A DNA stretch of 64,000 bases from Bosea vaviloviae (GTDB taxonomy: Bacteria > Pseudomonadota > Alphaproteobacteria > Rhizobiales > Beijerinckiaceae): assembly GCF_001741865.1 (NCBI RefSeq), contig NZ_CP017147.1:6191001-6255000 (forward strand). The letters are read 5' to 3'. The translations under genes were made by a program, and so were the position numbers. This document shows positions 1 to 64,000 of the stretch, one piece after another (the stretch's first letter is position 1; every line of letters begins with the position of its first letter). The notes below the pieces were generated by a model. It had not been told where the DNA came from and made no database searches. It was given only the letters and a program-made list of their open reading frames with translations.

Positions 1-53
1 ATCCGGCACAAGCCCGCGCCAGGACGATCCAGCACAGCGGCGGGCAGGATCGG

Positions 54-1202
54 ATGAATCAGATCATCGCTTTGAAGGGCATTGTTCCGGGCGGCCTCAC
101 AGCCCATGCCGCACCCGCGCCGAGCCGCCCGCAAATCGCAGCCATCACGACCGAGATCCGCCTGCTCTCCGCCTGCGGCGAGATCCGGCAGGCCTGGACG
201 GAGCTCGCCGCGCGCGCGATCGAGCCCAATCTGTTCTTCGAACCGGATTTCGCGCTCGCGGCAGCGCAACACCTCATCGCCTTCCGCAACGTCGCGGTGC
301 TGCTCGCCTGGCAGGGCGCAGCCGGCACCCCGCAGCGACGCCTTCTTGGCCTGATCCCCTGCTTTCCGCGCAACCGGTTATTCGTGCCCGACGAGCTGAT
401 CGGGTTCTCCGACCCGCGCATCTTCAACGGCGCGCCATTGCTCGACGCCGCGCAGGCGCAAGCCGTCCTCGCGGCCATGCTAAGCCTGCGCCGGGGCTGG
501 GTGCTGGAGGGGCGCGGGCTCGTCCTGCGCCAGATCGACATGGCAAGCCCCCTGATCGCGCCGATCCGGCGCGCGGCCGAAGCGCTCAGGCTGAACACGA
601 CCCTGAGCCCTGCGAACCCGCCGATCCGGCCACGATACGGCGTGCCGACGCCCAACGACATCGAGGCGATGCAGCACGCCCTGGCGCGGCGCGGCAAACT
701 CGAACTGGTCGAGGCCAGATCGCGCACGGAACTGCGTGACGCGATCGAGATCCTGCTGGCGATGGAGGCTTCCGGCCCGAAAGGCCGCGCCGGCAAGGCG
801 GTCTTGCAAGACACTCGCGAGGTCGGCTTCCTGCGCGCCATGACGCGGGCGCTTGCCCGTTGCCGGCAATCCCGTGTCGCCCTGCTGACGCTGGACGGGC
901 GGCCGATCGCCGGTGCGCTGGTCATCGGGCGGGCAAAAGACGGTTGGCTCTACATGGCCGCGCGAGACGAGGGCGAAGCGCCCTTCTTCCCCGGGCAAGT
1001 CCTGCTCGCATTGATGCGGCAGGCGGCGCCGGACCGGACGATCCTGCAGCCGGTGCCGCCAGCCAGCGGGCCGGACGCCGTCGGTTTTGGCGAAATACGG
1101 CTCTCGCCCCGGGCCACAGGCAAGCCGCGCGATCTCGCCGGCCGGGCGCGCGCGGCGCTGCGGCGCGGCCTCAGGCTTCCGCCCGCAAGAGCCGCCGGAT
1201 GA
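54..1202 (+). CDS. GNAT-type acetyltransferase (BioF2-like domain)
   Basis: A 382-residue protein that fits the GNAT acetyltransferase_6 / CelD-like group. The N-terminal half resembles the usual leader of this family (a FEPDFALAAA stretch near residue 62), and the second half, roughly residues 200-330, carries the acyltransferase-like fold with a VALLTLDGRPIAGALVIG strand pair. Family members transfer acyl groups, some in polysaccharide export, but no substrate can be read here. The ATG has an AGGA ribosome site just upstream. Its 3' end overlaps the 3' end of the convergent acyl-CoA synthetase gene by 32 bases. No neighbouring polysaccharide genes are visible, so the role stays open. Confidence 0.75.
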   Translation: MNQIIALKGIVPGGLTAHAAPAPSRPQIAAITTEIRLLSACGEIRQAWTELAARAIEPNLFFEPDFALAAAQHLIAFRNVAVLLAWQGAAGTPQRRLLGLIPCFPRNRLFVPDELIGFSDPRIFNGAPLLDAAQAQAVLAAMLSLRRGWVLEGRGLVLRQIDMASPLIAPIRRAAEALRLNTTLSPANPPIRPRYGVPTPNDIEAMQHALARRGKLELVEARSRTELRDAIEILLAMEASGPKGRAGKAVLQDTREVGFLRAMTRALARCRQSRVALLTLDGRPIAGALVIGRAKDGWLYMAARDEGEAPFFPGQVLLALMRQAAPDRTILQPVPPASGPDAVGFGEIRLSPRATGKPRDLAGRARAALRRGLRLPPARAAG

Positions 1203-2790
1203 TCTTGCCGGTGGTGGTGAGCGGCAACTCATCGCGAAACGCGATCTCGCGCGGATATTCATGCGCGGAGAGCCGCTTGCGCACGAAGGCCTGAAGCTCG
1301 GCGGCGAGCGCCTCGGACGGCTCGCGGCCGGCTTTCAACACGATGAAGGCCTTGACGATCTCGGTCCTGAGCGCGTCAGGCTTGCCGACGACGGCCGCAA
1401 GCGACACCGCCTCATGCTTCAGCAGGCAATCCTCGATCTCGCCCGGCCCGATGCGATAGCCCGACGAGGTGATGACGTCGTCGTCGCGGCCGATGAAGCG
1501 GACATAGCCTTGCGCATCCTGAACGCCCTGATCGCCGGTCGTCATCCAGTCGCCGATGAATTTTTGCGCCGTCGCCTCGGGCCTGCGCCAATAACCCAGG
1601 AACATCACTGGATCAGGCCGACGCACGGCGATCTGGCCCTCCTCATCAGCCGCGCAGATGGAGCCGTCGGGACGGATGATGGCGACCTTATGGCCCGGCA
1701 CCGCCTTGCCGATGCTGCCCGGCCGGCTGACGCCGATCGCAGCGCAGGAGGCGAGCACGAGATTGCACTCGGTCTGGCCATAGGCCTCGTTGACGGTCAG
1801 CCCCAGCGCCTCGCGCCCCCAGGCCAGGGTCTCGGCGCCCAGCGCCTCCCCGGCCGAAGCGATCGTGCGCAGCTTGAGCGCGAAGCGCTCGCGCGGCCTG
1901 TCGACGCTGCGCAGCATCCTGAGCGCGGTCGGCGGCACGAAGGCGTTGCGAATGCCGAGATCGGCGATCAGGCGATAAGCCTCCTCCGGCTCGAAGCGCG
2001 TTACCGGCCGCGCCACGACGGCGACGCCGAAATGCAAGCTGGGCAGCAGCATGTTGAGCAAGCCGCCGGCCCAGGCCCAATCGGCCGGGGTCCAGGCAAG
2101 GTCGCCCGGTTGGGGCAGGAACTCATGCGGCATCTGCACACCCGGCAGATGGCCCGGCAGAACCCGATGGCCATGCAGCGCGCCCTTGGGATTGCCGGTG
2201 GTGCCGGAGGTGTAGATCATCAGGGCCGGGTCGTCTGGACCGGTATCGACGGCTGTGAAATCCGGGCTCGCCTGCGCCAGCAGGTTTCCCCAATCCTGCG
2301 CCGCGCCCCGCGCGCCGTCGGTCGAGATCACCAGGCCGAGTTCGGGCAGCGGCTCGGCGATCTGCCCGACCTTGGTGAGCCCGGCCGCATCCGTGATCAG
2401 GACCTTGGCGGCAGCATCGCCCAGCCGGTAGGCCAGCGCATCGACCCCGAACAAGGCTGCCAGCGGCACCGCGATGGCGCCGAGTTTGTAGGCGGCGAGA
2501 TGCGCGATCAGCACGCTGCGCCCCTGCGGCAGCAGGATCGCGATCCGGTCGCCCCGCTCGACACCGCGCGACCTTAGCGCATTGGCGAGCCGGTTCGACT
2601 GCTCGCGCAGATGCCCGAAGCTGACCGGGCTCACGCGCCAATCCTGCGAGACCTCGATGATCGCCGTGCGCTGCGGCTCGGCCTCCGCCCAGCGGTCGCA
2701 GATGTCGACGGCGATGTTGTAACGGGCGGGGATGCGCCAGCGGAAGGCCGCACGCAAGCCGTCATAATCGCGCAGATCGGGTAGGATCAA
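1171..2790 (-). CDS. AMP-dependent acyl-CoA synthetase/ligase
   Basis: A 539-residue ANL-superfamily ligase that activates a carboxylic acid as acyl-AMP and then acyl-CoA. The P-loop-like core motif YTSGTTGNPKGALHGHR, the YGQTECN motif, the TGD loop (DWMTTGDQG) and the C-terminal catalytic lysine motif LPLTTTGKIIRR are all present, so it should be active. The FRWRIPARYNIAVDICDRW start matches medium-chain/acetyl-CoA synthetase-like family members. The start codon appears to be TTG with no strong ribosome site. It lies downstream of an ABC importer on the same strand, separated by a palindromic repeat, so it may activate the imported acid; that link is inference. Substrate not determinable. 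Confidence 0.85.
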   Translation of the reverse strand: MILPDLRDYDGLRAAFRWRIPARYNIAVDICDRWAEAEPQRTAIIEVSQDWRVSPVSFGHLREQSNRLANALRSRGVERGDRIAILLPQGRSVLIAHLAAYKLGAIAVPLAALFGVDALAYRLGDAAAKVLITDAAGLTKVGQIAEPLPELGLVISTDGARGAAQDWGNLLAQASPDFTAVDTGPDDPALMIYTSGTTGNPKGALHGHRVLPGHLPGVQMPHEFLPQPGDLAWTPADWAWAGGLLNMLLPSLHFGVAVVARPVTRFEPEEAYRLIADLGIRNAFVPPTALRMLRSVDRPRERFALKLRTIASAGEALGAETLAWGREALGLTVNEAYGQTECNLVLASCAAIGVSRPGSIGKAVPGHKVAIIRPDGSICAADEEGQIAVRRPDPVMFLGYWRRPEATAQKFIGDWMTTGDQGVQDAQGYVRFIGRDDDVITSSGYRIGPGEIEDCLLKHEAVSLAAVVGKPDALRTEIVKAFIVLKAGREPSEALAAELQAFVRKRLSAHEYPREIAFRDELPLTTTGKIIRRLLRAEA

Positions 2791-2852
2791 AATTGGAGGT
2801 CCAGTTGAAAAAGCGCGGCACGATAGGCAGCACGATCGCGCCTGTCACCTAA

Positions 2853-2973
2853 CCGTCAATGCGAGCGCAGCGAAGCAAATCCAGGCCACCCGCTCGATGC
2901 CCCCTGGATTGCTTCGCGGAGCCTGTACTCGGGCTTGCCGAAGGCAAGACCCGGGTGCTCGCAATAACGAGGG
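2853..2973. repeat. Palindromic repeat family A, copy 1 (with extra hairpin)
   Basis: An inverted-repeat element. The left arm is GTCAATGCGAGCGCAGCGAA and the right arm begins CTGGATTGCTTCG. The right arm is interrupted by a nested hairpin (CTCGGGCTTGCC / GGCAAGACCCGGG) before it resumes as GCTCGCAATAACGAGG. Four more copies of the core lie at 3773, 34449, 36645 and 53348. It fills the gap between the acyl-CoA synthetase and permease genes. Confidence 0.85.
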
Positions 2974-2989
2974 GTCGGTCAGCAACCGC

Positions 2990-3760
2990 TCAGCCATTGC
3001 CCATCTGCGAGCGCTTGGCCCAGCCGGTCATGCGGCTCTCGACCACATCGACGATAGCGACCAGGAACACGCCGAGCACCGCGAGCACGATCAGCGCGGC
3101 GAAGATCAGCGGCACATTGAAATCGGCCGAGGCGCGCGTGATCAGATTGCCGAGGCCGAGATTCGAAGCGTTCTGCTCGCCGATCACCGAGCCGACATAG
3201 GCGAGCGTGATCGAGACCTTCAGCGCCCCGAACAGATAGGGCAGCGAGCGCGGGATGCCGACCTTGGTCATGATGTCGAGCCGGCTCGCGCCGAGCGCCT
3301 TCAGCACATCCTCGGTCTCGGGCTCGATCGTGGCGAGCCCCGTCGCGACATTGACCACGATCGGGAAGAACGAGATCACGAAGGCGGTCAGCACCGGCGG
3401 CAGCCAGCCGACGCCGAACCAGATCACCAGGATCGGCACGACCGCGACCTTCGGGATCGAGTTGAAGCCGACCAGAAGCGGGTTCAGCCCGGCATAGATC
3501 AGCTTCGACGAGCCGACGAGAAGCCCCAGCGCCAGCCCGAACACGATCGACAGGGCAAAGCCCAGCGACGTCATCCAGAGCGTGTGGAAGGCGTTGGTGT
3601 AGAGCGGCTTCTGGTACTGGACGAGCGCCGCCCAGACCGACGAGGGTGGCGGCAGGATGAAAGCCGAGATGGCGAAGACGCGGCAGGCAATCTCCCAGAT
3701 CGCGAAGAAGGCCAGCGTGAACAGATAGGGCGCGAGCCTGAGCCAGGTCGAGCGGGTCAT
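2990..3760 (-). CDS. ABC transporter permease (SsuC/TauC-type)
   Basis: A 256-residue inner-membrane permease of the nitrate/sulfonate/taurine/pyrimidine importer family, with about six hydrophobic segments. The cytoplasmic coupling loop reads EPETEDVLKALGASRLDIMTK, the EAA-type motif that contacts the ATPase. It is third in the unit binding protein, ATPase, permease (transcribed right to left). A family A repeat separates it from the ATPase gene. The last stretch (MTGWAKRSQMGNG) is an ordinary short cytoplasmic tail. The transported compound is unknown; family members carry sulfonates, nitrate or thiamine-pyrimidine precursors. Confidence 0.9.
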   Translation of the reverse strand: MTRSTWLRLAPYLFTLAFFAIWEIACRVFAISAFILPPPSSVWAALVQYQKPLYTNAFHTLWMTSLGFALSIVFGLALGLLVGSSKLIYAGLNPLLVGFNSIPKVAVVPILVIWFGVGWLPPVLTAFVISFFPIVVNVATGLATIEPETEDVLKALGASRLDIMTKVGIPRSLPYLFGALKVSITLAYVGSVIGEQNASNLGLGNLITRASADFNVPLIFAALIVLAVLGVFLVAIVDVVESRMTGWAKRSQMGNG

Positions 3761-3772
3761 GCAGATGCTTCC

Positions 3773-3855
3773 CCGTCATTGCGAGCGCAGCGAAGCAATC
3801 CAGGGGGACGTCGAGCAAGCCCTTCTGGATTGCTTCGCTTCGCTCGCAATGACGG
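3773..3855. repeat. Palindromic repeat family A, copy 2
   Basis: A near-perfect inverted repeat: CCGTCATTGCGAGCGCAGCG at the left and CTTCGCTCGCAATGACGG at the right, with inner arms AAGCAATCCAG / CTGGATTGCTT. It is located inside the ABC importer operon between the ATPase and permease genes, so it would be transcribed as a large hairpin. Confidence 0.92.
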
Positions 3856-3869
3856 AATGGCTTGACCAG

Positions 3870-4658
3870 TCACGCCGCTGCCCTCGCCTCGCGGATATGG
3901 CCGCGCAGTTCCTGCACGATCCCGGCGAAGTCCGGCGTGTAGGTGATGTCGAGGTCGCGCGGGCGGGCAAAGCCGATCTCGCGCTCGGCGATGATCCGGC
4001 CCGGCCGCGCCGACATGCAGAACACCCTGTCGGCCAGGAACACCGCCTCGCGCAGGTCATGCGTGACCAGGATCACCGTGACGCCGCGCTGCGCGTGCAG
4101 ATCGCGGATCACGCACCAGAGCTCCTCGCGGGTGAAGGCGTCGAGCGCCCCGAACGGCTCGTCCAGCATCAAGAGCTTCGGCTCATGGATCAGCGAGCGG
4201 CAGAGCGAGGCGCGCTGCTGCATGCCGCCCGAGAGCTGCCAGGGGAATTTGGAGCCCATGCCCTTGAGGCCGACCGTCTCCAGCAGCATCTCGGCGCGAG
4301 CGACGTATTCGGCCTTGTTGGCGCGCAGACGAGAGCGGTGCGGCTGGACGATCTCAAGCGGCAGCAGCAGGTTCTCCAGCGTCGTGCGCCAGGGCAGCAT
4401 CACCGGGTTCTGGAAGGCCATGCCGGTGATCTTGATCGGCTCGACAACCTCCTTGCCGGCGACGATCACCGCGCCGGATTTCGGCCGCTGCAAGCCGGTG
4501 GCGAGCTTCATCAGCGTCGACTTGCCGCAACCCGATGGTCCCACGATCGCGGCGAACTCGCCTTCCCTGACCCTGAGCGACAGCCCTTCGACGGCGGGTG
4601 CGCCCACGCCGCCGCCATAGACATGGGTGACATCGTGGAGCTCGACGAAAGCGCTCAG
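3870..4658 (-). CDS. ABC transporter ATP-binding protein (SsuB/TauB-type)
   Basis: The ATPase of the NMT1-type importer, 262 residues from the proposed start. Walker A is GPSGCGKSTLMK, the signature is LSGGMQQRASLCRSL, Walker B is LLMLDEPFGALD and the switch histidine is in LVTHDLREAV. The reading frame runs open another 51 codons upstream through the binding-protein gene, but family homology begins only at FVELHDVTHVYGG. The only start near there is a CTG that overlaps the TGA stop of the binding-protein gene by four bases (CTGA, like the usual ATGA coupling). No ATG, GTG or TTG fits, so a CTG start is likely. It powers import with the permease downstream. Confidence 0.9.
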   Translation of the reverse strand: MSAFVELHDVTHVYGGGVGAPAVEGLSLRVREGEFAAIVGPSGCGKSTLMKLATGLQRPKSGAVIVAGKEVVEPIKITGMAFQNPVMLPWRTTLENLLLPLEIVQPHRSRLRANKAEYVARAEMLLETVGLKGMGSKFPWQLSGGMQQRASLCRSLIHEPKLLMLDEPFGALDAFTREELWCVIRDLHAQRGVTVILVTHDLREAVFLADRVFCMSARPGRIIAEREIGFARPRDLDITYTPDFAGIVQELRGHIREARAAA

Positions 4659-5719
4659 AACACACGCTCCACCGAAGCTGGCAGGAAGCTGTCCACGAAG
4701 GCATCGCCCGCCTTCGCCTTGTCCTTGAAGGTGAAAGTCAGGCCGATCTGCTCGACGGCGCGCTCCCAGCGGGCCTTGTCGATGCCGCCAAACCCATTCG
4801 CCTTGACCCAAGGCGTCACCACATTCTGCTCCAGCGTCATCTTGAGACGCTCGAGCTCGACCTCGACCTTGGCGACGTCGTTGCGCTTGATCACCAGTTG
4901 CGCCCCGAGATCGGGATTGGCGAGCGTCTCCTTGACGCTCCTAGTGATGGCCCGCAGCAGACCGCGCACGGCTTCCGGCTTCTCGGCCATGAACTTGGGC
5001 GAGACCATGATGGCATTGCCATAGAGCTCGACGCCGTAATCGGCCATCAGCATGACGACGATGTCGTCGACCGGCACGCCGCGCGATTTCAGGTTGATAT
5101 AGGAGGAGTTGGCGAAGCCGAACACGGCGTCGACCTCGCCCGAGGCCAGCATCGGCTCGCGCACGGGGAAGCCGACATTCTCCAGCCGCATCTTGCTGTC
5201 GTCGAGCTTGTTGACGGTCTTGAAGATCGGCCATTGCGCGAAGGCGGCGTCGGCCGCCGGAGCGCCGAACTTCTTGCCCTCCAGGCTCTTCACATCGGCC
5301 GTGACGCCGCGGCTCTTGCGGCCGACGATCGAGAAGGGCGGCCTGTCATAGACCATCATGACGGCTTTGAGATCGACCGATGGATTCTCGTCGCGGAAAC
5401 GGATCAGCGAGTTCACATCGCCAAACCCAGCATCATAGGTGCCGGACGCCACGCGCGGGATTGCCTCGCGTGAGCCATTGCCGGTGTCGATCGTGACGTC
5501 GAGCCCCTCGGCTTTGAAATAACCCTTCTCCTGCGCCATCAGGAACAGCGCCGCCGGCCCCTCAAAACGCCAGTCCAGCGTGAAGCGCACCGCCGTCTGG
5601 GCATTCGCGCCATGCAACCCGGCAAGGAAGGCTGTCGTGACGAGCGCGCCGGCAGCCGCCAGGCGGGCGAACCGCCGCAGCGGCAGCGATCCGGCGGCAG
5701 CGTGCAGAACCTTGAACAT
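4655..5719 (-). CDS. ABC transporter substrate-binding protein (NMT1/THI5-like)
   Basis: A 354-residue periplasmic binding protein, first gene of the importer. Residues 1-40 form a Sec-type signal peptide (twin basic stretch, hydrophobic core, cleavage after ANA-Q). The mature start TLDWRFEGPAALFLMAQEKGYFKAEGLDV is the classic NMT1/SsuA opening, of which only the first part is diagnostic: a ligand-cleft lobe followed by a TYDAGFGDV segment. The fold binds pyrimidine precursors, sulfonates, nitrate or riboflavin-like ligands in relatives; the residues visible here do not decide which. The stop codon overlaps the ATPase start. No riboswitch was seen upstream in 5720-5896. Confidence 0.9.
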   Translation of the reverse strand: MFKVLHAAAGSLPLRRFARLAAAGALVTTAFLAGLHGANAQTAVRFTLDWRFEGPAALFLMAQEKGYFKAEGLDVTIDTGNGSREAIPRVASGTYDAGFGDVNSLIRFRDENPSVDLKAVMMVYDRPPFSIVGRKSRGVTADVKSLEGKKFGAPAADAAFAQWPIFKTVNKLDDSKMRLENVGFPVREPMLASGEVDAVFGFANSSYINLKSRGVPVDDIVVMLMADYGVELYGNAIMVSPKFMAEKPEAVRGLLRAITRSVKETLANPDLGAQLVIKRNDVAKVEVELERLKMTLEQNVVTPWVKANGFGGIDKARWERAVEQIGLTFTFKDKAKAGDAFVDSFLPASVERVF

Positions 5720-5896
5720 CGTGATCTCCGAAGGGGCGAGATTGAAGTCTTGATTTCAGGACCGTCCAGCAAGGGCCGTGCCGGTCGCAATTGTTTCAGA
5801 CTGGAGGAGCAGTGCGGCAGGTCAAGCGCTAAGCGTCATCTCGGCAGGCACATTGTACCAATAAAGAGCCATCCGTACGCCGCCGGCGCAATGATC

Positions 5897-6352
5897 TCAC
5901 AAGGGCAGCGCCCCATCGGTCTTGACCTCTTCCATCACCGCATAGGTGCGCGTCTCGCGTACCGCCGGCAGCGCCAGCAGAACCTCGCCGAGAAAGCGGC
6001 GATAGGCATTCATGTCGGCGACGCGCGTCTTGACCAGATAGTCGAAGCCGCCCGCGACCATGTGGCACTCCAGCACCTCGGGTGCACGCTTCACGGCGGC
6101 TGCGAAGCGCTCAAACGCATCGGGCGTCGTCTTGTCGAGATAGACCTCGACGAAGACCAGCAGGTTGAGCCCGAGCTTCAGCGGATCGAGCGTCGCGCGA
6201 TAACCGGTGATGTAGCCCTCGCGCGACAGGCGCTTGAGCCGTTCGCCCACCGCCGTCGGCGAGAGGCCGACCTTTTCGGCCAGCTCGACGCCGGCAATGC
6301 GGCCATCGGATTGCAGGAGGGAGAGGATACGACGGTCGGTGCGATCCAGCAC
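5897..6352 (-). CDS. putR: Lrp/AsnC-family regulator, probable PutR
   Basis: A 151-residue Lrp/AsnC regulator. Residues 1-60 carry the helix-turn-helix (LDRTDRRILSLLQSDGRI, then SPTAVGERLKRLSREGYI), and residues 65-145 form the RAM ligand-binding domain with the typical VLECHMVAGGFDYLVKTRV strand. It is divergent from putA with a 131-base shared upstream region. In alphaproteobacteria such as Agrobacterium and Rhodobacter an Lrp-type PutR activates putA in response to proline, which fits here because this PutA lacks its own DNA-binding domain. Function assigned from family and position. Confidence 0.85.
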   Translation of the reverse strand: MLDRTDRRILSLLQSDGRIAGVELAEKVGLSPTAVGERLKRLSREGYITGYRATLDPLKLGLNLLVFVEVYLDKTTPDAFERFAAAVKRAPEVLECHMVAGGFDYLVKTRVADMNAYRRFLGEVLLALPAVRETRTYAVMEEVKTDGALPL

Positions 6353-6483
6353 GGGATTATTCTCTATAACAGAAGCTATGAGCCAATATTAATACGGATA
6401 ATACCGGAAAATAGCCAATTGATATGCGGCCCAAGAGGCCCGATCCTTCAGATCATCCCGCCTCGCTCATCTGGAGCCGTTTC
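6353..6483. promoter_or_regulatory. putR-putA divergent control region
   Basis: A 131-base AT-richer stretch between the divergent genes. It contains GATAAT at 6397-6402 as a possible -10 for putA and alternating AT tracts (CAATATTAATACGG) of the kind Lrp proteins bind. GGAG at 6473-6476 is the ribosome site that decides the putA start at 6484. The operator is not defined. Confidence 0.45.
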
Positions 6484-9400
6484 ATGGCCACCGCCGCCCC
6501 GCGTTTCGTCGAAGCGCCAGCCCTGTCCGCTTTCCGCGTTCCCTATGCGGAAGACGATGGCGCGACCGCCGCGACGCTGCTGACTGGGGCCCGGCGCGAG
6601 CCTGCCGCCAAGGCACGCATCGACGCTCGCGCCACCGAACTGATCGAGGCGATCCGCACCCGCAAGGTCGGATTGGGCGGCATCGAGGAGTTGCTGCGCG
6701 AATATTCGCTTTCGACCAAGGAGGGGCTGGCCCTGATGGTGCTGGCAGAGGCGCTGCTGCGTGTGCCCGACGCGGCGACCGCCGACCGGCTGATCGAGGA
6801 CAAGCTCGGCCAGGGCGACTTCGCCAATCACGAGTCGAAATCGGACGCCTTCCTGGTCTCGGCTTCGGCCTGGGCGCTCGGTATCACCGCGCGCGTCATC
6901 CAGCCCGGCGAAACGCCGACGGGTATTATCGGCAGCCTCGCCAAGCGCCTCGGCGTGCCGACGGTGCGCACCGCGACGCGTCAGGCCATGCGTGTGATGG
7001 GCAACCATTTCGTGCTCGGCCAGACCATCGAGGAGGCGCTGAAGCGCGCCGGTTCCAAGACCGGCAAGCTCTATCGCTATTCCTTCGACATGCTGGGCGA
7101 AGGCGCACGCACGCAAGCCGACGCCGACCGTTACCTCGCCTCCTACAGCGCCGCGATCGACGCCATCGGCCGCTCCGCCGGCAATGAGCCGCTGCCGAAC
7201 CGGCCGGGCATCTCGGTCAAGCTCTCGGCGCTGCATCCGCGCTATGACGCGACCAATCACGAGCGCGTGCTGGCCGAGCTGACGCCCAAGGTGATCAAGC
7301 TCGCGCAGCAGGCCAAATCCTACGATCTCAACTTCACCATCGATGCCGAGGAGGCCGACCGGCTCGAACTCTCGCTCGACGTCATCGACGCCGTGGTGGC
7401 CGATGCCTCGCTCGCCGGCTGGGACGGCTTCGGCCTCGCCATCCAGGCCTATCAGAAGCGTGCCTCGGCCGTGATCGACCATATCGCGGCGCTGGCCGAG
7501 GCCCATGGCCGTCGCATGATGGTGCGCCTCGTCAAGGGCGCCTATTGGGACACCGAGTTGAAGCGCGCCCAGGAGCGCGGTCTCGCCGACTATCCCGTCT
7601 TCACCCGCAAGGCGATGACCGACCTGAATTACGAAGCCTGCGCCGCGCAGTTGCTGCGCCTGCGGCCGCGCATCATCCCGCAATTCGCGACGCATAACGC
7701 GCTGACGGTCGCGAGCGTCGCCGAGATGGCAGGTGACGCCGAGAATTTTGAGTTCCAGCGCCTGCACGGCATGGGCGAGGCGCTTTATGAGAAGCTGCTG
7801 GCGGACAAGGCGGGCTATGCCTGCCGCACCTACGCCCCGGTCGGCGGCCATCAGGATCTGCTCGCTTATCTCGTGCGCCGCCTGCTCGAGAACGGCGCCA
7901 ACTCCTCCTTCGTCAGCGTCTCCGGCGACCCTGACGTGCCTGTCGCGCAATTGCTGGTGCCGCCCGCCGACCTGATCGGCAATGCGGGCGCCGCCCGGCA
8001 TCGCCGCATCCCATTGCCGGCCGACCTCTACGGCCCGTCGCGGAAGAACTCGGCCGGCGTGGAGCTCGGCCATGCCGAGAGCCTGGACGCCCTGCTCGCC
8101 GAGATCGCGGCAGCCACCGCCAAGCCCTTCCCGGACGCCAGCCCGATCATCGACGGCAAGGCTGTGGGCGGTACACCCCGCCCGGTTCTCTCCCCCATTG
8201 ACGGCAAGGCAATCGGCACCGTCGCGGAAGCCGACGCCGCCTTGGCCGGCCGCGCCATGCTCGCCGCCAAGGCCGGCTTCGATGACTGGAACCGCACGCC
8301 CGCCCGCACACGCGCCGCAGCTTTGCGCAAGGCCGCCGACCTGATGGAGGCAAAGCGCGGCCTGCTGCTCGCCTTGCTCCAGGCCGAGGCCGGCAAGACG
8401 CTGGACGACGCCATCTCCGAGGTTCGCGAGGCGGTCGATTTCTGCCGCTATTATGCCGCCGAGGCCGAGGCCAAATTCGCCATGCCGACCGCCCTCCCCG
8501 GCCCGACCGGCGAGGAGAACCGCCTGATCCTGCGCGGGCGCGGCCCGTTCCTGTGCATCGCGCCGTGGAACTTCCCGCTCGCCATCTTCGCCGGGCAAGT
8601 CGCCGCCGCGCTCGTCGCCGGCAACAGCGTCGTCGCCAAGCCCGCCCCGCAGACACCCCTGATCGCCACTGTGACCGTGCGCCTGCTGCACGAGGCCGGC
8701 GTGCCTGTTTCGGCTTTGCACCTGACCCCTGGCGACGGCGCGCTCGGCGCGGCGCTGGTCGCGCATCCCGCGGTGGCCGGTGTCGCCTTCACCGGCTCGA
8801 CCGCCACCGCCCGCGCCATCAACCGCGCGCTTGCCGCCAAGGACGGGCCGATCGTCCCGCTCATCGCCGAGACCGGTGGGCTCAACGCCATGATCGTCGA
8901 TGCGACGGCACTGGCCGAGCAGGTTGCCGACGACGTCGTGATGTCGGCCTTCCGTTCTGCCGGCCAGCGCTGCTCGGCCCTGCGCCTGCTCGTGGTGCAG
9001 GAGGACGTCGCCGACAAGATGGTCGAGATGATCACCGGCGCCGGCGGCGAATTGAAGCTCGGCGATCCGCGCCGGATCGAGACCCATATCGGCCCGGTCA
9101 TCGACGCCGCTGCCAAGCAGCGGCTCGATAGCCATGTCGAGGCGATGCGCAAGCTCGGCCGCATCGTCTGGGCCGGCGACGCGCCCGCGCTGGGCGGCAC
9201 TTTCGTCGCCCCCCATGTCGTCGCGCTGAACAGCATCGCGGAGCTCGATCGCGAGCATTTCGGCCCAATCCTGCATGTCGTGCGCTGGAAATCGGGTCAG
9301 CTCGACAAGGTCATCGAAGCGATCGAGGCGACCGGCTACGGCCTGACGCTGGGCGTGCATTCACGCATCGAAACCACCGTCGAGGAGGTCGTCAGCCGCC

Positions 9401-9603
9401 TCTCGACCGGCAACATCTACGTCAACCGCAACATCATCGGCGCGGTCGTCGGCGCGCAACCCTTCGGCGGTCATGGCCTCTCGGGCACCGGCCCCAAGGC
9501 CGGCGGGCCGAACTACCTGATGCGCTTTGCCACCGAGCAGACCGTGACGGTGAACACGGCCGCCGCCGGCGGCAATGCCAGCCTGATCGCCATGGGGGAG
9601 TGA
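6484..9603 (+). CDS. putA: Bifunctional proline dehydrogenase / pyrroline-5-carboxylate dehydrogenase PutA
   Basis: A 1039-residue bifunctional enzyme oxidising L-proline to glutamate with FAD and NAD. The N-terminal half holds the alpha domain and the proline dehydrogenase barrel, with LVKGAYWD and the flavin-side motif LRPRIIPQFATHNALT. The C-terminal half is aldehyde dehydrogenase class: CIAPWNFPLAIF, FTGSTATARAI, the general-base glutamate in IAETGG (Glu796) and the nucleophile in AGQRCSAL (Cys830). The ATG at 6484 has GGAG seven bases upstream; an in-frame ATG at 6424 has none. The ribbon-helix-helix DNA-binding domain of enteric PutA is absent, consistent with the separate Lrp-type regulator. 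Confidence 0.95.
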   Translation: MATAAPRFVEAPALSAFRVPYAEDDGATAATLLTGARREPAAKARIDARATELIEAIRTRKVGLGGIEELLREYSLSTKEGLALMVLAEALLRVPDAATADRLIEDKLGQGDFANHESKSDAFLVSASAWALGITARVIQPGETPTGIIGSLAKRLGVPTVRTATRQAMRVMGNHFVLGQTIEEALKRAGSKTGKLYRYSFDMLGEGARTQADADRYLASYSAAIDAIGRSAGNEPLPNRPGISVKLSALHPRYDATNHERVLAELTPKVIKLAQQAKSYDLNFTIDAEEADRLELSLDVIDAVVADASLAGWDGFGLAIQAYQKRASAVIDHIAALAEAHGRRMMVRLVKGAYWDTELKRAQERGLADYPVFTRKAMTDLNYEACAAQLLRLRPRIIPQFATHNALTVASVAEMAGDAENFEFQRLHGMGEALYEKLLADKAGYACRTYAPVGGHQDLLAYLVRRLLENGANSSFVSVSGDPDVPVAQLLVPPADLIGNAGAARHRRIPLPADLYGPSRKNSAGVELGHAESLDALLAEIAAATAKPFPDASPIIDGKAVGGTPRPVLSPIDGKAIGTVAEADAALAGRAMLAAKAGFDDWNRTPARTRAAALRKAADLMEAKRGLLLALLQAEAGKTLDDAISEVREAVDFCRYYAAEAEAKFAMPTALPGPTGEENRLILRGRGPFLCIAPWNFPLAIFAGQVAAALVAGNSVVAKPAPQTPLIATVTVRLLHEAGVPVSALHLTPGDGALGAALVAHPAVAGVAFTGSTATARAINRALAAKDGPIVPLIAETGGLNAMIVDATALAEQVADDVVMSAFRSAGQRCSALRLLVVQEDVADKMVEMITGAGGELKLGDPRRIETHIGPVIDAAAKQRLDSHVEAMRKLGRIVWAGDAPALGGTFVAPHVVALNSIAELDREHFGPILHVVRWKSGQLDKVIEAIEATGYGLTLGVHSRIETTVEEVVSRLSTGNIYVNRNIIGAVVGAQPFGGHGLSGTGPKAGGPNYLMRFATEQTVTVNTAAAGGNASLIAMGE

Positions 9604-9606
9604 CAG

Positions 9607-9625
9607 GAGGGGCCATAGGCCCCTC
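9607..9625. terminator. Hairpin between convergent putA and OYE genes
   Basis: Perfect 8-base stem GAGGGGCC, ATA loop, GGCCCCTC, directly after the putA stop and before the end of the convergent reductase gene. Only a short TT follows, so intrinsic termination is probable but not strong. Confidence 0.6.
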
Positions 9626-9643
9626 TTGCATCACTTCCTTGCA

Positions 9644-10744
9644 TCACGCCGCGCGGTAGCGCGACAGCCAGTGGGCGTAGGGCGCCGGCAGCGTCTTCCA
9701 GGCTGCATCCTCGATGCCCAGCGCCTTTGCCGCCGCATAGGGCCAGTGCGGGTCGGCCAGCAGCGGCCGGCCGAGCGTGACGAGATCGACCTTGCCCTCG
9801 CGCACCAGCGCATCGGCCTGCTCGGGCTGGCTGATGTACCAGCTCGTCGAGGCCGGAAGGCCGCTCTCGCGCCGCACACGCTCGGCAACGGGCGCCAGGA
9901 AGGCCGGCCCCCACGGAATCTTGGCCTCGTTGGTCGAGAAGCCGATGCTGACATCGATGAAGTCGAGCCCCTCGGCCTTGAGGCGCTTCACCAGTTCAAT
10001 GGCCTCGACCAGCGTCTCCTCGTCCTGCCCGTCATACTCGATCACGCCGAGCCGGGCCGAGAGCGGGCGATCCTCCGGCCAGACCTTGCGGACCGCCACA
10101 AGCGTCTCGATCAGGAAGCGGGCGCGGTTCTCGAAGCTGCCGCCATAGGCGTCGTCGCGCTTGTTGGCGTGGCGCGACAGGAAGCTCTGCGCCAGATAGC
10201 CATGGGCGAAATGCAGCTTCAGCCACTGGATGCCGATATCGCGGGCCCGCTCCGCCGCCGCGACGAAATCGCCGCGCACGCGCTCGATATCAGCCAGCGT
10301 CATTGCCCGCGGCACACGCCCGAGGCCGCCGCCCTGAGCGACGGCGGACGGCGCGATCGTCTCCCAGCCGCTTGGGTCGCCTGCCGGGATATGGTCGTCG
10401 CCTTCCCAGGGAAGGTTGGCGCTGGCCTTGCGGCCGGCATGGCCGATCTGGATGCCGGCGACCGCACCGGCCTTGCGCATCTCGGCGACGATCGGCGCCA
10501 GCGCTTCGGCCTGCGTGTCGTTCCACAGCCCAAGACAGGCAGGCGTGATCCGCCCCTCCGGCGAGACACCGGTGGCTTCGATGACGACGAGGCCGGCACC
10601 GCCTCGCGCCAGCCCGGCGAGATGGGCGCGGTGCCATTCATTGGCGACGCCGTCCTGCGCCGAATACTGGCACATCGGCGAGGTCACGATGCGGTTGCGA
10701 AGGGTGACGTTCTTCAGGCTGAAGGGGTCGAAAAGACCGGGCAT
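9644..10744 (-). CDS. NADH:flavin oxidoreductase, old yellow enzyme family (YqjM/XenA class)
   Basis: A 366-residue FMN-dependent TIM-barrel ene-reductase. The start LFDPFSLKNVTLRNRIVTSPMCQYSA carries the SPMCQYS motif of thermophilic-like class II enzymes, whose cysteine tunes the flavin. IQIGHAGRKAS and a LKLHFAHGYLAQSFLS active-site segment follow; the closing VTLGRPLLADP binds the FMN phosphate. Relatives reduce activated C=C bonds in enones, nitro compounds and xenobiotic electrophiles. A divergent ArsR regulator with a shared 87-base promoter region suggests the gene is induced by an electrophile or thiol-reactive signal, which is inference. Confidence 0.92.
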   Translation of the reverse strand: MPGLFDPFSLKNVTLRNRIVTSPMCQYSAQDGVANEWHRAHLAGLARGGAGLVVIEATGVSPEGRITPACLGLWNDTQAEALAPIVAEMRKAGAVAGIQIGHAGRKASANLPWEGDDHIPAGDPSGWETIAPSAVAQGGGLGRVPRAMTLADIERVRGDFVAAAERARDIGIQWLKLHFAHGYLAQSFLSRHANKRDDAYGGSFENRARFLIETLVAVRKVWPEDRPLSARLGVIEYDGQDEETLVEAIELVKRLKAEGLDFIDVSIGFSTNEAKIPWGPAFLAPVAERVRRESGLPASTSWYISQPEQADALVREGKVDLVTLGRPLLADPHWPYAAAKALGIEDAAWKTLPAPYAHWLSRYRAA

Positions 10745-10770
10745 TGAGCGGCTCCGCGCTAAGGGGGTTT

Positions 10771-10801
10771 GATTATTCGATAGTTCGATATTTTTCGAAA
10801 T
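10771..10801. promoter_or_regulatory. Candidate ArsR operator between OYE and arsR genes
   Basis: Two direct TTCGATA copies (10776-10782 and 10784-10790), eight bases apart, followed by TTTTTCGAAA. The AT-rich motif cluster lies at the centre of the divergent promoter region and is a likely binding site for the adjacent ArsR protein. Confidence 0.45.
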
Positions 10802-10831
10802 TTGGCAACATCAAAACCCTGTGATAGGCTC

Positions 10832-11143
10832 ATGATCATGCGACATGCCCGCCTGCCTGCTTCGGAAGAGATCGCGATCGAGGACGTCTTTCACGCGTTG
10901 AGCGATCCGTTTCGGCTGGAGATCGTCTGCAGACTGGCAGCCGAAGGCGAAGCGAGCTGCCAGGCGCTCGAAGGCGATCGTCCGAAATCCAGCGTCTCCC
11001 ATCATTTCCGCGTCCTGCGCGAAGCCGGGCTGATCCGGACGCGTAACGAGGGCGCGACACGGATGAACGCATTGCGTCGGGAGGACATCGAGCGCCGTTT
11101 CCCAGGGCTGCTTTCCTGTGTTCTCTCGGCCCGCGCCGACTGA
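10832..11143 (+). CDS. ArsR-family transcriptional regulator
   Basis: About 103 residues with a winged helix-turn-helix: FHALSDPFRLEIVCRLA, then SSVSHHFRVLREAGLI as recognition helix, then a wing ending NALRREDIERRFPGLL. There is no CxC metal-binding motif on helix 3; the cysteines present (residues near CRLAAEGEASCQAL) are spaced differently. So it is more likely a redox or ligand sensor than a metal sensor. The first possible start is TTG at 10802, but ATG at 10832 is preferred because homology begins there; ATG at 10838 is also possible. It is divergent from the OYE reductase, its probable target. Confidence 0.85.
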   Translation: MIMRHARLPASEEIAIEDVFHALSDPFRLEIVCRLAAEGEASCQALEGDRPKSSVSHHFRVLREAGLIRTRNEGATRMNALRREDIERRFPGLLSCVLSARAD

Positions 11144-11212
11144 GATTCTCGCTCACCCGGCCGAACCAGGAGGCCCGTTTCACTCCTCGACGCGGTGTCT
11201 TAAGCTCGCCGG

Positions 11213-11743
11213 ATGGACCTCCCTTATCGCTCCAATGTCGGCATCGCCCTGTTCAATGCCGACGGCCTCGTCTTCGCCGGCCGCTCGCACAGCGCCGGCC
11301 CGGAGATCGTGCAGCCTGGTTTCGACTGGCAGATGCCGCAAGGCGGCATCGATCCCGACGAGGACATCGTCGCGGCAGCGCGCCGCGAGCTCACTGAGGA
11401 AACAGGCGTGACGAGCGCCACGGTCCTTGCGGTGACGCAGGATTGGTGGACTTACGACTTCCCGCCCTATGACGGCCCGGCGCATAAGCTCTGCGCCTTC
11501 AAGGGCCAGCGACAGCGCTGGGTCGCCTTCCGCCTCAAAGGGCAAGACAGCGAGATCGACATCACCCGCCCCAATGGCGACGAGCCGGCCGAGTTCAGCG
11601 AGTGGGCCTGGATACCGCTTGCTGAGATGCCGGCGCGCATCGTGCCGTTCAAGCGCCCGGTCTATGAGCGTGTCGTGCAAGCCTTCTCGCACGTCGCCGC
11701 GCCCCATCATTTTGCCGCGCCTAGTGTCTCGACATCACCCTGA
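11213..11743 (+). CDS. rppH: RNA pyrophosphohydrolase RppH (Nudix)
   Basis: A 176-residue Nudix hydrolase. The Nudix box is GGIDPDEDIVAAARRELTEETGV (key residues G, E in REL, EE, G), preceded by WQMPQGG. The YRSNVGIALFN start and the RWVAFRLKG and FSEWAWIPL segments match alphaproteobacterial RppH, which removes pyrophosphate from 5' ends of mRNA to trigger decay; some relatives hydrolyse dinucleoside polyphosphates. It sits downstream of the convergent atp operon, a common arrangement in rhizobia. Single-gene unit or with the VOC gene 17 bases downstream. Confidence 0.92.
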   Translation: MDLPYRSNVGIALFNADGLVFAGRSHSAGPEIVQPGFDWQMPQGGIDPDEDIVAAARRELTEETGVTSATVLAVTQDWWTYDFPPYDGPAHKLCAFKGQRQRWVAFRLKGQDSEIDITRPNGDEPAEFSEWAWIPLAEMPARIVPFKRPVYERVVQAFSHVAAPHHFAAPSVSTSP

Positions 11744-11760
11744 CTGCCCAGGAGACTGCG

Positions 11761-12141
11761 ATGAGCCTGATCAGCTTCGACCATTGCGTCATTCACGTCT
11801 CCGACTGGGAGCGCTCGAATGCCTTCTACCGCGACGTGATCGGAGCCGAGATCCTCCCCAACGGCGCAGGCTTCGTCTATCGCGTCGGCGCAGCGCAATT
11901 GAACTGCCATGGACCGGGCCTGAACCCGGTCCCGGTCGCGCGCCTGCCGGTGCCGCCTGGCGGCAGCGATCTCTGCTTCACCTGGGCGGGGCCGATCGCC
12001 GACGCGATCGCGCATCTGGAGACGCGGACGGTCGCGATCGAGCTCGGCCCGGTTCCGCGCTTCGGCCGCGGCGGCCCGGGAACCAGCGTCTATTTCCGCG
12101 ATCCTGACGGCTCGCTGCTGGAGTTCATCAGCTACGCATGA
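11761..12141 (+). CDS. VOC-family protein (glyoxalase/bleomycin-resistance fold)
   Basis: A 126-residue single VOC module: FDHCVIHVSDWERSNAFYRDVIGAE at the start (histidine ligand near residue 8) and VYFRDPDGSLLEFISYA at the end (glutamate ligand). These two positions are the usual metal-binding residues, so it may be a metal-dependent lyase, isomerase or dioxygenase, or a resistance binder. A clear AGGAGA precedes the ATG. It is the last gene before a shared terminator. No substrate is evident. Confidence 0.85.
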   Translation: MSLISFDHCVIHVSDWERSNAFYRDVIGAEILPNGAGFVYRVGAAQLNCHGPGLNPVPVARLPVPPGGSDLCFTWAGPIADAIAHLETRTVAIELGPVPRFGRGGPGTSVYFRDPDGSLLEFISYA

Positions 12142-12165
12142 AAAAGGCCGCTCGCGCGGCCTTTT
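12142..12165. terminator. Bidirectional terminator between VOC gene and atpC
   Basis: Perfect 10-base stem AAAAGGCCGC, TCGC loop, GCGGCCTTTT. The A-run and T-run flank the GC stem on both strands, so it can terminate both the VOC transcript and the atp operon. Confidence 0.88.
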
Positions 12166-12192
12166 GACAGTCTCTGATGTAAAGGCTGGTGC

Positions 12193-12609
12193 CTACGCCG
12201 CCTTGCGGCCCTCGAAGACGTGCTTGAACTCGCGCAGCTGCACCAGAACGTCGTGGAGGCGCTTGCGCTCGTCTTCGTCATGCGTGCCGGCGAGCTTGGT
12301 CTCAGCGGTCAGGATCTCCTTGTCGAGAACGGCGGTATCGACGTCCTCGATGAAGTTCGCCTGCTCGGCCAGGATCGTCGTCGCGGCATGGTTGACCTCG
12401 ACGAGGCCGCCATTGACGAAGAATTCCTTGCCGTTGCTGCCATCGGTCTGGGTGAAGACGATGCCCGCCTTCAGCGTGGCAACCAGCGGCGCATGGCCTG
12501 CGAGCACGGTGATTTCACCCTCGACGGACGGGATGATGACGCTGACGACATCGCCCGAGAACAGGATGCGCTCAGGCGAGACGAGTTCGAACTTGAAGGT
12601 CTGTGCCAT
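12193..12609 (-). CDS. atpC: ATP synthase F1 epsilon subunit
   Basis: A 138-residue epsilon subunit. It begins with the standard beta-sandwich FKFELVSPERILFSGDVVSVIIPSVEGEITVLAGHAPLV and ends with the helical region (AETKLAGTHDEDERKRLHDVLVQLRE). It is part of the central rotor stalk, linking the c-ring to gamma and inhibiting ATP hydrolysis. It is last in atpHAGDC and is separated from atpD by a palindromic repeat of about 90 bases, unlike the tight spacing elsewhere in the operon. Confidence 0.97.
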   Translation of the reverse strand: MAQTFKFELVSPERILFSGDVVSVIIPSVEGEITVLAGHAPLVATLKAGIVFTQTDGSNGKEFFVNGGLVEVNHAATTILAEQANFIEDVDTAVLDKEILTAETKLAGTHDEDERKRLHDVLVQLREFKHVFEGRKAA

Positions 12610-12619
12610 GTTTTTCCTC

Positions 12620-12709
12620 GCGAATGGCGAATGGCGAATGGCGAGTAGCTTTCAGCTACAGAGCCTTTCCGCCGATTTCCATTCGCTACTCCCTATTCGC
12701 CATTCGCCC
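12620..12709. repeat. Palindromic repeat family G between atpD and atpC
   Basis: Left arm: GCGAATGGCGAATGGCGAAT, a tandem of a 7-base unit, followed by GGCGAGTAGC. Right arm: ATTCGCTACTCCCTATTCGCC and then ATTCGCC, the inverted form. The centre also has a TAGCTTTCAGCTA hairpin. Transcribed, it forms a long imperfect stem within the atp mRNA. Confidence 0.88.
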
Positions 12710-12710
12710 C

Positions 12711-15108
<2,398 letters not shown>

Positions 15109-15152
15109 CGACGATCCTCATATTGGCGGAGCGCTGAGCGCCCCGCGCGGCC

Positions 15153-16682
15153 TCAGGCGAACGACTTGGCGTAGTCCGTGACGAGATCCTTCAGCTTCGC
15201 GGCATTCGCGTCCGAAAGATCCTTGGTCTTGCCGATCTCAGTCAGCAGGTCGGCATGCTTGCCGCGCACCAGCGCCAGCAGCCCGTCCTCGAAGGCACGG
15301 ACCTTGTTGACCGGAAGCGGGTCGAGATAGCCGTTGACGCCGGCATAGATCACGACCGTCTGCTCTTCCATCTTCAGCGGCGAAAACTGTGCCTGCTTCA
15401 GGAGCTCGGTCAGGCGGGCGCCGCGGTTGAGCAGGCGCTGGGTGACCGCGTCGAGATCGGAACCGAACTGCGCGAAGGCGGCCATCTCGCGATACTGCGC
15501 GAGCTCGCCCTTGATCTTGCCGGCAACCTTCTTGGTCGCCTTGGTCTGCGCGGCCGAACCGACGCGCGACACCGAAAGGCCGACGTTCACGGCCGGGCGG
15601 ATGCCCTGGTAGAACAGGTCGGTCTCGAGGAAGATCTGGCCGTCGGTGATCGAGATCACATTGGTCGGGATATAGGCCGAGACGTCGTTGGCCTGCGTCT
15701 CGATAACCGGCAGCGCCGTCAGCGAACCATTGCCGGCAGCATCGCCCATCTTGGCGGCGCGCTCGAGCAGGCGGGAGTGGAGATAGAACACGTCGCCGGG
15801 ATAGGCTTCGCGGCCCGGCGGGCGGCGCAGCAAGAGCGACATCTGGCGGTAGGCGACGGCCTGCTTCGACAGATCGTCATAGATGATGACGGCATGCATG
15901 CCGTTGTCGCGGAAATACTCGCCCATGGCGCAGCCGGCGAAGGGCGCCAGGAACTGCATCGGGGCAGCGTCGGACGCGGTCGCGGCGACGACGATCGAAT
16001 ATTCCAGCGCGCCGCGCTCTTCGAGCACCTTCACGAACTGGGCGACGGTGGAGCGCTTCTGGCCGATGGCGACATAGACGCAGTAGAGCTTCTGGCTCTC
16101 ATCCGTGCCTTCGTTGTTGGCCTTCTGGTTCAGGATCGTGTCGAGCGCCACGGCGGTCTTGCCGGTCTGGCGGTCGCCGATGATCAGTTCGCGCTGGCCG
16201 CGGCCGATCGGGATCAGGGCGTCGATCGCCTTGAGGCCGGTCGCCATCGGCTCATGCACCGACTTGCGCGGGATGATGCCGGGCGCCTTGACGTCGACGC
16301 GGGCGCGGGCCTTGGCCTTGATCGGGCCCTTGCCGTCGATCGGGTTGCCGAGCGCGTCGACGACGCGGCCGAGCAGCTCCTTGCCGACCGGCACGTCCAC
16401 GATCGCGCCGGTGCGCTTGACCGTCTGGCCTTCCTTGATCTCGCGGTCGGAACCGAAGATCACGACGCCGACATTGTCGCTCTCGAGGTTGAGCGCCATG
16501 CCGCGCACGCCGCTCTCGAACTCGACCATCTCACCGGCCTGGACCTTGTCGAGGCCGTAGACGCGGGCGATGCCGTCGCCGACGGAGAGAACCTGGCCGA
16601 CCTCGGTGACGGAGGCTTCGGACCCAAAGTTAGAAATCTGGGCCTTCAGGATCGCGGAGATTTCAGCGGGGCGGATTTCCAT
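15153..16682 (-). CDS. atpA: ATP synthase F1 alpha subunit
   Basis: A 509-residue non-catalytic alpha subunit. It starts [16 protein letters not shown], has the P-loop [15 protein letters not shown], the arginine-finger segment [15 protein letters not shown] (seen as [16 protein letters not shown]) and the [18 protein letters not shown] motif. It overlaps the atpH stop by one base (TGATG), so translation is coupled. Together with atpH, G, D and C it forms F1. F0 genes are not in the window, matching the split F0/F1 arrangement of alphaproteobacteria. Confidence 0.98.
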
Positions 16683-17254
16683 CAGCCGACCTCTTTCATG
16701 GCAAGACGAATTGAATTGAGTTTGGTTTTCAGCGAGGCGTCGACCATGCGGGAATCCATCTTGACGATGAGCCCGCCGATCAGCGTCGGATCGATCTTGA
16801 TCGCGACATCGACATCCTTGCCGGCGACGCCCTTGAGGGCGGACCGGATTTCTTCGACACGCTTGGCCGTGGGCTGTTCAGCGAGCGTGACCTCGGCGCT
16901 GACGATGCCCTTGGCCTCGGCGACGAGGTTGCGATAGCCCTGGATCATGCCCGGCAGCGTGAACAGGCGGCGCTTGCTGGCGACCAGCCCGATGAAGTTC
17001 CCGGCGATGCCGGAGATGCCTGCCTTGGCGAGGATAGCCTTGATCGCGGCGACCTGATCCTCGGCCGAGAAGGCCGGGCTCTCGACCAGCCGGCGCAGAT
17101 CGGCGCTCTCGGCCAGCATCGCGCTGAAGCTGGAAAGGTCGGCGGAAACGGCGTCGATGGCATTGGCCTCGCTCGCCAGCTCGAAGAGCGCCGTGGCGTA
17201 GCGCCCGGCGACGCCCGAAACCAGTACTCGATCCTGCGATCCGCCTTCAGCCAC
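16682..17254 (-). CDS. atpH: ATP synthase F1 delta subunit (OSCP)
   Basis: A 190-residue delta subunit of the peripheral stalk. The N-terminal helical domain includes [19 protein letters not shown] and the C-terminal part has [21 protein letters not shown] and [25 protein letters not shown], of which the IGGLIVK core is the signature. The start is GTG at 17254-17252. It is first gene of the operon; the promoter must lie in the 17255-17673 gap. Confidence 0.96.
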
Positions 17255-17673
17255 GCGTCACGTCTCTCGTTCAAAGGACCACACCGGCGACCCCCTGCGA
17301 GGGCGGAGTGCATCGTCCTGGCGCTGCGATGTATCGATCAGGCGAAATGCGCGCTGGCAAGCGCACTTAACACCGAGAATGCGGCGGTGCACTAGCATGC
17401 GATCCGGGGGTGCGCAACCCGAAGAACGCCACAGTTCGGTCTCAATCTGGGGATGGCGCCGGGCGGGCTTTCGCCTCCCCGCGATCAACCATCCATCGGC
17501 TCTCGCCGCTGAGTTGGAGCCCGCCGCCCACCGAGAACCGGTTTCCACTTTTCGACGCCATGCTCTAACTTCGTCGGACGATCGAATACATCGGACCCCG
17601 ACACGGGCTGGATCGATCCCGCTCGCCCGCTGCCGGCCGAAGCATCGGCACAAGCCGGGATACGGAGATCGAG
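17255..17673. other. Intergenic region upstream of atpH and of the secreted protein gene
   Basis: 419 bases without a coding gene. It must contain the atp operon promoter (minus strand) and the promoter of the gene at 17674. On the minus strand a CTTGCC element (17360s) followed 17 bases on by ATCGAT is a weak sigma70-like candidate. A small hairpin GCGCGCTGGCAAGCGCAC lies at about 17353-17370. A repeat fragment (family H) is at 17533-17569. Nothing else was recognised. Confidence 0.5.
17533..17569. repeat. Family H repeat fragment
   Basis: GAGAACCGGTTTCCACTTTT followed by CGACGCCATGCTCTAAC. It is the inverted relative of the GAAAAAGTGGGTCCCGGTTTTT element near 55250. Motifs of this kind are widespread between genes in Hyphomicrobiales (general knowledge, not checked here). 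Confidence 0.6.
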
Positions 17674-18114
17674 ATGGCGCGGAACAGGATCGGTCTCGGG
17701 CTCGTCACGGGCCTTCATATCCTGGTCGGCGCATTTGCCGCAGCCTGGCTGCTCGCGCCGCCAGCGGCCTTCGCCCAGGGTGGAGCGGAGATCCGCTACA
17801 TGCAATTGAATGACGAGACGGTCGGCGGCAGGCGGCTGACCTTCCGCGACAAGACCGTGATCTCGCTCCACAAGAACCACGACTACACCATCTCCGGCCC
17901 GCTCCATGTCGGCTTCTACGAATCGGGCGGCAAGAAGCCGACGCGGGGCAAATGGGAGGTCCGCTACGGCAACACCCTCTATGTGACGATGGAGGACGCC
18001 TCCTCGCGCGCCTGGGTTTTCTTCAAGATCGGCGACAAGCTCTATCTGCGCACGGTGACAGGCGGTGTGCCCAACTTCGGCGACCTCATCCTCAACATCG
18101 CGCCGTTGCGGTGA
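17674..18114 (+). CDS. Small secreted/periplasmic protein, function unknown
   Basis: A 146-residue protein that I cannot assign to a family. Residues 1-35 form a signal peptide (MARNRIGL, hydrophobic core, cleavage at AFA-QGG). The mature 110 residues are rich in beta-strand-like alternation (ISLHKNHDYTISGPLHVGFYESGGKK, first part shown; RGKWEVRYGNTLYVTM) with no cysteine and no catalytic motif. The pattern suggests a small beta-barrel or lipocalin-like periplasmic protein. It lies alone between the divergent atp operon and the convergent priA gene. Confidence 0.7.
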   Translation: MARNRIGLGLVTGLHILVGAFAAAWLLAPPAAFAQGGAEIRYMQLNDETVGGRRLTFRDKTVISLHKNHDYTISGPLHVGFYESGGKKPTRGKWEVRYGNTLYVTMEDASSRAWVFFKIGDKLYLRTVTGGVPNFGDLILNIAPLR

Positions 18115-18128
18115 GGCTGCCGCCCTGA

Positions 18129-18168
18129 GATCACGTCGCATTCGTTTCTAAAAGCCGAGAGCATTGCT
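18129..18168. repeat. Family H repeat fragment before priA 3' end
   Basis: GATCACGTCGCATTCG, 12 bases, then GAGAGCATTGCT. The same two blocks occur in inverse order around the long palindrome at 55276-55345. It fills the gap between the convergent secreted-protein and priA genes. Confidence 0.65.
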
Positions 18169-18176
18169 GTTGCGCC

Positions 18177-20363
18177 TCACAAAAAGCTCTGCGGATCGAC
18201 ATCGACCGCAACCCTGACCGAGCCTTTCGGCTTCGGCCCGCGCTTGAGCCAGGCGCGCAGATAGTCCTGCAGATTGACCTCGCGCGTCGTCTTGACGATC
18301 AATCGCACGCGATGGCGCCCGCGCAGCACCGCGAGCGGCGCCTCCGCCGGCCCCAGCACCGAGACACCGTCGGGCGCATCGGCGCAACGCGCCAGCGCAC
18401 GTGCATGCCCCTCCGCCTCGGCGGCGGTGTTCGCCGATACGATCAGCCCGGCGAGCCGCCCGAAAGGCGGCAGGCCGGCCGCCTCGCGTGACGCCGTCTC
18501 GGCGGCGTAGAACCGCTCCGGATCGCCCGAGATCAGCGCCTTCAGCACGGGGTGCCCGGGATCATGCGTCTGCAGCAGGGCGCGCCCAGGCCTTTCGCCG
18601 CGCCCCGCTCGGCCGGTCACCTGCCGCAGCACCTGGAAGGTCCGCTCGGCCGCGCGCGGATCGCCCGAGGTCAGGCCGAGATCGGCATCGACCACGCCGA
18701 CCAGGGTCATGCCCGGAAAATTGTGGCCCTTGGCGACGAGCTGCGTGCCGATGACGATGTCGAATTCGCCCGACGCGACCGCCATCAGCTCCTGTTTCAA
18801 GCGCTCGGTGCCCCCTGGAAAATCGCTGGACAGCACGATCCCCCGCGCCTGCGGGAACAGCGTCGCGACCTCCTCGGCCAAGCGCTCGACGCCCGGCCCG
18901 CAGGCCGAGAGGCTCTCAGCCGCATGGCAGGCCGGGCATTCATGCGGCCGGCGCTCGACATGGCCACAATGATGGCAGACCAGCGCCCGCCGGAAGCGAT
19001 GGTCGACCAGCCAGGCTGAGCAGTTCGGGCATTGGAAGCGGTGGCCGCAATCGCGGCACAGCGTCAGCGGGGCATAGCCGCGCCGGTTGAGGAAGAGCAG
19101 CGACTGCTCCTTGGCCTCCAGATTGTCGCTGATCGCCTTGATCAAAGCACCCGAGATCCAGCGCCCGCGCTCGGGCTTGTCCTGGCGCAGATCGACCAGC
19201 CCCAGCGTCGGCAATTCGCGTCCGCCGAAGCGCTCGGGCAGCTTGAGATGCGTGTAGCGCCCGCGCTCGGCATTGACGCGCGTCTCGAGCGAGGGCGTCG
19301 CCGAGGTCAGGATGACGGGCGCGTTCTCGATGCGCCCGCGCACCACGGCCATGTCGCGGGCATGATAGCTGACGCCGTCTTCTTGCTTATAGGCGGCCTC
19401 ATGCTCCTCATCGACGACGATCAGGCCGAGATCGCGATAGGGCAGGAACAGGGCTGAACGCGCACCTGCCACCACCCTGGCCTCGCCGCTCGCGATCGCC
19501 GCCTGCAACCGCTCGCGCTTGCGGCCCGTCACGGCCGAATGCCAAAGCCCGGGCCTGACCCCGAAGCGCGCCTCAAAACGGTCGATGAACTGCGCCGTCA
19601 GCGCGATCTCCGGCATCAGGATCAGGCTCTGGCGGCCCTGCCGGATCGCCTGCGCCACCGCCTCGAAATAGACCTCGGTCTTGCCCGAGCCGGTGACCCC
19701 CTCGAGTAGGGTCACGCCGAAAGCAGCAGTCTGAACCGACGCCACGAGCTCTTTGGCCGCCGCCGCCTGCCCCTCCGACAGAACCGGTTGCGCGTGATCG
19801 GGATCGGGCATCGCCGCGATCGCGTCGCGCGGCAGCGCCTCGACGCTGAAGGTGCCGGCATCGACCAATGAGTCGATCACCGCCATGCTGACAGAGGCTG
19901 CCTCCGCCAGCGCCGACTTGCCCGTCAGCAGACCGCCCTCGGCGGCGGCGATGGCGCGGGCGCGGGCCGGCGTCATGCGGGCGGGCGGCGCGCCGACAAG
20001 TCTGACGCCGAGCTTGGGCCGCTCCGGCGTATCGTCGGGCTGCCGGCGCAGCACCAGCGCCAGCACCGAGCCCTTGGGGGCGAGCGTGTACCAGGCGACC
20101 CAGTCGACCAGCTTCATCAGGGCGGGATCGAGCGGCGGCATGTCGACCCGCCCCGTCACCCGCTTGAGATTGCCGCCGCGGCCTGAGCCCTGGCTCCAGA
20201 CCACGCCCACGGTCTCGCGCGGGCCGAGTGGGACATGCACGACATCGCCGGGCTTGAGCACGAGCCCGTTCGGCACCGCATAGCTATAGGCCTGGTCGAG
20301 CCCGAGCGGGATCAGCACGTCGACCGTGCCGCCGCCTTCCCCACTCTCTGGCTCATCATTCAT
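18177..20363 (-). CDS. priA: Primosomal replication protein PriA (helicase)
   Basis: A 728-residue superfamily 2 DNA helicase that restarts stalled replication forks. Order: N-terminal 3'-end binding domain (DVLIPLGLDQAYSYAVP), Walker A GVTGSGKTEVYFEAV, DEEH box in LIVVDEEHEAAYKQEDG, then the zinc-binding insert with paired cysteines (CRDCGHRFQCPNC and CHHCGH...CPACH), then helicase motifs V-VI (VIGTQLVAKGHNFPG, QVTGRAGRG). All key residues are present and length is normal. It sits beside xerC and the atp operon, a synteny common in alphaproteobacteria. Confidence 0.97.
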   Translation of the reverse strand: MNDEPESGEGGGTVDVLIPLGLDQAYSYAVPNGLVLKPGDVVHVPLGPRETVGVVWSQGSGRGGNLKRVTGRVDMPPLDPALMKLVDWVAWYTLAPKGSVLALVLRRQPDDTPERPKLGVRLVGAPPARMTPARARAIAAAEGGLLTGKSALAEAASVSMAVIDSLVDAGTFSVEALPRDAIAAMPDPDHAQPVLSEGQAAAAKELVASVQTAAFGVTLLEGVTGSGKTEVYFEAVAQAIRQGRQSLILMPEIALTAQFIDRFEARFGVRPGLWHSAVTGRKRERLQAAIASGEARVVAGARSALFLPYRDLGLIVVDEEHEAAYKQEDGVSYHARDMAVVRGRIENAPVILTSATPSLETRVNAERGRYTHLKLPERFGGRELPTLGLVDLRQDKPERGRWISGALIKAISDNLEAKEQSLLFLNRRGYAPLTLCRDCGHRFQCPNCSAWLVDHRFRRALVCHHCGHVERRPHECPACHAAESLSACGPGVERLAEEVATLFPQARGIVLSSDFPGGTERLKQELMAVASGEFDIVIGTQLVAKGHNFPGMTLVGVVDADLGLTSGDPRAAERTFQVLRQVTGRAGRGERPGRALLQTHDPGHPVLKALISGDPERFYAAETASREAAGLPPFGRLAGLIVSANTAAEAEGHARALARCADAPDGVSVLGPAEAPLAVLRGRHRVRLIVKTTREVNLQDYLRAWLKRGPKPKGSVRVAVDVDPQSFL

Positions 20364-20430
20364 GGCCGCGTGTCTAGCATCGATTCGCGACCTGTTAAGG
20401 CAGGGGCGTCATGCTCAGCCGAACCACTGC

Positions 20431-20534
20431 GTCATGCTCGCCCTTGTGGCGAGCATCCACGTCTTGCCTCCCTCGACGGAAAAGGCGCGGTTCAAAGACG
20501 TGGATGGTCGGGACAAGCCCGACCATGACGGGAG
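20431..20534. repeat. Palindromic repeat family B, copy 1
   Basis: GTCATGCTCGCCCTTGTGGC GAGCATCCACGTCTT on the left; AAGACGTGGATGGTCGGGAC and CCCGACCATGACGGGAG on the right. The two arms each form a sub-hairpin and pair with each other through CCACGTCTT/AAGACGTGG. It lies in the divergent priA-xerC gap. Copy 2 is at 58498 in the opposite orientation. Confidence 0.9.
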
Positions 20535-20543
20535 TCCCGAGCC

Positions 20544-21470
20544 TTGACCGATTTCGACACCCTGCGCCGCGATTGGCTCGCCCATCTGGCAAATGAGCGC
20601 CGGCTCTCGCCCAAGACGCTCGAAGCCTATGGCCGCGATCTCGGCCAGTTCTCCGCCTTTCTGGAAGGCCATCTCGGCGGTCCGGCCTCGCTGGCCGATA
20701 TCGCGGCGCTGAAACCCTTCGACCTGCGCGCCTTCCTCGGCCAGCGTCGGCGCGAGAATGTCGGCAACCGCACATTGATGCGCCAGCTCGCGAGCCTGCG
20801 CTCCTTCGCCCGTTTCGGCGAGCGCACCGGCAAGCTGAAAGCCGCAGCCTTCGCCGCGACGCGCGGGCCGCGCATCGGCAAATCGCTGCCGCGCCCGCTC
20901 GACGCCCGCGCCGCCAAGGCCGTGACCCAGGTCGACATCCGCGCCGGCGAGGAGCGCGAGGCCTGGGTGCTGGCGCGAGATGCCGCCGTGCTGGCGCTGC
21001 TCTATGGCTGCGGCCTGCGCATTTCGGAGGCCCTGTCGCTGACCCGCGCCCAGGCGCCGACGAGTGCCGGTGACACCCTGACAGTGATCGGCAAGGGCCA
21101 AAAGACCCGCATGGTCCCTGTTCTGCCAGCCGTGGTGACGGCCATCGCCGAATATATCGCGCTTTGCCCCTGGCGCTTGCCGCCGGATGGTCCGCTCTTC
21201 CTCGGCGTCAAAGGCGGCCCACTCTCGCCCCGCATCATCCAGCTTGCGGTCGAGGGCTTGCGCGGCGCACTCGGTCTGCCGTCCTCGGCGACGCCGCATT
21301 CCCTGCGACACTCCTTCGCGACCCATCTGCTGGGTCGCGGCGGCGATCTGCGCGCCATCCAGGAGCTGCTCGGCCACGCCTCGCTCTCGACGACGCAGAT
21401 CTACACTCGCATCGACTCGACGCGATTGATGGCGGCCTATGACGCCGCCCATCCCCGCGCCGGGCGCTGA
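20544..21470 (+). CDS. xerC: Tyrosine recombinase XerC
   Basis: A 308-residue site-specific recombinase that resolves chromosome dimers at dif with XerD. The N-terminal SAM-like core-binding domain (WLAHLANERRLSPKTLEAYGRDL) is followed by the catalytic domain: first Arg in LYGCGLRISEALSL, Lys in IGKGQKTRMVPVLP, HxxR in TPHSLRHSFATHLL, His in LGHASLSTTQIYTRI with the tyrosine nucleophile at IYTRID. The start is TTG at 20544, with GGAG at 20531-20534; that ribosome site is the terminal segment of repeat B. No dif site seen here. Confidence 0.95.
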   Translation: MTDFDTLRRDWLAHLANERRLSPKTLEAYGRDLGQFSAFLEGHLGGPASLADIAALKPFDLRAFLGQRRRENVGNRTLMRQLASLRSFARFGERTGKLKAAAFAATRGPRIGKSLPRPLDARAAKAVTQVDIRAGEEREAWVLARDAAVLALLYGCGLRISEALSLTRAQAPTSAGDTLTVIGKGQKTRMVPVLPAVVTAIAEYIALCPWRLPPDGPLFLGVKGGPLSPRIIQLAVEGLRGALGLPSSATPHSLRHSFATHLLGRGGDLRAIQELLGHASLSTTQIYTRIDSTRLMAAYDAAHPRAGR

Positions 21471-21558
21471 GCAAGCGACGCTCGCAAATTCCCGACTTGA
21501 ATTCGTCATGCAACACGGTCATTCCCGCCCTGCAATTTCTAGGGGAGAGAATCAGTCC

Positions 21559-22119
21559 ATGTCAGCAGCGCCCGACTTCACCGACAGCGGCAACAAGCGC
21601 ATCGGCTTGCTGATCGCCATTCTCGCCCTGCTGCTCGCCTTCTCCGAGATCGGCGGCAAGAACGCCGAACAGGACGCGCTCGCGAAGAATGTCGAGGCGT
21701 CCAATCTCTGGGCCTTCTTCCAGGCCAAGACGATCCGGGGCACGACCTTGCGCACGGCTGCCGAGGCGATGGAGGTCGAGCTGGCCGGGGTCACCGACCC
21801 CGCCGCGCGCGACCGCATGGGCAAGCGCATCGAATCCTGGAAGGCGACCGTCGCCCGCTATGAATCCGAGCCCGAAACCAATGACGGCCGCAAGGAGCTC
21901 ATGGCGCGCGCCAAGGCGGCAGAAGCCCAGCGCGACATCTCCTCGGCCCGCGACGACAAATACGACGTGGTCTCGGGGCTGTTCCAGATCGCCATCGTCG
22001 TCTCGTCGGCGGCGATCATCACCGGCCTCACCCTGCTGGCCTTTACCGGAGTGGGACTTGGACTGCTCGGCGTCGCCCTGATGGCCGTCGCGCAATTCGC
22101 GCCTACCGCGTTGTTCTGA
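21559..22119 (+). CDS. DUF4337-family membrane protein
   Basis: A 186-residue protein. Segment 1 (GLLIAILALLLAFSEIGG, residues 14-31) is a membrane helix; NVEASNLWAFFQAKTIRGTT follows and is the recognisable core of DUF4337. A charged helical middle (about residues 65-140) and two C-terminal hydrophobic segments (LFQIAIVVSSAAIITGLTLLA, GLGLLGVALMAVAQF) complete it. The frame is open upstream, but ATG at 21559 has AGGGGAGAGA before it. The role of DUF4337 proteins is unknown. Confidence 0.85.
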   Translation: MSAAPDFTDSGNKRIGLLIAILALLLAFSEIGGKNAEQDALAKNVEASNLWAFFQAKTIRGTTLRTAAEAMEVELAGVTDPAARDRMGKRIESWKATVARYESEPETNDGRKELMARAKAAEAQRDISSARDDKYDVVSGLFQIAIVVSSAAIITGLTLLAFTGVGLGLLGVALMAVAQFAPTALF

Positions 22120-22169
22120 TGGCGCGGTCGGCTAGGATGCTGGCTCAATTTCGATGAAGTCAGGGCCTG

Positions 22170-22544
22170 ATGCCGATCGCGATCAGTGTCAAAGCCGCAA
22201 ATGACACAGCGGCCAGGATAGAGGCTTCGTGGGAACAGGCAGCGCGTTTCGAGGACCCGCCTTCGATGCGCAGCCTGTCCTATCCGCCGCATATCACCTT
22301 GGCGATCTATGACAATATCGAACCGCAGCGAATCATTTCAACTCTGTGCCGGCCGCACTAACGGCCGGATGCCTGGGTGCCGCATTGCACGCTTGCCACC
22401 CAGGTGAAAACCGAACTCCGGGATGAGGCACTCGCATTTGTCAGCCGCCCGATCTCCCCGTTCGAGGTCGTTTTCGACACCGCTGACTGCGTGAGCTTTC
22501 CGCCCGTCGCCGTCTTGAGAGAACGTACACTTTCGGCGGCCTGA
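22170..22544 (+). pseudogene. Decayed 2H phosphoesterase (2'-5' RNA ligase-like)
   Basis: The frame opens at ATG 22170 and gives PPHITLAIYDNIEP, the first HxT motif of the 2H family. It hits TAA at 22359-22361 but continues in the same frame as RPDAWVPHCTLATQ, the second HxT motif, and runs to TGA at 22544. The context LCRPH-stop-RPDAWVPHCT suggests a Tyr codon changed to TAA. About 35-40 residues expected between the two motifs are missing, so there is also an in-frame deletion. Both changes make it non-functional. Family members act on cyclic phosphates or 2'-5' RNA linkages. It abuts the 3' end of the leuD-like gene. Confidence 0.75.
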
Positions 22545-22564
22545 TTGGGGCAGGCAAACTCGCG

Positions 22565-23182
22565 TCAGGCTCCAGCCGGCCGCGCCCACGGCCTGCGGTC
22601 GTCGTCAGCCGCACGGAACCGCGCGATCTCGCCGGCACAAGACCGCGTCACGTCGATATCGTCCCAGCCATTGAGCAACTGCTCGCGCCAGACCGGGTCA
22701 ATCGCGAACGTGACCGCGCGATTGCCCCAGGCAACCGTCTGCTCCGCCAGATCGACGCTGACCGGCAGATCCGGCGTCGCGGTCAGGGCCGCCAGCAGAT
22801 CCTCGATGTCGGCCTCGTCGAGCACCGCCGGCAAAAGCCCGTTCTTGACCGCGTTGGACGCGAAGATGTCGCCGAAGGTCGGCGCCAGCACGACGCGGAC
22901 GCCATGATCGGCCAGCGCATAGACCGCCGCCTCTCGCGACGAGCCCGAGCCGAAATTACGCCGCGCCACCATGATCTCAGCCCCGCGCCAAACCGGACGG
23001 TTCAGCGGAAAATCGGGCTTCTCGACCCCGGCATCGTCGCGGCGCAGATCATGCAGCAGAAAGCCGCCATAGCCCTCCGAACGCGGGCGCTTCATGAAGC
23101 GGGCCGGGATCAATTGGTCGGTATCGACGCCGGCGAGGCCGAGCGGGCAAGCAGGCCCGGCGACATGGGTCAACGGCTTCAC
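22565..23182 (-). CDS. LeuD-like small subunit of an isopropylmalate isomerase-family hydratase
   Basis: A 205-residue swivel-domain subunit starting at GTG 23182, which overlaps the TGA of the large-subunit gene (GTGA). The core loop is [13 protein letters not shown] and the active-site segment is [17 protein letters not shown] at residues 75-90. Canonical LeuD reads NFGCGSSREHAPWAL, so the cysteine is Ser79 and the HAPW box is AAVY. With the divergent large subunit this argues for a paralogous hydratase acting on another hydroxy-diacid rather than leucine synthesis. The two genes are divergent from a GntR regulator and next to a catabolic cluster. Confidence 0.85.
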
Positions 23183-24636
23183 GACCGCCCCTCCAGCATC
23201 GGCCGGACATCGGTGAGATGCCCGGTCACCGCCGCAGCGGCGACCATGGCCGGCGACATCAGATGGGTACGGGCGCCCGGCCCTTGCCGGCCGCGGAAAT
23301 TGCGGTTCGTCGTCGAGGCGCAACGCTCGCCGGAGGACACGCTGTCGCCGTTCATGCCGACGCACATCGAGCAGCCGGATTCGACCCATTCGAGCCCGGC
23401 CGCGATGAAGATGCGGTCGAGCCCCTCCTCCTCGGCCTGCCGCTTCACCTGGCTCGAGCCCGGCGAGACCAACCCCGGCACGCGCGCCTTGCGGCCCGCA
23501 AGCACGCTTGCCGCCGCGCGCAGATCCTCGATGCGGGCATTGGTGCAGGAACCGATGAAGACGCGGTCGACCACGATCTCGCTCAGCTTCTGCCCCGGCC
23601 GCAACCCCATATAGGCGAGCGCATCGCGCATGGCGGCGGCGCGGCCCTCATCGGCGAGCGCGGCCGGATCGGGCACGCTGGCGCCAATCGGAAGCGCATC
23701 CTCCGGGCTCGTCCCCCAGGTGACGATGGGTGCGATCGCACCCGCATCGATCGTGATCTCGCGATCGAAGACGGCACCCGCATCGCTCGGCAGTTGACGC
23801 CACGCGGCGATGGCTGCCTCCAGCGCCGCTCCCTTGGGCGCATAGGGCCTGCCGGCGATCCAGCGGAAGGTCGTCTCGTCGGGCGCGATCAGCCCGCAGC
23901 GTGCGCCCGCCTCGATCGACATGTTGCACATGGTCATGCGGCCCGCCATCGAGAGCGCCCGCACCGCCTCGCCGCCATATTCGATGGCATAGCCCCGCGC
24001 CCCGTCCGCGCCGATCTTCGCGATGATGCTGAGGATGAAGTCCTTCGCCCCCACGCCCGGAGCGGGCGTGCCGTCGATGCTGATGCGCATGCGCCTGGGC
24101 TTCTTCTGCCAGAGCGTCTGCGTCATCAGCACATGCGCGACCTCCGAGGCGCCGATGCCGAAGGCATAGGCCCCGAAGGCGCCATGGGTCGAGGTATGAC
24201 TGTCGCCGCAGACCATGGTCAGCCCCGGCAAGGTCAGCCCTTGCTCGGGCCCGACGACATGGACGATGCCCTGGCGCGGATCGTTCAGCCCGAAGAGCTC
24301 AACGCCATGGCGCGCTGTATTCGCCGCCAGATCGTCGATCATCCGGGCGATCTCGGAGTTGGCGATGTGGTCGCGGCCACGCGTCGGCACGTAATGGTCG
24401 GCGATGCCGAAGGTCAGACCGGGCTCGACGACGATCCCATCGCGGCCCGCGACTTGCGCAAAGGCGTGAAACGAACCCTCATGCACGAAATGCCGGTCGA
24501 TCCAGATCAGCGCATCGCCTGACGGCCGCTCGACGACGACATGTGCGTCCCAGAGCTTGTCGAACAGCGTGCGCGGTCCGGCCCCGGACTTGCTTCCGCT
24601 CCCAGGCGTTCCGGCGGTCATGGTTGCGGCTGTCAT
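23179..24636 (-). CDS. LeuC-like large subunit of an isopropylmalate isomerase-family hydratase
   Basis: A 485-residue aconitase-superfamily subunit. Three [4Fe-4S] ligands are in FIGSCTN (Cys364) and SGCSMCVG (Cys422, Cys425). [18 protein letters not shown] and [16 protein letters not shown] match the LeuC group; several otherwise conserved positions differ from biosynthetic LeuC (for instance [13 protein letters not shown]). The start used is ATG 24636, preceded by GGGTAGG; an in-frame ATG 36 bases upstream is less well supported. It forms a heterodimer with the LeuD-like subunit and moves water across a C=C bond of a di- or tricarboxylate. Likely catabolic (see context). Confidence 0.88.
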
Positions 24637-24762
24637 CGGGCCTACCCTTTCCCAGCTGATCATAGAGACCACACGACGCTTGACGCAAGCGAGTTGTCCT
24701 ATACGCTATACAGGTAGTTGTTCTGATAGACAGTCAGATCATTCGTCATCGAAAGGCCCCGC
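24637..24762. promoter_or_regulatory. Divergent control region of leuCD-like genes and gntR
   Basis: TTGACG at 24680-24685 and an AT-rich TATA-CGC-TATA palindrome within CCTATACGCTATACAGG (24698-24714) are candidate promoter and GntR operator elements. HutC-subfamily regulators bind short TATA-rich palindromes of this type. GAAAGG before the GTG at 24763 is a usable ribosome site. Confidence 0.4.
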
Positions 24763-25536
24763 GTGGACGCTTCGCTCGAACCTCTCAAGGCGCGACGCAT
24801 CTATCTGCTGCTGCGTGAACGCATCGCCAGCGGCGAGATTTCGCCCGGCACCCGCCTGGCGAGCGAGCCGGCCCTGGCGCTGCAGCATGGCGTCTCACGC
24901 GTCACCATTCGCCGCGCGCTCGACAGCCTCGCGACGGACGGCCTGATCGACCGCCGCGTCGGCGCCGGCACCTTCGTGCGCGAGCCCGAGGCGCCCCGGC
25001 CGATCGTCGCGGATTTCTCGAACATGCTGACCCATCTGGTCGAGATGGGCCGCCGCACCGGCGTGCGCCTGCTCGCCTTCTCCTATGTCCAGCCGCCCGA
25101 GGCGGTAGCCCAGGCGCTCGCGCTTGGCCCGGGCGAGCGCACCCAGCGCTCGGTCCGCGTCCGCCTGATCGACGGCCAGCCCTTCTCCTATCTGACGACG
25201 CATGTGCCCGAGCGCATCGGCCTGACCTATTCGGAAGCGGACCTCGCGACCGTGCCGCTGCTGACGCTGCTCGAGCGCTCGGGCGCATTGGTCGAGCGCG
25301 CCAGCCAGGCAATCAGTGCGACCCTGGCCGGCCCTGATGTCGCCGAGGCGCTCGGCCTCGAGATCGGCTCGCCGCTCCTGTCCCTGACGCGCGTCGTCCT
25401 CGGGCCGGACGGCAGCGGCGTCGAGTATCTGCACGCGCTCTATCGGCCCGACCGCTACTCCTTCCAGATGGAACTCCACCGCGCCGGCGAGGCTGGCGAG
25501 AGGCGCTGGTCGCCAGTGCCGGCCCAGGCCGGTTGA
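24763..25536 (+). CDS. GntR-family regulator, HutC/UTRA subfamily
   Basis: A 257-residue regulator. Residues 8-75 are the winged helix-turn-helix (RIYLLLRERIASGEISPGTRLASEPALA, then SRVTIRRALDSLATDGLIDRRVGAGTFV, of which the VTIRRAL core is diagnostic). Residues 95-245 form the UTRA effector domain with SVRVRLIDGQPFSYLTTHVPE and LTRVVLGPDGSGVEYLHALYRPDRY. It is divergent from leuCD-like genes and upstream of the importer and catabolic genes, so it probably represses both sides until a pathway intermediate binds. GTG start. Confidence 0.9.
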   Translation: MDASLEPLKARRIYLLLRERIASGEISPGTRLASEPALALQHGVSRVTIRRALDSLATDGLIDRRVGAGTFVREPEAPRPIVADFSNMLTHLVEMGRRTGVRLLAFSYVQPPEAVAQALALGPGERTQRSVRVRLIDGQPFSYLTTHVPERIGLTYSEADLATVPLLTLLERSGALVERASQAISATLAGPDVAEALGLEIGSPLLSLTRVVLGPDGSGVEYLHALYRPDRYSFQMELHRAGEAGERRWSPVPAQAG

Positions 25537-25604
25537 TCGCTCGAGACAAGCCCGGCGCGAGACCGGGCCAGACGCACCGCAAACAAAACAGAGGAGAACG
25601 TGAG

Positions 25605-26825
25605 ATGACCAGGACAACCGAGCTTTCCCGCCGCACGCTTTTGACGACGGCGGCGATCGGCGGAGCGGCGACCATCGCCATGCCCGGGCTGCTGCGCGCA
25701 CAGGCCCCCGCCATCAAGGTCGGCATCCTGCAGCCCGTCACCGGCGCGCTCGCTTATGACGGCCAGCAGGGCCAGATCGGCGCGGAGGCCGCGATCAAGG
25801 CGATCAATGAGGCCGGCGGCATCAAGTCGATGGGCGGCGCGAAACTCCAGATGGTCTTCGGCGACGCCCGCTCGACGCCTGAAGGCGGCACGGCCGAAGT
25901 CGAACGCATGCAGGCCGAGGGCGTGGTCGCGATCGTCGGCGGCTTCGCCTCGCCGATCTGCCTTGCCGCCTCCCAGGCCGCCGCGCGCTACGACCTGCCC
26001 TATATCGTCGATGTCGGCGTCGCCGATTCGATCGTCACGCGGGGCCTGAAGAACACCTTCCGCTTCGGCCCCGGCTTCGGCACGGTGACCAAGACCGCGC
26101 TCGACAATCTCTCCAAGCTCAACGACGCCGCCGGCAAGCCGGCGAAGACCGTCGTGCTGGTGCATGAGGACGGGCTCTTCGGCTCGGGCATGGCCAAGCT
26201 GATGCAGGCCGAACTGCCCAAGCGCGGCTTCGAGGTGCTGGACACGATCGCCCATCCGACGCCGTCGCGCGATATGTCGAACGTCGCGCTCCAGATCCGC
26301 GCCAAGAACCCCGATCTCGTCATTCCCTCGAGCTATTACGGTGAATTCGCCCTGCTCGCCCGCACCATGCAGCAGCAGCGCATCAAGCCGAAGGGCATCT
26401 ACGCCGTGCTCAACGGCGCGGCCTCGAATTTCCGCTTCGTCAAGGAATTCCAGGACGCCGCCCAGTTCGTGATGGACTGCAACCACTGGCACGATCCGCG
26501 CAAGCCTGTCGCCGAGGCGCTGCGCAAGCAGGTCGAAGCCTCCGGCAAGTTCTGGACCTACAACATCCCGCTCAACTATTCCTGCGTCCAGCTCCTCGCC
26601 GACGCGCTGGAGAGGGCGGGCTCCGGCGACAAGGCCAAGCTGACCGAGGCGCTCATGGCCTCGACCTTCGCCGGTCACATCATGCCCTATGGCCCGACCA
26701 AGTTCGTCAACGGCCAGAACGAGGGTGGCGCGCCGGTGAACACCCAGGTCCAGGGCGCCGACATCAAGGTGATCTTCCCGACAGATTTCGCCGACGCGAA
26801 GCCGATCTTCCCCGTGCCGGCGTGA
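25605..26825 (+). CDS. ABC transporter substrate-binding protein, branched-chain amino acid type
   Basis: A 406-residue periplasmic binding protein (LivJ-like, type I fold). The N-terminus has a Tat-like signal: two arginines in ELSRRTLLTTAAIGG, hydrophobic stretch, end near LLRAQ. The mature protein starts IKVGILQPVTGALAYDGQQGQIGAE, the family opening. The ATG at 25605 follows a GAGGAGA site; an earlier in-frame start at 25533 is unsupported. Relatives bind amino acids, amides, urea or aromatic acids, so ligand is open. It is the first importer gene, followed after a repeat by permeases and ATPases. Confidence 0.9.
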   Translation: MTRTTELSRRTLLTTAAIGGAATIAMPGLLRAQAPAIKVGILQPVTGALAYDGQQGQIGAEAAIKAINEAGGIKSMGGAKLQMVFGDARSTPEGGTAEVERMQAEGVVAIVGGFASPICLAASQAAARYDLPYIVDVGVADSIVTRGLKNTFRFGPGFGTVTKTALDNLSKLNDAAGKPAKTVVLVHEDGLFGSGMAKLMQAELPKRGFEVLDTIAHPTPSRDMSNVALQIRAKNPDLVIPSSYYGEFALLARTMQQQRIKPKGIYAVLNGAASNFRFVKEFQDAAQFVMDCNHWHDPRKPVAEALRKQVEASGKFWTYNIPLNYSCVQLLADALERAGSGDKAKLTEALMASTFAGHIMPYGPTKFVNGQNEGGAPVNTQVQGADIKVIFPTDFADAKPIFPVPA

Positions 26826-26837
26826 CATACGCGGCTA

Positions 26838-27048
26838 TCCTTCTCCCCTCCCATCTCGGGCTTGCCCGAGATGGGCAACCCAAAGTGTCAAAGTCGGCAA
26901 CAGCCGACTTTGATGGGGAGAAGGTGACTCCGCGTAGCGGAGACGGATGAGGGAAGGGCAGCGCCTGAACGCTACCGAATCTCACCTTCGTCATTCCTTC
27001 CCTCATCCGTCGCCTTTGGCGACACCTTCTCCCCCAAGGGGAGAAGGA
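26838..27048. repeat. Composite palindromic repeat family C, copy 1
   Basis: Modular element between the binding-protein and livH genes. Modules: CCCATCTCGGGCTTGCCCGA and GATGGG hairpin; AAAGTCGGCAACAGCCGACTTT hairpin (20-base core AAGTCGGCAACAGCCGACTT); terminal blocks CCTTCTCCCC / GGGGAGAAGG; and GACGGATGAGGG / CCCTCATCCGTC arms. The right end GGGGAGAAGGA lies about ten bases before the livH ATG and acts as its ribosome site. A second copy with the modules in another order is at 38732. Confidence 0.9.
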
Positions 27049-27058
27049 AGAGCGCAGC

Positions 27059-27931
27059 ATGTTCGCACCAGACATCATCCTCGCAGCCGTGCTGAACGGC
27101 CTGATGACCGGCTCGGTCTATGCGCTGATCGCGCTGGGCCTGACGCTGGTCTATGGCGTGCTGCACATCATCAATTTCGCCCATGGCGCGACGCTGACGG
27201 CGGCTATGTTCGCCGTCTATGTCGCGCACACCGTCTTCAGGCTCGATCCCTACATCGCGCTCTTCATCGTCACGCCGCTGTTCTTCGGGCTGGGCTACGG
27301 CGTGCAGCGCTTCATCATCGGCCCGGCAAGCCATGGCGAAGACCGCAACATCTTGCTGGTGACGCTGGGCCTCTCGATCCTGATCGAGAACGCCATGCTC
27401 GCGATCTTCCGCTCCGATACGCGCTCGATCGACGTGCCCTACGCCTTCTCCTCGATCGATCTCGGCTTCACCTTCCTGGCGCTGCCACGCGTGCTCGCCT
27501 TCGGCGTGGCATTGCTGGTCGCGCTGCTGCTCGGCCTGCTGCTCACCCGCACCGATACCGGCAAGGCGATTCGCGCCGTTGCCCGCGAGAAGACCGGGGC
27601 GGCTTTGGCCGGCATCGACGTCGCCCATATCTACGCCGTCACCTTCGGCCTGGGCGCGGCCTGCGTGGCGATCGCCGCCTGCCTCTTGATGCCGACCTTC
27701 TATGTCACGCCTCGCGCGGGAAACGCCTTCGTGCTGGTCGCCTTCACCATCGTCGTGCTCGGCGGCATGGGCTCGATCCCCGGTGCGCTCCTGGGCGCCC
27801 TCTTCATCGGCGTGGTCGAGAGCCTGTGCGGCTTGTTCTTCGGCGAGAGCCTGGGCCAGATCGGCATCTTCCTGATCTTCATCCTGGTGCTGCTGGTGCG
27901 GCCCACCGGCCTGTTCGGAGCGCGCGCATGA
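27059..27931 (+). CDS. ABC transporter permease, LivH type
   Basis: A 290-residue inner-membrane permease with about eight hydrophobic segments. The start LNGLMTGSVYALIALGLTLVYGVLHIINFAHG contains the family motif GLTLVYGVLHIINFAHG; GKAIRAVAREKTGAALAGID is the ATPase-coupling loop, and VLGGMGSIPGALLGALFIGVVESL closes the protein. Overlaps the next permease gene by four bases (ATGA). Works with LivM, LivG and LivF and the binding protein at 25605. Confidence 0.94.
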   Translation: MFAPDIILAAVLNGLMTGSVYALIALGLTLVYGVLHIINFAHGATLTAAMFAVYVAHTVFRLDPYIALFIVTPLFFGLGYGVQRFIIGPASHGEDRNILLVTLGLSILIENAMLAIFRSDTRSIDVPYAFSSIDLGFTFLALPRVLAFGVALLVALLLGLLLTRTDTGKAIRAVAREKTGAALAGIDVAHIYAVTFGLGAACVAIAACLLMPTFYVTPRAGNAFVLVAFTIVVLGGMGSIPGALLGALFIGVVESLCGLFFGESLGQIGIFLIFILVLLVRPTGLFGARA

Positions 27932-28968
27932 GCAGTTCGCGCGCCTTCGCCCCCGCGCTCGTCCTGCTCCTGCTGGCAGCGCTGATCCCGGTCTTCGTCA
28001 CCGCCAACACGGTGCTGAACTTCATCGTCTTCACGCTGATCATCGCGCTGGCGGCCCAGGGCTGGAATCTGCTCGGCGGGCTCTGCGGCCAATTCTCCTT
28101 CGGCCACGCCGCCTTCTTCGGCAGCGGCGCCTATGCGGCCGCACTCCTGCAGGCGCGCTATGGCGTCAATGCCTGGGCAGCCTTCACCGCCGCCATCGCG
28201 ATCGCGGCGCTGGTCGGCTGGATCATCGGCTATCTCAGCTTCCGCTCGGGGCTGCGCGGCTCCTATTTCGCCCTGGTGACGCTCGCCTTCGCCGAGGTCT
28301 TCCGCATCCTCGCCAATGCCTCGGCCTTCACCGGCGGGGCGGCCGGCACGCTGATCAAGCTCGATATCCGGCCCGAGAACTTCCAGTTCGCCAGCCGCGC
28401 CGCCTTCGTCTGGATCGCGCTCGCGCTCGTCGGCTTTACCTTGCTGCTGACGACGGCAATCACCCGCTCGCGCCTCGGCGCCTGGTTTGCGGCCGTGCGC
28501 GAGAACGAGGACGCGGCGCGCGCCCTCGGCGTCGACACGCTTGCCGTGAAGCTCAAGGCGATCACGCTCTCGGCCGGCATCACCGGCGCGGCCGGCGCGC
28601 TTTATGTGCAATATTACCTCTATCTCGACGCCAGCATCGCCTATGGCTCCTGGATCTCGGTCGAGGCGCTGATCGCCCCGATCATCGGCGGCATCGGCAC
28701 GCCGCTGGGGCCGATCGTCGGCGCGGTGACGCTGCATGGCCTGGGCGAACTGACGAAACTCTTCGCCGGCGGCATCCCCGGCATCGATCTCGTGATCTAT
28801 GGCGCGCTGCTGGTCGCCGCGATCGCCTTCGCGCCCGACGGCATGATGGGGCTGCTGAAGCGATTGGGCCGCAGCCAGGTCACGCCCGAGACGTCCACGC
28901 CCAAAACGACCGCGTCCAAGACGACCGACGCCAAGATGACCGTCACCAAGACGGAAGGAGCCGCCTGA
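27928..28968 (+). CDS. ABC transporter permease, LivM type
   Basis: A 346-residue permease. Homology runs from the ATG at 27928 (ALIPVFVTANTVLNFIVFTLI), so the long open frame upstream is non-coding. GWNLLGGLCGQFSFGHAAFFG and VRENEDAARALGVDT are family motifs. The C-terminus has an unusual low-complexity tail after KRLGRSQ, rich in Thr/Lys/Ser (TPETSTPKTTASKTTDAK), built from a degenerate repeat of codons for T, K and S. The tail is not expected in the family and may be a recent expansion. Stop overlaps the livG start by one base (TGATG). Confidence 0.93.
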   Translation: MSSSRAFAPALVLLLLAALIPVFVTANTVLNFIVFTLIIALAAQGWNLLGGLCGQFSFGHAAFFGSGAYAAALLQARYGVNAWAAFTAAIAIAALVGWIIGYLSFRSGLRGSYFALVTLAFAEVFRILANASAFTGGAAGTLIKLDIRPENFQFASRAAFVWIALALVGFTLLLTTAITRSRLGAWFAAVRENEDAARALGVDTLAVKLKAITLSAGITGAAGALYVQYYLYLDASIAYGSWISVEALIAPIIGGIGTPLGPIVGAVTLHGLGELTKLFAGGIPGIDLVIYGALLVAAIAFAPDGMMGLLKRLGRSQVTPETSTPKTTASKTTDAKMTVTKTEGAA

Positions 28969-29715
28969 TGCTCGCCGTCGAGACCATTACCAAGCGCTTC
29001 GGCGGGCTCGTCGCGGTCAATGCCGCAAGCCTCAAGGTCGCTGCCGGCTCGATCACCGGGCTGATCGGCCCCAACGGCGCCGGCAAGACCACCCTGTTTG
29101 CCGTCATCGCCGGCTTCGAGAAGGCCAGCGAAGGCCGCATTCTCTTCGCAGGCCAGGACATCACGGCGCAGCCCGCGCATCTGCGGGCCCAGGCCGGCAT
29201 CGCCCGCACCTTCCAGATCGTCCAGCCTTTTGCGGGCCTCAGCGTTGTCGAGAACATCGCCGTCGGTGCCTATCTGCGTCATTCCGGCCGGGCCGAAGCG
29301 CAGGCCAGAGCGCGCGAGGTCGCAAGCCTCGTCGGTCTCGGCGCCATGCTCGACCAGCCGGCCTCCTCGCTCACGGTCTCCGGCCGCAAACGGCTCGAAC
29401 TGGCGCGCGCGCTGGCGACGGAACCCAAGCTTCTGCTGCTCGACGAGGTGCTGGCCGGGCTCAACCCATCGGAAATCCGCGACATGATCCCGGTCATCCG
29501 CCAGATCCGCGACCGGGGCATCACCATCCTGATGGTCGAGCATGTCATGCAGGCCGTGATGAGCCTGTGCGAGGACATCCATGTGCTGGCTCAGGGCCGC
29601 ATCATCGCGCAGGGAACGCCGAGCGAGATCGCCACCAATCCGGCCGTGATCGAAGCTTATCTCGGCCAGGGCGCAGCCAAGCGGCTGCAGGGGTCGGCAG
29701 GCATGGGAGCAGACC

Positions 29716-29723
<8 letters not shown>
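28968..29723 (+). CDS. ABC transporter ATP-binding protein, LivG type
   Basis: A 251-residue ATPase. Walker A GPNGAGKTTLFAVI, the Q-loop region ARTFQIVQPFAGLSV, signature-type LTVSGRKRLELARAL (SGRKR in place of SGGQ), Walker B LLLLDEVLAGLNP and switch histidine MVEHVMQAV. The LivG class with its C-terminal GTPSEIATNPAVIEAYLG segment is clear. The signature SGRKR is typical of some LivG proteins of this subgroup, so it should still be active. Overlaps livF by eight bases. Energises import. Confidence 0.94.
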
Positions 29724-30417
<694 letters not shown>

Positions 30418-30424
30418 GGCCGTC

Positions 30425-31867
30425 ATGAACGCAAACGCCGCCGTCAGCGCCCAGCCCCGCGCCGAACCCGTGATGCAGCGCCCCTCTACGCCGGGCTGGC
30501 TCAGCGAGCTCGCCGCCTTCTGCGCCGATCTGCGCTTCGAGCACCTGCCGCCCGAGGTCGTTTCGCGCACCGTTCAGGTCATCGCCGACTCGGCCGCCGC
30601 CATCGCCGCCGGCGCGCAGGAGTCGGAGACGATCGCGCTCTCCAACCGGCTCGCCCCCTCCGACGACGTCTCGGGCGCCGCCATCATCGGCAGCGGCCGC
30701 AAGGCGACGCCGAGTCTCGCCGCTTTCCTGAACGGCACGGCCGGCACGATGTTGGAGCTCGACGAGGGCAACCAGTTCGCCCGCGGCCATCCCGGCATCC
30801 ATGTCGTACCCGCCGTGCTCGCAGCGGCCGTCCAGGCCAAGGCCAGCGGCAAGGACGTGATCACCGCGATCGCGCTCGGCTACGAGATCGGCGCGCGCAT
30901 CGGCATCGCCTCGAAACTGCGCATCACCATGCATCCGCACGGCACCTGGGGCACGGTCGGGGCCGCCGTCGCCATCGCCTGGCTGCACAAGCGCGATGCC
31001 GCCGCGATGATCGAGACGATCAACGTCGCCTCCTCGCTCGGCCTCACGACCAGCCGCCGGACGATGCTGGAGGGCGGCACGGTCCGCAACACATTCGCGG
31101 GCTTCTCCAACCAGATCGGCCTGATGGTCGATGGCCTGGTCGCCTCGGGCTTCACCGGCGAGGCCGACGGCTTGGGCACCGTCTATGGCTCGGTCATCGC
31201 CGATCATTGGCAGCCTGACGTGATGGTCGAGGCGCTGGGGCAGCGCTGGGAGATCGCGCGCAATTATTTCAAGCGCCACGCCTGCTGCCGCTACAATCAC
31301 GGCGCGCTCGATGCGCTCAGCCGGATCGTGGCCAGCGAAGGCGGCCGCATCGCCCCGGAGCAGATCGCCCGCATCGATGTCGGCACCTATATCTGGGCGG
31401 CGCAGCTCGCCGGCCAGGAGCCGCACAACATGCTGGCGGCGAAGTTCTCGCTGCCCTTCTCGATCGCGACCACGATCGTTCACGGTGCGGCGACCGTCGA
31501 GGCCTTCCGCGAACCGGCGCGGCTCGAACCCGGCACCCGCGACCTCACCCGCCGCGTCTTCGTCCGCGAGGACGAGGCCGCGACCGCCAAGCTGCCGGCG
31601 CTACGGCCCGCCAAGGTCACGATCACGTTGATTGACGGTCGCGTGCTGGAAGCGGAAGCGCTGACCAACCGCGGCGACACCGAGGATCCTTATAGCGCAG
31701 CCGAGATTCGCGAGAAATTCTTCGATCTCACCGGACCGGTCTGGGGAGAGGCTCATGCCGCCGCGATCCTCGCCCAAATCGACGCCCTGCCGCAGGCCGG
31801 GACACTCGACACGCTGAACGCCCTGCTCGCAGCCGCGCCCGCTACCCCGAACGGACAGCAATCATGA
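30425..31867 (+). CDS. MmgE/PrpD-family dehydratase
   Basis: A 480-residue member of the MmgE/PrpD (2-methylcitrate dehydratase / cis-aconitate decarboxylase) fold. Core motifs: SAAAIAAGAQES, FLNGTAGTMLELDEGNQFARGHPG (the D-E-G histidine-containing active-site loop is the key part), MHPHGTWGTVGAAVA, FKRHACCRYNHGALDAL and AAKFSLPFSIATTI. Family enzymes dehydrate a 2-hydroxy-tricarboxylate or decarboxylate cis-aconitate. It starts right after livF and overlaps the lyase gene by four bases (ATGA), so it is part of the catabolic operon. Substrate not known. Confidence 0.88.
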   Translation: MNANAAVSAQPRAEPVMQRPSTPGWLSELAAFCADLRFEHLPPEVVSRTVQVIADSAAAIAAGAQESETIALSNRLAPSDDVSGAAIIGSGRKATPSLAAFLNGTAGTMLELDEGNQFARGHPGIHVVPAVLAAAVQAKASGKDVITAIALGYEIGARIGIASKLRITMHPHGTWGTVGAAVAIAWLHKRDAAAMIETINVASSLGLTTSRRTMLEGGTVRNTFAGFSNQIGLMVDGLVASGFTGEADGLGTVYGSVIADHWQPDVMVEALGQRWEIARNYFKRHACCRYNHGALDALSRIVASEGGRIAPEQIARIDVGTYIWAAQLAGQEPHNMLAAKFSLPFSIATTIVHGAATVEAFREPARLEPGTRDLTRRVFVREDEAATAKLPALRPAKVTITLIDGRVLEAEALTNRGDTEDPYSAAEIREKFFDLTGPVWGEAHAAAILAQIDALPQAGTLDTLNALLAAAPATPNGQQS

Positions 31868-32766
31868 CCCTTTCCCTGAAGGCACGCTTCGCTCAGGCGG
31901 AGATCGTGCTGGCGCCGGGCGTCTATGACGCGCTCACCGCCTCGCTCGGCGAGGCGGCCGGCTTCGAGGCGCTCTACGTCTCCGGCGCCTCGATCGCCTA
32001 TACCCGCCTCGGCCGCCCTGATATCGGCCTGGTCTCGATGGCGGAGGTTGCCGACACCATCACCATGATCCGCGACCGCATCGCGACGCCGCTGATCGTC
32101 GATGCCGATACCGGCTATGGCAATGCGCTCAACATGCAGCGCACCATGCGCCTGTTCGAGCGCGCCGGCGCCAATGCCCTGCAGATCGAGGACCAGAGCT
32201 TTCCCAAGCGCTGCGGCCATCTCGCCGACAAGAGCGTGATCCCGGCCGCCGAGATGGTCGGCAAGATCAAGGCTGCCGTCGATGCCCGCGCCTCGCAGGA
32301 GACGCTGATCATCGCCCGCACCGACGCTATCGCCGTGGAGGGCTTCGAATCCGCGCTCGAACGCGCTCATCTCTATGCGCAGGCCGGCGCGGACATGCTC
32401 TTCGTCGAGGCGCCGGGTTCCGCCGACGAGCTTGGCCGTGTTACCGCCGAGCTGACGGGCCTGGCTCCGCTGATGGCCAATATGGTCGAGGGCGGGCGCA
32501 CGCCGATCAAATCGGCAAAGGAGTTGGAGGCACTCGGTTTCTCGCTCGTCATCTTCCCCGGCGGCATCGTCCGGGCGCTCGCCCGCGCCGCCCAGGATTT
32601 CTACGGCACGCTGAAGCGCGACGGCTCGACCGACGCCTTCCGCAACCAGATGTTCGATTTCGACCAGCTCAACGCCGTGATCGGCACGCCGCAGATGATC
32701 GCGGCCGGCCGGAGCTATGAAGCCGAGCAGATCATCGCGGCGGCCGAAAAGAGCAGGCAGGCATGA
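31864..32766 (+). CDS. Isocitrate lyase/PEP mutase-family lyase (PrpB/dimethylmalate-lyase-like)
   Basis: A 300-residue member of the ICL/PEPM superfamily. Motifs: SGASIAYTRLGRPDIGL, LIVDADTGYGN (metal-binding aspartates, D80 and D82), QIEDQSFPKRCGH with the catalytic Cys117 of true lyases, and RTDAIAVEGFESALERA. The KRCGH box is present in methylisocitrate lyase and dimethylmalate lyase and is missing from oxaloacetate decarboxylases and phosphonopyruvate hydrolases, so C-C cleavage of a 2-hydroxy-3-substituted diacid is likely. Length fits PrpB (about 295). Start overlaps MmgE/PrpD stop. It would follow hydration by the LeuCD-like enzyme (inference). Confidence 0.88.
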   Translation: MTLSLKARFAQAEIVLAPGVYDALTASLGEAAGFEALYVSGASIAYTRLGRPDIGLVSMAEVADTITMIRDRIATPLIVDADTGYGNALNMQRTMRLFERAGANALQIEDQSFPKRCGHLADKSVIPAAEMVGKIKAAVDARASQETLIIARTDAIAVEGFESALERAHLYAQAGADMLFVEAPGSADELGRVTAELTGLAPLMANMVEGGRTPIKSAKELEALGFSLVIFPGGIVRALARAAQDFYGTLKRDGSTDAFRNQMFDFDQLNAVIGTPQMIAAGRSYEAEQIIAAAEKSRQA

Positions 32767-34448
32767 CCATGACGCTCGATCCCGTCACGCTCGCCGTGCT
32801 GAAGGGCCGGCTGGAGCAGATCGCCAACGAGATGGACGCGACGCTCTACCGCTCCGCTTTCAACCCGATCATCGCCGAGGCGCATGACGCCTGCCACGGC
32901 CTCTACCACGCCACCACCGGCGCGACCCTGGTGCAGGGTACCTCGGGCCTGCCGATCTTCGTCGGCGCCATGGCCTTTGCGGTGAAGGCAGTGATCGACA
33001 GGGTCGAGGCCGGCGCCATCAACGACCCCGGCGACACCTGGCTCTTCAACGACCCCTATGAGGGCGGCACGCATCTCAACGACATGCGCCTGGTGCGGCC
33101 GATCTTCCGCGACGGCAAACTGTTCTGCTGGCTGGCCTCGGTCGGCCACTGGCTCGATGTCGGCGGCAATGTGCCCGGCAATTTCAACGCGAAGGCGACG
33201 GAAAGCTTTCAGGAGGGCTTCCGCATCCCGCCGGTGAAGCTCGTGCGCAGGTACGAATTCCAGCACGACATCGTCGAGATCCTGAATGCCAATTCGCGCC
33301 TGCCGCAATCGAACTGGGGCGATCTCAACGGCCAGTTGAACGCGCTCGATCTCGGCGAGCAGCGCCTCGACGCGCTCTTGGCGGACTACGGCGTCGCCAC
33401 CGTCGATGCCGCGCTCGACGCCTTCAGCGCCCGCGCCGAGGCGCTGATGCGCGCCGAGATCGCAGCCCTCCCGGATGGCCGCTATTCCTTCGACGATTTC
33501 CTCGACAATGACGGCATCACCGACACCCCGCTCAGGATCGCGCTCGACCTGACGATCGCGGGCGATCTGATGACGCTCGATTTCTCGCGCTCGGCCCCGC
33601 CATGCCAGGGCCCACTCAACATCGCCTATTCCACCGCGGTCGCCTGCTGCTATGTTGCGCTGAAGCACATTTTTCCGCATGTCCCGGCCAATGCCGGCGT
33701 GCTGAAGCCGATCAGCTTCATCATCCCCGACAGCACCCTGCTCGGCGTCAAGGCACCCAAGCCCGTCGGCGGCTATACCGAGACGATCCTGCGCGTCATC
33801 GACACCGTCTTCGGCGTCTTCGCCCAGATCGCGCCCGAGCGCGCCAATGGCTCGCCCTACGCCACGATCAACGCGCTCTCGCTGGCTGGCCATCGCGACG
33901 ACGGCTCGCGCTTCGTGATGTTCTCCTTCTTCGGCGGGGGCTTGGGCGGCAATCCCGAAGGCGACGGCCTCAACCACGGCAATAATCCGATCTCGACCGC
34001 GACGATCCCGCCGGCCGAAATCCTCGAAGCCGCCTATCCCGTGATGTTCACGCAATGGGCGCTGCGGCCCGATTCCGGCGGAGCCGGCCGTCATCGCGGC
34101 GGCTGCGGCGCGATCTACGAGATCGAGGCGCTGGCGCAGTCGGGCGCGGATGTCTTCCTGCTCGGCGAGCGCGGCAAATTCCCGCCCTTCGGCGTCGCCG
34201 GGGGCGGCCCGGCCGCGATGAACCGCTTCGTCTATGACGGCCCGGACGGCCCGACATCGCCGCCACTCGTCACCAAGATCACTGACATCCACATCGCCAA
34301 GGGCCAGCGCGTCCGGCTCGAAAGCCCCGGCGGCGGCGGCTATGGCCACCCAAGGGAGCGCGATGCGGCCGCAGTGCGGCGCGATGTGGCGAACGGATAT
34401 GTGAGCGCGGAAGCCGCGCAGGCGCAATACGGTGTCGACGCGTCATGA
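32763..34448 (+). CDS. Hydantoinase B/oxoprolinase-family subunit (HyuB-like)
   Basis: A 561-residue HyuB-like subunit. It begins DPVTLAVLKGRLEQIANEMDATLYRSAFNPII and contains NDPYEGGTHLNDMRLVRPIF, SAPPCQGPLNIAYSTAV, the GGYTETILRVIDTVFGVFAQ segment (only the first part diagnostic) and the terminal ESPGGGGYGHPRERD, all family marks. Members pair with HyuA to hydrolyse or carboxylate cyclic amides, lactams or ketones at the cost of ATP. ATG overlaps the lyase stop by four bases. A family A repeat follows before hyuA, so the two subunits are not translationally coupled here. Confidence 0.92.
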   Translation: MTMTLDPVTLAVLKGRLEQIANEMDATLYRSAFNPIIAEAHDACHGLYHATTGATLVQGTSGLPIFVGAMAFAVKAVIDRVEAGAINDPGDTWLFNDPYEGGTHLNDMRLVRPIFRDGKLFCWLASVGHWLDVGGNVPGNFNAKATESFQEGFRIPPVKLVRRYEFQHDIVEILNANSRLPQSNWGDLNGQLNALDLGEQRLDALLADYGVATVDAALDAFSARAEALMRAEIAALPDGRYSFDDFLDNDGITDTPLRIALDLTIAGDLMTLDFSRSAPPCQGPLNIAYSTAVACCYVALKHIFPHVPANAGVLKPISFIIPDSTLLGVKAPKPVGGYTETILRVIDTVFGVFAQIAPERANGSPYATINALSLAGHRDDGSRFVMFSFFGGGLGGNPEGDGLNHGNNPISTATIPPAEILEAAYPVMFTQWALRPDSGGAGRHRGGCGAIYEIEALAQSGADVFLLGERGKFPPFGVAGGGPAAMNRFVYDGPDGPTSPPLVTKITDIHIAKGQRVRLESPGGGGYGHPRERDAAAVRRDVANGYVSAEAAQAQYGVDAS

Positions 34449-34539
34449 CCGTCATTGCGAGGAGCGAAGCGACGAAGCAATCCAGGAGGACGTGGAGCAC
34501 TGCCACCCCTGGATTGCTTCGCTTCGCTCGCAATGACGG
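34449..34539. repeat. Palindromic repeat family A, copy 3
   Basis: CCGTCATTGCGAGGAGCGAA at the left and TTCGCTCGCAATGACGG at the right with inner arms AAGCAATCCAGG / CCTGGATTGCTT. It starts immediately after the hyuB stop and lies within the operon. Confidence 0.92.
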
Positions 34540-34572
34540 CCGGCGGATCCTGTATATTCTGGAACCAAAATC

Positions 34573-36630
34573 ATGATTCCCTCCCCCAAGGCCGTCGTCG
34601 GCGTCGATGTCGGCGGCACCTTCACCGACCTGTTCTGGTTCGACGAGGCGGAAAAGCGCTTCCGCGTCGCGAAAGTTCCGTCGCAGCGTGGCGATGAGGC
34701 CCAGGGCTTCATCGCCGGCCTGACGACATTCGGACCCGTCGCCGGCCTCGCCTCGATCGTCCACGGCACCACGGTCGGCACCAACGCCCTGCTCGAGCGC
34801 AAGGGCGCCAAGGTCGGCGTCATCACCACGCCGGGCTTCCGCGACGCATTGGAGATGCGCCGCCGCGACCGCCGCCAGACCTGGGGGCTGTGGGGCGATT
34901 TCACGCCCGTAGCCAGCCGCGAGAACCGGCTGGAGGTGCCCGAGCGGACGCTTGCCGACGGCACGATCCGCACCCCCGTCGATCTCGATGCCGTGCGCGA
35001 GGCCGCCAAGACGCTTGCGAGCCAGGGCTGCGAGGCGCTGGCGATCATCTTCATCAACGCCTACGCCAACCCCGCCAATGAGCGCGCTGCGCTGGAAGCG
35101 GCCCGCGCGGTCTGGCCGAACGAGCACCTCGCCTGCTCCAGCGCGATCCTGCCCGAGATCCGCGAATTCGAACGCGCCTCGACGACCGCGCTCAATGCCA
35201 CGCTCCAGCCTTTGGTCGGCTCCTATCTTGGAAGGCTGGAGGATGCGCTGGCCAAGGATGGTTTCACCGGCCGCTTCCACATCGTCCAGAGCAATGGCGG
35301 CGTGATGTCGACGGCCACCGCCCGCAAGCTCCCCATCCGCACCGCCCTGTCGGGCCCTGCCGCGGGGGTCATCGCCGCCGCTGCGATCGCCCGCGCCGCC
35401 GGCTTTCCCGATGTCATCACCGGCGATCTCGGCGGCACCTCCTTCGACGTCTCGCTGATCGCAGGCGGAGAAGCGGCGCTCGCCGCCCAGAGCACGATCG
35501 ATTTCGGCATGGTGATCCGCACGCCGATGATCGAGATCACCACCATCGGCGCCGGCGGCGGTTCGATCGCCCGCGTCGATGCCGGCGGCCTGCTCGAAGT
35601 GGGGCCGGAAAGTGCGGGCTCGCGCCCCGGCCCGGTCTGCTATGGCGGGGGCAATGACCGCCCGACCCTGACCGACGCCAATCTCGTGCTCGGCCGCATC
35701 GACGGCTCGAAACCGCTCGGCACCTTGCAGAGCCTGGATGTCGAGGCCGCGCGTGAGGCGATCCGCCTCAAGATCGCAGAGCCGCTTGGGCTCGACGTGA
35801 TGACGGCGGCGGAGGCGATCGTGAAGATCGCGAATGCCCGCATGGCCGGCGCGATCCGGCTGGTCTCGATCGAGCGCGGCCATGATCCGGCAAAGTTCCT
35901 GGCCATGCCCTTCGGCGGCGGCGGCGCACTCCATGCCGGCGCGCTGATCAAGGAGGTCGGCCTGCGCGGCGCGCTGGTGCCACGCTTCCCGGGCGTCACC
36001 TCGGCGCTCGGCTGCGTCATCGCCGATATCCGCCATGACGGCGTGCAGACGGTGAATTTGATGCTCGACGGTCTCGACGCCGCCGCCCTCGACGCCCGCA
36101 TGGTCGAGGCCGGCGCAGAAGCCCATGCAATCGTCAGCGATGCCGGTTTGAGCGTCGAGCGCATCGACGTGCTCTATGAACTCGACATGCATTATCTCGG
36201 GCAGACCCATACGGTCGCAGTGCCCCTGCCGGTGACGCTTACCGACGGGCGCACCGGCGTGACCAGCACCATAATCGGCGAGGCCTTCGACAAGGCCTAT
36301 GGCGCTGCCTTCAGCCGCCTCTTGCCCGGTATCCCGGTTCGCATCGTCACGCTGCGCACGGCCGCGATCGGCCGCCGCCCCGCCTTCGACCTGACGGCGC
36401 TGGCCCCCGCCGCCGGTGCAACGTTGGAGGCAGCGCGGCGCGGCTCGCGCCAGGTCTATCTCGAGGGCCAGTGGCGCGAGACGGCGATCTGGTCGCGGCT
36501 CGATCTGCCGGTCGGCGCCAGGATCGAGGGGCCGGCGATGCTTGAGCAATCCGACGCCACGATCCTGCTCGATCCCGGCCTGACGGCGGAGGTCGACGCG
36601 CTGGGCAATCTCGTGATCCTCAGGAGCTGA
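34573..36630 (+). CDS. Hydantoinase A/oxoprolinase-family ATPase subunit (HyuA-like)
   Basis: A 685-residue ASKHA-type ATPase subunit. It has VVGVDVGGTFTDLFWFDEAE (phosphate loop), VHGTTVGTNALLERKGAKVG, GDLGGTSFDVSLIAGGE, ITTIGAGGGSIARVDAGGLL and SAGSRPGPVCYGGG, which together form the nucleotide-binding and domain signatures. The C-terminal domain continues to LDPGLTAEVDALGNLVIL. It works with the HyuB-like subunit upstream. N-methylhydantoinase, 5-oxoprolinase and acetone/acetophenone carboxylases share this fold, so the reaction may be ATP-driven ring opening or carboxylation. Confidence 0.92.
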   Translation: MIPSPKAVVGVDVGGTFTDLFWFDEAEKRFRVAKVPSQRGDEAQGFIAGLTTFGPVAGLASIVHGTTVGTNALLERKGAKVGVITTPGFRDALEMRRRDRRQTWGLWGDFTPVASRENRLEVPERTLADGTIRTPVDLDAVREAAKTLASQGCEALAIIFINAYANPANERAALEAARAVWPNEHLACSSAILPEIREFERASTTALNATLQPLVGSYLGRLEDALAKDGFTGRFHIVQSNGGVMSTATARKLPIRTALSGPAAGVIAAAAIARAAGFPDVITGDLGGTSFDVSLIAGGEAALAAQSTIDFGMVIRTPMIEITTIGAGGGSIARVDAGGLLEVGPESAGSRPGPVCYGGGNDRPTLTDANLVLGRIDGSKPLGTLQSLDVEAAREAIRLKIAEPLGLDVMTAAEAIVKIANARMAGAIRLVSIERGHDPAKFLAMPFGGGGALHAGALIKEVGLRGALVPRFPGVTSALGCVIADIRHDGVQTVNLMLDGLDAAALDARMVEAGAEAHAIVSDAGLSVERIDVLYELDMHYLGQTHTVAVPLPVTLTDGRTGVTSTIIGEAFDKAYGAAFSRLLPGIPVRIVTLRTAAIGRRPAFDLTALAPAAGATLEAARRGSRQVYLEGQWRETAIWSRLDLPVGARIEGPAMLEQSDATILLDPGLTAEVDALGNLVILRS

Positions 36631-36644
36631 GCCATGACCCTTCA

Positions 36645-36733
36645 CGTCATTGCGAGGAGCGCAGCGACGAAGCAATCCAGGAGCGGCAGAGCCCTACGCC
36701 CTCCTGGATTGCTTCGCTTCGCAGGGAATGACG
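36645..36733. repeat. Palindromic repeat family A, copy 4
   Basis: CGTCATTGCGAGGAGCGCAG with inner AAGCAATCCAGGAG, then CTCCTGGATTGCTTCGCTTC and AATGACG. It occupies the gap between hyuA and the isochorismatase-family gene. Confidence 0.88.
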
Positions 36734-36746
36734 AGGGGTCGGCGAC

Positions 36747-37349
36747 ATGACGCCCCTCGCCCACACCGCCTTGCTGATCGTCGATCTGCAGAACGACTTC
36801 ATCCATCCCGACGGGGCCTATGCGCGCGGCAGGGCCGCCTCCCCGCAGGCGCAGGCGCTGCCAGTCAAGCTCAAACCGCTGGCCGACCTCATCCGCGCCA
36901 AGGGCGGGCTCGTTGCCGCGACCCAGTTCACCCTGGTGCCGGGGCGCGGCGGCGAGCCGCTGATCTCGCCGCATCTGCTGCAGATGCGGCCCTTCCTGCG
37001 CAAGGGCGATTTCCTGCCCGGCGGCTGGGGCCATCAGGTGGTCGACACCCTGCAGCCCATCGATATCGCGGTCGAGAAGATCGCCTATTCCGCCTTCTAC
37101 CAGACGAGGCTGGAATGGCTGTTGCGCAAGCTCGCCATCGAACACCTGATCGTCTGCGGCATCGTCACCAATGGCGGCGTCGCCTCGACGGTACGCGACG
37201 CCCATGTCCGCGACATCGACGTGACCGTGCTGGAAGATGGCTGCGCCGCCCCGACCGAGATGATGCATGCAGAAGCCATCGCCGCGCTCAGGCCCGTCGC
37301 CCGTATCGCCACGATCGCGGATGCCATGGCCGAGATAGCCGCGTCATGA
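36747..37349 (+). CDS. Isochorismatase-family hydrolase lacking the nucleophilic cysteine
   Basis: A 200-residue isochorismatase-fold protein. The catalytic aspartate is Asp13 (LLIVDLQNDF) and the lysine is Lys111 (VEKIAYSAF). At the position of the nucleophilic cysteine, the GxxTNxCV motif, it reads GIVTNGGVASTVRDA, so Gly144 replaces Cys. Amide hydrolases such as nicotinamidase, maleamate amidase and N-carbamoylsarcosine amidase need that cysteine; true isochorismatases (EntB, PhzD) have Gly. So it is probably not a cysteine amidase. It is coupled by a 4-base overlap (ATGA) to the flavoprotein gene. Confidence 0.88.
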   Translation: MTPLAHTALLIVDLQNDFIHPDGAYARGRAASPQAQALPVKLKPLADLIRAKGGLVAATQFTLVPGRGGEPLISPHLLQMRPFLRKGDFLPGGWGHQVVDTLQPIDIAVEKIAYSAFYQTRLEWLLRKLAIEHLIVCGIVTNGGVASTVRDAHVRDIDVTVLEDGCAAPTEMMHAEAIAALRPVARIATIADAMAEIAAS

Positions 37350-38776
37350 ACACTGTCCGCCCAGTCGACGCCATCGCCTTCGAGGCGGAGGCCGATGTCC
37401 TGATCATCGGCGCAGGCGCGGCAGGGCTCGTCGCCGCCCTCGCCGCGAAGGAGGCCAGAGCCGAGGTCGTCATCGTCGAGCGTGATGCCGTTCCCTCAGG
37501 CTCGACCGCGCTTTCGGCCGGGCTCATCCCAGCCGCGGGCACGCGCTTCCAGCGGCAGGCCGGCATAGAGGACAGTCCGGCCCTGTTCGCGCGGGACATC
37601 CTCGAAAAGGCGCATCACGAGCCCGATGCCGCCATGGTCGAGCGATTGGCCGAGCGCATCGGACCGGTGCTCGAATGGCTCGCCGATCGTCATGGCCTGC
37701 CTTTCGACGTCATCACCAATTTCTCCTATCCCGGCCATTCCGCCAGACGCATGCACGGCCTGCCCAAGCGCACCGGCTCGGAGCTGATCGATCGTCTACG
37801 CGAGGCCGTGGAGGCCCAGGAGATCCCGATCCTCACCGGGTTTCGCGCCACCACCCTGTTCCGGAGTCCGGACGGTATGATCGCGGGCATCGCCGGCACA
37901 CGTCCCGATGGCGGCGAGGAGAGGATCGGCTGCAAGGCGCTCGTGCTCGCCTGCAATGGCTATGGCGGCAACCGCGTTCTGGTGGCGCGTCACATCCCGC
38001 ACATGACGGAAGCGCTCTGGTTCGGCCATTCCGGCAATGAGGGCGACGCCGTGCTCTGGGGCGAGCAGCTCGGCGCGGAGCTTGTCGATATGTCGGGCCA
38101 TCAGGGCCATGGCTCGGTCGCCCAGCCGCATGGCATCCTGATCAGCTGGGCGACGATCATGGAGGGCGGTTTTCAGGTCAACGCTCTGGGCGAACGCTTC
38201 TCCGACGAGAGCCATGGCTATTCCGAGCAGGCCGCCACCGTGCTGCGCCAGCCCGAAGGCAAGGCCTGGACGATCTTCGACGCCCGCATCGCCGGCATCG
38301 CGCGTCAGTTCGAGGATTTCCAGAACGCCGAGGCGCAGGGCGCGATCGTCAGTGCCGCCTCGATCGAAGATCTGGCCGCAAAGACCGGCCTTCCGGGTGC
38401 CACACTGGCCGACACCGCCGGCGAGGTCGCCGTGTTGAAGCGTGGCGAGGGGCAAGACCGCTTCGGACGCGACTTCTCAAATGTGCCGCCCCTGGCAGCG
38501 CCATTCCATGCAGTCCGCGTCACCGGAGCCTTGTTCCACACCCAGGGCGGGTTGCGCGTCGATGCCGCCGCCCGCGTCCTGGATAAGGGCGGCCGGGCCT
38601 TCCCCAATCTCCACGCCTGCGGCGGCGCGGCGGTCGGCGTCTCCGGTGCGCAGGCCTCAGGCTACCTCTCCGGCAACGGCCTGCTGACCGCCGTCGCGCT
38701 GGGCGAGATCGCAGGCAGGGCGGCAGCTTTTCCTTCTCCCCCATCAAAGTCGGCTGTTGTCGACTTTGACACTTAG
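37346..38776 (+). CDS. FAD-dependent oxidoreductase, fumarate-reductase flavoprotein type
   Basis: A 476-residue flavoprotein. The N-terminal Rossmann motif is EADVLIIGAGAAGLVAALAA and the FAD-binding pieces SGSTALSAG, ALVLACNGYGG and FPNLHACGGAAVGVSG are those of the FAD_binding_2 family (fumarate reductase, ketosteroid dehydrogenase, TcuA-like). Such enzymes add or remove hydrogen at a C=C next to a carboxylate or carbonyl. ATG 37346 overlaps the previous stop. The last 14 residues (from 463, PSPPSKSAVVDFDT) and the stop codon come from repeat C; the native terminus has probably been replaced. Confidence 0.88.
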   Translation: MNTVRPVDAIAFEAEADVLIIGAGAAGLVAALAAKEARAEVVIVERDAVPSGSTALSAGLIPAAGTRFQRQAGIEDSPALFARDILEKAHHEPDAAMVERLAERIGPVLEWLADRHGLPFDVITNFSYPGHSARRMHGLPKRTGSELIDRLREAVEAQEIPILTGFRATTLFRSPDGMIAGIAGTRPDGGEERIGCKALVLACNGYGGNRVLVARHIPHMTEALWFGHSGNEGDAVLWGEQLGAELVDMSGHQGHGSVAQPHGILISWATIMEGGFQVNALGERFSDESHGYSEQAATVLRQPEGKAWTIFDARIAGIARQFEDFQNAEAQGAIVSAASIEDLAAKTGLPGATLADTAGEVAVLKRGEGQDRFGRDFSNVPPLAAPFHAVRVTGALFHTQGGLRVDAAARVLDKGGRAFPNLHACGGAAVGVSGAQASGYLSGNGLLTAVALGEIAGRAAAFPSPPSKSAVVDFDT

Positions 38777-38941
38777 GGTCGCCCATCTCGGGCAAGCCTG
38801 AGATGGGTTGGAGAAGGTCGCAGCGCGAAGCGCTGACGGATGAGGGAATTCTCCACGTAGCGATAAGAAAAGGGCCGCTTCCGCGACCCTTCCCTCATCC
38901 GTCTGCTACGCAGACACCTTCTCCCCCGAGGGGAGAAGGGA
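38732..38941. repeat. Composite palindromic repeat family C, copy 2
   Basis: Contains the same modules as copy 1 at 26838 in a different order: AAAGTCGGCTGTTGTCGACTTT, CCCATCTCGGGCAAGCCTGA with GATGGG, GACGGATGAGGG and its inverse CCCTCATCCGTC, ending in CCCCGAGGGGAGAAGG. It spans the 3' ends of two convergent genes (flavoprotein and amidase) and supplies both stop codons. Confidence 0.9.
38870..38891. terminator. Hairpin between the convergent flavoprotein and amidase genes
   Basis: AAGGGCCGC, TTCC loop, GCGACCCTT, one internal mismatch. It is inside repeat C copy 2 and lies between the two converging stop codons. No T-run, so termination is only possible. Confidence 0.4.
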
Positions 38942-40315
38942 GGGCCACGCCGGCATCGGCGCACGCAGGTCTTCCCAGGCCTTCGCCATCCGCAGCACGC
39001 CGAGATCGTCGAAGCGCCTGCCTGTGATCTGCAAGCCGATCGGCAAACCGCCCTTGGTCATTGCGGCATGCACCGAGATCGAGGGCTGGTCGGACATGTT
39101 GGCGGGAAGCGTGAAGCAGATATGCTCGAAGGGCCGATCCGGATCATGGATCGGCGAGGCGAGCTCGGCCGGATAGCTCGGCACCGGCGAGACCGGCGAC
39201 AGCACGAAATCGAACGGCGCGCTCTGCTTCAGCGCCGCGTCCTTGATCGCCAGCATCTGGCTCATGCCGCGATAGACCCGTTCGCCCGAGAGCGCCTTTC
39301 CGCGTTCCGCCCATTGGAAGATATAGGGCAGCACCTTGGCCTGCTTCTCCGGCGTCAGCACGCCGATATCGGCCCAGGCGCGCTGGCTCCAGAAATCGTC
39401 GAGCCCGTCGAGCATGGTGCGCGTCATAAAAGCCGGAGCAGACGTCACGATCGCGCCCGCGGCCTCGAAAGCCTTGCCCGCCGCCTCGATCGCGGCCTTC
39501 GTCTCGGGCTCGACTTCGATGCCGATGCCGGGGTCGAGCTGCAGGCCGATCCGCAGGCCCTTCAGGTCGATGTCGAGCGACAGCCAGTCGATCTCCTGCG
39601 GCGGCAGGCTCATGCCGTCGCGCGTGTCGGGCTTGGACAATTCGCGCATCATCAGCGCCGTATCGGTCACCGTGCGCGTCATCGGGCCGGCGACGCGGCC
39701 GTAATAGCTCGGGTCTATCGGCACCCGCCCGAAGCTCGGCTTCAGGCCGACAAGCCCGCACCAGCCGGCCGGCAGCCTGACCGAGCCGCCGATATCGGTG
39801 CCGACATGCAGGGGACCGTAACCGGCAGCGCCCGCTGCTCCCGCCCCAGCCGAGGAACCGCCGGGGTTCATCGCCAGGTTCCAGGGATTGCGGGCGAGTT
39901 CGTGAAAGCTGGAGAGCCCGGAGGAGAGCATGCCGTAATCGGGCATCGTCGTCTTGGCGAGCGTGACGAAGCCCGCCTCGTTCAGCCGGGCCGCGACCGG
40001 TGCGTCCTCTGTCGCCGGGACGAGGTCGCGCGCCGCCGTCCCGATCGGCATCGGCACGCCCTTGGTCGCGATGTTCTCCTTGATCGTACCCGGCACGCCG
40101 TCGAGCGGCAGCGCCTCGCCCTTGAACCAGCGTGTCTCGGAAGCCCTGGCGGCGGCGAGCGCGGAAGCCGGATCATAGGCATAGAGCGCCTTGAGTTTGG
40201 GCTCATAGGCGTCGATCCGGGCGATTACGGCCTCCGTCACTTCGACAGGAGAGAGTGTCTTGGCGCGATAGGCATCGAGCAGATCGGCCGCGCTCAGATC
40301 GGCGGGGTTGGTCAT
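38906..40315 (-). CDS. Amidase (amidase-signature family)
   Basis: A 469-residue serine amidase. The cis-Ser/Lys triad is visible: Lys in PGTIKENIATKG, the Gly/Ser-rich stretch AMNPGGSSAGAGAAG, and TDIGGSVRLPAGWCG with the nucleophilic serine. It hydrolyses amides, esters or the amidotransferase-type Gln side chain; without a GatCB partner nearby, an amidase on a small substrate is likely. Convergent with the flavoprotein gene, downstream of a GntR regulator. Its last 11 residues (SLLPSGEKVSA) and stop are derived from repeat C. Confidence 0.88.
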   Translation of the reverse strand: MTNPADLSAADLLDAYRAKTLSPVEVTEAVIARIDAYEPKLKALYAYDPASALAAARASETRWFKGEALPLDGVPGTIKENIATKGVPMPIGTAARDLVPATEDAPVAARLNEAGFVTLAKTTMPDYGMLSSGLSSFHELARNPWNLAMNPGGSSAGAGAAGAAGYGPLHVGTDIGGSVRLPAGWCGLVGLKPSFGRVPIDPSYYGRVAGPMTRTVTDTALMMRELSKPDTRDGMSLPPQEIDWLSLDIDLKGLRIGLQLDPGIGIEVEPETKAAIEAAGKAFEAAGAIVTSAPAFMTRTMLDGLDDFWSQRAWADIGVLTPEKQAKVLPYIFQWAERGKALSGERVYRGMSQMLAIKDAALKQSAPFDFVLSPVSPVPSYPAELASPIHDPDRPFEHICFTLPANMSDQPSISVHAAMTKGGLPIGLQITGRRFDDLGVLRMAKAWEDLRAPMPAWPSLLPSGEKVSA

Positions 40316-40410
40316 CGGGGAGTATCCTCGTCCTGGATTCGGCTGTGACAGGCAACGCCAGCGTCGCGCGTCATCCCCGCCTCTAGCAAGCTCCGCGCCG
40401 CGCAGGGCGG

Positions 40411-41154
40411 TCAGACGAAATAGTCGGGATGCGTCGCACGCAGATGGACGAGGTCCGGCAGCAATGTGCCGAGATGCTTGCGCATGGCCGCTTGCGCCGC
40501 CGGGCCGTCCTTGCGCCGCACCGCATCGACGATCGAGAGATGCTCGCGGATCACCATCGCCATCCGGCCCGGCACCGGCAGCGTCATGCGCCGGCAGCGA
40601 TCGATCTGGCTCTTGGCAGCATGCGCCAGCTTCCAGATGCCGGGGTAACCCGCGCAGATCGCAATCGTCTCGTGGAAAGCCTCATCGAACAGATGGAAGC
40701 GCTCCTGGTCGCCCTCGTCGAGGGCCTCATGCTGGCGCGCGATCACCGCATCGAGCCGCGCCACGATCTCGGGCGTCGCGATGCCGGCAACGAGATCAAT
40801 GGTGGCGCATTCAAGCGCCTGCCGGATGAACACGGCTTCCGGAATCGCCTCGATCGGGATCCGCGCCACGAAGGTGCCGGCCTGTGGAAAGACCTCGACC
40901 AGCCCCTCCTCCTTCAGCTTGATCAGCGCCTCGCGCACCGGCGTGCGGCTGATGCCGAAACGGGCCGTCAGCTCCTTCTCGACGAGAGCCGCACCCGGCG
41001 CGATCTGCATGGCGAGAATGGCGCGCCGCATCTCGTCCTGCACCAGCGAGGCCGCCGTCGAGCGGCCGGAGGATGTCCCGGCGCCGCGCATCGGCCGGCG
41101 CTCCCGGCGTACGAGATCGACCGCCGCCTCCAGCGCATTCGCCATCTCCGGCAT
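40411..41154 (-). CDS. GntR-family regulator, FCD (FadR-like) subfamily
   Basis: About 247 residues. N-terminal winged HTH: DEMRRAILAMQIAPGAALVEKELTARFGIS, then TPVREALIKLKEEGLVEVFPQAG as the recognition helix and wing. The FCD domain follows with VFIRQALECATIDLV, HLFDEAFHETIAICAGY and VIREHLSIVDAVRR, which includes the metal-binding Asp/His pattern. It is divergent from the hexuronate operon, so it probably controls it (ExuR/UxuR-like). Start ambiguous: ATG 41154 is chosen, with GTG codons at 41172 (AAGGGGAG upstream) and 41196 as alternatives. Confidence 0.85.
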   Translation of the reverse strand: MPEMANALEAAVDLVRRERRPMRGAGTSSGRSTAASLVQDEMRRAILAMQIAPGAALVEKELTARFGISRTPVREALIKLKEEGLVEVFPQAGTFVARIPIEAIPEAVFIRQALECATIDLVAGIATPEIVARLDAVIARQHEALDEGDQERFHLFDEAFHETIAICAGYPGIWKLAHAAKSQIDRCRRMTLPVPGRMAMVIREHLSIVDAVRRKDGPAAQAAMRKHLGTLLPDLVHLRATHPDYFV

Positions 41155-41247
41155 CGCCCTCGTCTCATCCACGCCCGGCGAAACTCCCCTTCGCACGAAG
41201 CCGCAGCAATCTTGCCGCAGCGCTCAATCGCGATAGCATGATGTGGT

Positions 41248-41276
41248 TTGACACGCTAGTATATTAGTATATTTAT
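41248..41276 (+). promoter_or_regulatory. Promoter and candidate GntR operator upstream of uxaC
   Basis: TTGACA at 41248-41253 is a perfect -35. CTAGTATATTAG at 41256-41267 is a near-palindrome (two mismatches) immediately downstream, followed by AGTATATTTAT as an AT-rich -10 region. The operator lies between the -35 and -10 elements, so the adjacent FCD regulator would block RNA polymerase. Confidence 0.55.
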
Positions 41277-41325
41277 CCGACGCTGCCCGGCCTGTCCTGG
41301 CCGGTGCGTGCTGGAGTCCTGCTTG

Positions 41326-42729
41326 ATGTTGTTGCACGATGATCGCCTCTTTCCTGCGGATCCGGTGACGCGCGGCATCGCGCGGCGGCTCTATGCGGGC
41401 ATTCGCGATCTGCCGATCATCTCGCCGCATGGCCACACCGATCCGCGCTGGTTCGCCGAGAACAAGGCCTTTCCCGATCCCGCGACTCTCTTCGTCAAGC
41501 CGGACCATTACATCTTCCGCATGCTCTATTCGCAAGGCGTCCGGCTGGAGCAGCTCGGCATCACCCGCAAGGGCGGCAAGCCGGCCAAGAGCGATCCGCG
41601 CGCTATCTGGAAGCTCTTCGCCAACCACTGGCACCTGTTCCGCGGCACGCCGACACGACTGTGGTTCGAGCACGCCGTCTCCAGCATCTTCGGCGTCAAC
41701 GAGCGGCTTACCCCCGCCAATGCCGACGCGATCTACGACGTCATCGCCGGGAAGCTCGACCAGCCGGAGTTCAGGCCGCGCGCCCTGTTCGAGCGCTTCA
41801 ACATCGAGGCGATCTCGACCACCGAAGGCGCACTCGACGATCTGAAATGGCACGACATGATCCGCACCTCCGGCTGGGGCGGCAAGGTCGTCACCGCCTA
41901 CAGGCCCGACAGCGTCGTCGATCCCGAATTCGAGGGCTTTGCCGAGAACCTCGCCAGCCTCGGCGAATTGACCGGCGAGGACGTCTTCGCCTGGACCGGC
42001 TATCTCGAGGCGCATCGCAAGCGCCGAGCCTATTTCAAGGAGCGCGGCGCGACCTCCTCCGACCACGGCCATGCCACGGCCCGCACCGCAAACCTCTCGC
42101 AGGCCGACGCCGAGAAGCTCTTCGCCAAGGTCGTCAAGGGCAAGGCCTCGGCCGAGGATGCCGATCTCTTCCGCGGCCAGATGCTGACCGAGATGGCCAA
42201 GATGAGCCTCGATGACGGGCTCGTTCTGCAGATCCACCCCGGCTCCTTCCGCAACCACAACGCCAGCCTGTTCGAGGAATTCGGCCGCGACATGGGCGCC
42301 GACATTCCGCGCCAGACCGACTATGTCACGGCATTGAAGCCACTGCTCGACGCTGTCGGCAACGAGCCCAACCTCACCGTCATCGCCTTCACGCTCGACG
42401 AGACCAGCTATTCGCGCGAGCTCGCGCCGCTGGCCGGGCATTACCCGGCGCTGAAGCTCGGACCTGGCTGGTGGTTCCTCGATGCGCCCGAGGCCATGCT
42501 GCGCTTCCGCGAGCTGACCACCGAGACTGCCGGCTTCTACAACACCGTCGGCTTCAACGACGACACCCGCGCCTATCTCTCGATCCCCGCGCGCCATGAC
42601 GTCGCCCGCCGCTGCGACTGCACCTACCTCGCCAAGCTCGTCGCCGAACACCGGCTCGACGAGGACGAGGCGGCCGAAGTCGCCCATGACCTCGCCTACC
42701 GCCTGGCCAAGGAGGCCTACAAGCTGTGA
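41326..42729 (+). CDS. uxaC: Glucuronate/galacturonate isomerase UxaC
   Basis: A 467-residue uronate isomerase, close to the family length of 470. SPHGHTDPRWFAENKAF is the metal-binding motif near the N-terminus; FEHAVSSIFGVNERLTP, QIHPGSFRNHN and LGPGWWFLDAPEAMLRFREL follow (first part of each diagnostic). It interconverts D-glucuronate with D-fructuronate or D-galacturonate with D-tagaturonate. ATG at 41326 has GGAG nine bases upstream; an in-frame GTG at 41308 exists. It is first in the hexuronate operon and coupled to kduI. Confidence 0.93.
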   Translation: MLLHDDRLFPADPVTRGIARRLYAGIRDLPIISPHGHTDPRWFAENKAFPDPATLFVKPDHYIFRMLYSQGVRLEQLGITRKGGKPAKSDPRAIWKLFANHWHLFRGTPTRLWFEHAVSSIFGVNERLTPANADAIYDVIAGKLDQPEFRPRALFERFNIEAISTTEGALDDLKWHDMIRTSGWGGKVVTAYRPDSVVDPEFEGFAENLASLGELTGEDVFAWTGYLEAHRKRRAYFKERGATSSDHGHATARTANLSQADAEKLFAKVVKGKASAEDADLFRGQMLTEMAKMSLDDGLVLQIHPGSFRNHNASLFEEFGRDMGADIPRQTDYVTALKPLLDAVGNEPNLTVIAFTLDETSYSRELAPLAGHYPALKLGPGWWFLDAPEAMLRFRELTTETAGFYNTVGFNDDTRAYLSIPARHDVARRCDCTYLAKLVAEHRLDEDEAAEVAHDLAYRLAKEAYKL

Positions 42730-43577
42730 CCTCCACGACGAAGACAATCGACGAACGCCAGGCCGCTCATCCGCGCGATGTGAAGCGCTATGAGACGCAA
42801 ACCCTGCGCGACGACTTCCTGATCGAGCGCATCTTCGTGCCCGGCGAGGTCACGCTGACCTACAGCCATTACGACCGCATGATCGTCGGTGGTGCGACAC
42901 CTGCGGCAAAGCCGCTGACGCTCGAGCCCTTCGCGCCGACGGGCACACCCTTCTTCCTGGCGCGGCGCGAACTCGGCGTGATCAATCTCGGCGGCGTAGG
43001 CAGCGTCACCGTCGATGGCCAGCGCTTCGACATCCCCAATCTCGACGCGCTCTATGTCGGGCTCGGCGCGAAGGAGGTCTCCTTCGCCAGCGCGGACGCC
43101 GCCAACCCGGCGAAATTCTACCTGACCAGCGCCCCGGCGCATCGCGAGGCGCCGCACCAGCTGATCGCGAAGAGCGAGGCCAATACCATCCATCTCGGCT
43201 CAGCCGAGACATCGAACAAGCGCACCATCCGGCAGTACATCATGCCCAACACCACCGGCACCAACCAGCTGGTGATGGGCATGACGGCACTGGAGCCGGG
43301 CTCGGTCTGGAACTCCATGCCTTGCCACACCCATACGAGGCGCATGGAGGCCTATCTCTACTTCAACCTCGATCCCGCCCACCGCGTCTTCCATTTCATG
43401 GGCGAGCCGCAGGAGACCCGCCATCTCCTGGTCGCCAACGAGCAGGCGGTGATCTCACCGAACTGGTCGATCCATTGCGGCTGCGGCACCTCGAACTACG
43501 CCTTCGTCTGGGCCATGGCCGGCGACAATGTCGAGTTCACCGACATGGATCCGGCTCCCGTGGAGACGCTGCGTTGA
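42726..43577 (+). CDS. kduI: 5-keto-4-deoxyuronate isomerase KduI
   Basis: A 283-residue cupin-fold enzyme converting 5-keto-4-deoxyuronate (from unsaturated uronates) to 2,5-diketo-3-deoxygluconate. It has the core HTHTRRMEAYLYFN metal-binding motif and RETQ-like start residues (YETQTLRDDFLIERIFVPG). The GTG start overlaps the uxaC stop (TGTGA). Followed at once by kduD, its pathway partner. Such enzymes take part in pectin and glycosaminoglycan breakdown. Confidence 0.95.
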   Translation: MTSTTKTIDERQAAHPRDVKRYETQTLRDDFLIERIFVPGEVTLTYSHYDRMIVGGATPAAKPLTLEPFAPTGTPFFLARRELGVINLGGVGSVTVDGQRFDIPNLDALYVGLGAKEVSFASADAANPAKFYLTSAPAHREAPHQLIAKSEANTIHLGSAETSNKRTIRQYIMPNTTGTNQLVMGMTALEPGSVWNSMPCHTHTRRMEAYLYFNLDPAHRVFHFMGEPQETRHLLVANEQAVISPNWSIHCGCGTSNYAFVWAMAGDNVEFTDMDPAPVETLR

Positions 43578-44341
43578 TGACCCGCCGCTCGCCCTTCTCG
43601 CTCGAAGGCCGCACCGCGCTGGTCACCGGCGCCAATACCGGCATCGGCCAGGGTATCGCGCTGGCGCTGGCTGAGGCCGGAGCGACGATCGTCGCCGCAG
43701 GACGCTCGGATATGAGCGAGACGCTGGGGCTGATCGAGGCGGCGGGCGCAAATGCCGTACCGCTTCAACTCGATCTGCAGCAGCCCGGCGTCGCGGCCGA
43801 GGCAATCGCAAGCGCGGTGGCCGCCGTCGGCCCGCTCGACATCCTGGTCAACAATGCCGGCATCATCCGCCGCTCGGACGCGCTCGATTTCAGCGAGGCC
43901 GACTGGGACGAGGTCATGAACCTCAATCTCAAGGCGGCGTTCTTCCTCAGCCAGGCCTTCGCCAAGGCAGCGCTTGCCGCCGGCCGCAGCGCCCGCATCG
44001 TCAACATCGCCTCGCTGCTCTCCTTCCAGGGCGGCATCCGCGTCGCCTCCTACACCGCAAGCAAGAGCGGGCTTGCCGGGCTGACCAAACTGCTCGCCTG
44101 CGAATGGGCCGCCAAGGGCATCAACGTCAACGCGATCGCGCCCGGCTATATCGAGACCAACAACACCCAAGCCCTGCGGGCCGACCCGGAGCGCAGCACG
44201 GCGATCCTCGCCCGCATTCCCGCCGCGCGCTGGGGCAAGCCCTCGGATATCGGCGGTGCGGCGGTCTTCCTGGCAAGCGATGCGGCGGCTTACATGCACG
44301 GCGCCATCCTTCCCGTCGACGGAGGCTGGCTGGCGCGATGA
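43577..44341 (+). CDS. kduD: 2-deoxy-D-gluconate 3-dehydrogenase / KduD-type SDR
   Basis: A 254-residue short-chain dehydrogenase. NAD-binding TGANTGIGQGIALALAE, LVNNAG, active-site Ser in IVNIASLLSFQGG, YTASKSG with the catalytic Tyr-Lys pair, and the substrate-loop GYIETNNTQALR. It reduces 2,5-diketo-3-deoxygluconate to 2-keto-3-deoxygluconate, the substrate of KdgK. The ATG shares a base with the kduI stop (TGATG) and the frame upstream is not coding. Confidence 0.95.
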   Translation: MTRRSPFSLEGRTALVTGANTGIGQGIALALAEAGATIVAAGRSDMSETLGLIEAAGANAVPLQLDLQQPGVAAEAIASAVAAVGPLDILVNNAGIIRRSDALDFSEADWDEVMNLNLKAAFFLSQAFAKAALAAGRSARIVNIASLLSFQGGIRVASYTASKSGLAGLTKLLACEWAAKGINVNAIAPGYIETNNTQALRADPERSTAILARIPAARWGKPSDIGGAAVFLASDAAAYMHGAILPVDGGWLAR

Positions 44342-44679
44342 CGAACCGTCTCAATTCCTTCTTCCAGCACGAGGCCACCCTGGCCTGGGAGCCGACCGAA
44401 CCCGGCGTGAAGCGCAAGATCATGGCCTATGGCCCCGATCTGATGATCGTGCGCGTCGCTTTTGAAGCCGGCGCGGTCGGCAAGGCGCACAGCCACCCGC
44501 ACCGGCAGGCGTCCTATGTCGAGAGCGGCGTCTTCGACGTCACCATCGACGGCCGGACCGAGCGCCTGATCGCCGGCGACAGCTTCTTCGTGCCTGCCGA
44601 TCTCGTCCACGGTGTCGTCGCGGTCGAGGCCGGGCAGCTCGTCGATTCCTTCACGCCGATGCGCGAGGAGTTTCTTTGA
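44338..44679 (+). CDS. kdgF: Cupin, KdgF-like (unsaturated uronate processing)
   Basis: A 113-residue single-domain cupin overlapping kduD by four bases (ATGA). The metal-binding box is KAHSHPHRQASYVESGVFDV and the second half is GDSFFVPADLVHGVVAVEAG. The ending DSFTPMREEFL matches KdgF proteins. KdgF opens 4,5-unsaturated uronate monomers to the linear 5-keto-4-deoxyuronate, the substrate of KduI, so kdgF, kduI and kduD form a continuous path. This is family plus context. Confidence 0.88.
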   Translation: MTNRLNSFFQHEATLAWEPTEPGVKRKIMAYGPDLMIVRVAFEAGAVGKAHSHPHRQASYVESGVFDVTIDGRTERLIAGDSFFVPADLVHGVVAVEAGQLVDSFTPMREEFL

Positions 44680-44773
44680 TCTTCGCCTGACCGGCAGGGG
44701 CCGGCTGGCCGCCCATCAAGGGCAAGAACGACCGGGAAAAACCGGCGCACGACAATGGGAGAGGAAACCGACA

Positions 44774-45757
44774 ATGTTGACAAAACGCACCTTCGCGGTC
44801 TTGGCCGGCGCGGCCATGTTCGCCGCCGTCACCGGCACGGCAAGCGCTCAGAACGTCACCCTGCGCTCGACCGACATCCACCCCGACGGCTATCCGACGA
44901 TCGAGGCGGTCAAATACATGGGCCAGTTGCTCGATCAGCGCAGCAATGGCCGCATCAAGATCAACGTCTTCCACTCCGCCCAGCTCGGCCAGGAGAAGGA
45001 CACGATCGAGCAGACCCGCTTCGGCGTGATCGACCTGAACCGCATCAATATGGCGCCGTTCAACAACCTGATCGCCGAAACCAATGTGCCCTCGCTGCCC
45101 TTCATCTTCCGCTCGGTCGACCATATGCGGAAGGTCATGGACGGGCCGATCGGCGACGAGCTTCTCAAGAAGTTCGAGGCGCATGACCTGATCGGGCTCG
45201 CCTTCTACGAATCCGGCTCGCGCTCCTTCTACAACGGCAAGCGCCCGATCAGCACGCCCGCCGACATGAAGGGCATGAAGATCCGCGTCCAGCAATCCGA
45301 CATGTTCGTCGCGCTGGTCCAGGCGCTCGGCGCCAACGCCACGCCGATGCCTTTCGGCGAGGTCTATTCCGGCCTGCAGACCGGCGTCATCGACGGTGCC
45401 GAGAACAATTGGCCGAGCTTCGAATCAACCCGGCACTACGAGGTCTCGAAATTCTACTCGCTGACCGAGCATTCGCTCTCGCCGGAAGTGCTGGTGATGT
45501 CGAAGCGCTCCTTCGCCAAGTTCAACGCCGCCGACCAGGCGCTGATCAAGGCGGCGGCGAAGGAATCCGTCGCCAAGATGCGCGAACTCTGGGACGCTCG
45601 TGAGAAGGCCTCGGAGGCCAAGGTCCGGGCCGGCGGTGCGCAGATCAACACCGTCGAGAAGCAGCCCTTCATCGACGCGATGAAGCCCGTCTACGACAAG
45701 TTCGTCACCGACGCGAAGCTCAAGGACATGGTCGCCGCCATTCAGGCGGTGAAGTGA
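44774..45757 (+). CDS. TRAP transporter substrate-binding protein (DctP type)
   Basis: A 327-residue periplasmic binding protein. The signal peptide MLTKRTFAVLAGAAMFAAV leads to cleavage after SAQ. Core: HPDGYPTIEAVKYMGQLLDQ, the RTX arginine region GMKIRVQQSDMFV with the carboxylate-binding arginine, and PFGEVYSGLQTGVIDGAENN. TRAP proteins of this subgroup bind sugar acids. The ATG at 44774 follows GGGAGAGG. Uronates are the expected ligand from the neighbouring genes (inference). Confidence 0.92.
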   Translation: MLTKRTFAVLAGAAMFAAVTGTASAQNVTLRSTDIHPDGYPTIEAVKYMGQLLDQRSNGRIKINVFHSAQLGQEKDTIEQTRFGVIDLNRINMAPFNNLIAETNVPSLPFIFRSVDHMRKVMDGPIGDELLKKFEAHDLIGLAFYESGSRSFYNGKRPISTPADMKGMKIRVQQSDMFVALVQALGANATPMPFGEVYSGLQTGVIDGAENNWPSFESTRHYEVSKFYSLTEHSLSPEVLVMSKRSFAKFNAADQALIKAAAKESVAKMRELWDAREKASEAKVRAGGAQINTVEKQPFIDAMKPVYDKFVTDAKLKDMVAAIQAVK

Positions 45758-45810
45758 GCGCCTGACGTCTGAACGAGCGGTGGCCCCGGCGGGTCGCCGC
45801 CACTCTCGGC

Positions 45811-45853
45811 CCTCATCCTGAGGAGCGCCGCAGGCGCGTTTCGAGGGATGAGG
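45811..45853. repeat. Palindromic repeat family D
   Basis: CCTCATCCTGAGGAGCGCCG at the left and CAGGCGCGTTTCGAGGGATGAGG at the right (20-base core CGCGTTTCGAGGGATGAGG). Located between dctP and dctQ, inside the TRAP operon. Confidence 0.85.
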
Positions 45854-45900
45854 GGCTGGAGGTTGCCACTATCGACCAGCAAAGCGCCCCAGGACACCTC

Positions 45901-46437
45901 ATGCACGCATTCACACTTGCCCTGTCGCGGCTTGCGGCGAAGGTCACCCTCGTCGTGCTGATAGCGGCCGGCTCCGGCATCATGCTGATGACCGCCTTGA
46001 TCGCCTGGGGCGTCTTCGGCCGCTTCATCCTCAACGACACGCCGACCTGGGTCGAAGCCGGCTCGCTGCTGCTGATGGCCTGGTTCATTTTCCTGGGCGC
46101 CGCGGTCGGCGTGCGCGAGAGCGACCATATGGGCTTCGAGAGCCTGCTCGCCTATGTGCCCAGGCATGTCGAGGCGGGCCTCGTCCTGTTCATCCAGAGC
46201 CTGATCCTGCTCTTCGGCATCGCCATGGTCGTCTATGGCCTGCAACTCGTCGACAAGGGCTGGACCGACCGCATTCCGCTGATCGGCATCGCCAAATCCT
46301 GGGACTACATGCCGCTCGTCGTCGGCGGCGCGCTGGTCGTGTTCTTCAGCATCGAGCGCGTGCTGCTGATCCTCACCGGCGTCCAGCGCGCGCCCTTGCG
46401 CGTGCAGGCCGACCGCGTCGGCGGCGGGGAGCTCTGA
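45901..46437 (+). CDS. TRAP transporter small permease (DctQ type)
   Basis: A 178-residue four-helix membrane protein. ALIAWGVFGRFILNDTPTWVEA, LGAAVGVRESDHMGFESL and GWTDRIPLIGIAKSWDYMPLV are the diagnostic pieces, of which only short stretches need be conserved. It scaffolds the large subunit. Stop is three bases before the dctM start. Together with the dctP and dctM genes it forms a sodium-driven importer. Confidence 0.93.
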   Translation: MHAFTLALSRLAAKVTLVVLIAAGSGIMLMTALIAWGVFGRFILNDTPTWVEAGSLLLMAWFIFLGAAVGVRESDHMGFESLLAYVPRHVEAGLVLFIQSLILLFGIAMVVYGLQLVDKGWTDRIPLIGIAKSWDYMPLVVGGALVVFFSIERVLLILTGVQRAPLRVQADRVGGGEL

Positions 46438-46440
46438 TCC

Positions 46441-47721
46441 ATGGAAATCTGGGTTCTCTTCGGCGTTTTCTCCGCCCTGCTGATCATCGGTGCGCCGGTC
46501 GCCTTCTGCCTCGGGCTCGCCTCGCTCGCGACCGTGCTCTACATGGACATCCCGCCGGTCGTCGTGTTCCAGCAGATCAACTCGCAGATCAGCGTCTTTT
46601 CGCTGATGGCGATCCCGTTCTTCATCTTCTCCGGCGATCTGATGATCCGCGGCGGCATCGCCGAGCGCATCATCGCCTTCGCCGCCTCGATGGTGGGCCA
46701 TCTGCGCGGCGGCCTGGGCCAGGTCAACGTCGTCGCCTGCACGCTGTTTGGCGGCATCTCGGGCTCGGCCGTCGCCGATGCCTCGGCCATCGGCGGCATC
46801 ATGATCCCGCAAATGGTCAAACGCGGTTATGCCGCCGACTATGCCGTCAACGTCACCGCCAACGCCGCCATCATCGCGCTGCTGCTGCCGCCCTCGCACA
46901 ACATGATCCTGTATTCGCTGGCGGCCGGCAGTGGCATCTCGATCGCCGATCTCTTCACCGCCGGCATCATTCCCGGCCTGATGCTGGCGGCGTCCCTGAT
47001 GCTGACCGCCTGGTTCGTGGCGATGCGGCGCGGTTACCCGGCCGGGCGTTTCCCGGGCTTTTCCGCGATCTTGCGCTATTTCGTCGTCGCCATTCCCGGC
47101 CTGCTGCTGATCGTCATCATCTTCGGCGGCGTCCGTTCCGGCATTTTCACCGCAACCGAATCCTCCTGCATCGCGGTGATCTACGCCCTCTTCATCACGA
47201 CGCTGGTCTACCGCCAGCTCGACTGGGAGAATTTCCTCCACGCTTTGCTGGGCGCGGTACGCACCACCTCGATGGTCCTGCTGATCATCGGCACGGCCGG
47301 CGCCTTCGGCTGGCTGATGGCCTTCCTGCAAGTGCCGCAGGCGACGATCAACGCGATGAAGGCCGTCTCGGACAATCCGCTGATCATCCTCTTGATGATC
47401 AACCTCATCCTGCTGGTGCTGGGCACTTTCATGGACATGGCGCCGATGATCATCATCTGCACCCCGATGTTCTTGCCGGTGGTCAAGGCGATCGGCGTGG
47501 ACCCGATCCATTTCGGCGTGATCCTGATCCTCAACGCCGGTATCGGCCTCAACACTCCGCCAGTCGGCTCGGTCCAGTTCGTCGCCTGCGCCGTCGGCAA
47601 GATCACCATCATGGAATCGATGAAATCGATCTGGCCGTTCTACGGAGCAAGTGTAGCGGTCCTGCTGCTGGTGACCTATGTTCCGAGCTTCTCGCTCTGG
47701 CTACCGAGTCTGTTCCGCTGA
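46441..47721 (+). CDS. TRAP transporter large permease (DctM type)
   Basis: A 426-residue transport subunit with about twelve membrane segments. NPPSHNMILYSLA (seen as LPPSHNMILYSLAAG) and INAGIGLNTPPVGSVQFVA are the repeated transport-site hairpins, FGGISGSAVADASAIGG is the family motif. It moves the ligand with Na+. It overlaps the reductase gene by one base (TGATG). Part of the hexuronate operon. Confidence 0.95.
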   Translation: MEIWVLFGVFSALLIIGAPVAFCLGLASLATVLYMDIPPVVVFQQINSQISVFSLMAIPFFIFSGDLMIRGGIAERIIAFAASMVGHLRGGLGQVNVVACTLFGGISGSAVADASAIGGIMIPQMVKRGYAADYAVNVTANAAIIALLLPPSHNMILYSLAAGSGISIADLFTAGIIPGLMLAASLMLTAWFVAMRRGYPAGRFPGFSAILRYFVVAIPGLLLIVIIFGGVRSGIFTATESSCIAVIYALFITTLVYRQLDWENFLHALLGAVRTTSMVLLIIGTAGAFGWLMAFLQVPQATINAMKAVSDNPLIILLMINLILLVLGTFMDMAPMIIICTPMFLPVVKAIGVDPIHFGVILILNAGIGLNTPPVGSVQFVACAVGKITIMESMKSIWPFYGASVAVLLLVTYVPSFSLWLPSLFR

Positions 47722-49190
47722 TGCGCCTCTCGACCTCCGCCCTCGCCTCCCTGCCCGCCACGCTTCGGCGCCCGGCTTATGACCGGGAAAAGCTCAAGCC
47801 CGGCATCGTCCATCTGGGTCTGGGCGCCTTTGCCCGTGCCCATCTCGCCGACTATACCGAAGACGCGCTTGAGCGGGATTTCGCCGCCTGGGGCATCATT
47901 GGAGCCAGCCTGCAGCGGCCCGACCAGCGCGACCGGTTGAAGCCGCAGGACGGGCTCTACACCTTCCTGAAGCGCGCGCCGGCCGGTCCGGAGTTGCGCG
48001 TCATCGGCTCGGTCCTCGATGTGCTCGTCGCGCCCGAGAATCCTGCGACCCTCATCGCCCGCATGGCCTCCGCCGAGACCCGCATCGTCTCGCTGACGAT
48101 CACCGAGAAGGGCTATTGCCACGATCCCGCGACCGGCCGGCTCCGGGAGGATCATCCCGACATCCTGCACGATCTCGACCATCCCGATGCACCGCGCTCG
48201 GCGATCGGCCTGATCACCGCCGCGCTTGCGATCCGCAAGGCGGACGGCCTTGCTCCCTTCACCGCGATGAGCTGCGACAACCTCCCCCATAACGGCAAGG
48301 TGCTGCGCGGCCTTATCCGCGACTTCGCCGCCTTGCGCGACGACACGCTCGCCCAATGGATCGAGGCCCACGGTGCCTTCCCCTCGACCATGGTCGACCG
48401 CATCGTGCCTGCCACGACAGACACCGACATCGCCGAGGTCGAGAGCCTGCTCGGTCTGCACGACGCCGCCCCCGTCATCGGCGAGCCCTTCCGGCAATGG
48501 GCGATCGAAGACGTCTTCACTATCGGCCGCCCGGCCTGGGGCGAGGTCGGCGCTCAGCTCGTCCTAGAGGTCGCGCCCTTCGAGTTCATGAAGCTGCGCA
48601 TGCTCAACGGCGCGCATTCGAGCCTGGCCTATCTCGGCTATCTCGCCGGGCATGAGACGGTGGCGCAAGCCAGCGGCGATGCAGTCTTCGCCCGCTTCCT
48701 GCACGGCCTCTGGGCCGAGATCATCCCGAGCGTGCCGGCGCCGCAAGGCGTCGCCCTTCCGGATTATGCGAGCGCGCTCCTCGCCCGCTTCCAGAATCCG
48801 GCGATCCGCCATCGCACCTGGCAGATCGCCATGGACGGCTCGCAGAAGCTGCCGCAACGCCTGCTCGGCACCATCCGCGACCGGCTGAAGGCCGGCGCGT
48901 CGATCGACCATCTCGCGCTGGGCGTCGCAGCCTGGATGCGTTACGTCACCGGCAGCGACGAAAAGGGCGGCGCGATCGACGTGCGCGACCCGCTGGCGGC
49001 AGAGTTCGCCAAGCGTGCCGCTTCGGCCGGCCGCGACGCAAAAGCGCTCAGCTCCGCGCTGCTCGGGATCGAGAGCATCTTCGGCACGGAGCTGCCGCGC
49101 GAAGCCGCCTTCACCCAAGCGGTGGAGACCCAGCTCGCAAAACTGTTCCAGCATGGCGCGAAAGCGACAGCGGCCGCGCTCACCCACTAA
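47721..49190 (+). CDS. Mannitol dehydrogenase-family reductase, probable fructuronate reductase
   Basis: A 489-residue long-chain dehydrogenase. GIVHLGLGAFARAHLADYTED is the NAD-binding opening and FMKLRMLNGAHSSLAYLGYLAG carries the catalytic lysine-asparagine-histidine motif. LTITEKGYCHDPATGRLR is also family typical. In this operon, downstream of uxaC, the best guess is UxuB (fructuronate to mannonate); a related function such as tagaturonate or mannitol reduction cannot be excluded. UxuA and KdgK/KdgA are not in the window. Confidence 0.88.
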   Translation: MRLSTSALASLPATLRRPAYDREKLKPGIVHLGLGAFARAHLADYTEDALERDFAAWGIIGASLQRPDQRDRLKPQDGLYTFLKRAPAGPELRVIGSVLDVLVAPENPATLIARMASAETRIVSLTITEKGYCHDPATGRLREDHPDILHDLDHPDAPRSAIGLITAALAIRKADGLAPFTAMSCDNLPHNGKVLRGLIRDFAALRDDTLAQWIEAHGAFPSTMVDRIVPATTDTDIAEVESLLGLHDAAPVIGEPFRQWAIEDVFTIGRPAWGEVGAQLVLEVAPFEFMKLRMLNGAHSSLAYLGYLAGHETVAQASGDAVFARFLHGLWAEIIPSVPAPQGVALPDYASALLARFQNPAIRHRTWQIAMDGSQKLPQRLLGTIRDRLKAGASIDHLALGVAAWMRYVTGSDEKGGAIDVRDPLAAEFAKRAASAGRDAKALSSALLGIESIFGTELPREAAFTQAVETQLAKLFQHGAKATAAALTH

Positions 49191-49210
49191 CAAGCCGCCC
49201 GGAAACCCGC

Positions 49211-49315
49211 CGTCACCCTGGGCGACCAAAGGTCACCCAGGGATCCATCGGAGGGCTCAGAACTCTACGATGGATCCCGGACCTGCGCCGCTACGCGGCT
49301 TGTCCAGGATGACGT
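49211..49315. repeat. Palindromic repeat family E
   Basis: CGTCACCCTGGGCGACCAAA GGTCACCCAGG hairpin, GATCCAT / ATGGATC arms and a GCGCCGCTACGCGGCTTGTC segment ending CCAGGATGACG. Lies between the hexuronate operon and the amino-acid binding protein gene. Confidence 0.8.
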
Positions 49316-49377
49316 CGCGGGTGACGGTGAGGGTTTGAGGGCTTGATCGCGCCGCGAAGCTCGCGCCAGATGCGCCG

Positions 49378-50211
49378 ATGATGCGCCTGTTCGCCATCCT
49401 CGCTCTTGCCGTCTCGACACTGGCCGCAGGCCAGGCAGCGGCGCAATCGCGCGTCGTCGTGCCCAATTTCTGGGATCAGCGCATCAGGCTCGACCGGCCC
49501 GAGCCCGGCCCGCCGCGCATCGTCCGCTTCCTCACCGACGACGACTATCCGCCGCTGCATTTTTCCGCCGCCGACGGCACGCTGACCGGCTTCTCGGTCG
49601 AGCTCGCGCGCGCCGCCTGCGAAAAGCTCGGCTGGACCTGCACGGTGCAGGCGCGCCGCTTCGACACCCTGCTCGATTCACTGACTGAGGGACGCGGCGA
49701 CGTGCTGGCGGCGGCGCTCAACCTCACCCCGCAGTTGCGCAGCCGCTTCGCCGCCAGCCATCTCTATTTCCGCAGCACCGCCCGTCTCGTCACCACGCGC
49801 GGCAACGCCCGGGCCGATCTCGATCCACGCACGCTTCAGGGCAAGCGCATCGCCGTCGTCGGCGGCACTGCGCACCAGGCGTTCCTCGAGCGGCTCCTGC
49901 CCTTCGTTCAGCGCCGCGAAACCGGCACGCTTGCGGGCGCGATCGCGGCGCTGCGCAGCGGAGAGGCGGAGTTCGTCTTCGCCGACGGCGTCGCGCTCTC
50001 GCTCCTGCTGGCAGGGACCAGCGGCGGCGAGCTCGCCTTCACCGGCAGCCCCTTCCTCGAGAGCCGCTATTTCGGCGAGGGTGTCGGCTTCCTCACGCGC
50101 AAGGACGACCTCGTCCTGAAGCGGGGCCTCGACTACGCGCTGCAATCGCTCTGGGACGACGGCACCTATGCAAGGCTCTATCTCCGGTTCTTCCCGGTGA
50201 GCCCGTTTTGA
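49378..50211 (+). CDS. Periplasmic amino-acid-binding protein (family 3 SBP)
   Basis: A 277-residue family 3 binding protein. MMRLFAILALAVSTLAAGQA is a signal peptide, cleaved near AAAQ. Core: IVRFLTDDDYPPLHFSAADGTLTGFSVELARAACEKLG (first part diagnostic), GRGDVLAAALNLTPQ and IAVVGGTAHQAFLERL. It binds polar amino acids or a related ligand. No permease or ATPase gene is nearby, so it is an orphan; it may feed an importer encoded elsewhere or act as a sensor ligand. Confidence 0.85.
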   Translation: MMRLFAILALAVSTLAAGQAAAQSRVVVPNFWDQRIRLDRPEPGPPRIVRFLTDDDYPPLHFSAADGTLTGFSVELARAACEKLGWTCTVQARRFDTLLDSLTEGRGDVLAAALNLTPQLRSRFAASHLYFRSTARLVTTRGNARADLDPRTLQGKRIAVVGGTAHQAFLERLLPFVQRRETGTLAGAIAALRSGEAEFVFADGVALSLLLAGTSGGELAFTGSPFLESRYFGEGVGFLTRKDDLVLKRGLDYALQSLWDDGTYARLYLRFFPVSPF

Positions 50212-50290
50212 AAGGCTCTACCCGGCCCGCTTGCGCACGGCGCGCACCTCGTCCAGTTCCCCGGCGGCCCGCTGCCGATCCACAATCTGG

Positions 50291-51466
50291 TCAGGTTCGA
50301 CTGACCGGCGCGTTCGAGAGTTCGCCCTCCAGCGACTGCTTCGCCACCGCCGCCAGCCATCCTGCCGTCGCCGGCAGGATGGCGTCGTTGAAGTCGTAGC
50401 GATCATTGTGCAATTCGCCGCCATCCCGAGCCGGGCCGTTGCCGACCCAGACATAGGCACCGGGCCGCTCCTTGAGCATCCAGGAGAAATCCTCGCCGGT
50501 GGTGCTCGCCGGAATGTCGCGGCGCAAGGTCAACCCGGCGGACTTGGCAGCGCTCGCCGCCATTTCTTCCTCCAGAGGCGTATTGATGGTGGCGAGACCG
50601 CCGATCGAGAATTCGACCACGGCCTCCATCTCGAAGGTGGCAGCGATGTTCTCGGAGATGCCGCGGATGCGCGCCATTACACGCTCACGTACGGTGGGCT
50701 TGAAGGTCCGGTAGGTCCCGTCGATCCAGACGCTGGTCGGGATCTGGTTCGGCGCAAGCCCGCCATGGATCTGGCCGACGGAGACGACCGCTGAATCCAT
50801 CGGGTCGACATTGCGTGCCACGATAGTCTGCAGCGCGACGAGAAGATGCCCCATCGCGATGATCGGATCGCGCGTCAGGTCGGGCTTCGCCGCATGGCCT
50901 GCCGTGCCCTTGAGTGTGACCTGGAAACGGCCGGGCTCCGACATCACGGGGCCATGGTGCACGGCAACGGCGCCGGCTTCCAGCCCCGGCCAGTTGTGCA
51001 GCCCGAAGATACGCTCCATCGGGAAACGCTCGAACAACCCGTCCGCGACCATCGCCTGGGCGCCGCCCGCCCCTTCTTCCGCCGGCTGGAAGACCAGCTG
51101 GACCGTGCCACTCCAGCTCTCGTCGCGGGCAAGGAGCGCAGCCGCGCCCAGCAGCGAGACCGTATGTCCGTCGTGCCCACAGGCATGCATGACGTTCGCA
51201 GTGCCCGATTTGTAAGGCAGATCGCTCGCCTCCTGGATCGGCAGCGCGTCCATATCGGCGCGAAGCCCCACCGAACGATCGGACGTTCCTCGCCTCAGCG
51301 TCGCCACGACACCATAGCCCCCGATCCCCGCGACGAAGGGCACGCCGAGCTCGTTCAGCTTTTCCTGCACGAAGGCGCTCGTCGCCTTCTCGTACCGGCC
51401 AAGCTCGGGATGGGCATGCAGATGGCGCCGCCATGCGGTCAGCTTGTCGAGGAGATCACGATCCAA
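50291..51466 (-). CDS. M20-family amidohydrolase (hippurate/N-acyl-amino-acid hydrolase type)
   Basis: A 391-residue metalloamidase. RRHLHAHPELGRYE, GLRADMDALPIQEAS, MHACGHDGHTVSLLGAA, FQPAEEGAGGAQ and the second-half LHNDRYDFNDAI carry the two-metal ligands and catalytic glutamate. A dimerisation domain with AGHAAKPDLTRDPI is present. It releases an acyl group or ring-opens an amide, as in hippuricase or IAA-amino acid hydrolases. Alone on the minus strand with a 78-base gap to the binding protein, so it may be an independent unit. Confidence 0.92.
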   Translation of the reverse strand: MDRDLLDKLTAWRRHLHAHPELGRYEKATSAFVQEKLNELGVPFVAGIGGYGVVATLRRGTSDRSVGLRADMDALPIQEASDLPYKSGTANVMHACGHDGHTVSLLGAAALLARDESWSGTVQLVFQPAEEGAGGAQAMVADGLFERFPMERIFGLHNWPGLEAGAVAVHHGPVMSEPGRFQVTLKGTAGHAAKPDLTRDPIIAMGHLLVALQTIVARNVDPMDSAVVSVGQIHGGLAPNQIPTSVWIDGTYRTFKPTVRERVMARIRGISENIAATFEMEAVVEFSIGGLATINTPLEEEMAASAAKSAGLTLRRDIPASTTGEDFSWMLKERPGAYVWVGNGPARDGGELHNDRYDFNDAILPATAGWLAAVAKQSLEGELSNAPVSRT

Positions 51467-51633
51467 GGCGGTGTCCTTTCAGGCCAGGCGGGCAGCAGCC
51501 TATACCCGCACGAGGCCTCGGCAAGCCGCCGGCGCGGATGCCTCGTCCCAGCGACACGCATTGACGCCCCCCTTTGCGATCTGCCAAAGCCCGAGGCTCA
51601 TTCTTCCAATTCCTGGAGAGGACTGCCCCGATC

Positions 51634-53343
51634 ATGCCCGCCTTCGACCCCGCTCTTGTTGACGCCGCCCAGCGTTCGGCCGCCTGGCCGTTCGAGGAAG
51701 CACGCAAGCTCGTCGCGCGGATCGAGAAATCGGGCAAGAAAGAGGTGCTGTTCGAGACCGGCTACGGACCCTCGGGCATGCCGCATATCGGCACCTTCGG
51801 CGAGGTCGCGCGCACCTCGATGGTGCGCCATGCCTTCCGCGTGCTGACGCAGGACGCGATCCCCACCCGGCTGCTGTGCTTTTCCGACGACATGGACGGC
51901 ATGCGCAAGATTCCGGAGAATGTGCCTGATCCGGAGGCGCTCAGGCCCTATCTTCAGATGCCCCTGACCGCGGTGCCGAACCCGTTCGGCGGCGACTATC
52001 CGAGCTTCGCCCACCACAACAACGCGATGCTGCGCCGCTTCCTCGACAGCTTCGGCTTCGACTACGAGTTCGCCAGCGCGACCGATTATTACAAGTCCGG
52101 GAAGCTCGACGCCGTGCTGCTGCGCGCCGCGGCGCGCTATGACGACATCATGAAGGTCATGCTGCCGACCCTCGGCGAGGAGCGCCGGGCGACCTACAGC
52201 CCCTTTCTGCCGATTTCGCCCGTCAGCGGCCGTGTGCTCTACGTCCCGCTCAAGGCGGTCGACGCAACCGCCGGGACCGTCACCTTCACCGACGAGGACG
52301 GCCAGGACAAGACGGTTCCCGTCACCGGCGGGCATGTGAAGTTTCAGTGGAAGCCGGATTTCGGCGCCCGCTGGGCCGCGCTCGACGTCGACTTCGAAAT
52401 GTTCGGCAAGGACCACCAGACCAACGCGCCGATTTACGACCGCATCTGCGAGATCCTCGGCGGCAAGGCCCCGCAGCACTATGTCTACGAGCTTTTCCTC
52501 GACGATCTCGGCCAGAAGATCTCGAAGTCGAAAGGCAACGGCCTGACCATCGACGAGTGGCTGACCTATGCCAGCCCCCAGAGCCTGTCGCTGTTCATGT
52601 ATTCGCGTCCGCGCGAGGCCAAGAAGCTGCATTTCGACGTCATTCCGCGCGCGGTCGACGACTATCTGCAGTTCCTCGGTGGCTATGAGCGCCAGGACTG
52701 GAAGAACCGCCTCGGGAACCCGGCCTGGCACATCCACAATGGCGAGCTTCCCCAGCCGGAAATCATCGCCACCGGCGAAGGCGAGAACGCGACCAGGACG
52801 CAGATCACCTTCGGCCTGCTGATGAACCTCGTCGCGGTGGCGAATTCCGAGGACAAGGGCGTGCTCTGGGGCTTCCTGCAGCGCTATTCGCCTGCGATCT
52901 CGCCTGCCACCCATCCGCGCCTCGACGCGCTGGTCGGCTACGCGATCGTCTATTTCCGCGATTTCGTGAAGCCGGCGAAGACCTATCGCGCCGCCGACGA
53001 GACCGAACGCGCGGCCTTCCTCGCGCTGGACGCTGCGCTCGCAGCCCTGCCGCCGGACGCCACCGCCGAAATGGTCCAGGACACGGCGCTCGATGTGGCC
53101 CGTGTGGTTCCGCGCTACCAGAACCTCACCGCCAAGGGCGCGACGCCCGAACGACCCGGCGTCAGCGGCGACTGGTGGAAGGCGATCTACCAGGTGCTGT
53201 TCGGCGAGGATCAGGGCCCGCGCTTCGGCTCTTTTGTGGCAATCTACGGCATCCCCGAGACCCGCGCGCTGATCGCCAAGGCACTTGCCGGCGAGCTGGT
53301 GAGCGAACACGCGGCCTTCGTCGAGGCGCGCAAGGCGGGGTGA
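51634..53343 (+). CDS. lysS: Lysyl-tRNA synthetase, class I
   Basis: A 569-residue class I lysyl-tRNA synthetase charging tRNA-Lys. [15 protein letters not shown] is the HIGH-like motif and KISKSKGNG the KMSKS-like motif. Class I rather than class II LysRS is characteristic of many alphaproteobacteria. The open frame extends to 51574, but ATG 51634 has GGAGAGG upstream and homology starts there. It stands alone between an M20 gene and a family A repeat. Confidence 0.95.
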
Positions 53344-53347
53344 CATT

Positions 53348-53433
53348 CGTCATTGCGAGCGTGAGCCGAAGCAATCCAGGAAGGCTCGCGCAGCCCCTGG
53401 ATTGCTTCGTCGCTGTCGCTCCTCGTAATGACG
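53348..53433. repeat. Palindromic repeat family A, copy 5
   Basis: CGTCATTGCGAGCGTGAGCC with inner GAAGCAATCCAGG and CCTGGATTGCTTCG, then CGCTCCTCGTAATGACG. Located between lysS and the nitroreductase gene. Confidence 0.85.
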
Positions 53434-53458
53434 AAAGAGTGCAGCGGGAGAAGCTTGA

Positions 53459-54142
53459 ATGACAGACGCCGCCGAAGCCGTCGAAAGCGCCATCGCCTCC
53501 CGCCGCGCCGTCCGCGCCTTCCTGCCCGATCCTGTCGAGCCAGCGCTCGTCCGCCGTATCCTGACGGTCGCGGCGCAGGCGCCGAGCGGCACCAACATGC
53601 AGCCCTGGAAGGTCCGGGTGATCGGCCCCGACAGCCGCGCTCGGCTGGAAGCCGGCTTGCTCCTGGCGCTGGATTCGCCGGACCTGCCGGCGGCGGAGGA
53701 GTACCGTTACTACCCCGAAAGCTTCCGCGAGCCCTATCTCTCGCGGCGCCGCAAGGTCGGCTGGGATCTCTACGGCCTGCTCGGCGTCAAGAAGGGCGAT
53801 GTCGCGGGCATGCAGCGACAGACGGTTGCAAACTTACGTTTCTTCGACGCCCCGGTCGCGCTGATGGTGACGATCGACCGCGACCTCGAAATCGGCTCCT
53901 GGCTCGATCTCGGCATGTTCGTGCAGAACATCCTGATCGCGGCACAAGGGCATGGGCTGAACTCCTGCCCGCAGGCGATCTTCGCCCGCTTCCACCCGGT
54001 AGTGCGGCGCGAACTCGCCATCCCCGAGAACGAGGTCGTGGTCTGCGGCATCGCCATCGGCAAGGTCGATCCCGAGGCTCCCGCCAACGCCCTCGTCCCA
54101 GAGCGCGAACCGGTCGAGGGGTTCACGACCTGGCTCGCCTGA
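53459..54142 (+). CDS. Nitroreductase-family protein
   Basis: A 227-residue FMN-binding protein of the nitroreductase fold. SRRAVRAFLPDPVEPALVRRIL and APSGTNMQPWKVRVI are the N-terminal FMN motifs; GLNSCPQAIFARFHPVVRREL and VVCGIAIGKVDPEAPANALVPERE carry the second FMN strand and terminal motif. Relatives reduce nitro groups, quinones or flavins with NAD(P)H. A GGGAG ribosome site precedes the ATG; convergent with the DUF808 gene, with only six bases between stops. Confidence 0.9.
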   Translation: MTDAAEAVESAIASRRAVRAFLPDPVEPALVRRILTVAAQAPSGTNMQPWKVRVIGPDSRARLEAGLLLALDSPDLPAAEEYRYYPESFREPYLSRRRKVGWDLYGLLGVKKGDVAGMQRQTVANLRFFDAPVALMVTIDRDLEIGSWLDLGMFVQNILIAAQGHGLNSCPQAIFARFHPVVRRELAIPENEVVVCGIAIGKVDPEAPANALVPEREPVEGFTTWLA

Positions 54143-54148
54143 GCAGGC

Positions 54149-55144
54149 TCAGGCACCGGGTTGGCTATCGAGCGAAGCCTTCGGCGCGCTCTTCCTGACG
54201 GTCTTCAGAAGCGGTGTGACGCCAAAATGCATCGCGAGCACCGCGATCGCGCCGATCAGCAACCCGAGCACCGCCGAGAGTCCCGCCGTCACCAGCCATT
54301 CGACCGCAGCCGCGAGCATAGCCACGACGCGGCCGCTCGCCGCCGCGAGATCGTGGATGACATGTTCGAGCCCGGCCAGCCCATAGCCGGCAAAGCCGTG
54401 AACGATGATGCCGCCGCCGACCCAGAGCATGGCGATCGTACCGACCGCGCCGAGAAGGTTGAGGAAATACGGCATGCCGATGACGAGGCCCCGCCCCAGC
54501 AGGCGAACGGGCGCAAAGCGCCGCTTCGCCAGCGCCACGCCGGCATCATCCGCCTTCACGATCAGCGCGACGATGCCATAGACGAAGGCCGTCATGCCGA
54601 GGCCGACCACGGCCAGGACCAATGCCTGCGTCCAGAACGATGAATCCGAGACGCTGGCGAGCGTGATCGCCATGATCTCGGCGGAAAGGATGAGATCGGT
54701 CTTGATCGCGCCGCTGATCTTCTGGTTCTCGAGCGCCTTGGGGTCGAGCGGCTCGGCCTCAGCCGCCGCGTCGCCATGCCCGGCATGCGGCAGGAAGCGC
54801 TCGATCAGCTTTTCCGCACCCTCATAGCAGAGATAAACGCCGCCGATCATCAGCAGCGGCGTGATCGCCCAAGGCGCAATGAGGGTCAGCACCAGCGCCG
54901 CGGGCAACAGGATCAGGAGCTTGTTCTTGAGCGAACCGAGCGCGATCCGCCAGATGATCGGCAATTCGCGATCGGCCGCGAAACCGACCGCATAGCGCGG
55001 TGTCACGGCCGCATCGTCGATGACGATGCCGGCGGCCTTGGCCGAGGCCTTGGCAGCCTGGGAGGCGGCATCGTCGAGCGAGGCCGCCGCGACATTCGCC
55101 AATCCAGCGATATCGTCAAGCAGGGCAAACAGTCCTGAACTCAC
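54149..55144 (-). CDS. DUF808 family inner-membrane protein (YedI-like)
   Basis: A 331-residue DUF808 protein. SSGLFALLDDIAGLANVAAASLDD is the family opening, then several membrane segments (LLILLPAALVLTLIAPWAITPLLMIGG, ITLASVSDSSFWTQALVLAVVGLGMTAF, LLGRGLVIGMPYFLNLLGAVG shown in part). The GTG start at 55144 has GGAGG upstream; the longer frame up to 55312 includes repeat DNA and is rejected. Function unknown; E. coli YedI is the model member. A predicted soluble helix rich in Ala/Lys precedes the first membrane segment. Confidence 0.88.
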   Translation of the reverse strand: MSSGLFALLDDIAGLANVAAASLDDAASQAAKASAKAAGIVIDDAAVTPRYAVGFAADRELPIIWRIALGSLKNKLLILLPAALVLTLIAPWAITPLLMIGGVYLCYEGAEKLIERFLPHAGHGDAAAEAEPLDPKALENQKISGAIKTDLILSAEIMAITLASVSDSSFWTQALVLAVVGLGMTAFVYGIVALIVKADDAGVALAKRRFAPVRLLGRGLVIGMPYFLNLLGAVGTIAMLWVGGGIIVHGFAGYGLAGLEHVIHDLAAASGRVVAMLAAAVEWLVTAGLSAVLGLLIGAIAVLAMHFGVTPLLKTVRKSAPKASLDSQPGA

Positions 55145-55244
55145 GGGGGCCTCCCGACATGCGCTTGTGCAAGACAGCAAGGCTATGTCGTGCGACCCTG
55201 ATATAACAAGCTCGGCCGCTTGCCGCGCGAAACTAGAGCCTTGC

Positions 55245-55412
55245 GCGAAAAAGTGGGTCCCGGTTTTTCGCAGGAGCAATGCTCTCAACTCTAGGAATCG
55301 ATCACGTCGCATTCGGACGAATTCGTCCGAATGCGACGTGATCGAGAACGTTTTCGAGCGAAGTGGATACCGGTTCGCGTGAAGAAAACGCGTTCAAACA
55401 AAGGGCTAGAGC
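55245..55412. repeat. Composite repeat H: hairpins and a 48-base palindrome between DUF808 and RTX genes
   Basis: The 313-base gap 55145-55457 is filled by repeat DNA. First a hairpin GCGAAAAA (55245-55252) / TTTTTCGC (55264-55271) with GTGGGTCCCGG in it. Then AGCAATGCTCTC (55276) and a perfect palindrome from 55298 to 55345, with 24-base arms and GAATTC at its centre. Then a third element GAACGTTTTCGAGCGAAGTG to about 55412 that ends GAAAACGCGTTC. Fragments of the same family lie at 17533 and 18129. Confidence 0.9.
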
Positions 55413-55457
55413 TATTGAACGATCCAGTTGGATCGGAAATTTCTCTAGCCACTGCGT

Positions 55458-56318
55458 TCAGAGGATGAAATCCGTAGCCGAGAGGCTGAACTCCCCGACG
55501 AGTTCGATCTCGAAATCGGCCACGTGGTCACCATTCACATCGGCAGTGACGAACGTATTATCACCCACGGTTTCGTAGCGAACCTGACCGGCCTCACCGC
55601 TGAAAGCGTCCGTTCCGATGAAGACGAAGTCCTGATAATCAACGAGGTTGGTATCGGCATCCAGGGGCAGGCTGATGTCATCGTTTCCGGGTGTGAAGTT
55701 GTAGATGACGTCACGCGCGGCCGGCCCAGGACCGCTTTCACCATGCTCGATAAATGTGAATACATCGCGGCCTAGATCACCGTAAAGAAAATCCTTGCCG
55801 CCATCGCCATAGATCTCTTCCGCGTAGTATAAATCGCCAGTGGAGTCTCCGCCGCTATAGATCGTATCGATGCCGCTGCCGCCCCTGAGGTAATCGGGGC
55901 CATTGCCGCCATAGAGCGTATCATTGCCATCACCGCCCAAGAGCGCGTCCCGATCGTCGCTACCATAGAGGACATCGTTGCCGCCATCGCCACTCACAAA
56001 GTAGCCGCCAATCAACACATCGTTGCCAGCGCCACCATATAACTGGTCGTACTGTCCGCCGCCCTCAAGAAAGTCGTTGCCAGCGCCGCCGTATAATCTG
56101 TCCTGGCCCTCGCCTCCGAAAAGACGATCATTCCCGCCGCCACCATAGAGGGCGTCATCACCGGCATCGCCGAAAAGCGCATCGCCAAGTGAACCACCGG
56201 TGAGATGGTCATCGCCACCTCTGCCATACGCGGTCCAGCTCCTTGTGGCATCTTCGGCCACCCAGGCGTCGTTGCCTTCGGTACCGTCCCAACGGTATTG
56301 CGAGACGCGCAAGCTCAT
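55458..56318 (-). CDS. RTX-type calcium-binding protein, probable type I secretion substrate
   Basis: A 286-residue secreted-type protein without signal peptide. Residues 32-180 contain tandem glycine/aspartate nonapeptides (GGxGxDxLx, such as [24 protein letters not shown]), which bind Ca2+ and fold into a beta-roll outside the cell. The last 90 residues resemble the serralysin C-terminal domain ([15 protein letters not shown], ending SLSATDFIL with the hydrophobic secretion signal). No HlyB/HlyD or enzyme domain is nearby. The base composition looks less GC-rich than the flanking genes. Confidence 0.88.
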
Positions 56319-56529
56319 GCCTCAAGCCTCCTCGACAGCTAGCCCCCATTTCTATCGCTGACGATTTCCCTTCTAACAGGGCTGGCGCACACTGCGCCCG
56401 GCTTGGTGATGGCGGAAGTGAACAGTTCGTAAACGCCATAAGGTGGTTTCTCTCAGCTGGCCTCTCCTGAGTCCGAACCTTGCCGGTGTACTGTCGACCA
56501 TCGAATTCAAGCTGCCGGAGCAAGCTTCG

Positions 56530-57318
56530 TTAGGAGAAAGCCACCGCGACCCGCCCAAGCACGCCGAAATCGGCATCGAGCTTGTCGCCGGGCGAAATCG
56601 CGATTGGCGCGAGGCAGGTCCCCGTCGTCACCACCTCGCCTGCTTTCAGCACCACGCCAAGGCTGGAGAGTTCGTTGACCAGCCATGTCAGCGCAATGCG
56701 TGGATCGCCCAGCACATTGGCGCCAAGCCCTGCCTGATCCTGCCGGCCCGGCATCCGCGCAACCGGCCGGAACGCCGCGAGATCAAGCCCGCGCCACGCC
56801 GCTCCCGTGCTCTTGCCAAGCACGAACTCATGGGCGCAGCCATTATCGGCAACGAGCTGGACACCTCCAGCCGCGGCGAAATCCACGAAACGCGAATCCG
56901 GCAACTCAATCGCGGGGTGAAGGCTCTCGACCGCCGCCAAAACCTCGTCCTGCGAATAGACCGTCGCGCGCGGCGTCAGATCGCGACCCATCCGGAAAGC
57001 GAATTCGAGTTCGGCCACGCGCATGGCGTTGCCGCTGAGCGAGGTCGTCGCGCCATCCGCCAGCACACGCTCGGCAAGAATCCGTCCGGCGAGCGGTCCC
57101 GCGACTCCGATATGCGCCTGTCCCGCCTGGCTGGTGGCGGCGATCTTCCAACCGAACAGCGGCGACGCGCTGCTCTGTTCGAACAGCGCCTGCATTCCAT
57201 AGGCTTCGCGCAGATCCGCCGGGCGCAGAACCTCCGGCATCGCCGTGCATTTCGTGCCCCCACGCCAATGCGCGAGCAGGAAAGCCGTCGCCGCCGGCAG
57301 CTTGTCGTCCGGACTCAT
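56530..57318 (-). CDS. 2-keto-4-pentenoate hydratase-like protein (FAH superfamily)
   Basis: A 262-residue member of the FAH/hydratase family. ASPLFGWKIAATSQAGQAH, GNAMRVAELEFAFRMGRDL (metal-binding acidic pair) and VLKAGEVVTTGTCLAPIAISPGD are the diagnostic pieces. Members hydrate 2-hydroxypenta-2,4-dienoate to 4-hydroxy-2-oxovalerate, or decarboxylate oxalocrotonate. Translation is coupled to the acyl-CoA dehydrogenase (4-base ATGA overlap at 57315-57318). In R. palustris the equivalent position holds pimE, an enoyl-CoA hydratase, so this is a substitution worth noting. Confidence 0.88.
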   Translation of the reverse strand: MSPDDKLPAATAFLLAHWRGGTKCTAMPEVLRPADLREAYGMQALFEQSSASPLFGWKIAATSQAGQAHIGVAGPLAGRILAERVLADGATTSLSGNAMRVAELEFAFRMGRDLTPRATVYSQDEVLAAVESLHPAIELPDSRFVDFAAAGGVQLVADNGCAHEFVLGKSTGAAWRGLDLAAFRPVARMPGRQDQAGLGANVLGDPRIALTWLVNELSSLGVVLKAGEVVTTGTCLAPIAISPGDKLDADFGVLGRVAVAFS

Positions 57319-58463
57319 GCCGCCAGCCCTCCCGCCACGTCGACCCGGCGCAGATGATGCGCGGTATCGCCGAACAGGCTCTCGATCATGGTCAGGCGCT
57401 TGAAGTAATGCGCGCCGAGATACTCCATCGTCATGCCGATGCCGCCATGGAGCTGCACCGCCTCCTGGCCGACAATGCGGCAGGAGCGGTTGATCTGCAC
57501 CTTGACCGCCGAGAGCGCTGCGCTGCGCTCAGCGGCATTGTCGTGCTCCACCATCATCGCGGCATAGGCCGCCATCGAGCGCGCCTGCTCCAGTGCGATC
57601 AGCATGTCGACGGCGCGGTGCTGCAGCACCTGGAAATTGCCGATCGGCGCACCGAATTGCTGGCGCGTCTTGAGATACTCCACCGTCAGCCCATTCAGAG
57701 CTTCCATGATGCCGACAGCCTCGGCTGCGAGCGCAGCGATGGCGAATTCGGAGACACGCTCCAGGATCGGCAGACCCTGGTCCAGCGGACCGATCAAGTC
57801 GGCCGCCCCGACCTGAACGCCCGAGAGCGCAACCTCGGCCGCGCGCCCGCCATCCTGCGTCGCATAGCCATGGATCTTCACGCCGGGCGCATCGGTCGCG
57901 ACGAGGAACAGGCTGATGCCCGCCCTGTCGCGCCGGTTGCCGGAGGTGCGGGCGCTGACGACGAGATGCTGGGCGCTGTCGCCATTGATGACGACGCTCT
58001 TGGCGCCTTCCAGCACGAAGCCATCGCCCGCTTTGCGCGCCGTGGTGGCGACGTCGTTGAGGTCGTAGCGCGACTGCTTCTCGGTGAAGGCGAGCGCCAG
58101 CCTCGAGCTGCCCTCGACGATACCGGGAATGACGCGCTGCTTGAGCTCATCCGATCCGCCGAGCCTGACCGCCCCGCCGCCGAGCACCACGGTCGCGAGA
58201 TAAGGCTCCAGCGCCAGCCCCTTGCCCAGCGCCTCCATCACCACCAGTGTCTCGACCGGCCCGCCGCCGAAGCCGCCCTCCTCCTCCGTGAAGGGAATGC
58301 CGAGCAGTCCCATCTCGGCGAATTGCGCCCAGCTCTTCTCGCTGAAGCCGAGCGGGCCGGCGCCTTGCGCCTTGCGGGCTTCGAGCGAGCCATAGGTCGC
58401 AGCCACAAGCCGCTCGACGCCGTCCTTGAGCTGCGTCTGTTCGGAAGAAAGGTCGAAATCCAT
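57315..58463 (-). CDS. pimD: Acyl-CoA dehydrogenase, PimD-like small subunit
   Basis: A 382-residue acyl-CoA dehydrogenase. GFGGGPVETLVVMEALGKG, ALAFTEKQSRYDLNDV, EYLKTRQQFGAPIGNFQVLQH and VQLHGGIGMTMEYLGAHYFKR are the family motifs. It lies next to a larger paralogue (58610-59809) and the pair matches pimeloyl-CoA dehydrogenase subunits. A family B repeat separates them. Substrate assigned by operon order and is therefore inferred. Confidence 0.85.
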   Translation of the reverse strand: MDFDLSSEQTQLKDGVERLVAATYGSLEARKAQGAGPLGFSEKSWAQFAEMGLLGIPFTEEEGGFGGGPVETLVVMEALGKGLALEPYLATVVLGGGAVRLGGSDELKQRVIPGIVEGSSRLALAFTEKQSRYDLNDVATTARKAGDGFVLEGAKSVVINGDSAQHLVVSARTSGNRRDRAGISLFLVATDAPGVKIHGYATQDGGRAAEVALSGVQVGAADLIGPLDQGLPILERVSEFAIAALAAEAVGIMEALNGLTVEYLKTRQQFGAPIGNFQVLQHRAVDMLIALEQARSMAAYAAMMVEHDNAAERSAALSAVKVQINRSCRIVGQEAVQLHGGIGMTMEYLGAHYFKRLTMIESLFGDTAHHLRRVDVAGGLAA

Positions 58464-58497
58464 GATGCCGTTCCATGCTCCGCAGCGGTCGCCACAT

Positions 58498-58589
58498 CGT
58501 CATGGTCGGGCTTGTCCCGACCATCCACGTCTTTCTTCATCCGCGTCGCAAGACGTGGATGCTCGGCACAAGGCCGAGCATGACGGGAG
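58498..58589. repeat. Palindromic repeat family B, copy 2
   Basis: CGTCATGGTCGGGCTTGTCC CGACCATCCACGTCTT at the left and AAGACGTGGATGCTCGGCAC AAGGCCGAGCATGACGGGAG at the right. Compared with copy 1 at 20431 the two half-elements are exchanged. It is located between the two acyl-CoA dehydrogenase genes. Confidence 0.9.
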
Positions 58590-58609
58590 AGGCCCGTCAG
58601 CCGATGCCG

Positions 58610-59809
58610 CTAAAGCCCCAAGACGGCTTTCGCGATGATGTTCTTCTGGATCTCGTTCGAGCCGCCATAGATCGAGACCTTGCGGTTGTTGAAGTAGCTG
58701 GCGGCAGCCGCATCGGCCCAGTCATAGTCGAAGGGCCAGTCATTGGTCAGGTCGCCCGAGCGCACCGGAGCAGCCAGCGCGAACGGCCCAGCCACCTCAA
58801 GCAAAAGCTCCGTCGTCGCCTGCTGCAGCTGCGAGCCCTTGATCTTCAGGATCGAGGAGGCCGGGTCGGGCTTATTGGGGTCGCGCTGGCCTTGCGCCGC
58901 GACGACCCGCATCTGCGTGATCTCCAGCGCCTTCAATTCGATCTCGACCTCGGCCACCCGCTCGCGGAAATCGCGGTCGTCCCAAAGCGTGCCCTCGCCG
59001 GCCGGCATCTCCCTGGCCAGGCGCTTGATCCGCGCCAGCCGCTCCTTCGAGAGGCCGATGCGGGCGATACCGGTGCGCTCGTTCGCCAGCAGGAACTTGG
59101 CATAGTCCCAGCCCTTGTTCTCCTCGCCGACGAGGTTCTCGACCGGCACCTTGACGTTGTCGAAGAAGACCTCGTTGACCTCGTGGCGCCCCTCCAGCGT
59201 GATGATCGGGCGCACCGTGATGCCCGGCGTCTTCATATCGATCAGGATGAAGGAGATACCGGCCTGCTTCTTGGCGGCGGGGTTGGTGCGCACCAGGCAG
59301 AAGATCCAGTCGGCATATTGGCCGAGCGTCGTCCAGGTCTTCTGGCCGTTGACGATGTAGTGGTCGCCTTCGCGCACCGCCTTGGTCTTGAGCGAGGCGA
59401 GATCGGAACCCGCGCCGGGCTCGGAGAAGCCCTGGCACCACCATTCGTCGAGATTGGCGATCTTGGCGAGATGCTTCTCCTTCTGCGCCTGATTGCCGAA
59501 AGCGGCGATCACCGGGCCGACCATGTAGCAGTTGAACTGCAAGGGCAGCGGCACGGCGGCCAGCAGCATCTCCTCGGTGAAGATGTAGCGCTGGATCGGC
59601 GTCCAGTCCTGCCCGCCCCACTCCCTGGGCCAATGCGGCACGGCCCACCCCTTGGCGTTCAGCACGCGCTGCGAGGTGATGTAATCCTCGCGCGTCATGC
59701 CGCGGCCTTCGGAGACCTTCTTGCGGATCTCGGCCGGGACTTCGGTGCGGAAGAACTGCCGCACCTCGTCGCGGAACGCGATCTCCTCGGGCGTGAAGCG
59801 AAGGTCCAT
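58610..59809 (-). CDS. pimC: Acyl-CoA dehydrogenase, PimC-like large subunit
   Basis: A 399-residue acyl-CoA dehydrogenase. FTPEEIAFRDEVRQFFRTEVP, WGGQDWTPIQRYIFTEEML, QGFSEPGAGSDLASLKTKA, ANERTGIARIGLSKERLARI and SIYGGSNEIQKNIIAKAVLGL are the family motifs; the last ends the protein. These FadE-like proteins use ETF. With the adjacent smaller dehydrogenase it should act on a dicarboxylyl- or long-chain acyl-CoA. A family F repeat separates it from the thiolase gene. Confidence 0.9.
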   Translation of the reverse strand: MDLRFTPEEIAFRDEVRQFFRTEVPAEIRKKVSEGRGMTREDYITSQRVLNAKGWAVPHWPREWGGQDWTPIQRYIFTEEMLLAAVPLPLQFNCYMVGPVIAAFGNQAQKEKHLAKIANLDEWWCQGFSEPGAGSDLASLKTKAVREGDHYIVNGQKTWTTLGQYADWIFCLVRTNPAAKKQAGISFILIDMKTPGITVRPIITLEGRHEVNEVFFDNVKVPVENLVGEENKGWDYAKFLLANERTGIARIGLSKERLARIKRLAREMPAGEGTLWDDRDFRERVAEVEIELKALEITQMRVVAAQGQRDPNKPDPASSILKIKGSQLQQATTELLLEVAGPFALAAPVRSGDLTNDWPFDYDWADAAAASYFNNRKVSIYGGSNEIQKNIIAKAVLGL

Positions 59810-59821
59810 GGCGGTATCCTC

Positions 59822-59915
59822 TCGTCATTCTCGGGCGGAGCGAAGCGCAGACCCGAGAATCTCAGGCGGGTTGGCTCTGGTTTCGGCGAAGGTCGGGTCA
59901 AGCCCGGCCATGACG
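59822..59915. repeat. Palindromic repeat family F
   Basis: CGTCATTCTCGGGCGGAGCG / GACCCGAGAATCTC hairpin, then GGTCGGGTCAAGCCCGGCCA ending TGACG. Located between the thiolase and acyl-CoA dehydrogenase genes inside the pim-like operon. Confidence 0.85.
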
Positions 59916-59920
59916 CATGG

Positions 59921-61105
59921 TCAGTGATTGATCTCGAACAATCCAGCACAACCCATGCCGCCTGCGACGCACATGGTGACGACGGCATAGCGCGCCTTGC
60001 GGCGGCGGCCCTCCAGCAGCGCATGGCCGACGAGGCGGGCCCCGCTCATGCCGAAGGGATGGCCGATCGCAATCGCCCCGCCATTGACGTTGACCTTCTC
60101 GGGATCGATGCCGAGCACGTCGCGGCAATAGAGCGACTGCGAGGCGAAGGCCTCGTTCAGCTCCCAGAGATCGATGTCGGCAACGGTCAAGCCGTTGCGC
60201 TCCAGCAGGCGCGGCACGGCGAAGACCGGGCCAATGCCCATCTCGTCAGGCTCGCAGCCGGCGGACGCAAAACCGCGGAAGGTGCCGAGCGGTGACAACC
60301 CGCGCCGCGCCGCTTCCTTGGCCGACATCACCACGCTGGCCGAGGCACCGTCCGAGAGCTGGCTGGCATTGCCGGCGGTGACGAACTGGTCCTCGCCGCG
60401 CACCGGCTTGAGCTTGAGCAAGCCCTCCAGCGTCGTATCGGGCCGGTTGCCCTCGTCCTTCGACAGCGTCACCGCTTCCTGACGCACCTCGCCGCTCGCC
60501 TTGTCGGTTACCGCCATCACCGCGCTCATCGGCACGATCTCGCCATCGAAGAGCTGGCGCTGCTGGGCCGAGGCTGTGCGGCGCTGGCTCTCCAGCGAGA
60601 ATTCGTCCTGGCGCTCCCGCGAGATGCCGTAGCGCCGCGCGACATTGTCGGCGGTCTCGATCATCGAGGTGTAGATCGTCGGCTTGTTGGCCATCAGCCA
60701 GTCGTTCTGGGTCAGCTCGCGCCTGACCACCGGCTGCACGAGGCTGATCGACTCGACGCCACCGCCGACCGCGACCGGCACGCCATCCAGGATCACGCGC
60801 CGCGCCGCATGGGCGATTGCCTCCAGACCCGAGGCGCAAAAGCGGCTGACGGTGACGCCGGCCGACTGCACCGGGATGCCGGCGACGAGCGCCGCATGGC
60901 GCGCGACATTGCCGCCGGTCGCAGCCTCCGGATAGCCGCAGCCCAGCACCACCTCCTCGATCGCCTCAGGCTCGACCTTGGCGCGGGCGAGCGCGTGGCG
61001 GATCGCATGGGCGGCCATATCGGCGCCGCGGAGCTGGTTGAAGGCGCCGCGATGGGCCTTGCCGATCGGCGTGCGGGCAGTGGAGACGATGACGGCTTCG
61101 GTCAT
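59921..61105 (-). CDS. pimB: Acetyl-CoA acyltransferase (thiolase), PimB-like
   Basis: A 394-residue thiolase. The nucleophilic cysteine is in [12 protein letters not shown], the histidine in [14 protein letters not shown] and the second cysteine in [13 protein letters not shown], with NEAFASQ also present. It cleaves a 3-ketoacyl-CoA to shorten a dicarboxylyl-CoA by two carbons. It lies between the acyl-CoA ligase and the dehydrogenases, the pimB position of the pimFABCD order. A 14-base gap separates it from the ligase gene. Confidence 0.93.
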
Positions 61106-61119
61106 GGCTGAGCTTTGTC

Positions 61120-62817
61120 CTATGCGGCGGAATCGGTAGCGGCCGAGGCCGCCTGTTTCTGTTTTTCCTCGGCCACCAGCACCTTGGCCAGCAGCTTTCC
61201 GGCAGCGCTGCGCGGCAGGCTCTCGCGGAATTCGAGCGCGCGCGGCATTTCGTGCCGGCCGAGCCGGTCCTTCAGGAAGACGGAGAGCTCTTCCAGCGAG
61301 AACGGCGCATGGCCGGTCTTGAGTTTGACGAAGGCTTTCGCCGCCTGGCCGCGATAGGCGTCATCGACGCCGATCACGACGACCTCCTGCACCGCCGGGT
61401 GCTCGTAGATCGCGCTCTCGATCGCGACAGGATAGACGTTGTAGCCGCTTGAAATGATCATGTTCTTGCGGCGGTCGACGATCTCGAACAGCCCGTCCTC
61501 GTCCATCCGGCCGAGATCGCCGGTCAGGAACCAGCCCTCATGGAAGGCCTCCTGCGTCGCGACCTCGTCGTCGAGATAGCCCTTGAAGACATTGGGGCCC
61601 TTGATCGCGATCTCGCCGATCTCGCCGGGCGGAAAGTCGTCGCGCTCGGGCTCGAGCGAGACGATCTTCATGGTGATACCCGGTAAGGGCATGCCGATCA
61701 GCCCCGGCCGCGGTTTGGCGTCGCCGGGCACGCGCGAGCCGGCCGGCGCGGTCTCGGTCATGCCCCAGCCATTATTGAGCCTGACGCCGAGAATGCCTTC
61801 GAGCTTCGTCTGCACCTCGAAGGGCAGCGGCGCGCCGCCGGAGACGCAGGAGCGTAGCGAGGAGAAGTCGACAGTCTCGACGCCTTCACGGTTCAAGAGA
61901 GCAAACCACATCGTCGGCACGCCGGAGAACAGCGTTGCGCGCTTGACCGAAATATCGGCGATCAGCGTCTCCACATCGAAACGCTGGCGCAGCAGGATCT
62001 CGTTGCCGTCCCGGATATGGCGCAGCAGCAGCGTCGTCAGCGCGTAGATATGGAACAGCGGCAACACGCAGATCGTCTTCTGCGCGCCGGGCTCCAGCGG
62101 CTCGCCATCGGTCCAGAGCCGATAGATGTTCACCGCCGAGACGAGATTGCCATGGCTCAGCATCGCCGCCTTGGGCAGGCCGGTGGTGCCGCCGGTGAAC
62201 TGCAGCAGCATGACGTCGTCGGGCGAGACGACGGGCCATGACGCCGGTGGAGCTGCGTCCATGAGGTCGTCGAGCCGGGCGACGCTCGCCTGGTTCGGGA
62301 TCGCCAGTGGCGCGGCCTCGCCCTGCCCCCAGCGGCCATCCTCGCCGACAAGCAGGCGCGGGACGGCGCCTGCCTCCAGCAGGCTCCGCGCGTTCGGCAG
62401 GAAGCCTGGCAGATTGGTCGTGATCAGCCGGCCCGGTTTCGTCGCCTTGAGCTTGTGCTCGAGCTCGCGCGGTGCATCCAGCGCCGAAAGATGCACCACG
62501 CTCGCCCCGCAGCGCGCGATGGCGAAGAAGGCGATCGGGTGCCAGAGCGTATTGGGCAGCAGCAGCGCGACGCGGTCTCCGCGCTTGACGCCGTCGGCGA
62601 TCAGCCCGGCCGCCAGCTGCGCGACCATCGCGTCGAGTTCAGCATAGCTCGTCCGGCGTTCGCGGAACTCGATCGCGGGCGCATTCGGGCGCGCCGCCAC
62701 GGCAGCCGCCAGCAGATCCGGCACGATGCCGGTCTCGACGCTCGCCTCCCAGTCGCAGGCCTTGGGAAAGCGCTGCTGCCAGACCGGCCGCGGACCGGAA
62801 TTCCCGGTCGCGCTCAT
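61120..62817 (-). CDS. pimA: Long-chain/dicarboxylate acyl-CoA ligase, PimA-like
   Basis: A 565-residue AMP-forming ligase. [21 protein letters not shown] is the ATP motif, [12 protein letters not shown] the TE motif, [13 protein letters not shown] the catalytic loop and [11 protein letters not shown] the terminal lysine motif. It activates the acid that enters the pim-type path. The start overlaps the stop of the upstream pimF-like gene (ATGA). The long C-terminal Ala/Gln tail is unusual but short. Confidence 0.92.
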
Positions 62818-64000
62818 GCGGCCTGCGCCTTCAGCTCCGAGAACCCCTTGCCCTCAGTGGCGAGCCTGCGCAGCAGGGGTGACGGTTCGAGCGTCGCGTC
62901 GCCGCTCTCGGCTGCCTGGGCTTCGAGCCGCTTGACGATCACGTCGAGCCCGACCGTATCGGCCCAATGCATCGGCCCGCCGCGCCAGGCCGGCCAGTTA
63001 TAGCCGTTGAGCCAGATGATATCGATGTCGCCCGGCCGCGCCGCGATGCCCTCTTCGAGGATGCGCGCGCCCTCATTGACCATCGGATCCATCAAGCGCG
63101 CCACGATCTCATCGGCCGTGAAGGAACGCCGCGTCACGCCCTTCTGCGCCGAGATGCTCGCGATCAACGCCTCGACCTCGGGGTCGCGCTGGCCCGCGCG
63201 CGCGCCGGCCGGGTAGAGATAATAGCCCTTGCCGGTCTTCTGGCCGAAGCGACCGGCCTCGCAGAGCGCATCCGCAACTGCTGCTTTCTTCCCCAGCGAT
63301 TTGCGCGTGCGCCAGCCGATATCGTTGCCGGCGAGGTCCGACATCGCGAAGGGCCCCATCTTGAAACCGAAAGCGGTCACGGCCGCATCGACCTCATGGG
63401 GCAACGCTCCAGCGATCAGCAAACGTTCGGCCGCCCGCGTGCGTTGCGCCAGCATGCGGTTGCCTACGAAACCGAAGCAATTGCCGACCACGACCGGTAC
63501 CTTGCCGAGCATGCGCCCGAGCGCCACCGCAGTCGCCACCACATCGTCGGCGACGCCGGCCGGCCGCACCACCTCCAGGAGCTTCATGACATTGGCCGGG
63601 CTGAAGAAATGCATCCCGATCACATCCTGCGGCCGCTTGGTCGCAGCCGCGATCGTCGGGATATCGAGATAGGAGGTGTTGCTGGCGAGGATCGCGCCGG
63701 GCTTGGCGATGCCGTCGAGCGCCCCGAAAATCTGCTTCTTGACACCCATCTCCTCGAAGGCCGCTTCGATGACGATGTCCGCATCGGCTGCCGCAGTCAG
63801 TCCCACAGCAGGCGTGATCAGCGCCATGCGCTCGTCGCGCTTCTCCGGCGTCAACGAGCCCCGCGTCACCGACATCTCATAGATCGCCGCGACCCGGTTG
63901 ATGCCGTTGTCGATCTGGGCCTGCTCGGTCTCGATCAAGGTCACGGGAATGCCGGCATTGGCGAAGCACATGGCGATGCCGCCACCCATCGTGCCGGCGC
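62814..64000 (-). CDS. pimF: 3-hydroxyacyl-CoA dehydrogenase (C-terminal part of PimF/FadB-like enzyme), runs off window
   Basis: At least 395 residues, cut by the right edge. The visible part begins in the NAD-binding motif ([23 protein letters not shown]) and continues with [40 protein letters not shown], the 3HCDH_N core, and [15 protein letters not shown] of the C-terminal 3HCDH domain, then NPMVNEG-like and [13 protein letters not shown] segments. The missing upstream part should be an enoyl-CoA hydratase domain if this is PimF. First gene visible of the pimFABCD order on the minus strand. Confidence 0.88.

Follow-up and report, generated by a model that had tools for sequence, protein, structure and literature searches.

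A conserved 14-gene block in Bosea vaviloviae that looks like a catabolic route through ring opening, diacid hydration and carbon–carbon cleavage

Introduction

Several described pathways bring together the enzyme families considered here. The methylcitrate cycle employs PrpD, AcnD or AcnB, and PrpB; nicotinate fermentation uses dimethylmaleate hydratase and 2,3-dimethylmalate lyase; itaconate and citramalate are degraded by RipABC, with a CoA-transferase and citramalyl-CoA lyase. N-Methylhydantoin degradation pairs HyuAB with N-carbamoylsarcosine amidohydrolase, and the maleamate branch of nicotine and nicotinate degradation has maleamate amidohydrolase. Cysteine hydrolases of the isochorismatase family carry an Asp-Lys-Cys triad.

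The block described here spans 22565-38776 of the window (the whole stretch of 64,000 nucleotides of the soil bacterium Bosea vaviloviae that was analysed). It looks like an undescribed route in which a nitrogen-containing ring would be opened to a branched unsaturated diacid, which would then be hydrated and split into small central metabolites; no account of such a pathway was found in the literature searched.

Results

Gene content and conservation

Profile matches recover all the gene families named in a first-pass annotation of this DNA, each where it had been placed; they are listed here together with a putative operator and the two genes that follow the block:

22565..23185, minus strand: LeuD-type hydratase small subunit, divergent second copy (PF00694, TIGR00171)
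23179..24636, minus strand: LeuC-type hydratase large subunit, start codon uncertain (PF00330; PRK12466, 727 bits)
24695..24712, plus strand: putative operator between the divergent leuC and gntR, one mismatch to TGTC-N10-GACA
24763..25536, plus strand: GntR/UTRA (HutC-like) regulator (profile match)
25605..26825, plus strand: LivK-type substrate-binding protein (PF13458, matched on the longer frame 25533-26825; solved relatives of LIV type)
27059..27931, plus strand: LivH permease (PF02653)
27931..28968, plus strand: LivM permease (PF02653)
28968..29723, plus strand: LivG ATPase (PF00005, PF12399)
29716..30417, plus strand: LivF ATPase (PF00005)
30398 (or 30428)..31867, plus strand: MmgE/PrpD-superfamily protein (PF03972, PF19305)
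31864..32766, plus strand: PEP mutase/isocitrate lyase (PEPM/ICL)-family lyase (PF13714; KRCGH at 115-119, NM[VI]EGG at 206-211)
32763..34448, plus strand: HyuB, hydantoinase B/oxoprolinase family (PF02538)
34573..36630, plus strand: HyuA, hydantoinase A/oxoprolinase family (PF01968, PF05378, PF19278)
36747..37349, plus strand: isochorismatase-fold protein with Gly144 in place of the nucleophile cysteine (PF00857)
37346..38776, plus strand: FAD_binding_2 flavoprotein (PF00890)
38906-40315: amidase, just outside the block on the right
40411-41196: FCD-GntR, just outside the block on the right

With MmgE as bait, 80 loci were gathered, 51 of them with full flanks. The families co-occur in the genomes of many related bacteria with their neighbours kept: the complete set of 14 genes, none below 45% identity, is present in 36 of the 51 full loci, in four arrangements; these 36 are mutually related and thus cannot count as 36 independent events. 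The amidase and the FCD-GntR are matched in only 2 and 3 of the 80 loci, respectively, so the right edge at 38776 had been drawn correctly. The genome's other MmgE/PrpD served as a control: the 19 kb surrounding it gave no match at 1e-5 to LeuC, LeuD, the lyase, HyuA, HyuB, the isochorismatase-fold protein or the flavoprotein. The 14-gene block is a real module, beyond a chance grouping.

Hydratase, MmgE/PrpD protein and lyase

LeuC keeps C363, C421 and C424, the Fe-S ligands in this family, in 51/51 rows (those of at least 60% identity). Both subunits pass the leucine-family cut-offs (TIGR00170, 653.8 over 560.25; TIGR00171, 170.8 over 116.25), and LeuC stays below those of AcnD (80.3 of 1419.85) and acnB (65.6 of 1287.2). 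A second leuC and leuD lie elsewhere in the genome, at C1:5743043 and 5747032 with about 4 kb between them. Both score higher than the block copies (254.1 for this LeuD) and are presumably the biosynthetic pair, which weakens the objection, foreseen in the first-pass annotation, that the block LeuCD serves leucine.

In the MmgE protein, His121, His169, Lys282 and His291 are kept in 81/81 rows. Among solved structures it is nearest to IRG1 of B. subtilis (83.7 bits), followed by IDS epimerase (79.4); on the PrpD side it matches only NF042438, at 45.7 bits against a cut-off of 950, with no match to TIGR02330 at 1e-3. The lyase belongs to the PEPM/ICL superfamily by its fold family and by the KRCGH active loop, which had been noticed before and is kept in 63/63 rows. 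Its nearest solved relatives are methylisocitrate lyase and the petal death protein, and its best NCBIfam match is prpB (TIGR02317, 280.9 bits, under the cut-off of 354.4); where it has NM[VI]EGG, the petal death protein has NMIEGG and two methylisocitrate lyases have NLTEFG and NITEFG. The variant regions of Sulfitobacter (L105, 29 kb) and Acidiphilium (L106, 25 kb) retain the FAD protein, LeuCD and a lyase; MmgE was not found in them, though it might sit elsewhere in those genomes, and an obligatory PrpD-like dehydratase is thus unlikely.

HyuAB, isochorismatase-fold protein and flavoprotein

Both Hyu subunits contain the hydantoinase/oxoprolinase family domains above the Pfam cut-offs. The solved structures closest to HyuA are N-methylhydantoinase (390 bits) and 5-oxoprolinase (387 bits), and the pair remains under the caprolactamase CapAB equivalogs (490.2 and 304.9 of 1000 bits). 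In the isochorismatase-fold protein, Asp13 and Lys111 are kept, but the cysteine position is Gly144 in 50/50 rows, the window included; the fold is as first annotated, but by its sequence the protein is not a cysteine amidase. In the flavoprotein, Tyr292 (66/66 rows) and Tyr440 (64/66, with two gaps) align to two fumarate-reductase arginines, which we take to be the catalytic Arg402 and the substrate-binding Arg544 of flavocytochrome c. Since Variovorax TcuA (26.9% identical) likewise aligns Tyr at both places, and His255, conserved across the 66 rows, is replaced by Tyr in L109 and L111, the Tyr pair does not decide between a ring and an open-chain substrate.

Importer and regulator

The five-gene ABC importer is present, and its former description as amino-acid-type can be refined to Liv (branched-chain) type. 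The regulator scores below the HutC equivalog cut-off (116.1 of 220 bits), and GT.TA.AC, which we assume to be the HutC-like operator pattern, occurs in 0/57 gntR upstream regions. An exact TGTC-N10-GACA dyad is found in 30 of 46 such regions, where shuffles (n=20) give at most 4 for the best dyad; the pattern shows no enrichment when this window is taken by itself. The module is probably co-regulated from the divergent leuC/gntR region with its conserved palindrome.

Replacement of enzymes in variant loci

Functional counterparts occur in Alphaproteobacteria, Betaproteobacteria, Desulfobacterota, Rhodococcus and haloarchaea; the variant loci, those of the last two included, carry unrelated enzymes at equivalent steps beside the conserved flavoprotein. 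For ring opening, L087 has two PuuE-like proteins (scanned; the same clusters recur in L021 and L074), and L047 (partial), L094, L108 and L111 have dihydropyrimidinase/allantoinase-like enzymes, all under equivalog cut-offs. Because these enzymes stand in loci without HyuAB, the earlier suggestion that HyuAB opens a ring gains support. L087 also has a cysteine-type isochorismatase closest to 4l07, which we take to be maleamate amidase, and to N-carbamoylsarcosine amidohydrolase.

For C-C cleavage, a CoA-transferase accompanies an HMGL-type lyase in L087, L094 and L106 (268.8, 281.5 and 271.5, over the HMG-CoA lyase subfamily cut-off of 246) and, by annotation, in L110; L063 has a SucD-like ligase with a CitE-like lyase, and Rhodococcus L108 a CoA-transferase with a RipC-like lyase. 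For hydration, L051 has a DmdA/HacA-type LeuC with LeuD/DmdB, a small subunit also found in L071, and L108 a MaoC protein with itaconyl-CoA hydratase RipB as its best NCBIfam match (148.5 of 340). LeuC and LeuD were not detected (half protein, 1e-15) in nine full loci (L041, L047, L054, L056, L079, L081, L082, L083, L091; a partial LeuC-like frame lies at the end of L056), so in these hydration may come from elsewhere or be unneeded. The tails of the variant loci fit an unsaturated branched diacid, and the variants may degrade different compounds.

Discussion

A proposed pathway

Gene content, conservation, replacement pattern and active-site residues are observed here, and from these we infer every substrate, the order of the steps and the regulation. 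We put at about one half the probability that the block encodes a self-contained pathway for breaking down a cyclic amide taken up by the cell, whose ring would be dehydrogenated and opened, the diacid hydrated and a C-C bond cleaved. More broadly, a cyclic imide, lactam or ureide would be the start, and a 2-alkylmalate would be cleaved to a 2-oxo acid and an acid or acyl-CoA; the likeliest substrate is a five-membered cyclic imide or lactam bearing alkyl or carboxyalkyl side groups. After import by LivKHMGF, the flavoprotein would desaturate a succinyl-type unit by taking two hydrogens from beside a carbonyl, and HyuAB, presumably with ATP as in other members of its family, would open the ring. 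Nitrogen would leave at this step or the next, the isochorismatase-fold protein taking part in a manner left undefined. The resulting substituted maleate-type diacid would be hydrated by LeuCD to a 2-alkylmalate, which the lyase would split into a 2-oxo acid and a carboxylate. MmgE/PrpD could shuffle protons, as an epimerase, double-bond isomerase or dehydratase, and let in other stereo- or positional isomers, and the GntR protein would govern the set from the shared leuC/gntR region.

This proposal is favoured by the 36 complete loci, the differing enzymes at equivalent steps, the NM[VI]EGG motif, the second leuCD and the kinship of the L087 isochorismatase. Against it, cyclic ureides, too, are compatible with HyuAB and with the PuuE-like and hydantoinase-like enzymes; LeuC and LeuD go undetected in the nine full loci listed above; a hydroxymethylglutaryl-like acid would also suit the HMGL-type lyases found in L087, L094 and L106; MmgE, although the bait of the 80 loci, has no firm role; and with the cysteine missing, hydrolysis of a half-amide has no assigned enzyme in the window.

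A more specific version, which we regard as very unlikely, is that the route mineralises maleimides or succinimides from the breakdown of tetrapyrroles (chlorophyll, haem, bilins), haematinic acid and 2-ethyl-3-methylmaleimide being examples. Once the ring had been dehydrogenated and the imide opened, LeuCD would hydrate the product to a 2-alkyl-3-methylmalate, whose cleavage would yield 2-oxoglutarate and propionate in the case of haematinic acid; if true, this logic would operate in haloarchaea as well as in bacteria, through enzymes that are in part unrelated.

Alternative readings

It is possible, if doubtful, that the substrate is a cyclic ureide (a hydantoin, a dihydropyrimidine or a creatinine-like compound), HyuAB yielding an N-carbamoyl acid that would lose carbamate, and the flavoprotein converting an amino acid or dehydro-ureide to a 2-oxo or unsaturated acid for hydration and cleavage. 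N-Methylhydantoinase as the closest structure to HyuA (by 390 bits to 387) and the dihydropyrimidinase/allantoinase-like variants, sub-threshold as they are, speak for it, as do a CN hydrolase of L047 that resembles N-carbamoylputrescine amidase (182.6 of 410), a TRZ/ATZ-like amidohydrolase encoded between the mmgE and fad genes of L056, and pairs of Asp/Glu/hydantoin racemase-family proteins (L075, L089 and L092, one scanned and the others in the same clusters; by annotation L095, L097 and, some 8 kb off, L111). However, the L075 pair matches no NCBIfam model, passages of published work group the same metalloenzyme families with imidases, and the window cluster, whose isochorismatase-fold protein has no catalytic cysteine, contains neither an aminotransferase nor an ammonia-lyase nor a recognisable carbamoylase.

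A true methylcitrate-cycle analogue, as first annotated, would have MmgE as the obligatory dehydratase of a citrate-like acid, LeuCD as the hydratase, the lyase acting on a 2-methylisocitrate-like acid and HyuAB supplying that acid from a lactam. Three matching superfamilies in one operon, the conserved histidines and lysine of MmgE and prpB as the best, sub-threshold match of the lyase are consistent with this, but the cluster has no synthase gene, MmgE is closest to IRG1 and IDS epimerase, the lyase motif is not that of PrpB, and L105 and L106 keep the FAD protein, LeuCD and lyase where MmgE was not found; we therefore consider it unlikely. The coherent catabolic module of the first-pass annotation (ring-opening-type enzymes, a LeuCD-superfamily hydratase, a C-C lyase and its own importer) is supported. 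Its methylcitrate-like identity is not, MmgE, lyase and LeuC being under the PrpD, PrpB and AcnD cut-offs; nor is its fumarate-reductase-type flavoprotein, which lacks the two arginines, or the isochorismatase-fold protein as a cysteine-type hydrolase.

Hardly probable is a lactam opine or other amino-acid conjugate, opened by HyuAB, with MmgE as an epimerase like its near relative IDS epimerase. The importer is of amino-acid type, and passages on the succinamopine catabolism region of pTiEU6 report HyuAB together with an mmgE gene there and propose that HyuAB opens lactam opines (PMC6733357); yet the window cluster is without an opine oxidase or asparaginase, the distribution reaches haloarchaea and Desulfobacterota, and LeuCD and the lyases are left unexplained. 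A chance grouping of genes for leucine biosynthesis and amino-acid import with unrelated hydrolases, as the leucine-family scores might suggest, is scarcely credible given the complete loci in four arrangements, the separate leuCD and the control paralogue (L099) without such neighbours.

Implications and comparison with known systems

A gene set held through four rearrangements, with counterparts built from unrelated enzymes, suggests a widespread nutrient that is unassigned in the literature searched. Many orphan genes annotated as MmgE/PrpD, HyuAB or 'fumarate reductase' would gain a context from the module, which also cautions that leuCD may function in catabolism and yields a short list of enzyme candidates; comparison across the variants narrows the chemistry to ring opening, an unsaturated branched diacid and C-C cleavage.

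The cyclic-amide pathway proposed here shares with the methylcitrate cycle the clustering of MmgE/PrpD, an aconitase-superfamily enzyme and a PEPM/ICL lyase, and a dehydrate-hydrate-cleave logic, but has LeuCD for AcnD/AcnB, MmgE and lyase scores below the equivalogs, no citrate-synthase-type gene, additional ring-opening and import genes, and two variant regions where MmgE was not found. As in nicotinate fermentation, a LeuCD-superfamily hydratase would feed a PEPM/ICL-family lyase, and L051 and L071 have the LeuD/DmdB-type small subunit; the window cluster is, however, without a B12 mutase and nicotinate hydroxylase, and its ring-opening enzymes differ. The itaconate/citramalate route is approached by L108, with RipB-like and RipC-like proteins (under cut-off) and CoA-transferases, and by other variants with CoA-transferase and HMGL-type lyase, whereas the window tail is CoA-free. 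In N-methylhydantoin degradation, too, HyuAB adjoins an isochorismatase-fold protein, but the one in the window has no catalytic cysteine and additional enzymes follow downstream. The maleamate branch, finally, is resembled in the isochorismatase-family amidase of L087 and in a proposed unsaturated diacid downstream, but neither a pyridine hydroxylase nor a dioxygenase occurs in the window cluster, and its tail consists of LeuCD and a lyase.

Organization and regulation of the cluster

The module is formed by two divergent transcription units that meet between leuC and gntR, leuC-leuD on the left and gntR-livKHMGF-mmgE-lyase-hyuB-hyuA-isochorismatase-fad on the right; ORF and family scans of the window bear out this gene inventory, as listed in the first-pass annotation. 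Many of the genes overlap or lie close together, with gaps of about 120-230 bases 3' of livK, hyuB and hyuA. A REP-like inverted repeat, GAAGCAATCCAGG, and its complement are seen by eye in the gaps 34449-34572 and 36631-36746, and a different inverted repeat, also seen by eye, lies in the livK-livH gap (26826-27058). The window occupies C1:6191001-6255000 of a 6.7-Mb genome, and its nearest named loci, in Bosea psychrotolerans and Bosea sp. OK403, match its 14 gene products at 94-99% identity, which marks the source as a Bosea-like member of the Hyphomicrobiales. The module is flanked by:

20544-21470, left of the module: tyrosine recombinase with a Phage_integrase domain, probably a housekeeping XerC/D judging by size and reading
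38906-41196: amidase and FCD-GntR, rejected as module parts (matched in only 2/80 and 3/80 loci)
41308-49190: adjoining hexuronate-type cluster, outside the module, with UxaC and a mannitol-dehydrogenase-family protein (family scan) and KduI-like, SDR, cupin and TRAP parts (named from reading translations)

A HutC-type operator consensus had no match in the upstream regions of eight genes, and an unbiased dyad search was used instead. The exact palindrome TGTC-N10-GACA occurs upstream of gntR in 30 of the 46 loci used (gntR at least 58% identical), the best dyad in 20 single-base shuffles reaching at most 4; these counts are inflated by close relatives, the 46 loci not being independent. One base of the window copy (24695-24712) departs from this palindrome, and within the window alone such matches are not above chance (21 versus 15.2; 10 of 100 shuffles reach 21). 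The module is probably a single regulon.

Conservation of the 14-gene set

The MmgE protein was scanned against genome contigs, and the best 80 of 121 encoding stretches were kept; being the nearest MmgE relatives by construction, these loci are uninformative on MmgE and informative on its neighbours. Counted as tblastn matches that cover half or more of each protein, fad is found in 68 of them, the lyase in 66, hyuB in 63, hyuA in 61, livK in 60, gntR in 58, the isochorismatase fold in 57, leuC in 55 and leuD in 52; as the loci share ancestry, such counts are not independent trials. The first-pass annotation had proposed looking for conserved neighbourhoods in other genomes, and these exist: 36 of the 51 loci that exceed 21 kb hold all 14 genes, in four arrangements. 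Of these, 17 are ordered as in the window, 8 have a divergent fad on the left and close with leuCD at the 3' end, 8 have both at the 3' end, fad ahead of leuCD, and in 3 fad is divergent and leuCD precedes gntR. The other 15 are incomplete (L021, L041, L047, L050, L051, L054, L056, L071, L074, L079, L081, L082, L083, L087 and L091). In the control locus L099, 19 kb around the genome's second MmgE/PrpD, none of the catabolic neighbours was found.

Leucine biosynthesis is rejected as the role of the window leuCD, since the genome holds a separate, better-scoring pair about 4 kb apart (leuC 581 versus 523 bits with PF00330, leuD 254 versus 172 bits), to which the window LeuC and LeuD are 55% and 40% identical. 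In all 51 rows of at least 60% identity, LeuC keeps three cysteines that serve as Fe-S cluster ligands in this family.

Residue patterns of the module enzymes

Alignments qualify three names given in the first-pass annotation. The PrpB-like lyase does carry KRCGH, invariant in 63/63 rows, but not the methylisocitrate-lyase motif: it reads NM[VI]EGG (Val in 61 rows, Ile in 2), like the NMIEGG of petal death protein and unlike the NLTEFG and NITEFG of two methylisocitrate lyases.

The fumarate-reductase-type protein is a flavoprotein, but lacks the two fumarate-reductase arginines (Arg402 and Arg544, with positions read from the alignment); the first is Tyr292 (66/66 rows) and the second Tyr440 (64/66, with two gaps), and His255 is kept in all 66. 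Both tyrosines recur in Haloferax, Tistrella (two), Neorhizobium (two), Sulfitobacter, Acidiphilium, Rhodococcus, Variovorax PBL-E5, Halorubrum and Methylobacterium nodulans; at the His255 position, Variovorax PBL-E5 and M. nodulans have Tyr. As 3-ketosteroid dehydrogenases likewise have two tyrosines in comparable places, the pattern would fit a desaturation beside a carbonyl; a Variovorax TcuA, however, also aligns Tyr at both positions, which counts against a firm conclusion from them. Identity with the tricarballylate dehydrogenase TcuA is rejected (141.3 of 369 bits); the window flavoprotein shares 26.9% identity with the protein annotated as TcuA in Variovorax RA8, whose region (L093) is set aside as a different system.

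The putative hydrolase has the isochorismatase fold without the catalytic cysteine: all 50 rows have Gly144 at its position and keep Asp13 and Lys111. Copies from Sulfitobacter and Neorhizobium have the same residues, and some database records label this protein a cysteine hydrolase. The form with Gly for the catalytic Cys (TNGGV) lies at:

36747-37349, window
12429-13031, L105 (Sulfitobacter)
24065-24673, L097

HyuA and HyuB are present in all 49 loci with the Cys-less protein and in 0/4 with the cysteine form; outside that set, Acidiphilium L106 is an exception, with a cysteine form beside a distant HyuAB. Because true isochorismatases also lack the nucleophile cysteine, a non-amide reaction is possible.

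MmgE looks like an intact enzyme, since His121, His169, Lys282 and His291 are invariant in 81/81 rows of at least 50% identity; they align with histidines and a lysine of cis-aconitate decarboxylase. Annotation and tblastn at 1e-8 did not find MmgE in L105 (29,236 bases) or L106 (25,248 bases), which retain FAD, LeuCD, ring openers and a lyase (L105 has a tautomerase-family gene instead of mmgE); it may lie elsewhere in these genomes. In L075, L095 and L097 it shares an operon with racemase-family genes. Because of these operon partners and its not being found in L105 and L106, a proton-transfer role would fit MmgE better than that of an obligatory dehydratase. Two to five MmgE/PrpD paralogues occur per locus in L047, L063, L071, L075, L081, L088, L094, L109, L110 and L111, which suggests consecutive or isomer-specific steps.

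Other enzymes at the same steps

The strongest new evidence comes from variant loci with other enzymes at the same steps, including plasmids (67 hits, 12 regions inspected). The putative ring-opening slot is filled by HyuAB, as in the window, or by other proteins. L087 has two scanned PuuE-like proteins (116.4 and 95.4 bits, far under cut-off), the same protein clusters recur in L021 and L074, and Acidiphilium L106 has two annotated polysaccharide-deacetylase-family proteins at this position. Dihydropyrimidinase/allantoinase-like enzymes, none reaching an equivalog cut-off, occur in L047 (a 306-residue partial frame), Haloferax L094, Rhodococcus L108 and M. nodulans L111. A candidate second amidase of the cysteine-type isochorismatase family is found in L021, L050, L074 and L087, with seven more such proteins in L094, L096, L106 (two), L109, L110 and L111; in L047 it is a CN hydrolase.

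Hydration is represented by bacterial LeuCD, by a DmdA/HacA-type LeuC with LeuD/DmdB (L051), by a LeuD/DmdB-type small subunit (L071) and, as a candidate, by a MaoC protein in L108 (best model RipB/Ich, 148.5 of 340). For cleavage, the PEPM/ICL lyase is replaced by a CoA-transferase with an HMGL-type lyase in L087, L094 and L106, as well as in L074 (by protein cluster) and L110 (by annotation), by a SucD-like ligase with a CitE-like lyase in L063 and, by protein cluster, L081, and by a RipC-like lyase in L108 (154.6 of 375). Transport is by Liv, by ABC systems with a family-3 (polar amino acid) binding protein (L073, L079, L082, L084 and L091, assigned by protein clusters, L079 being scanned), by TRAP in Sulfitobacter L105, or by MFS in L087 and L106.

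The haloarchaeal plasmids L094 (505-17720) and L110 (3943-22062) carry the same functional set, with LeuCD, HMGL, CoA-transferase, amidohydrolase, isochorismatase family, FAD, Liv parts and two MmgE, plus an LLM oxidoreductase (in L094 the best NCBIfam matches are F420-dependent models, under cut-off). A recurrent add-on in L095 (17288-21968) and L097 (24695-28011) consists of a tautomerase-family or small hypothetical gene, a second flavoprotein and two Asp/Glu-racemase-family proteins, sometimes with a second MmgE; L111 has the racemase pair only (21181-22727), some 8 kb away. The Sphingomonas sp. JE1 plasmid L107 (1774-21614) has MmgE and HyuAB together with a methyltransferase, a REDY-like HapK protein and a related flavoprotein, but it is not counted as a relative, since this flavoprotein lacks the first tyrosine; its substrate is probably different.

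A candidate pathway

LeuCD enzymes hydrate maleate-type double bonds and PEPM/ICL lyases split 2-hydroxy diacids; CoA variants perform the same chemistry after activation. The tails would suit a branched diacid with a present or future hydroxyl next to a carboxylate, and the heads are cyclic-amide hydrolase families. As the simplest joint reading we infer that a cyclic imide or lactam would be desaturated and its ring opened to give a substituted maleate, which would be hydrated to a 2-alkylmalate and cleaved to a 2-oxo acid and an acid.

Cyclic ureides are also possible substrates; allantoin itself is rejected, as an allantoinase is absent from the window cluster and the PuuE-like proteins of L087 score so low, although an L082 protein passes the PuuE cut-off (429.8 versus 424.6). 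Methylglutarimide-type rings were considered, since each of the HMGL-type lyases scanned, from L087, L094 and L106, scores above 246, the subfamily cut-off for HMG-CoA lyase; a hydroxymethylglutaryl-like acid is also possible in these variants. The rings were set aside as less likely rather than rejected, because LeuCD and the PEPM lyase call for 1,4-diacids. Tetrapyrrole-derived imides, an idea drawn only from chemical fit, are very unlikely; haematinic acid and 2-ethyl-3-methylmaleimide are named in the literature on haem, bilirubin, chlorophyll and Spirulina, and PMC7318184 deals with pyrrolic chlorophyll products.

The proposed route from imide or lactam to 2-oxo acid need not be uniform. 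LeuC and LeuD are undetected in nine full loci (L041, L047, L054, L056, L079, L081, L082, L083 and L091), and in the 17-kb Xanthobacteraceae locus L038 gntR, liv, mmgE and fad are present and the lyase, HyuAB, isochorismatase and LeuCD were not found; these results stand against a uniform pathway.

Relation to described systems

Titles and abstract openings of the open-licence literature, among the matches listed, hold no description of the cluster, which is weak evidence that none has been published. The nearest of these matches concerns a succinamopine Ti plasmid with HyuAB and an mmgE gene in its opine region, for which HyuAB was proposed to open lactam rings (PMC6733357).
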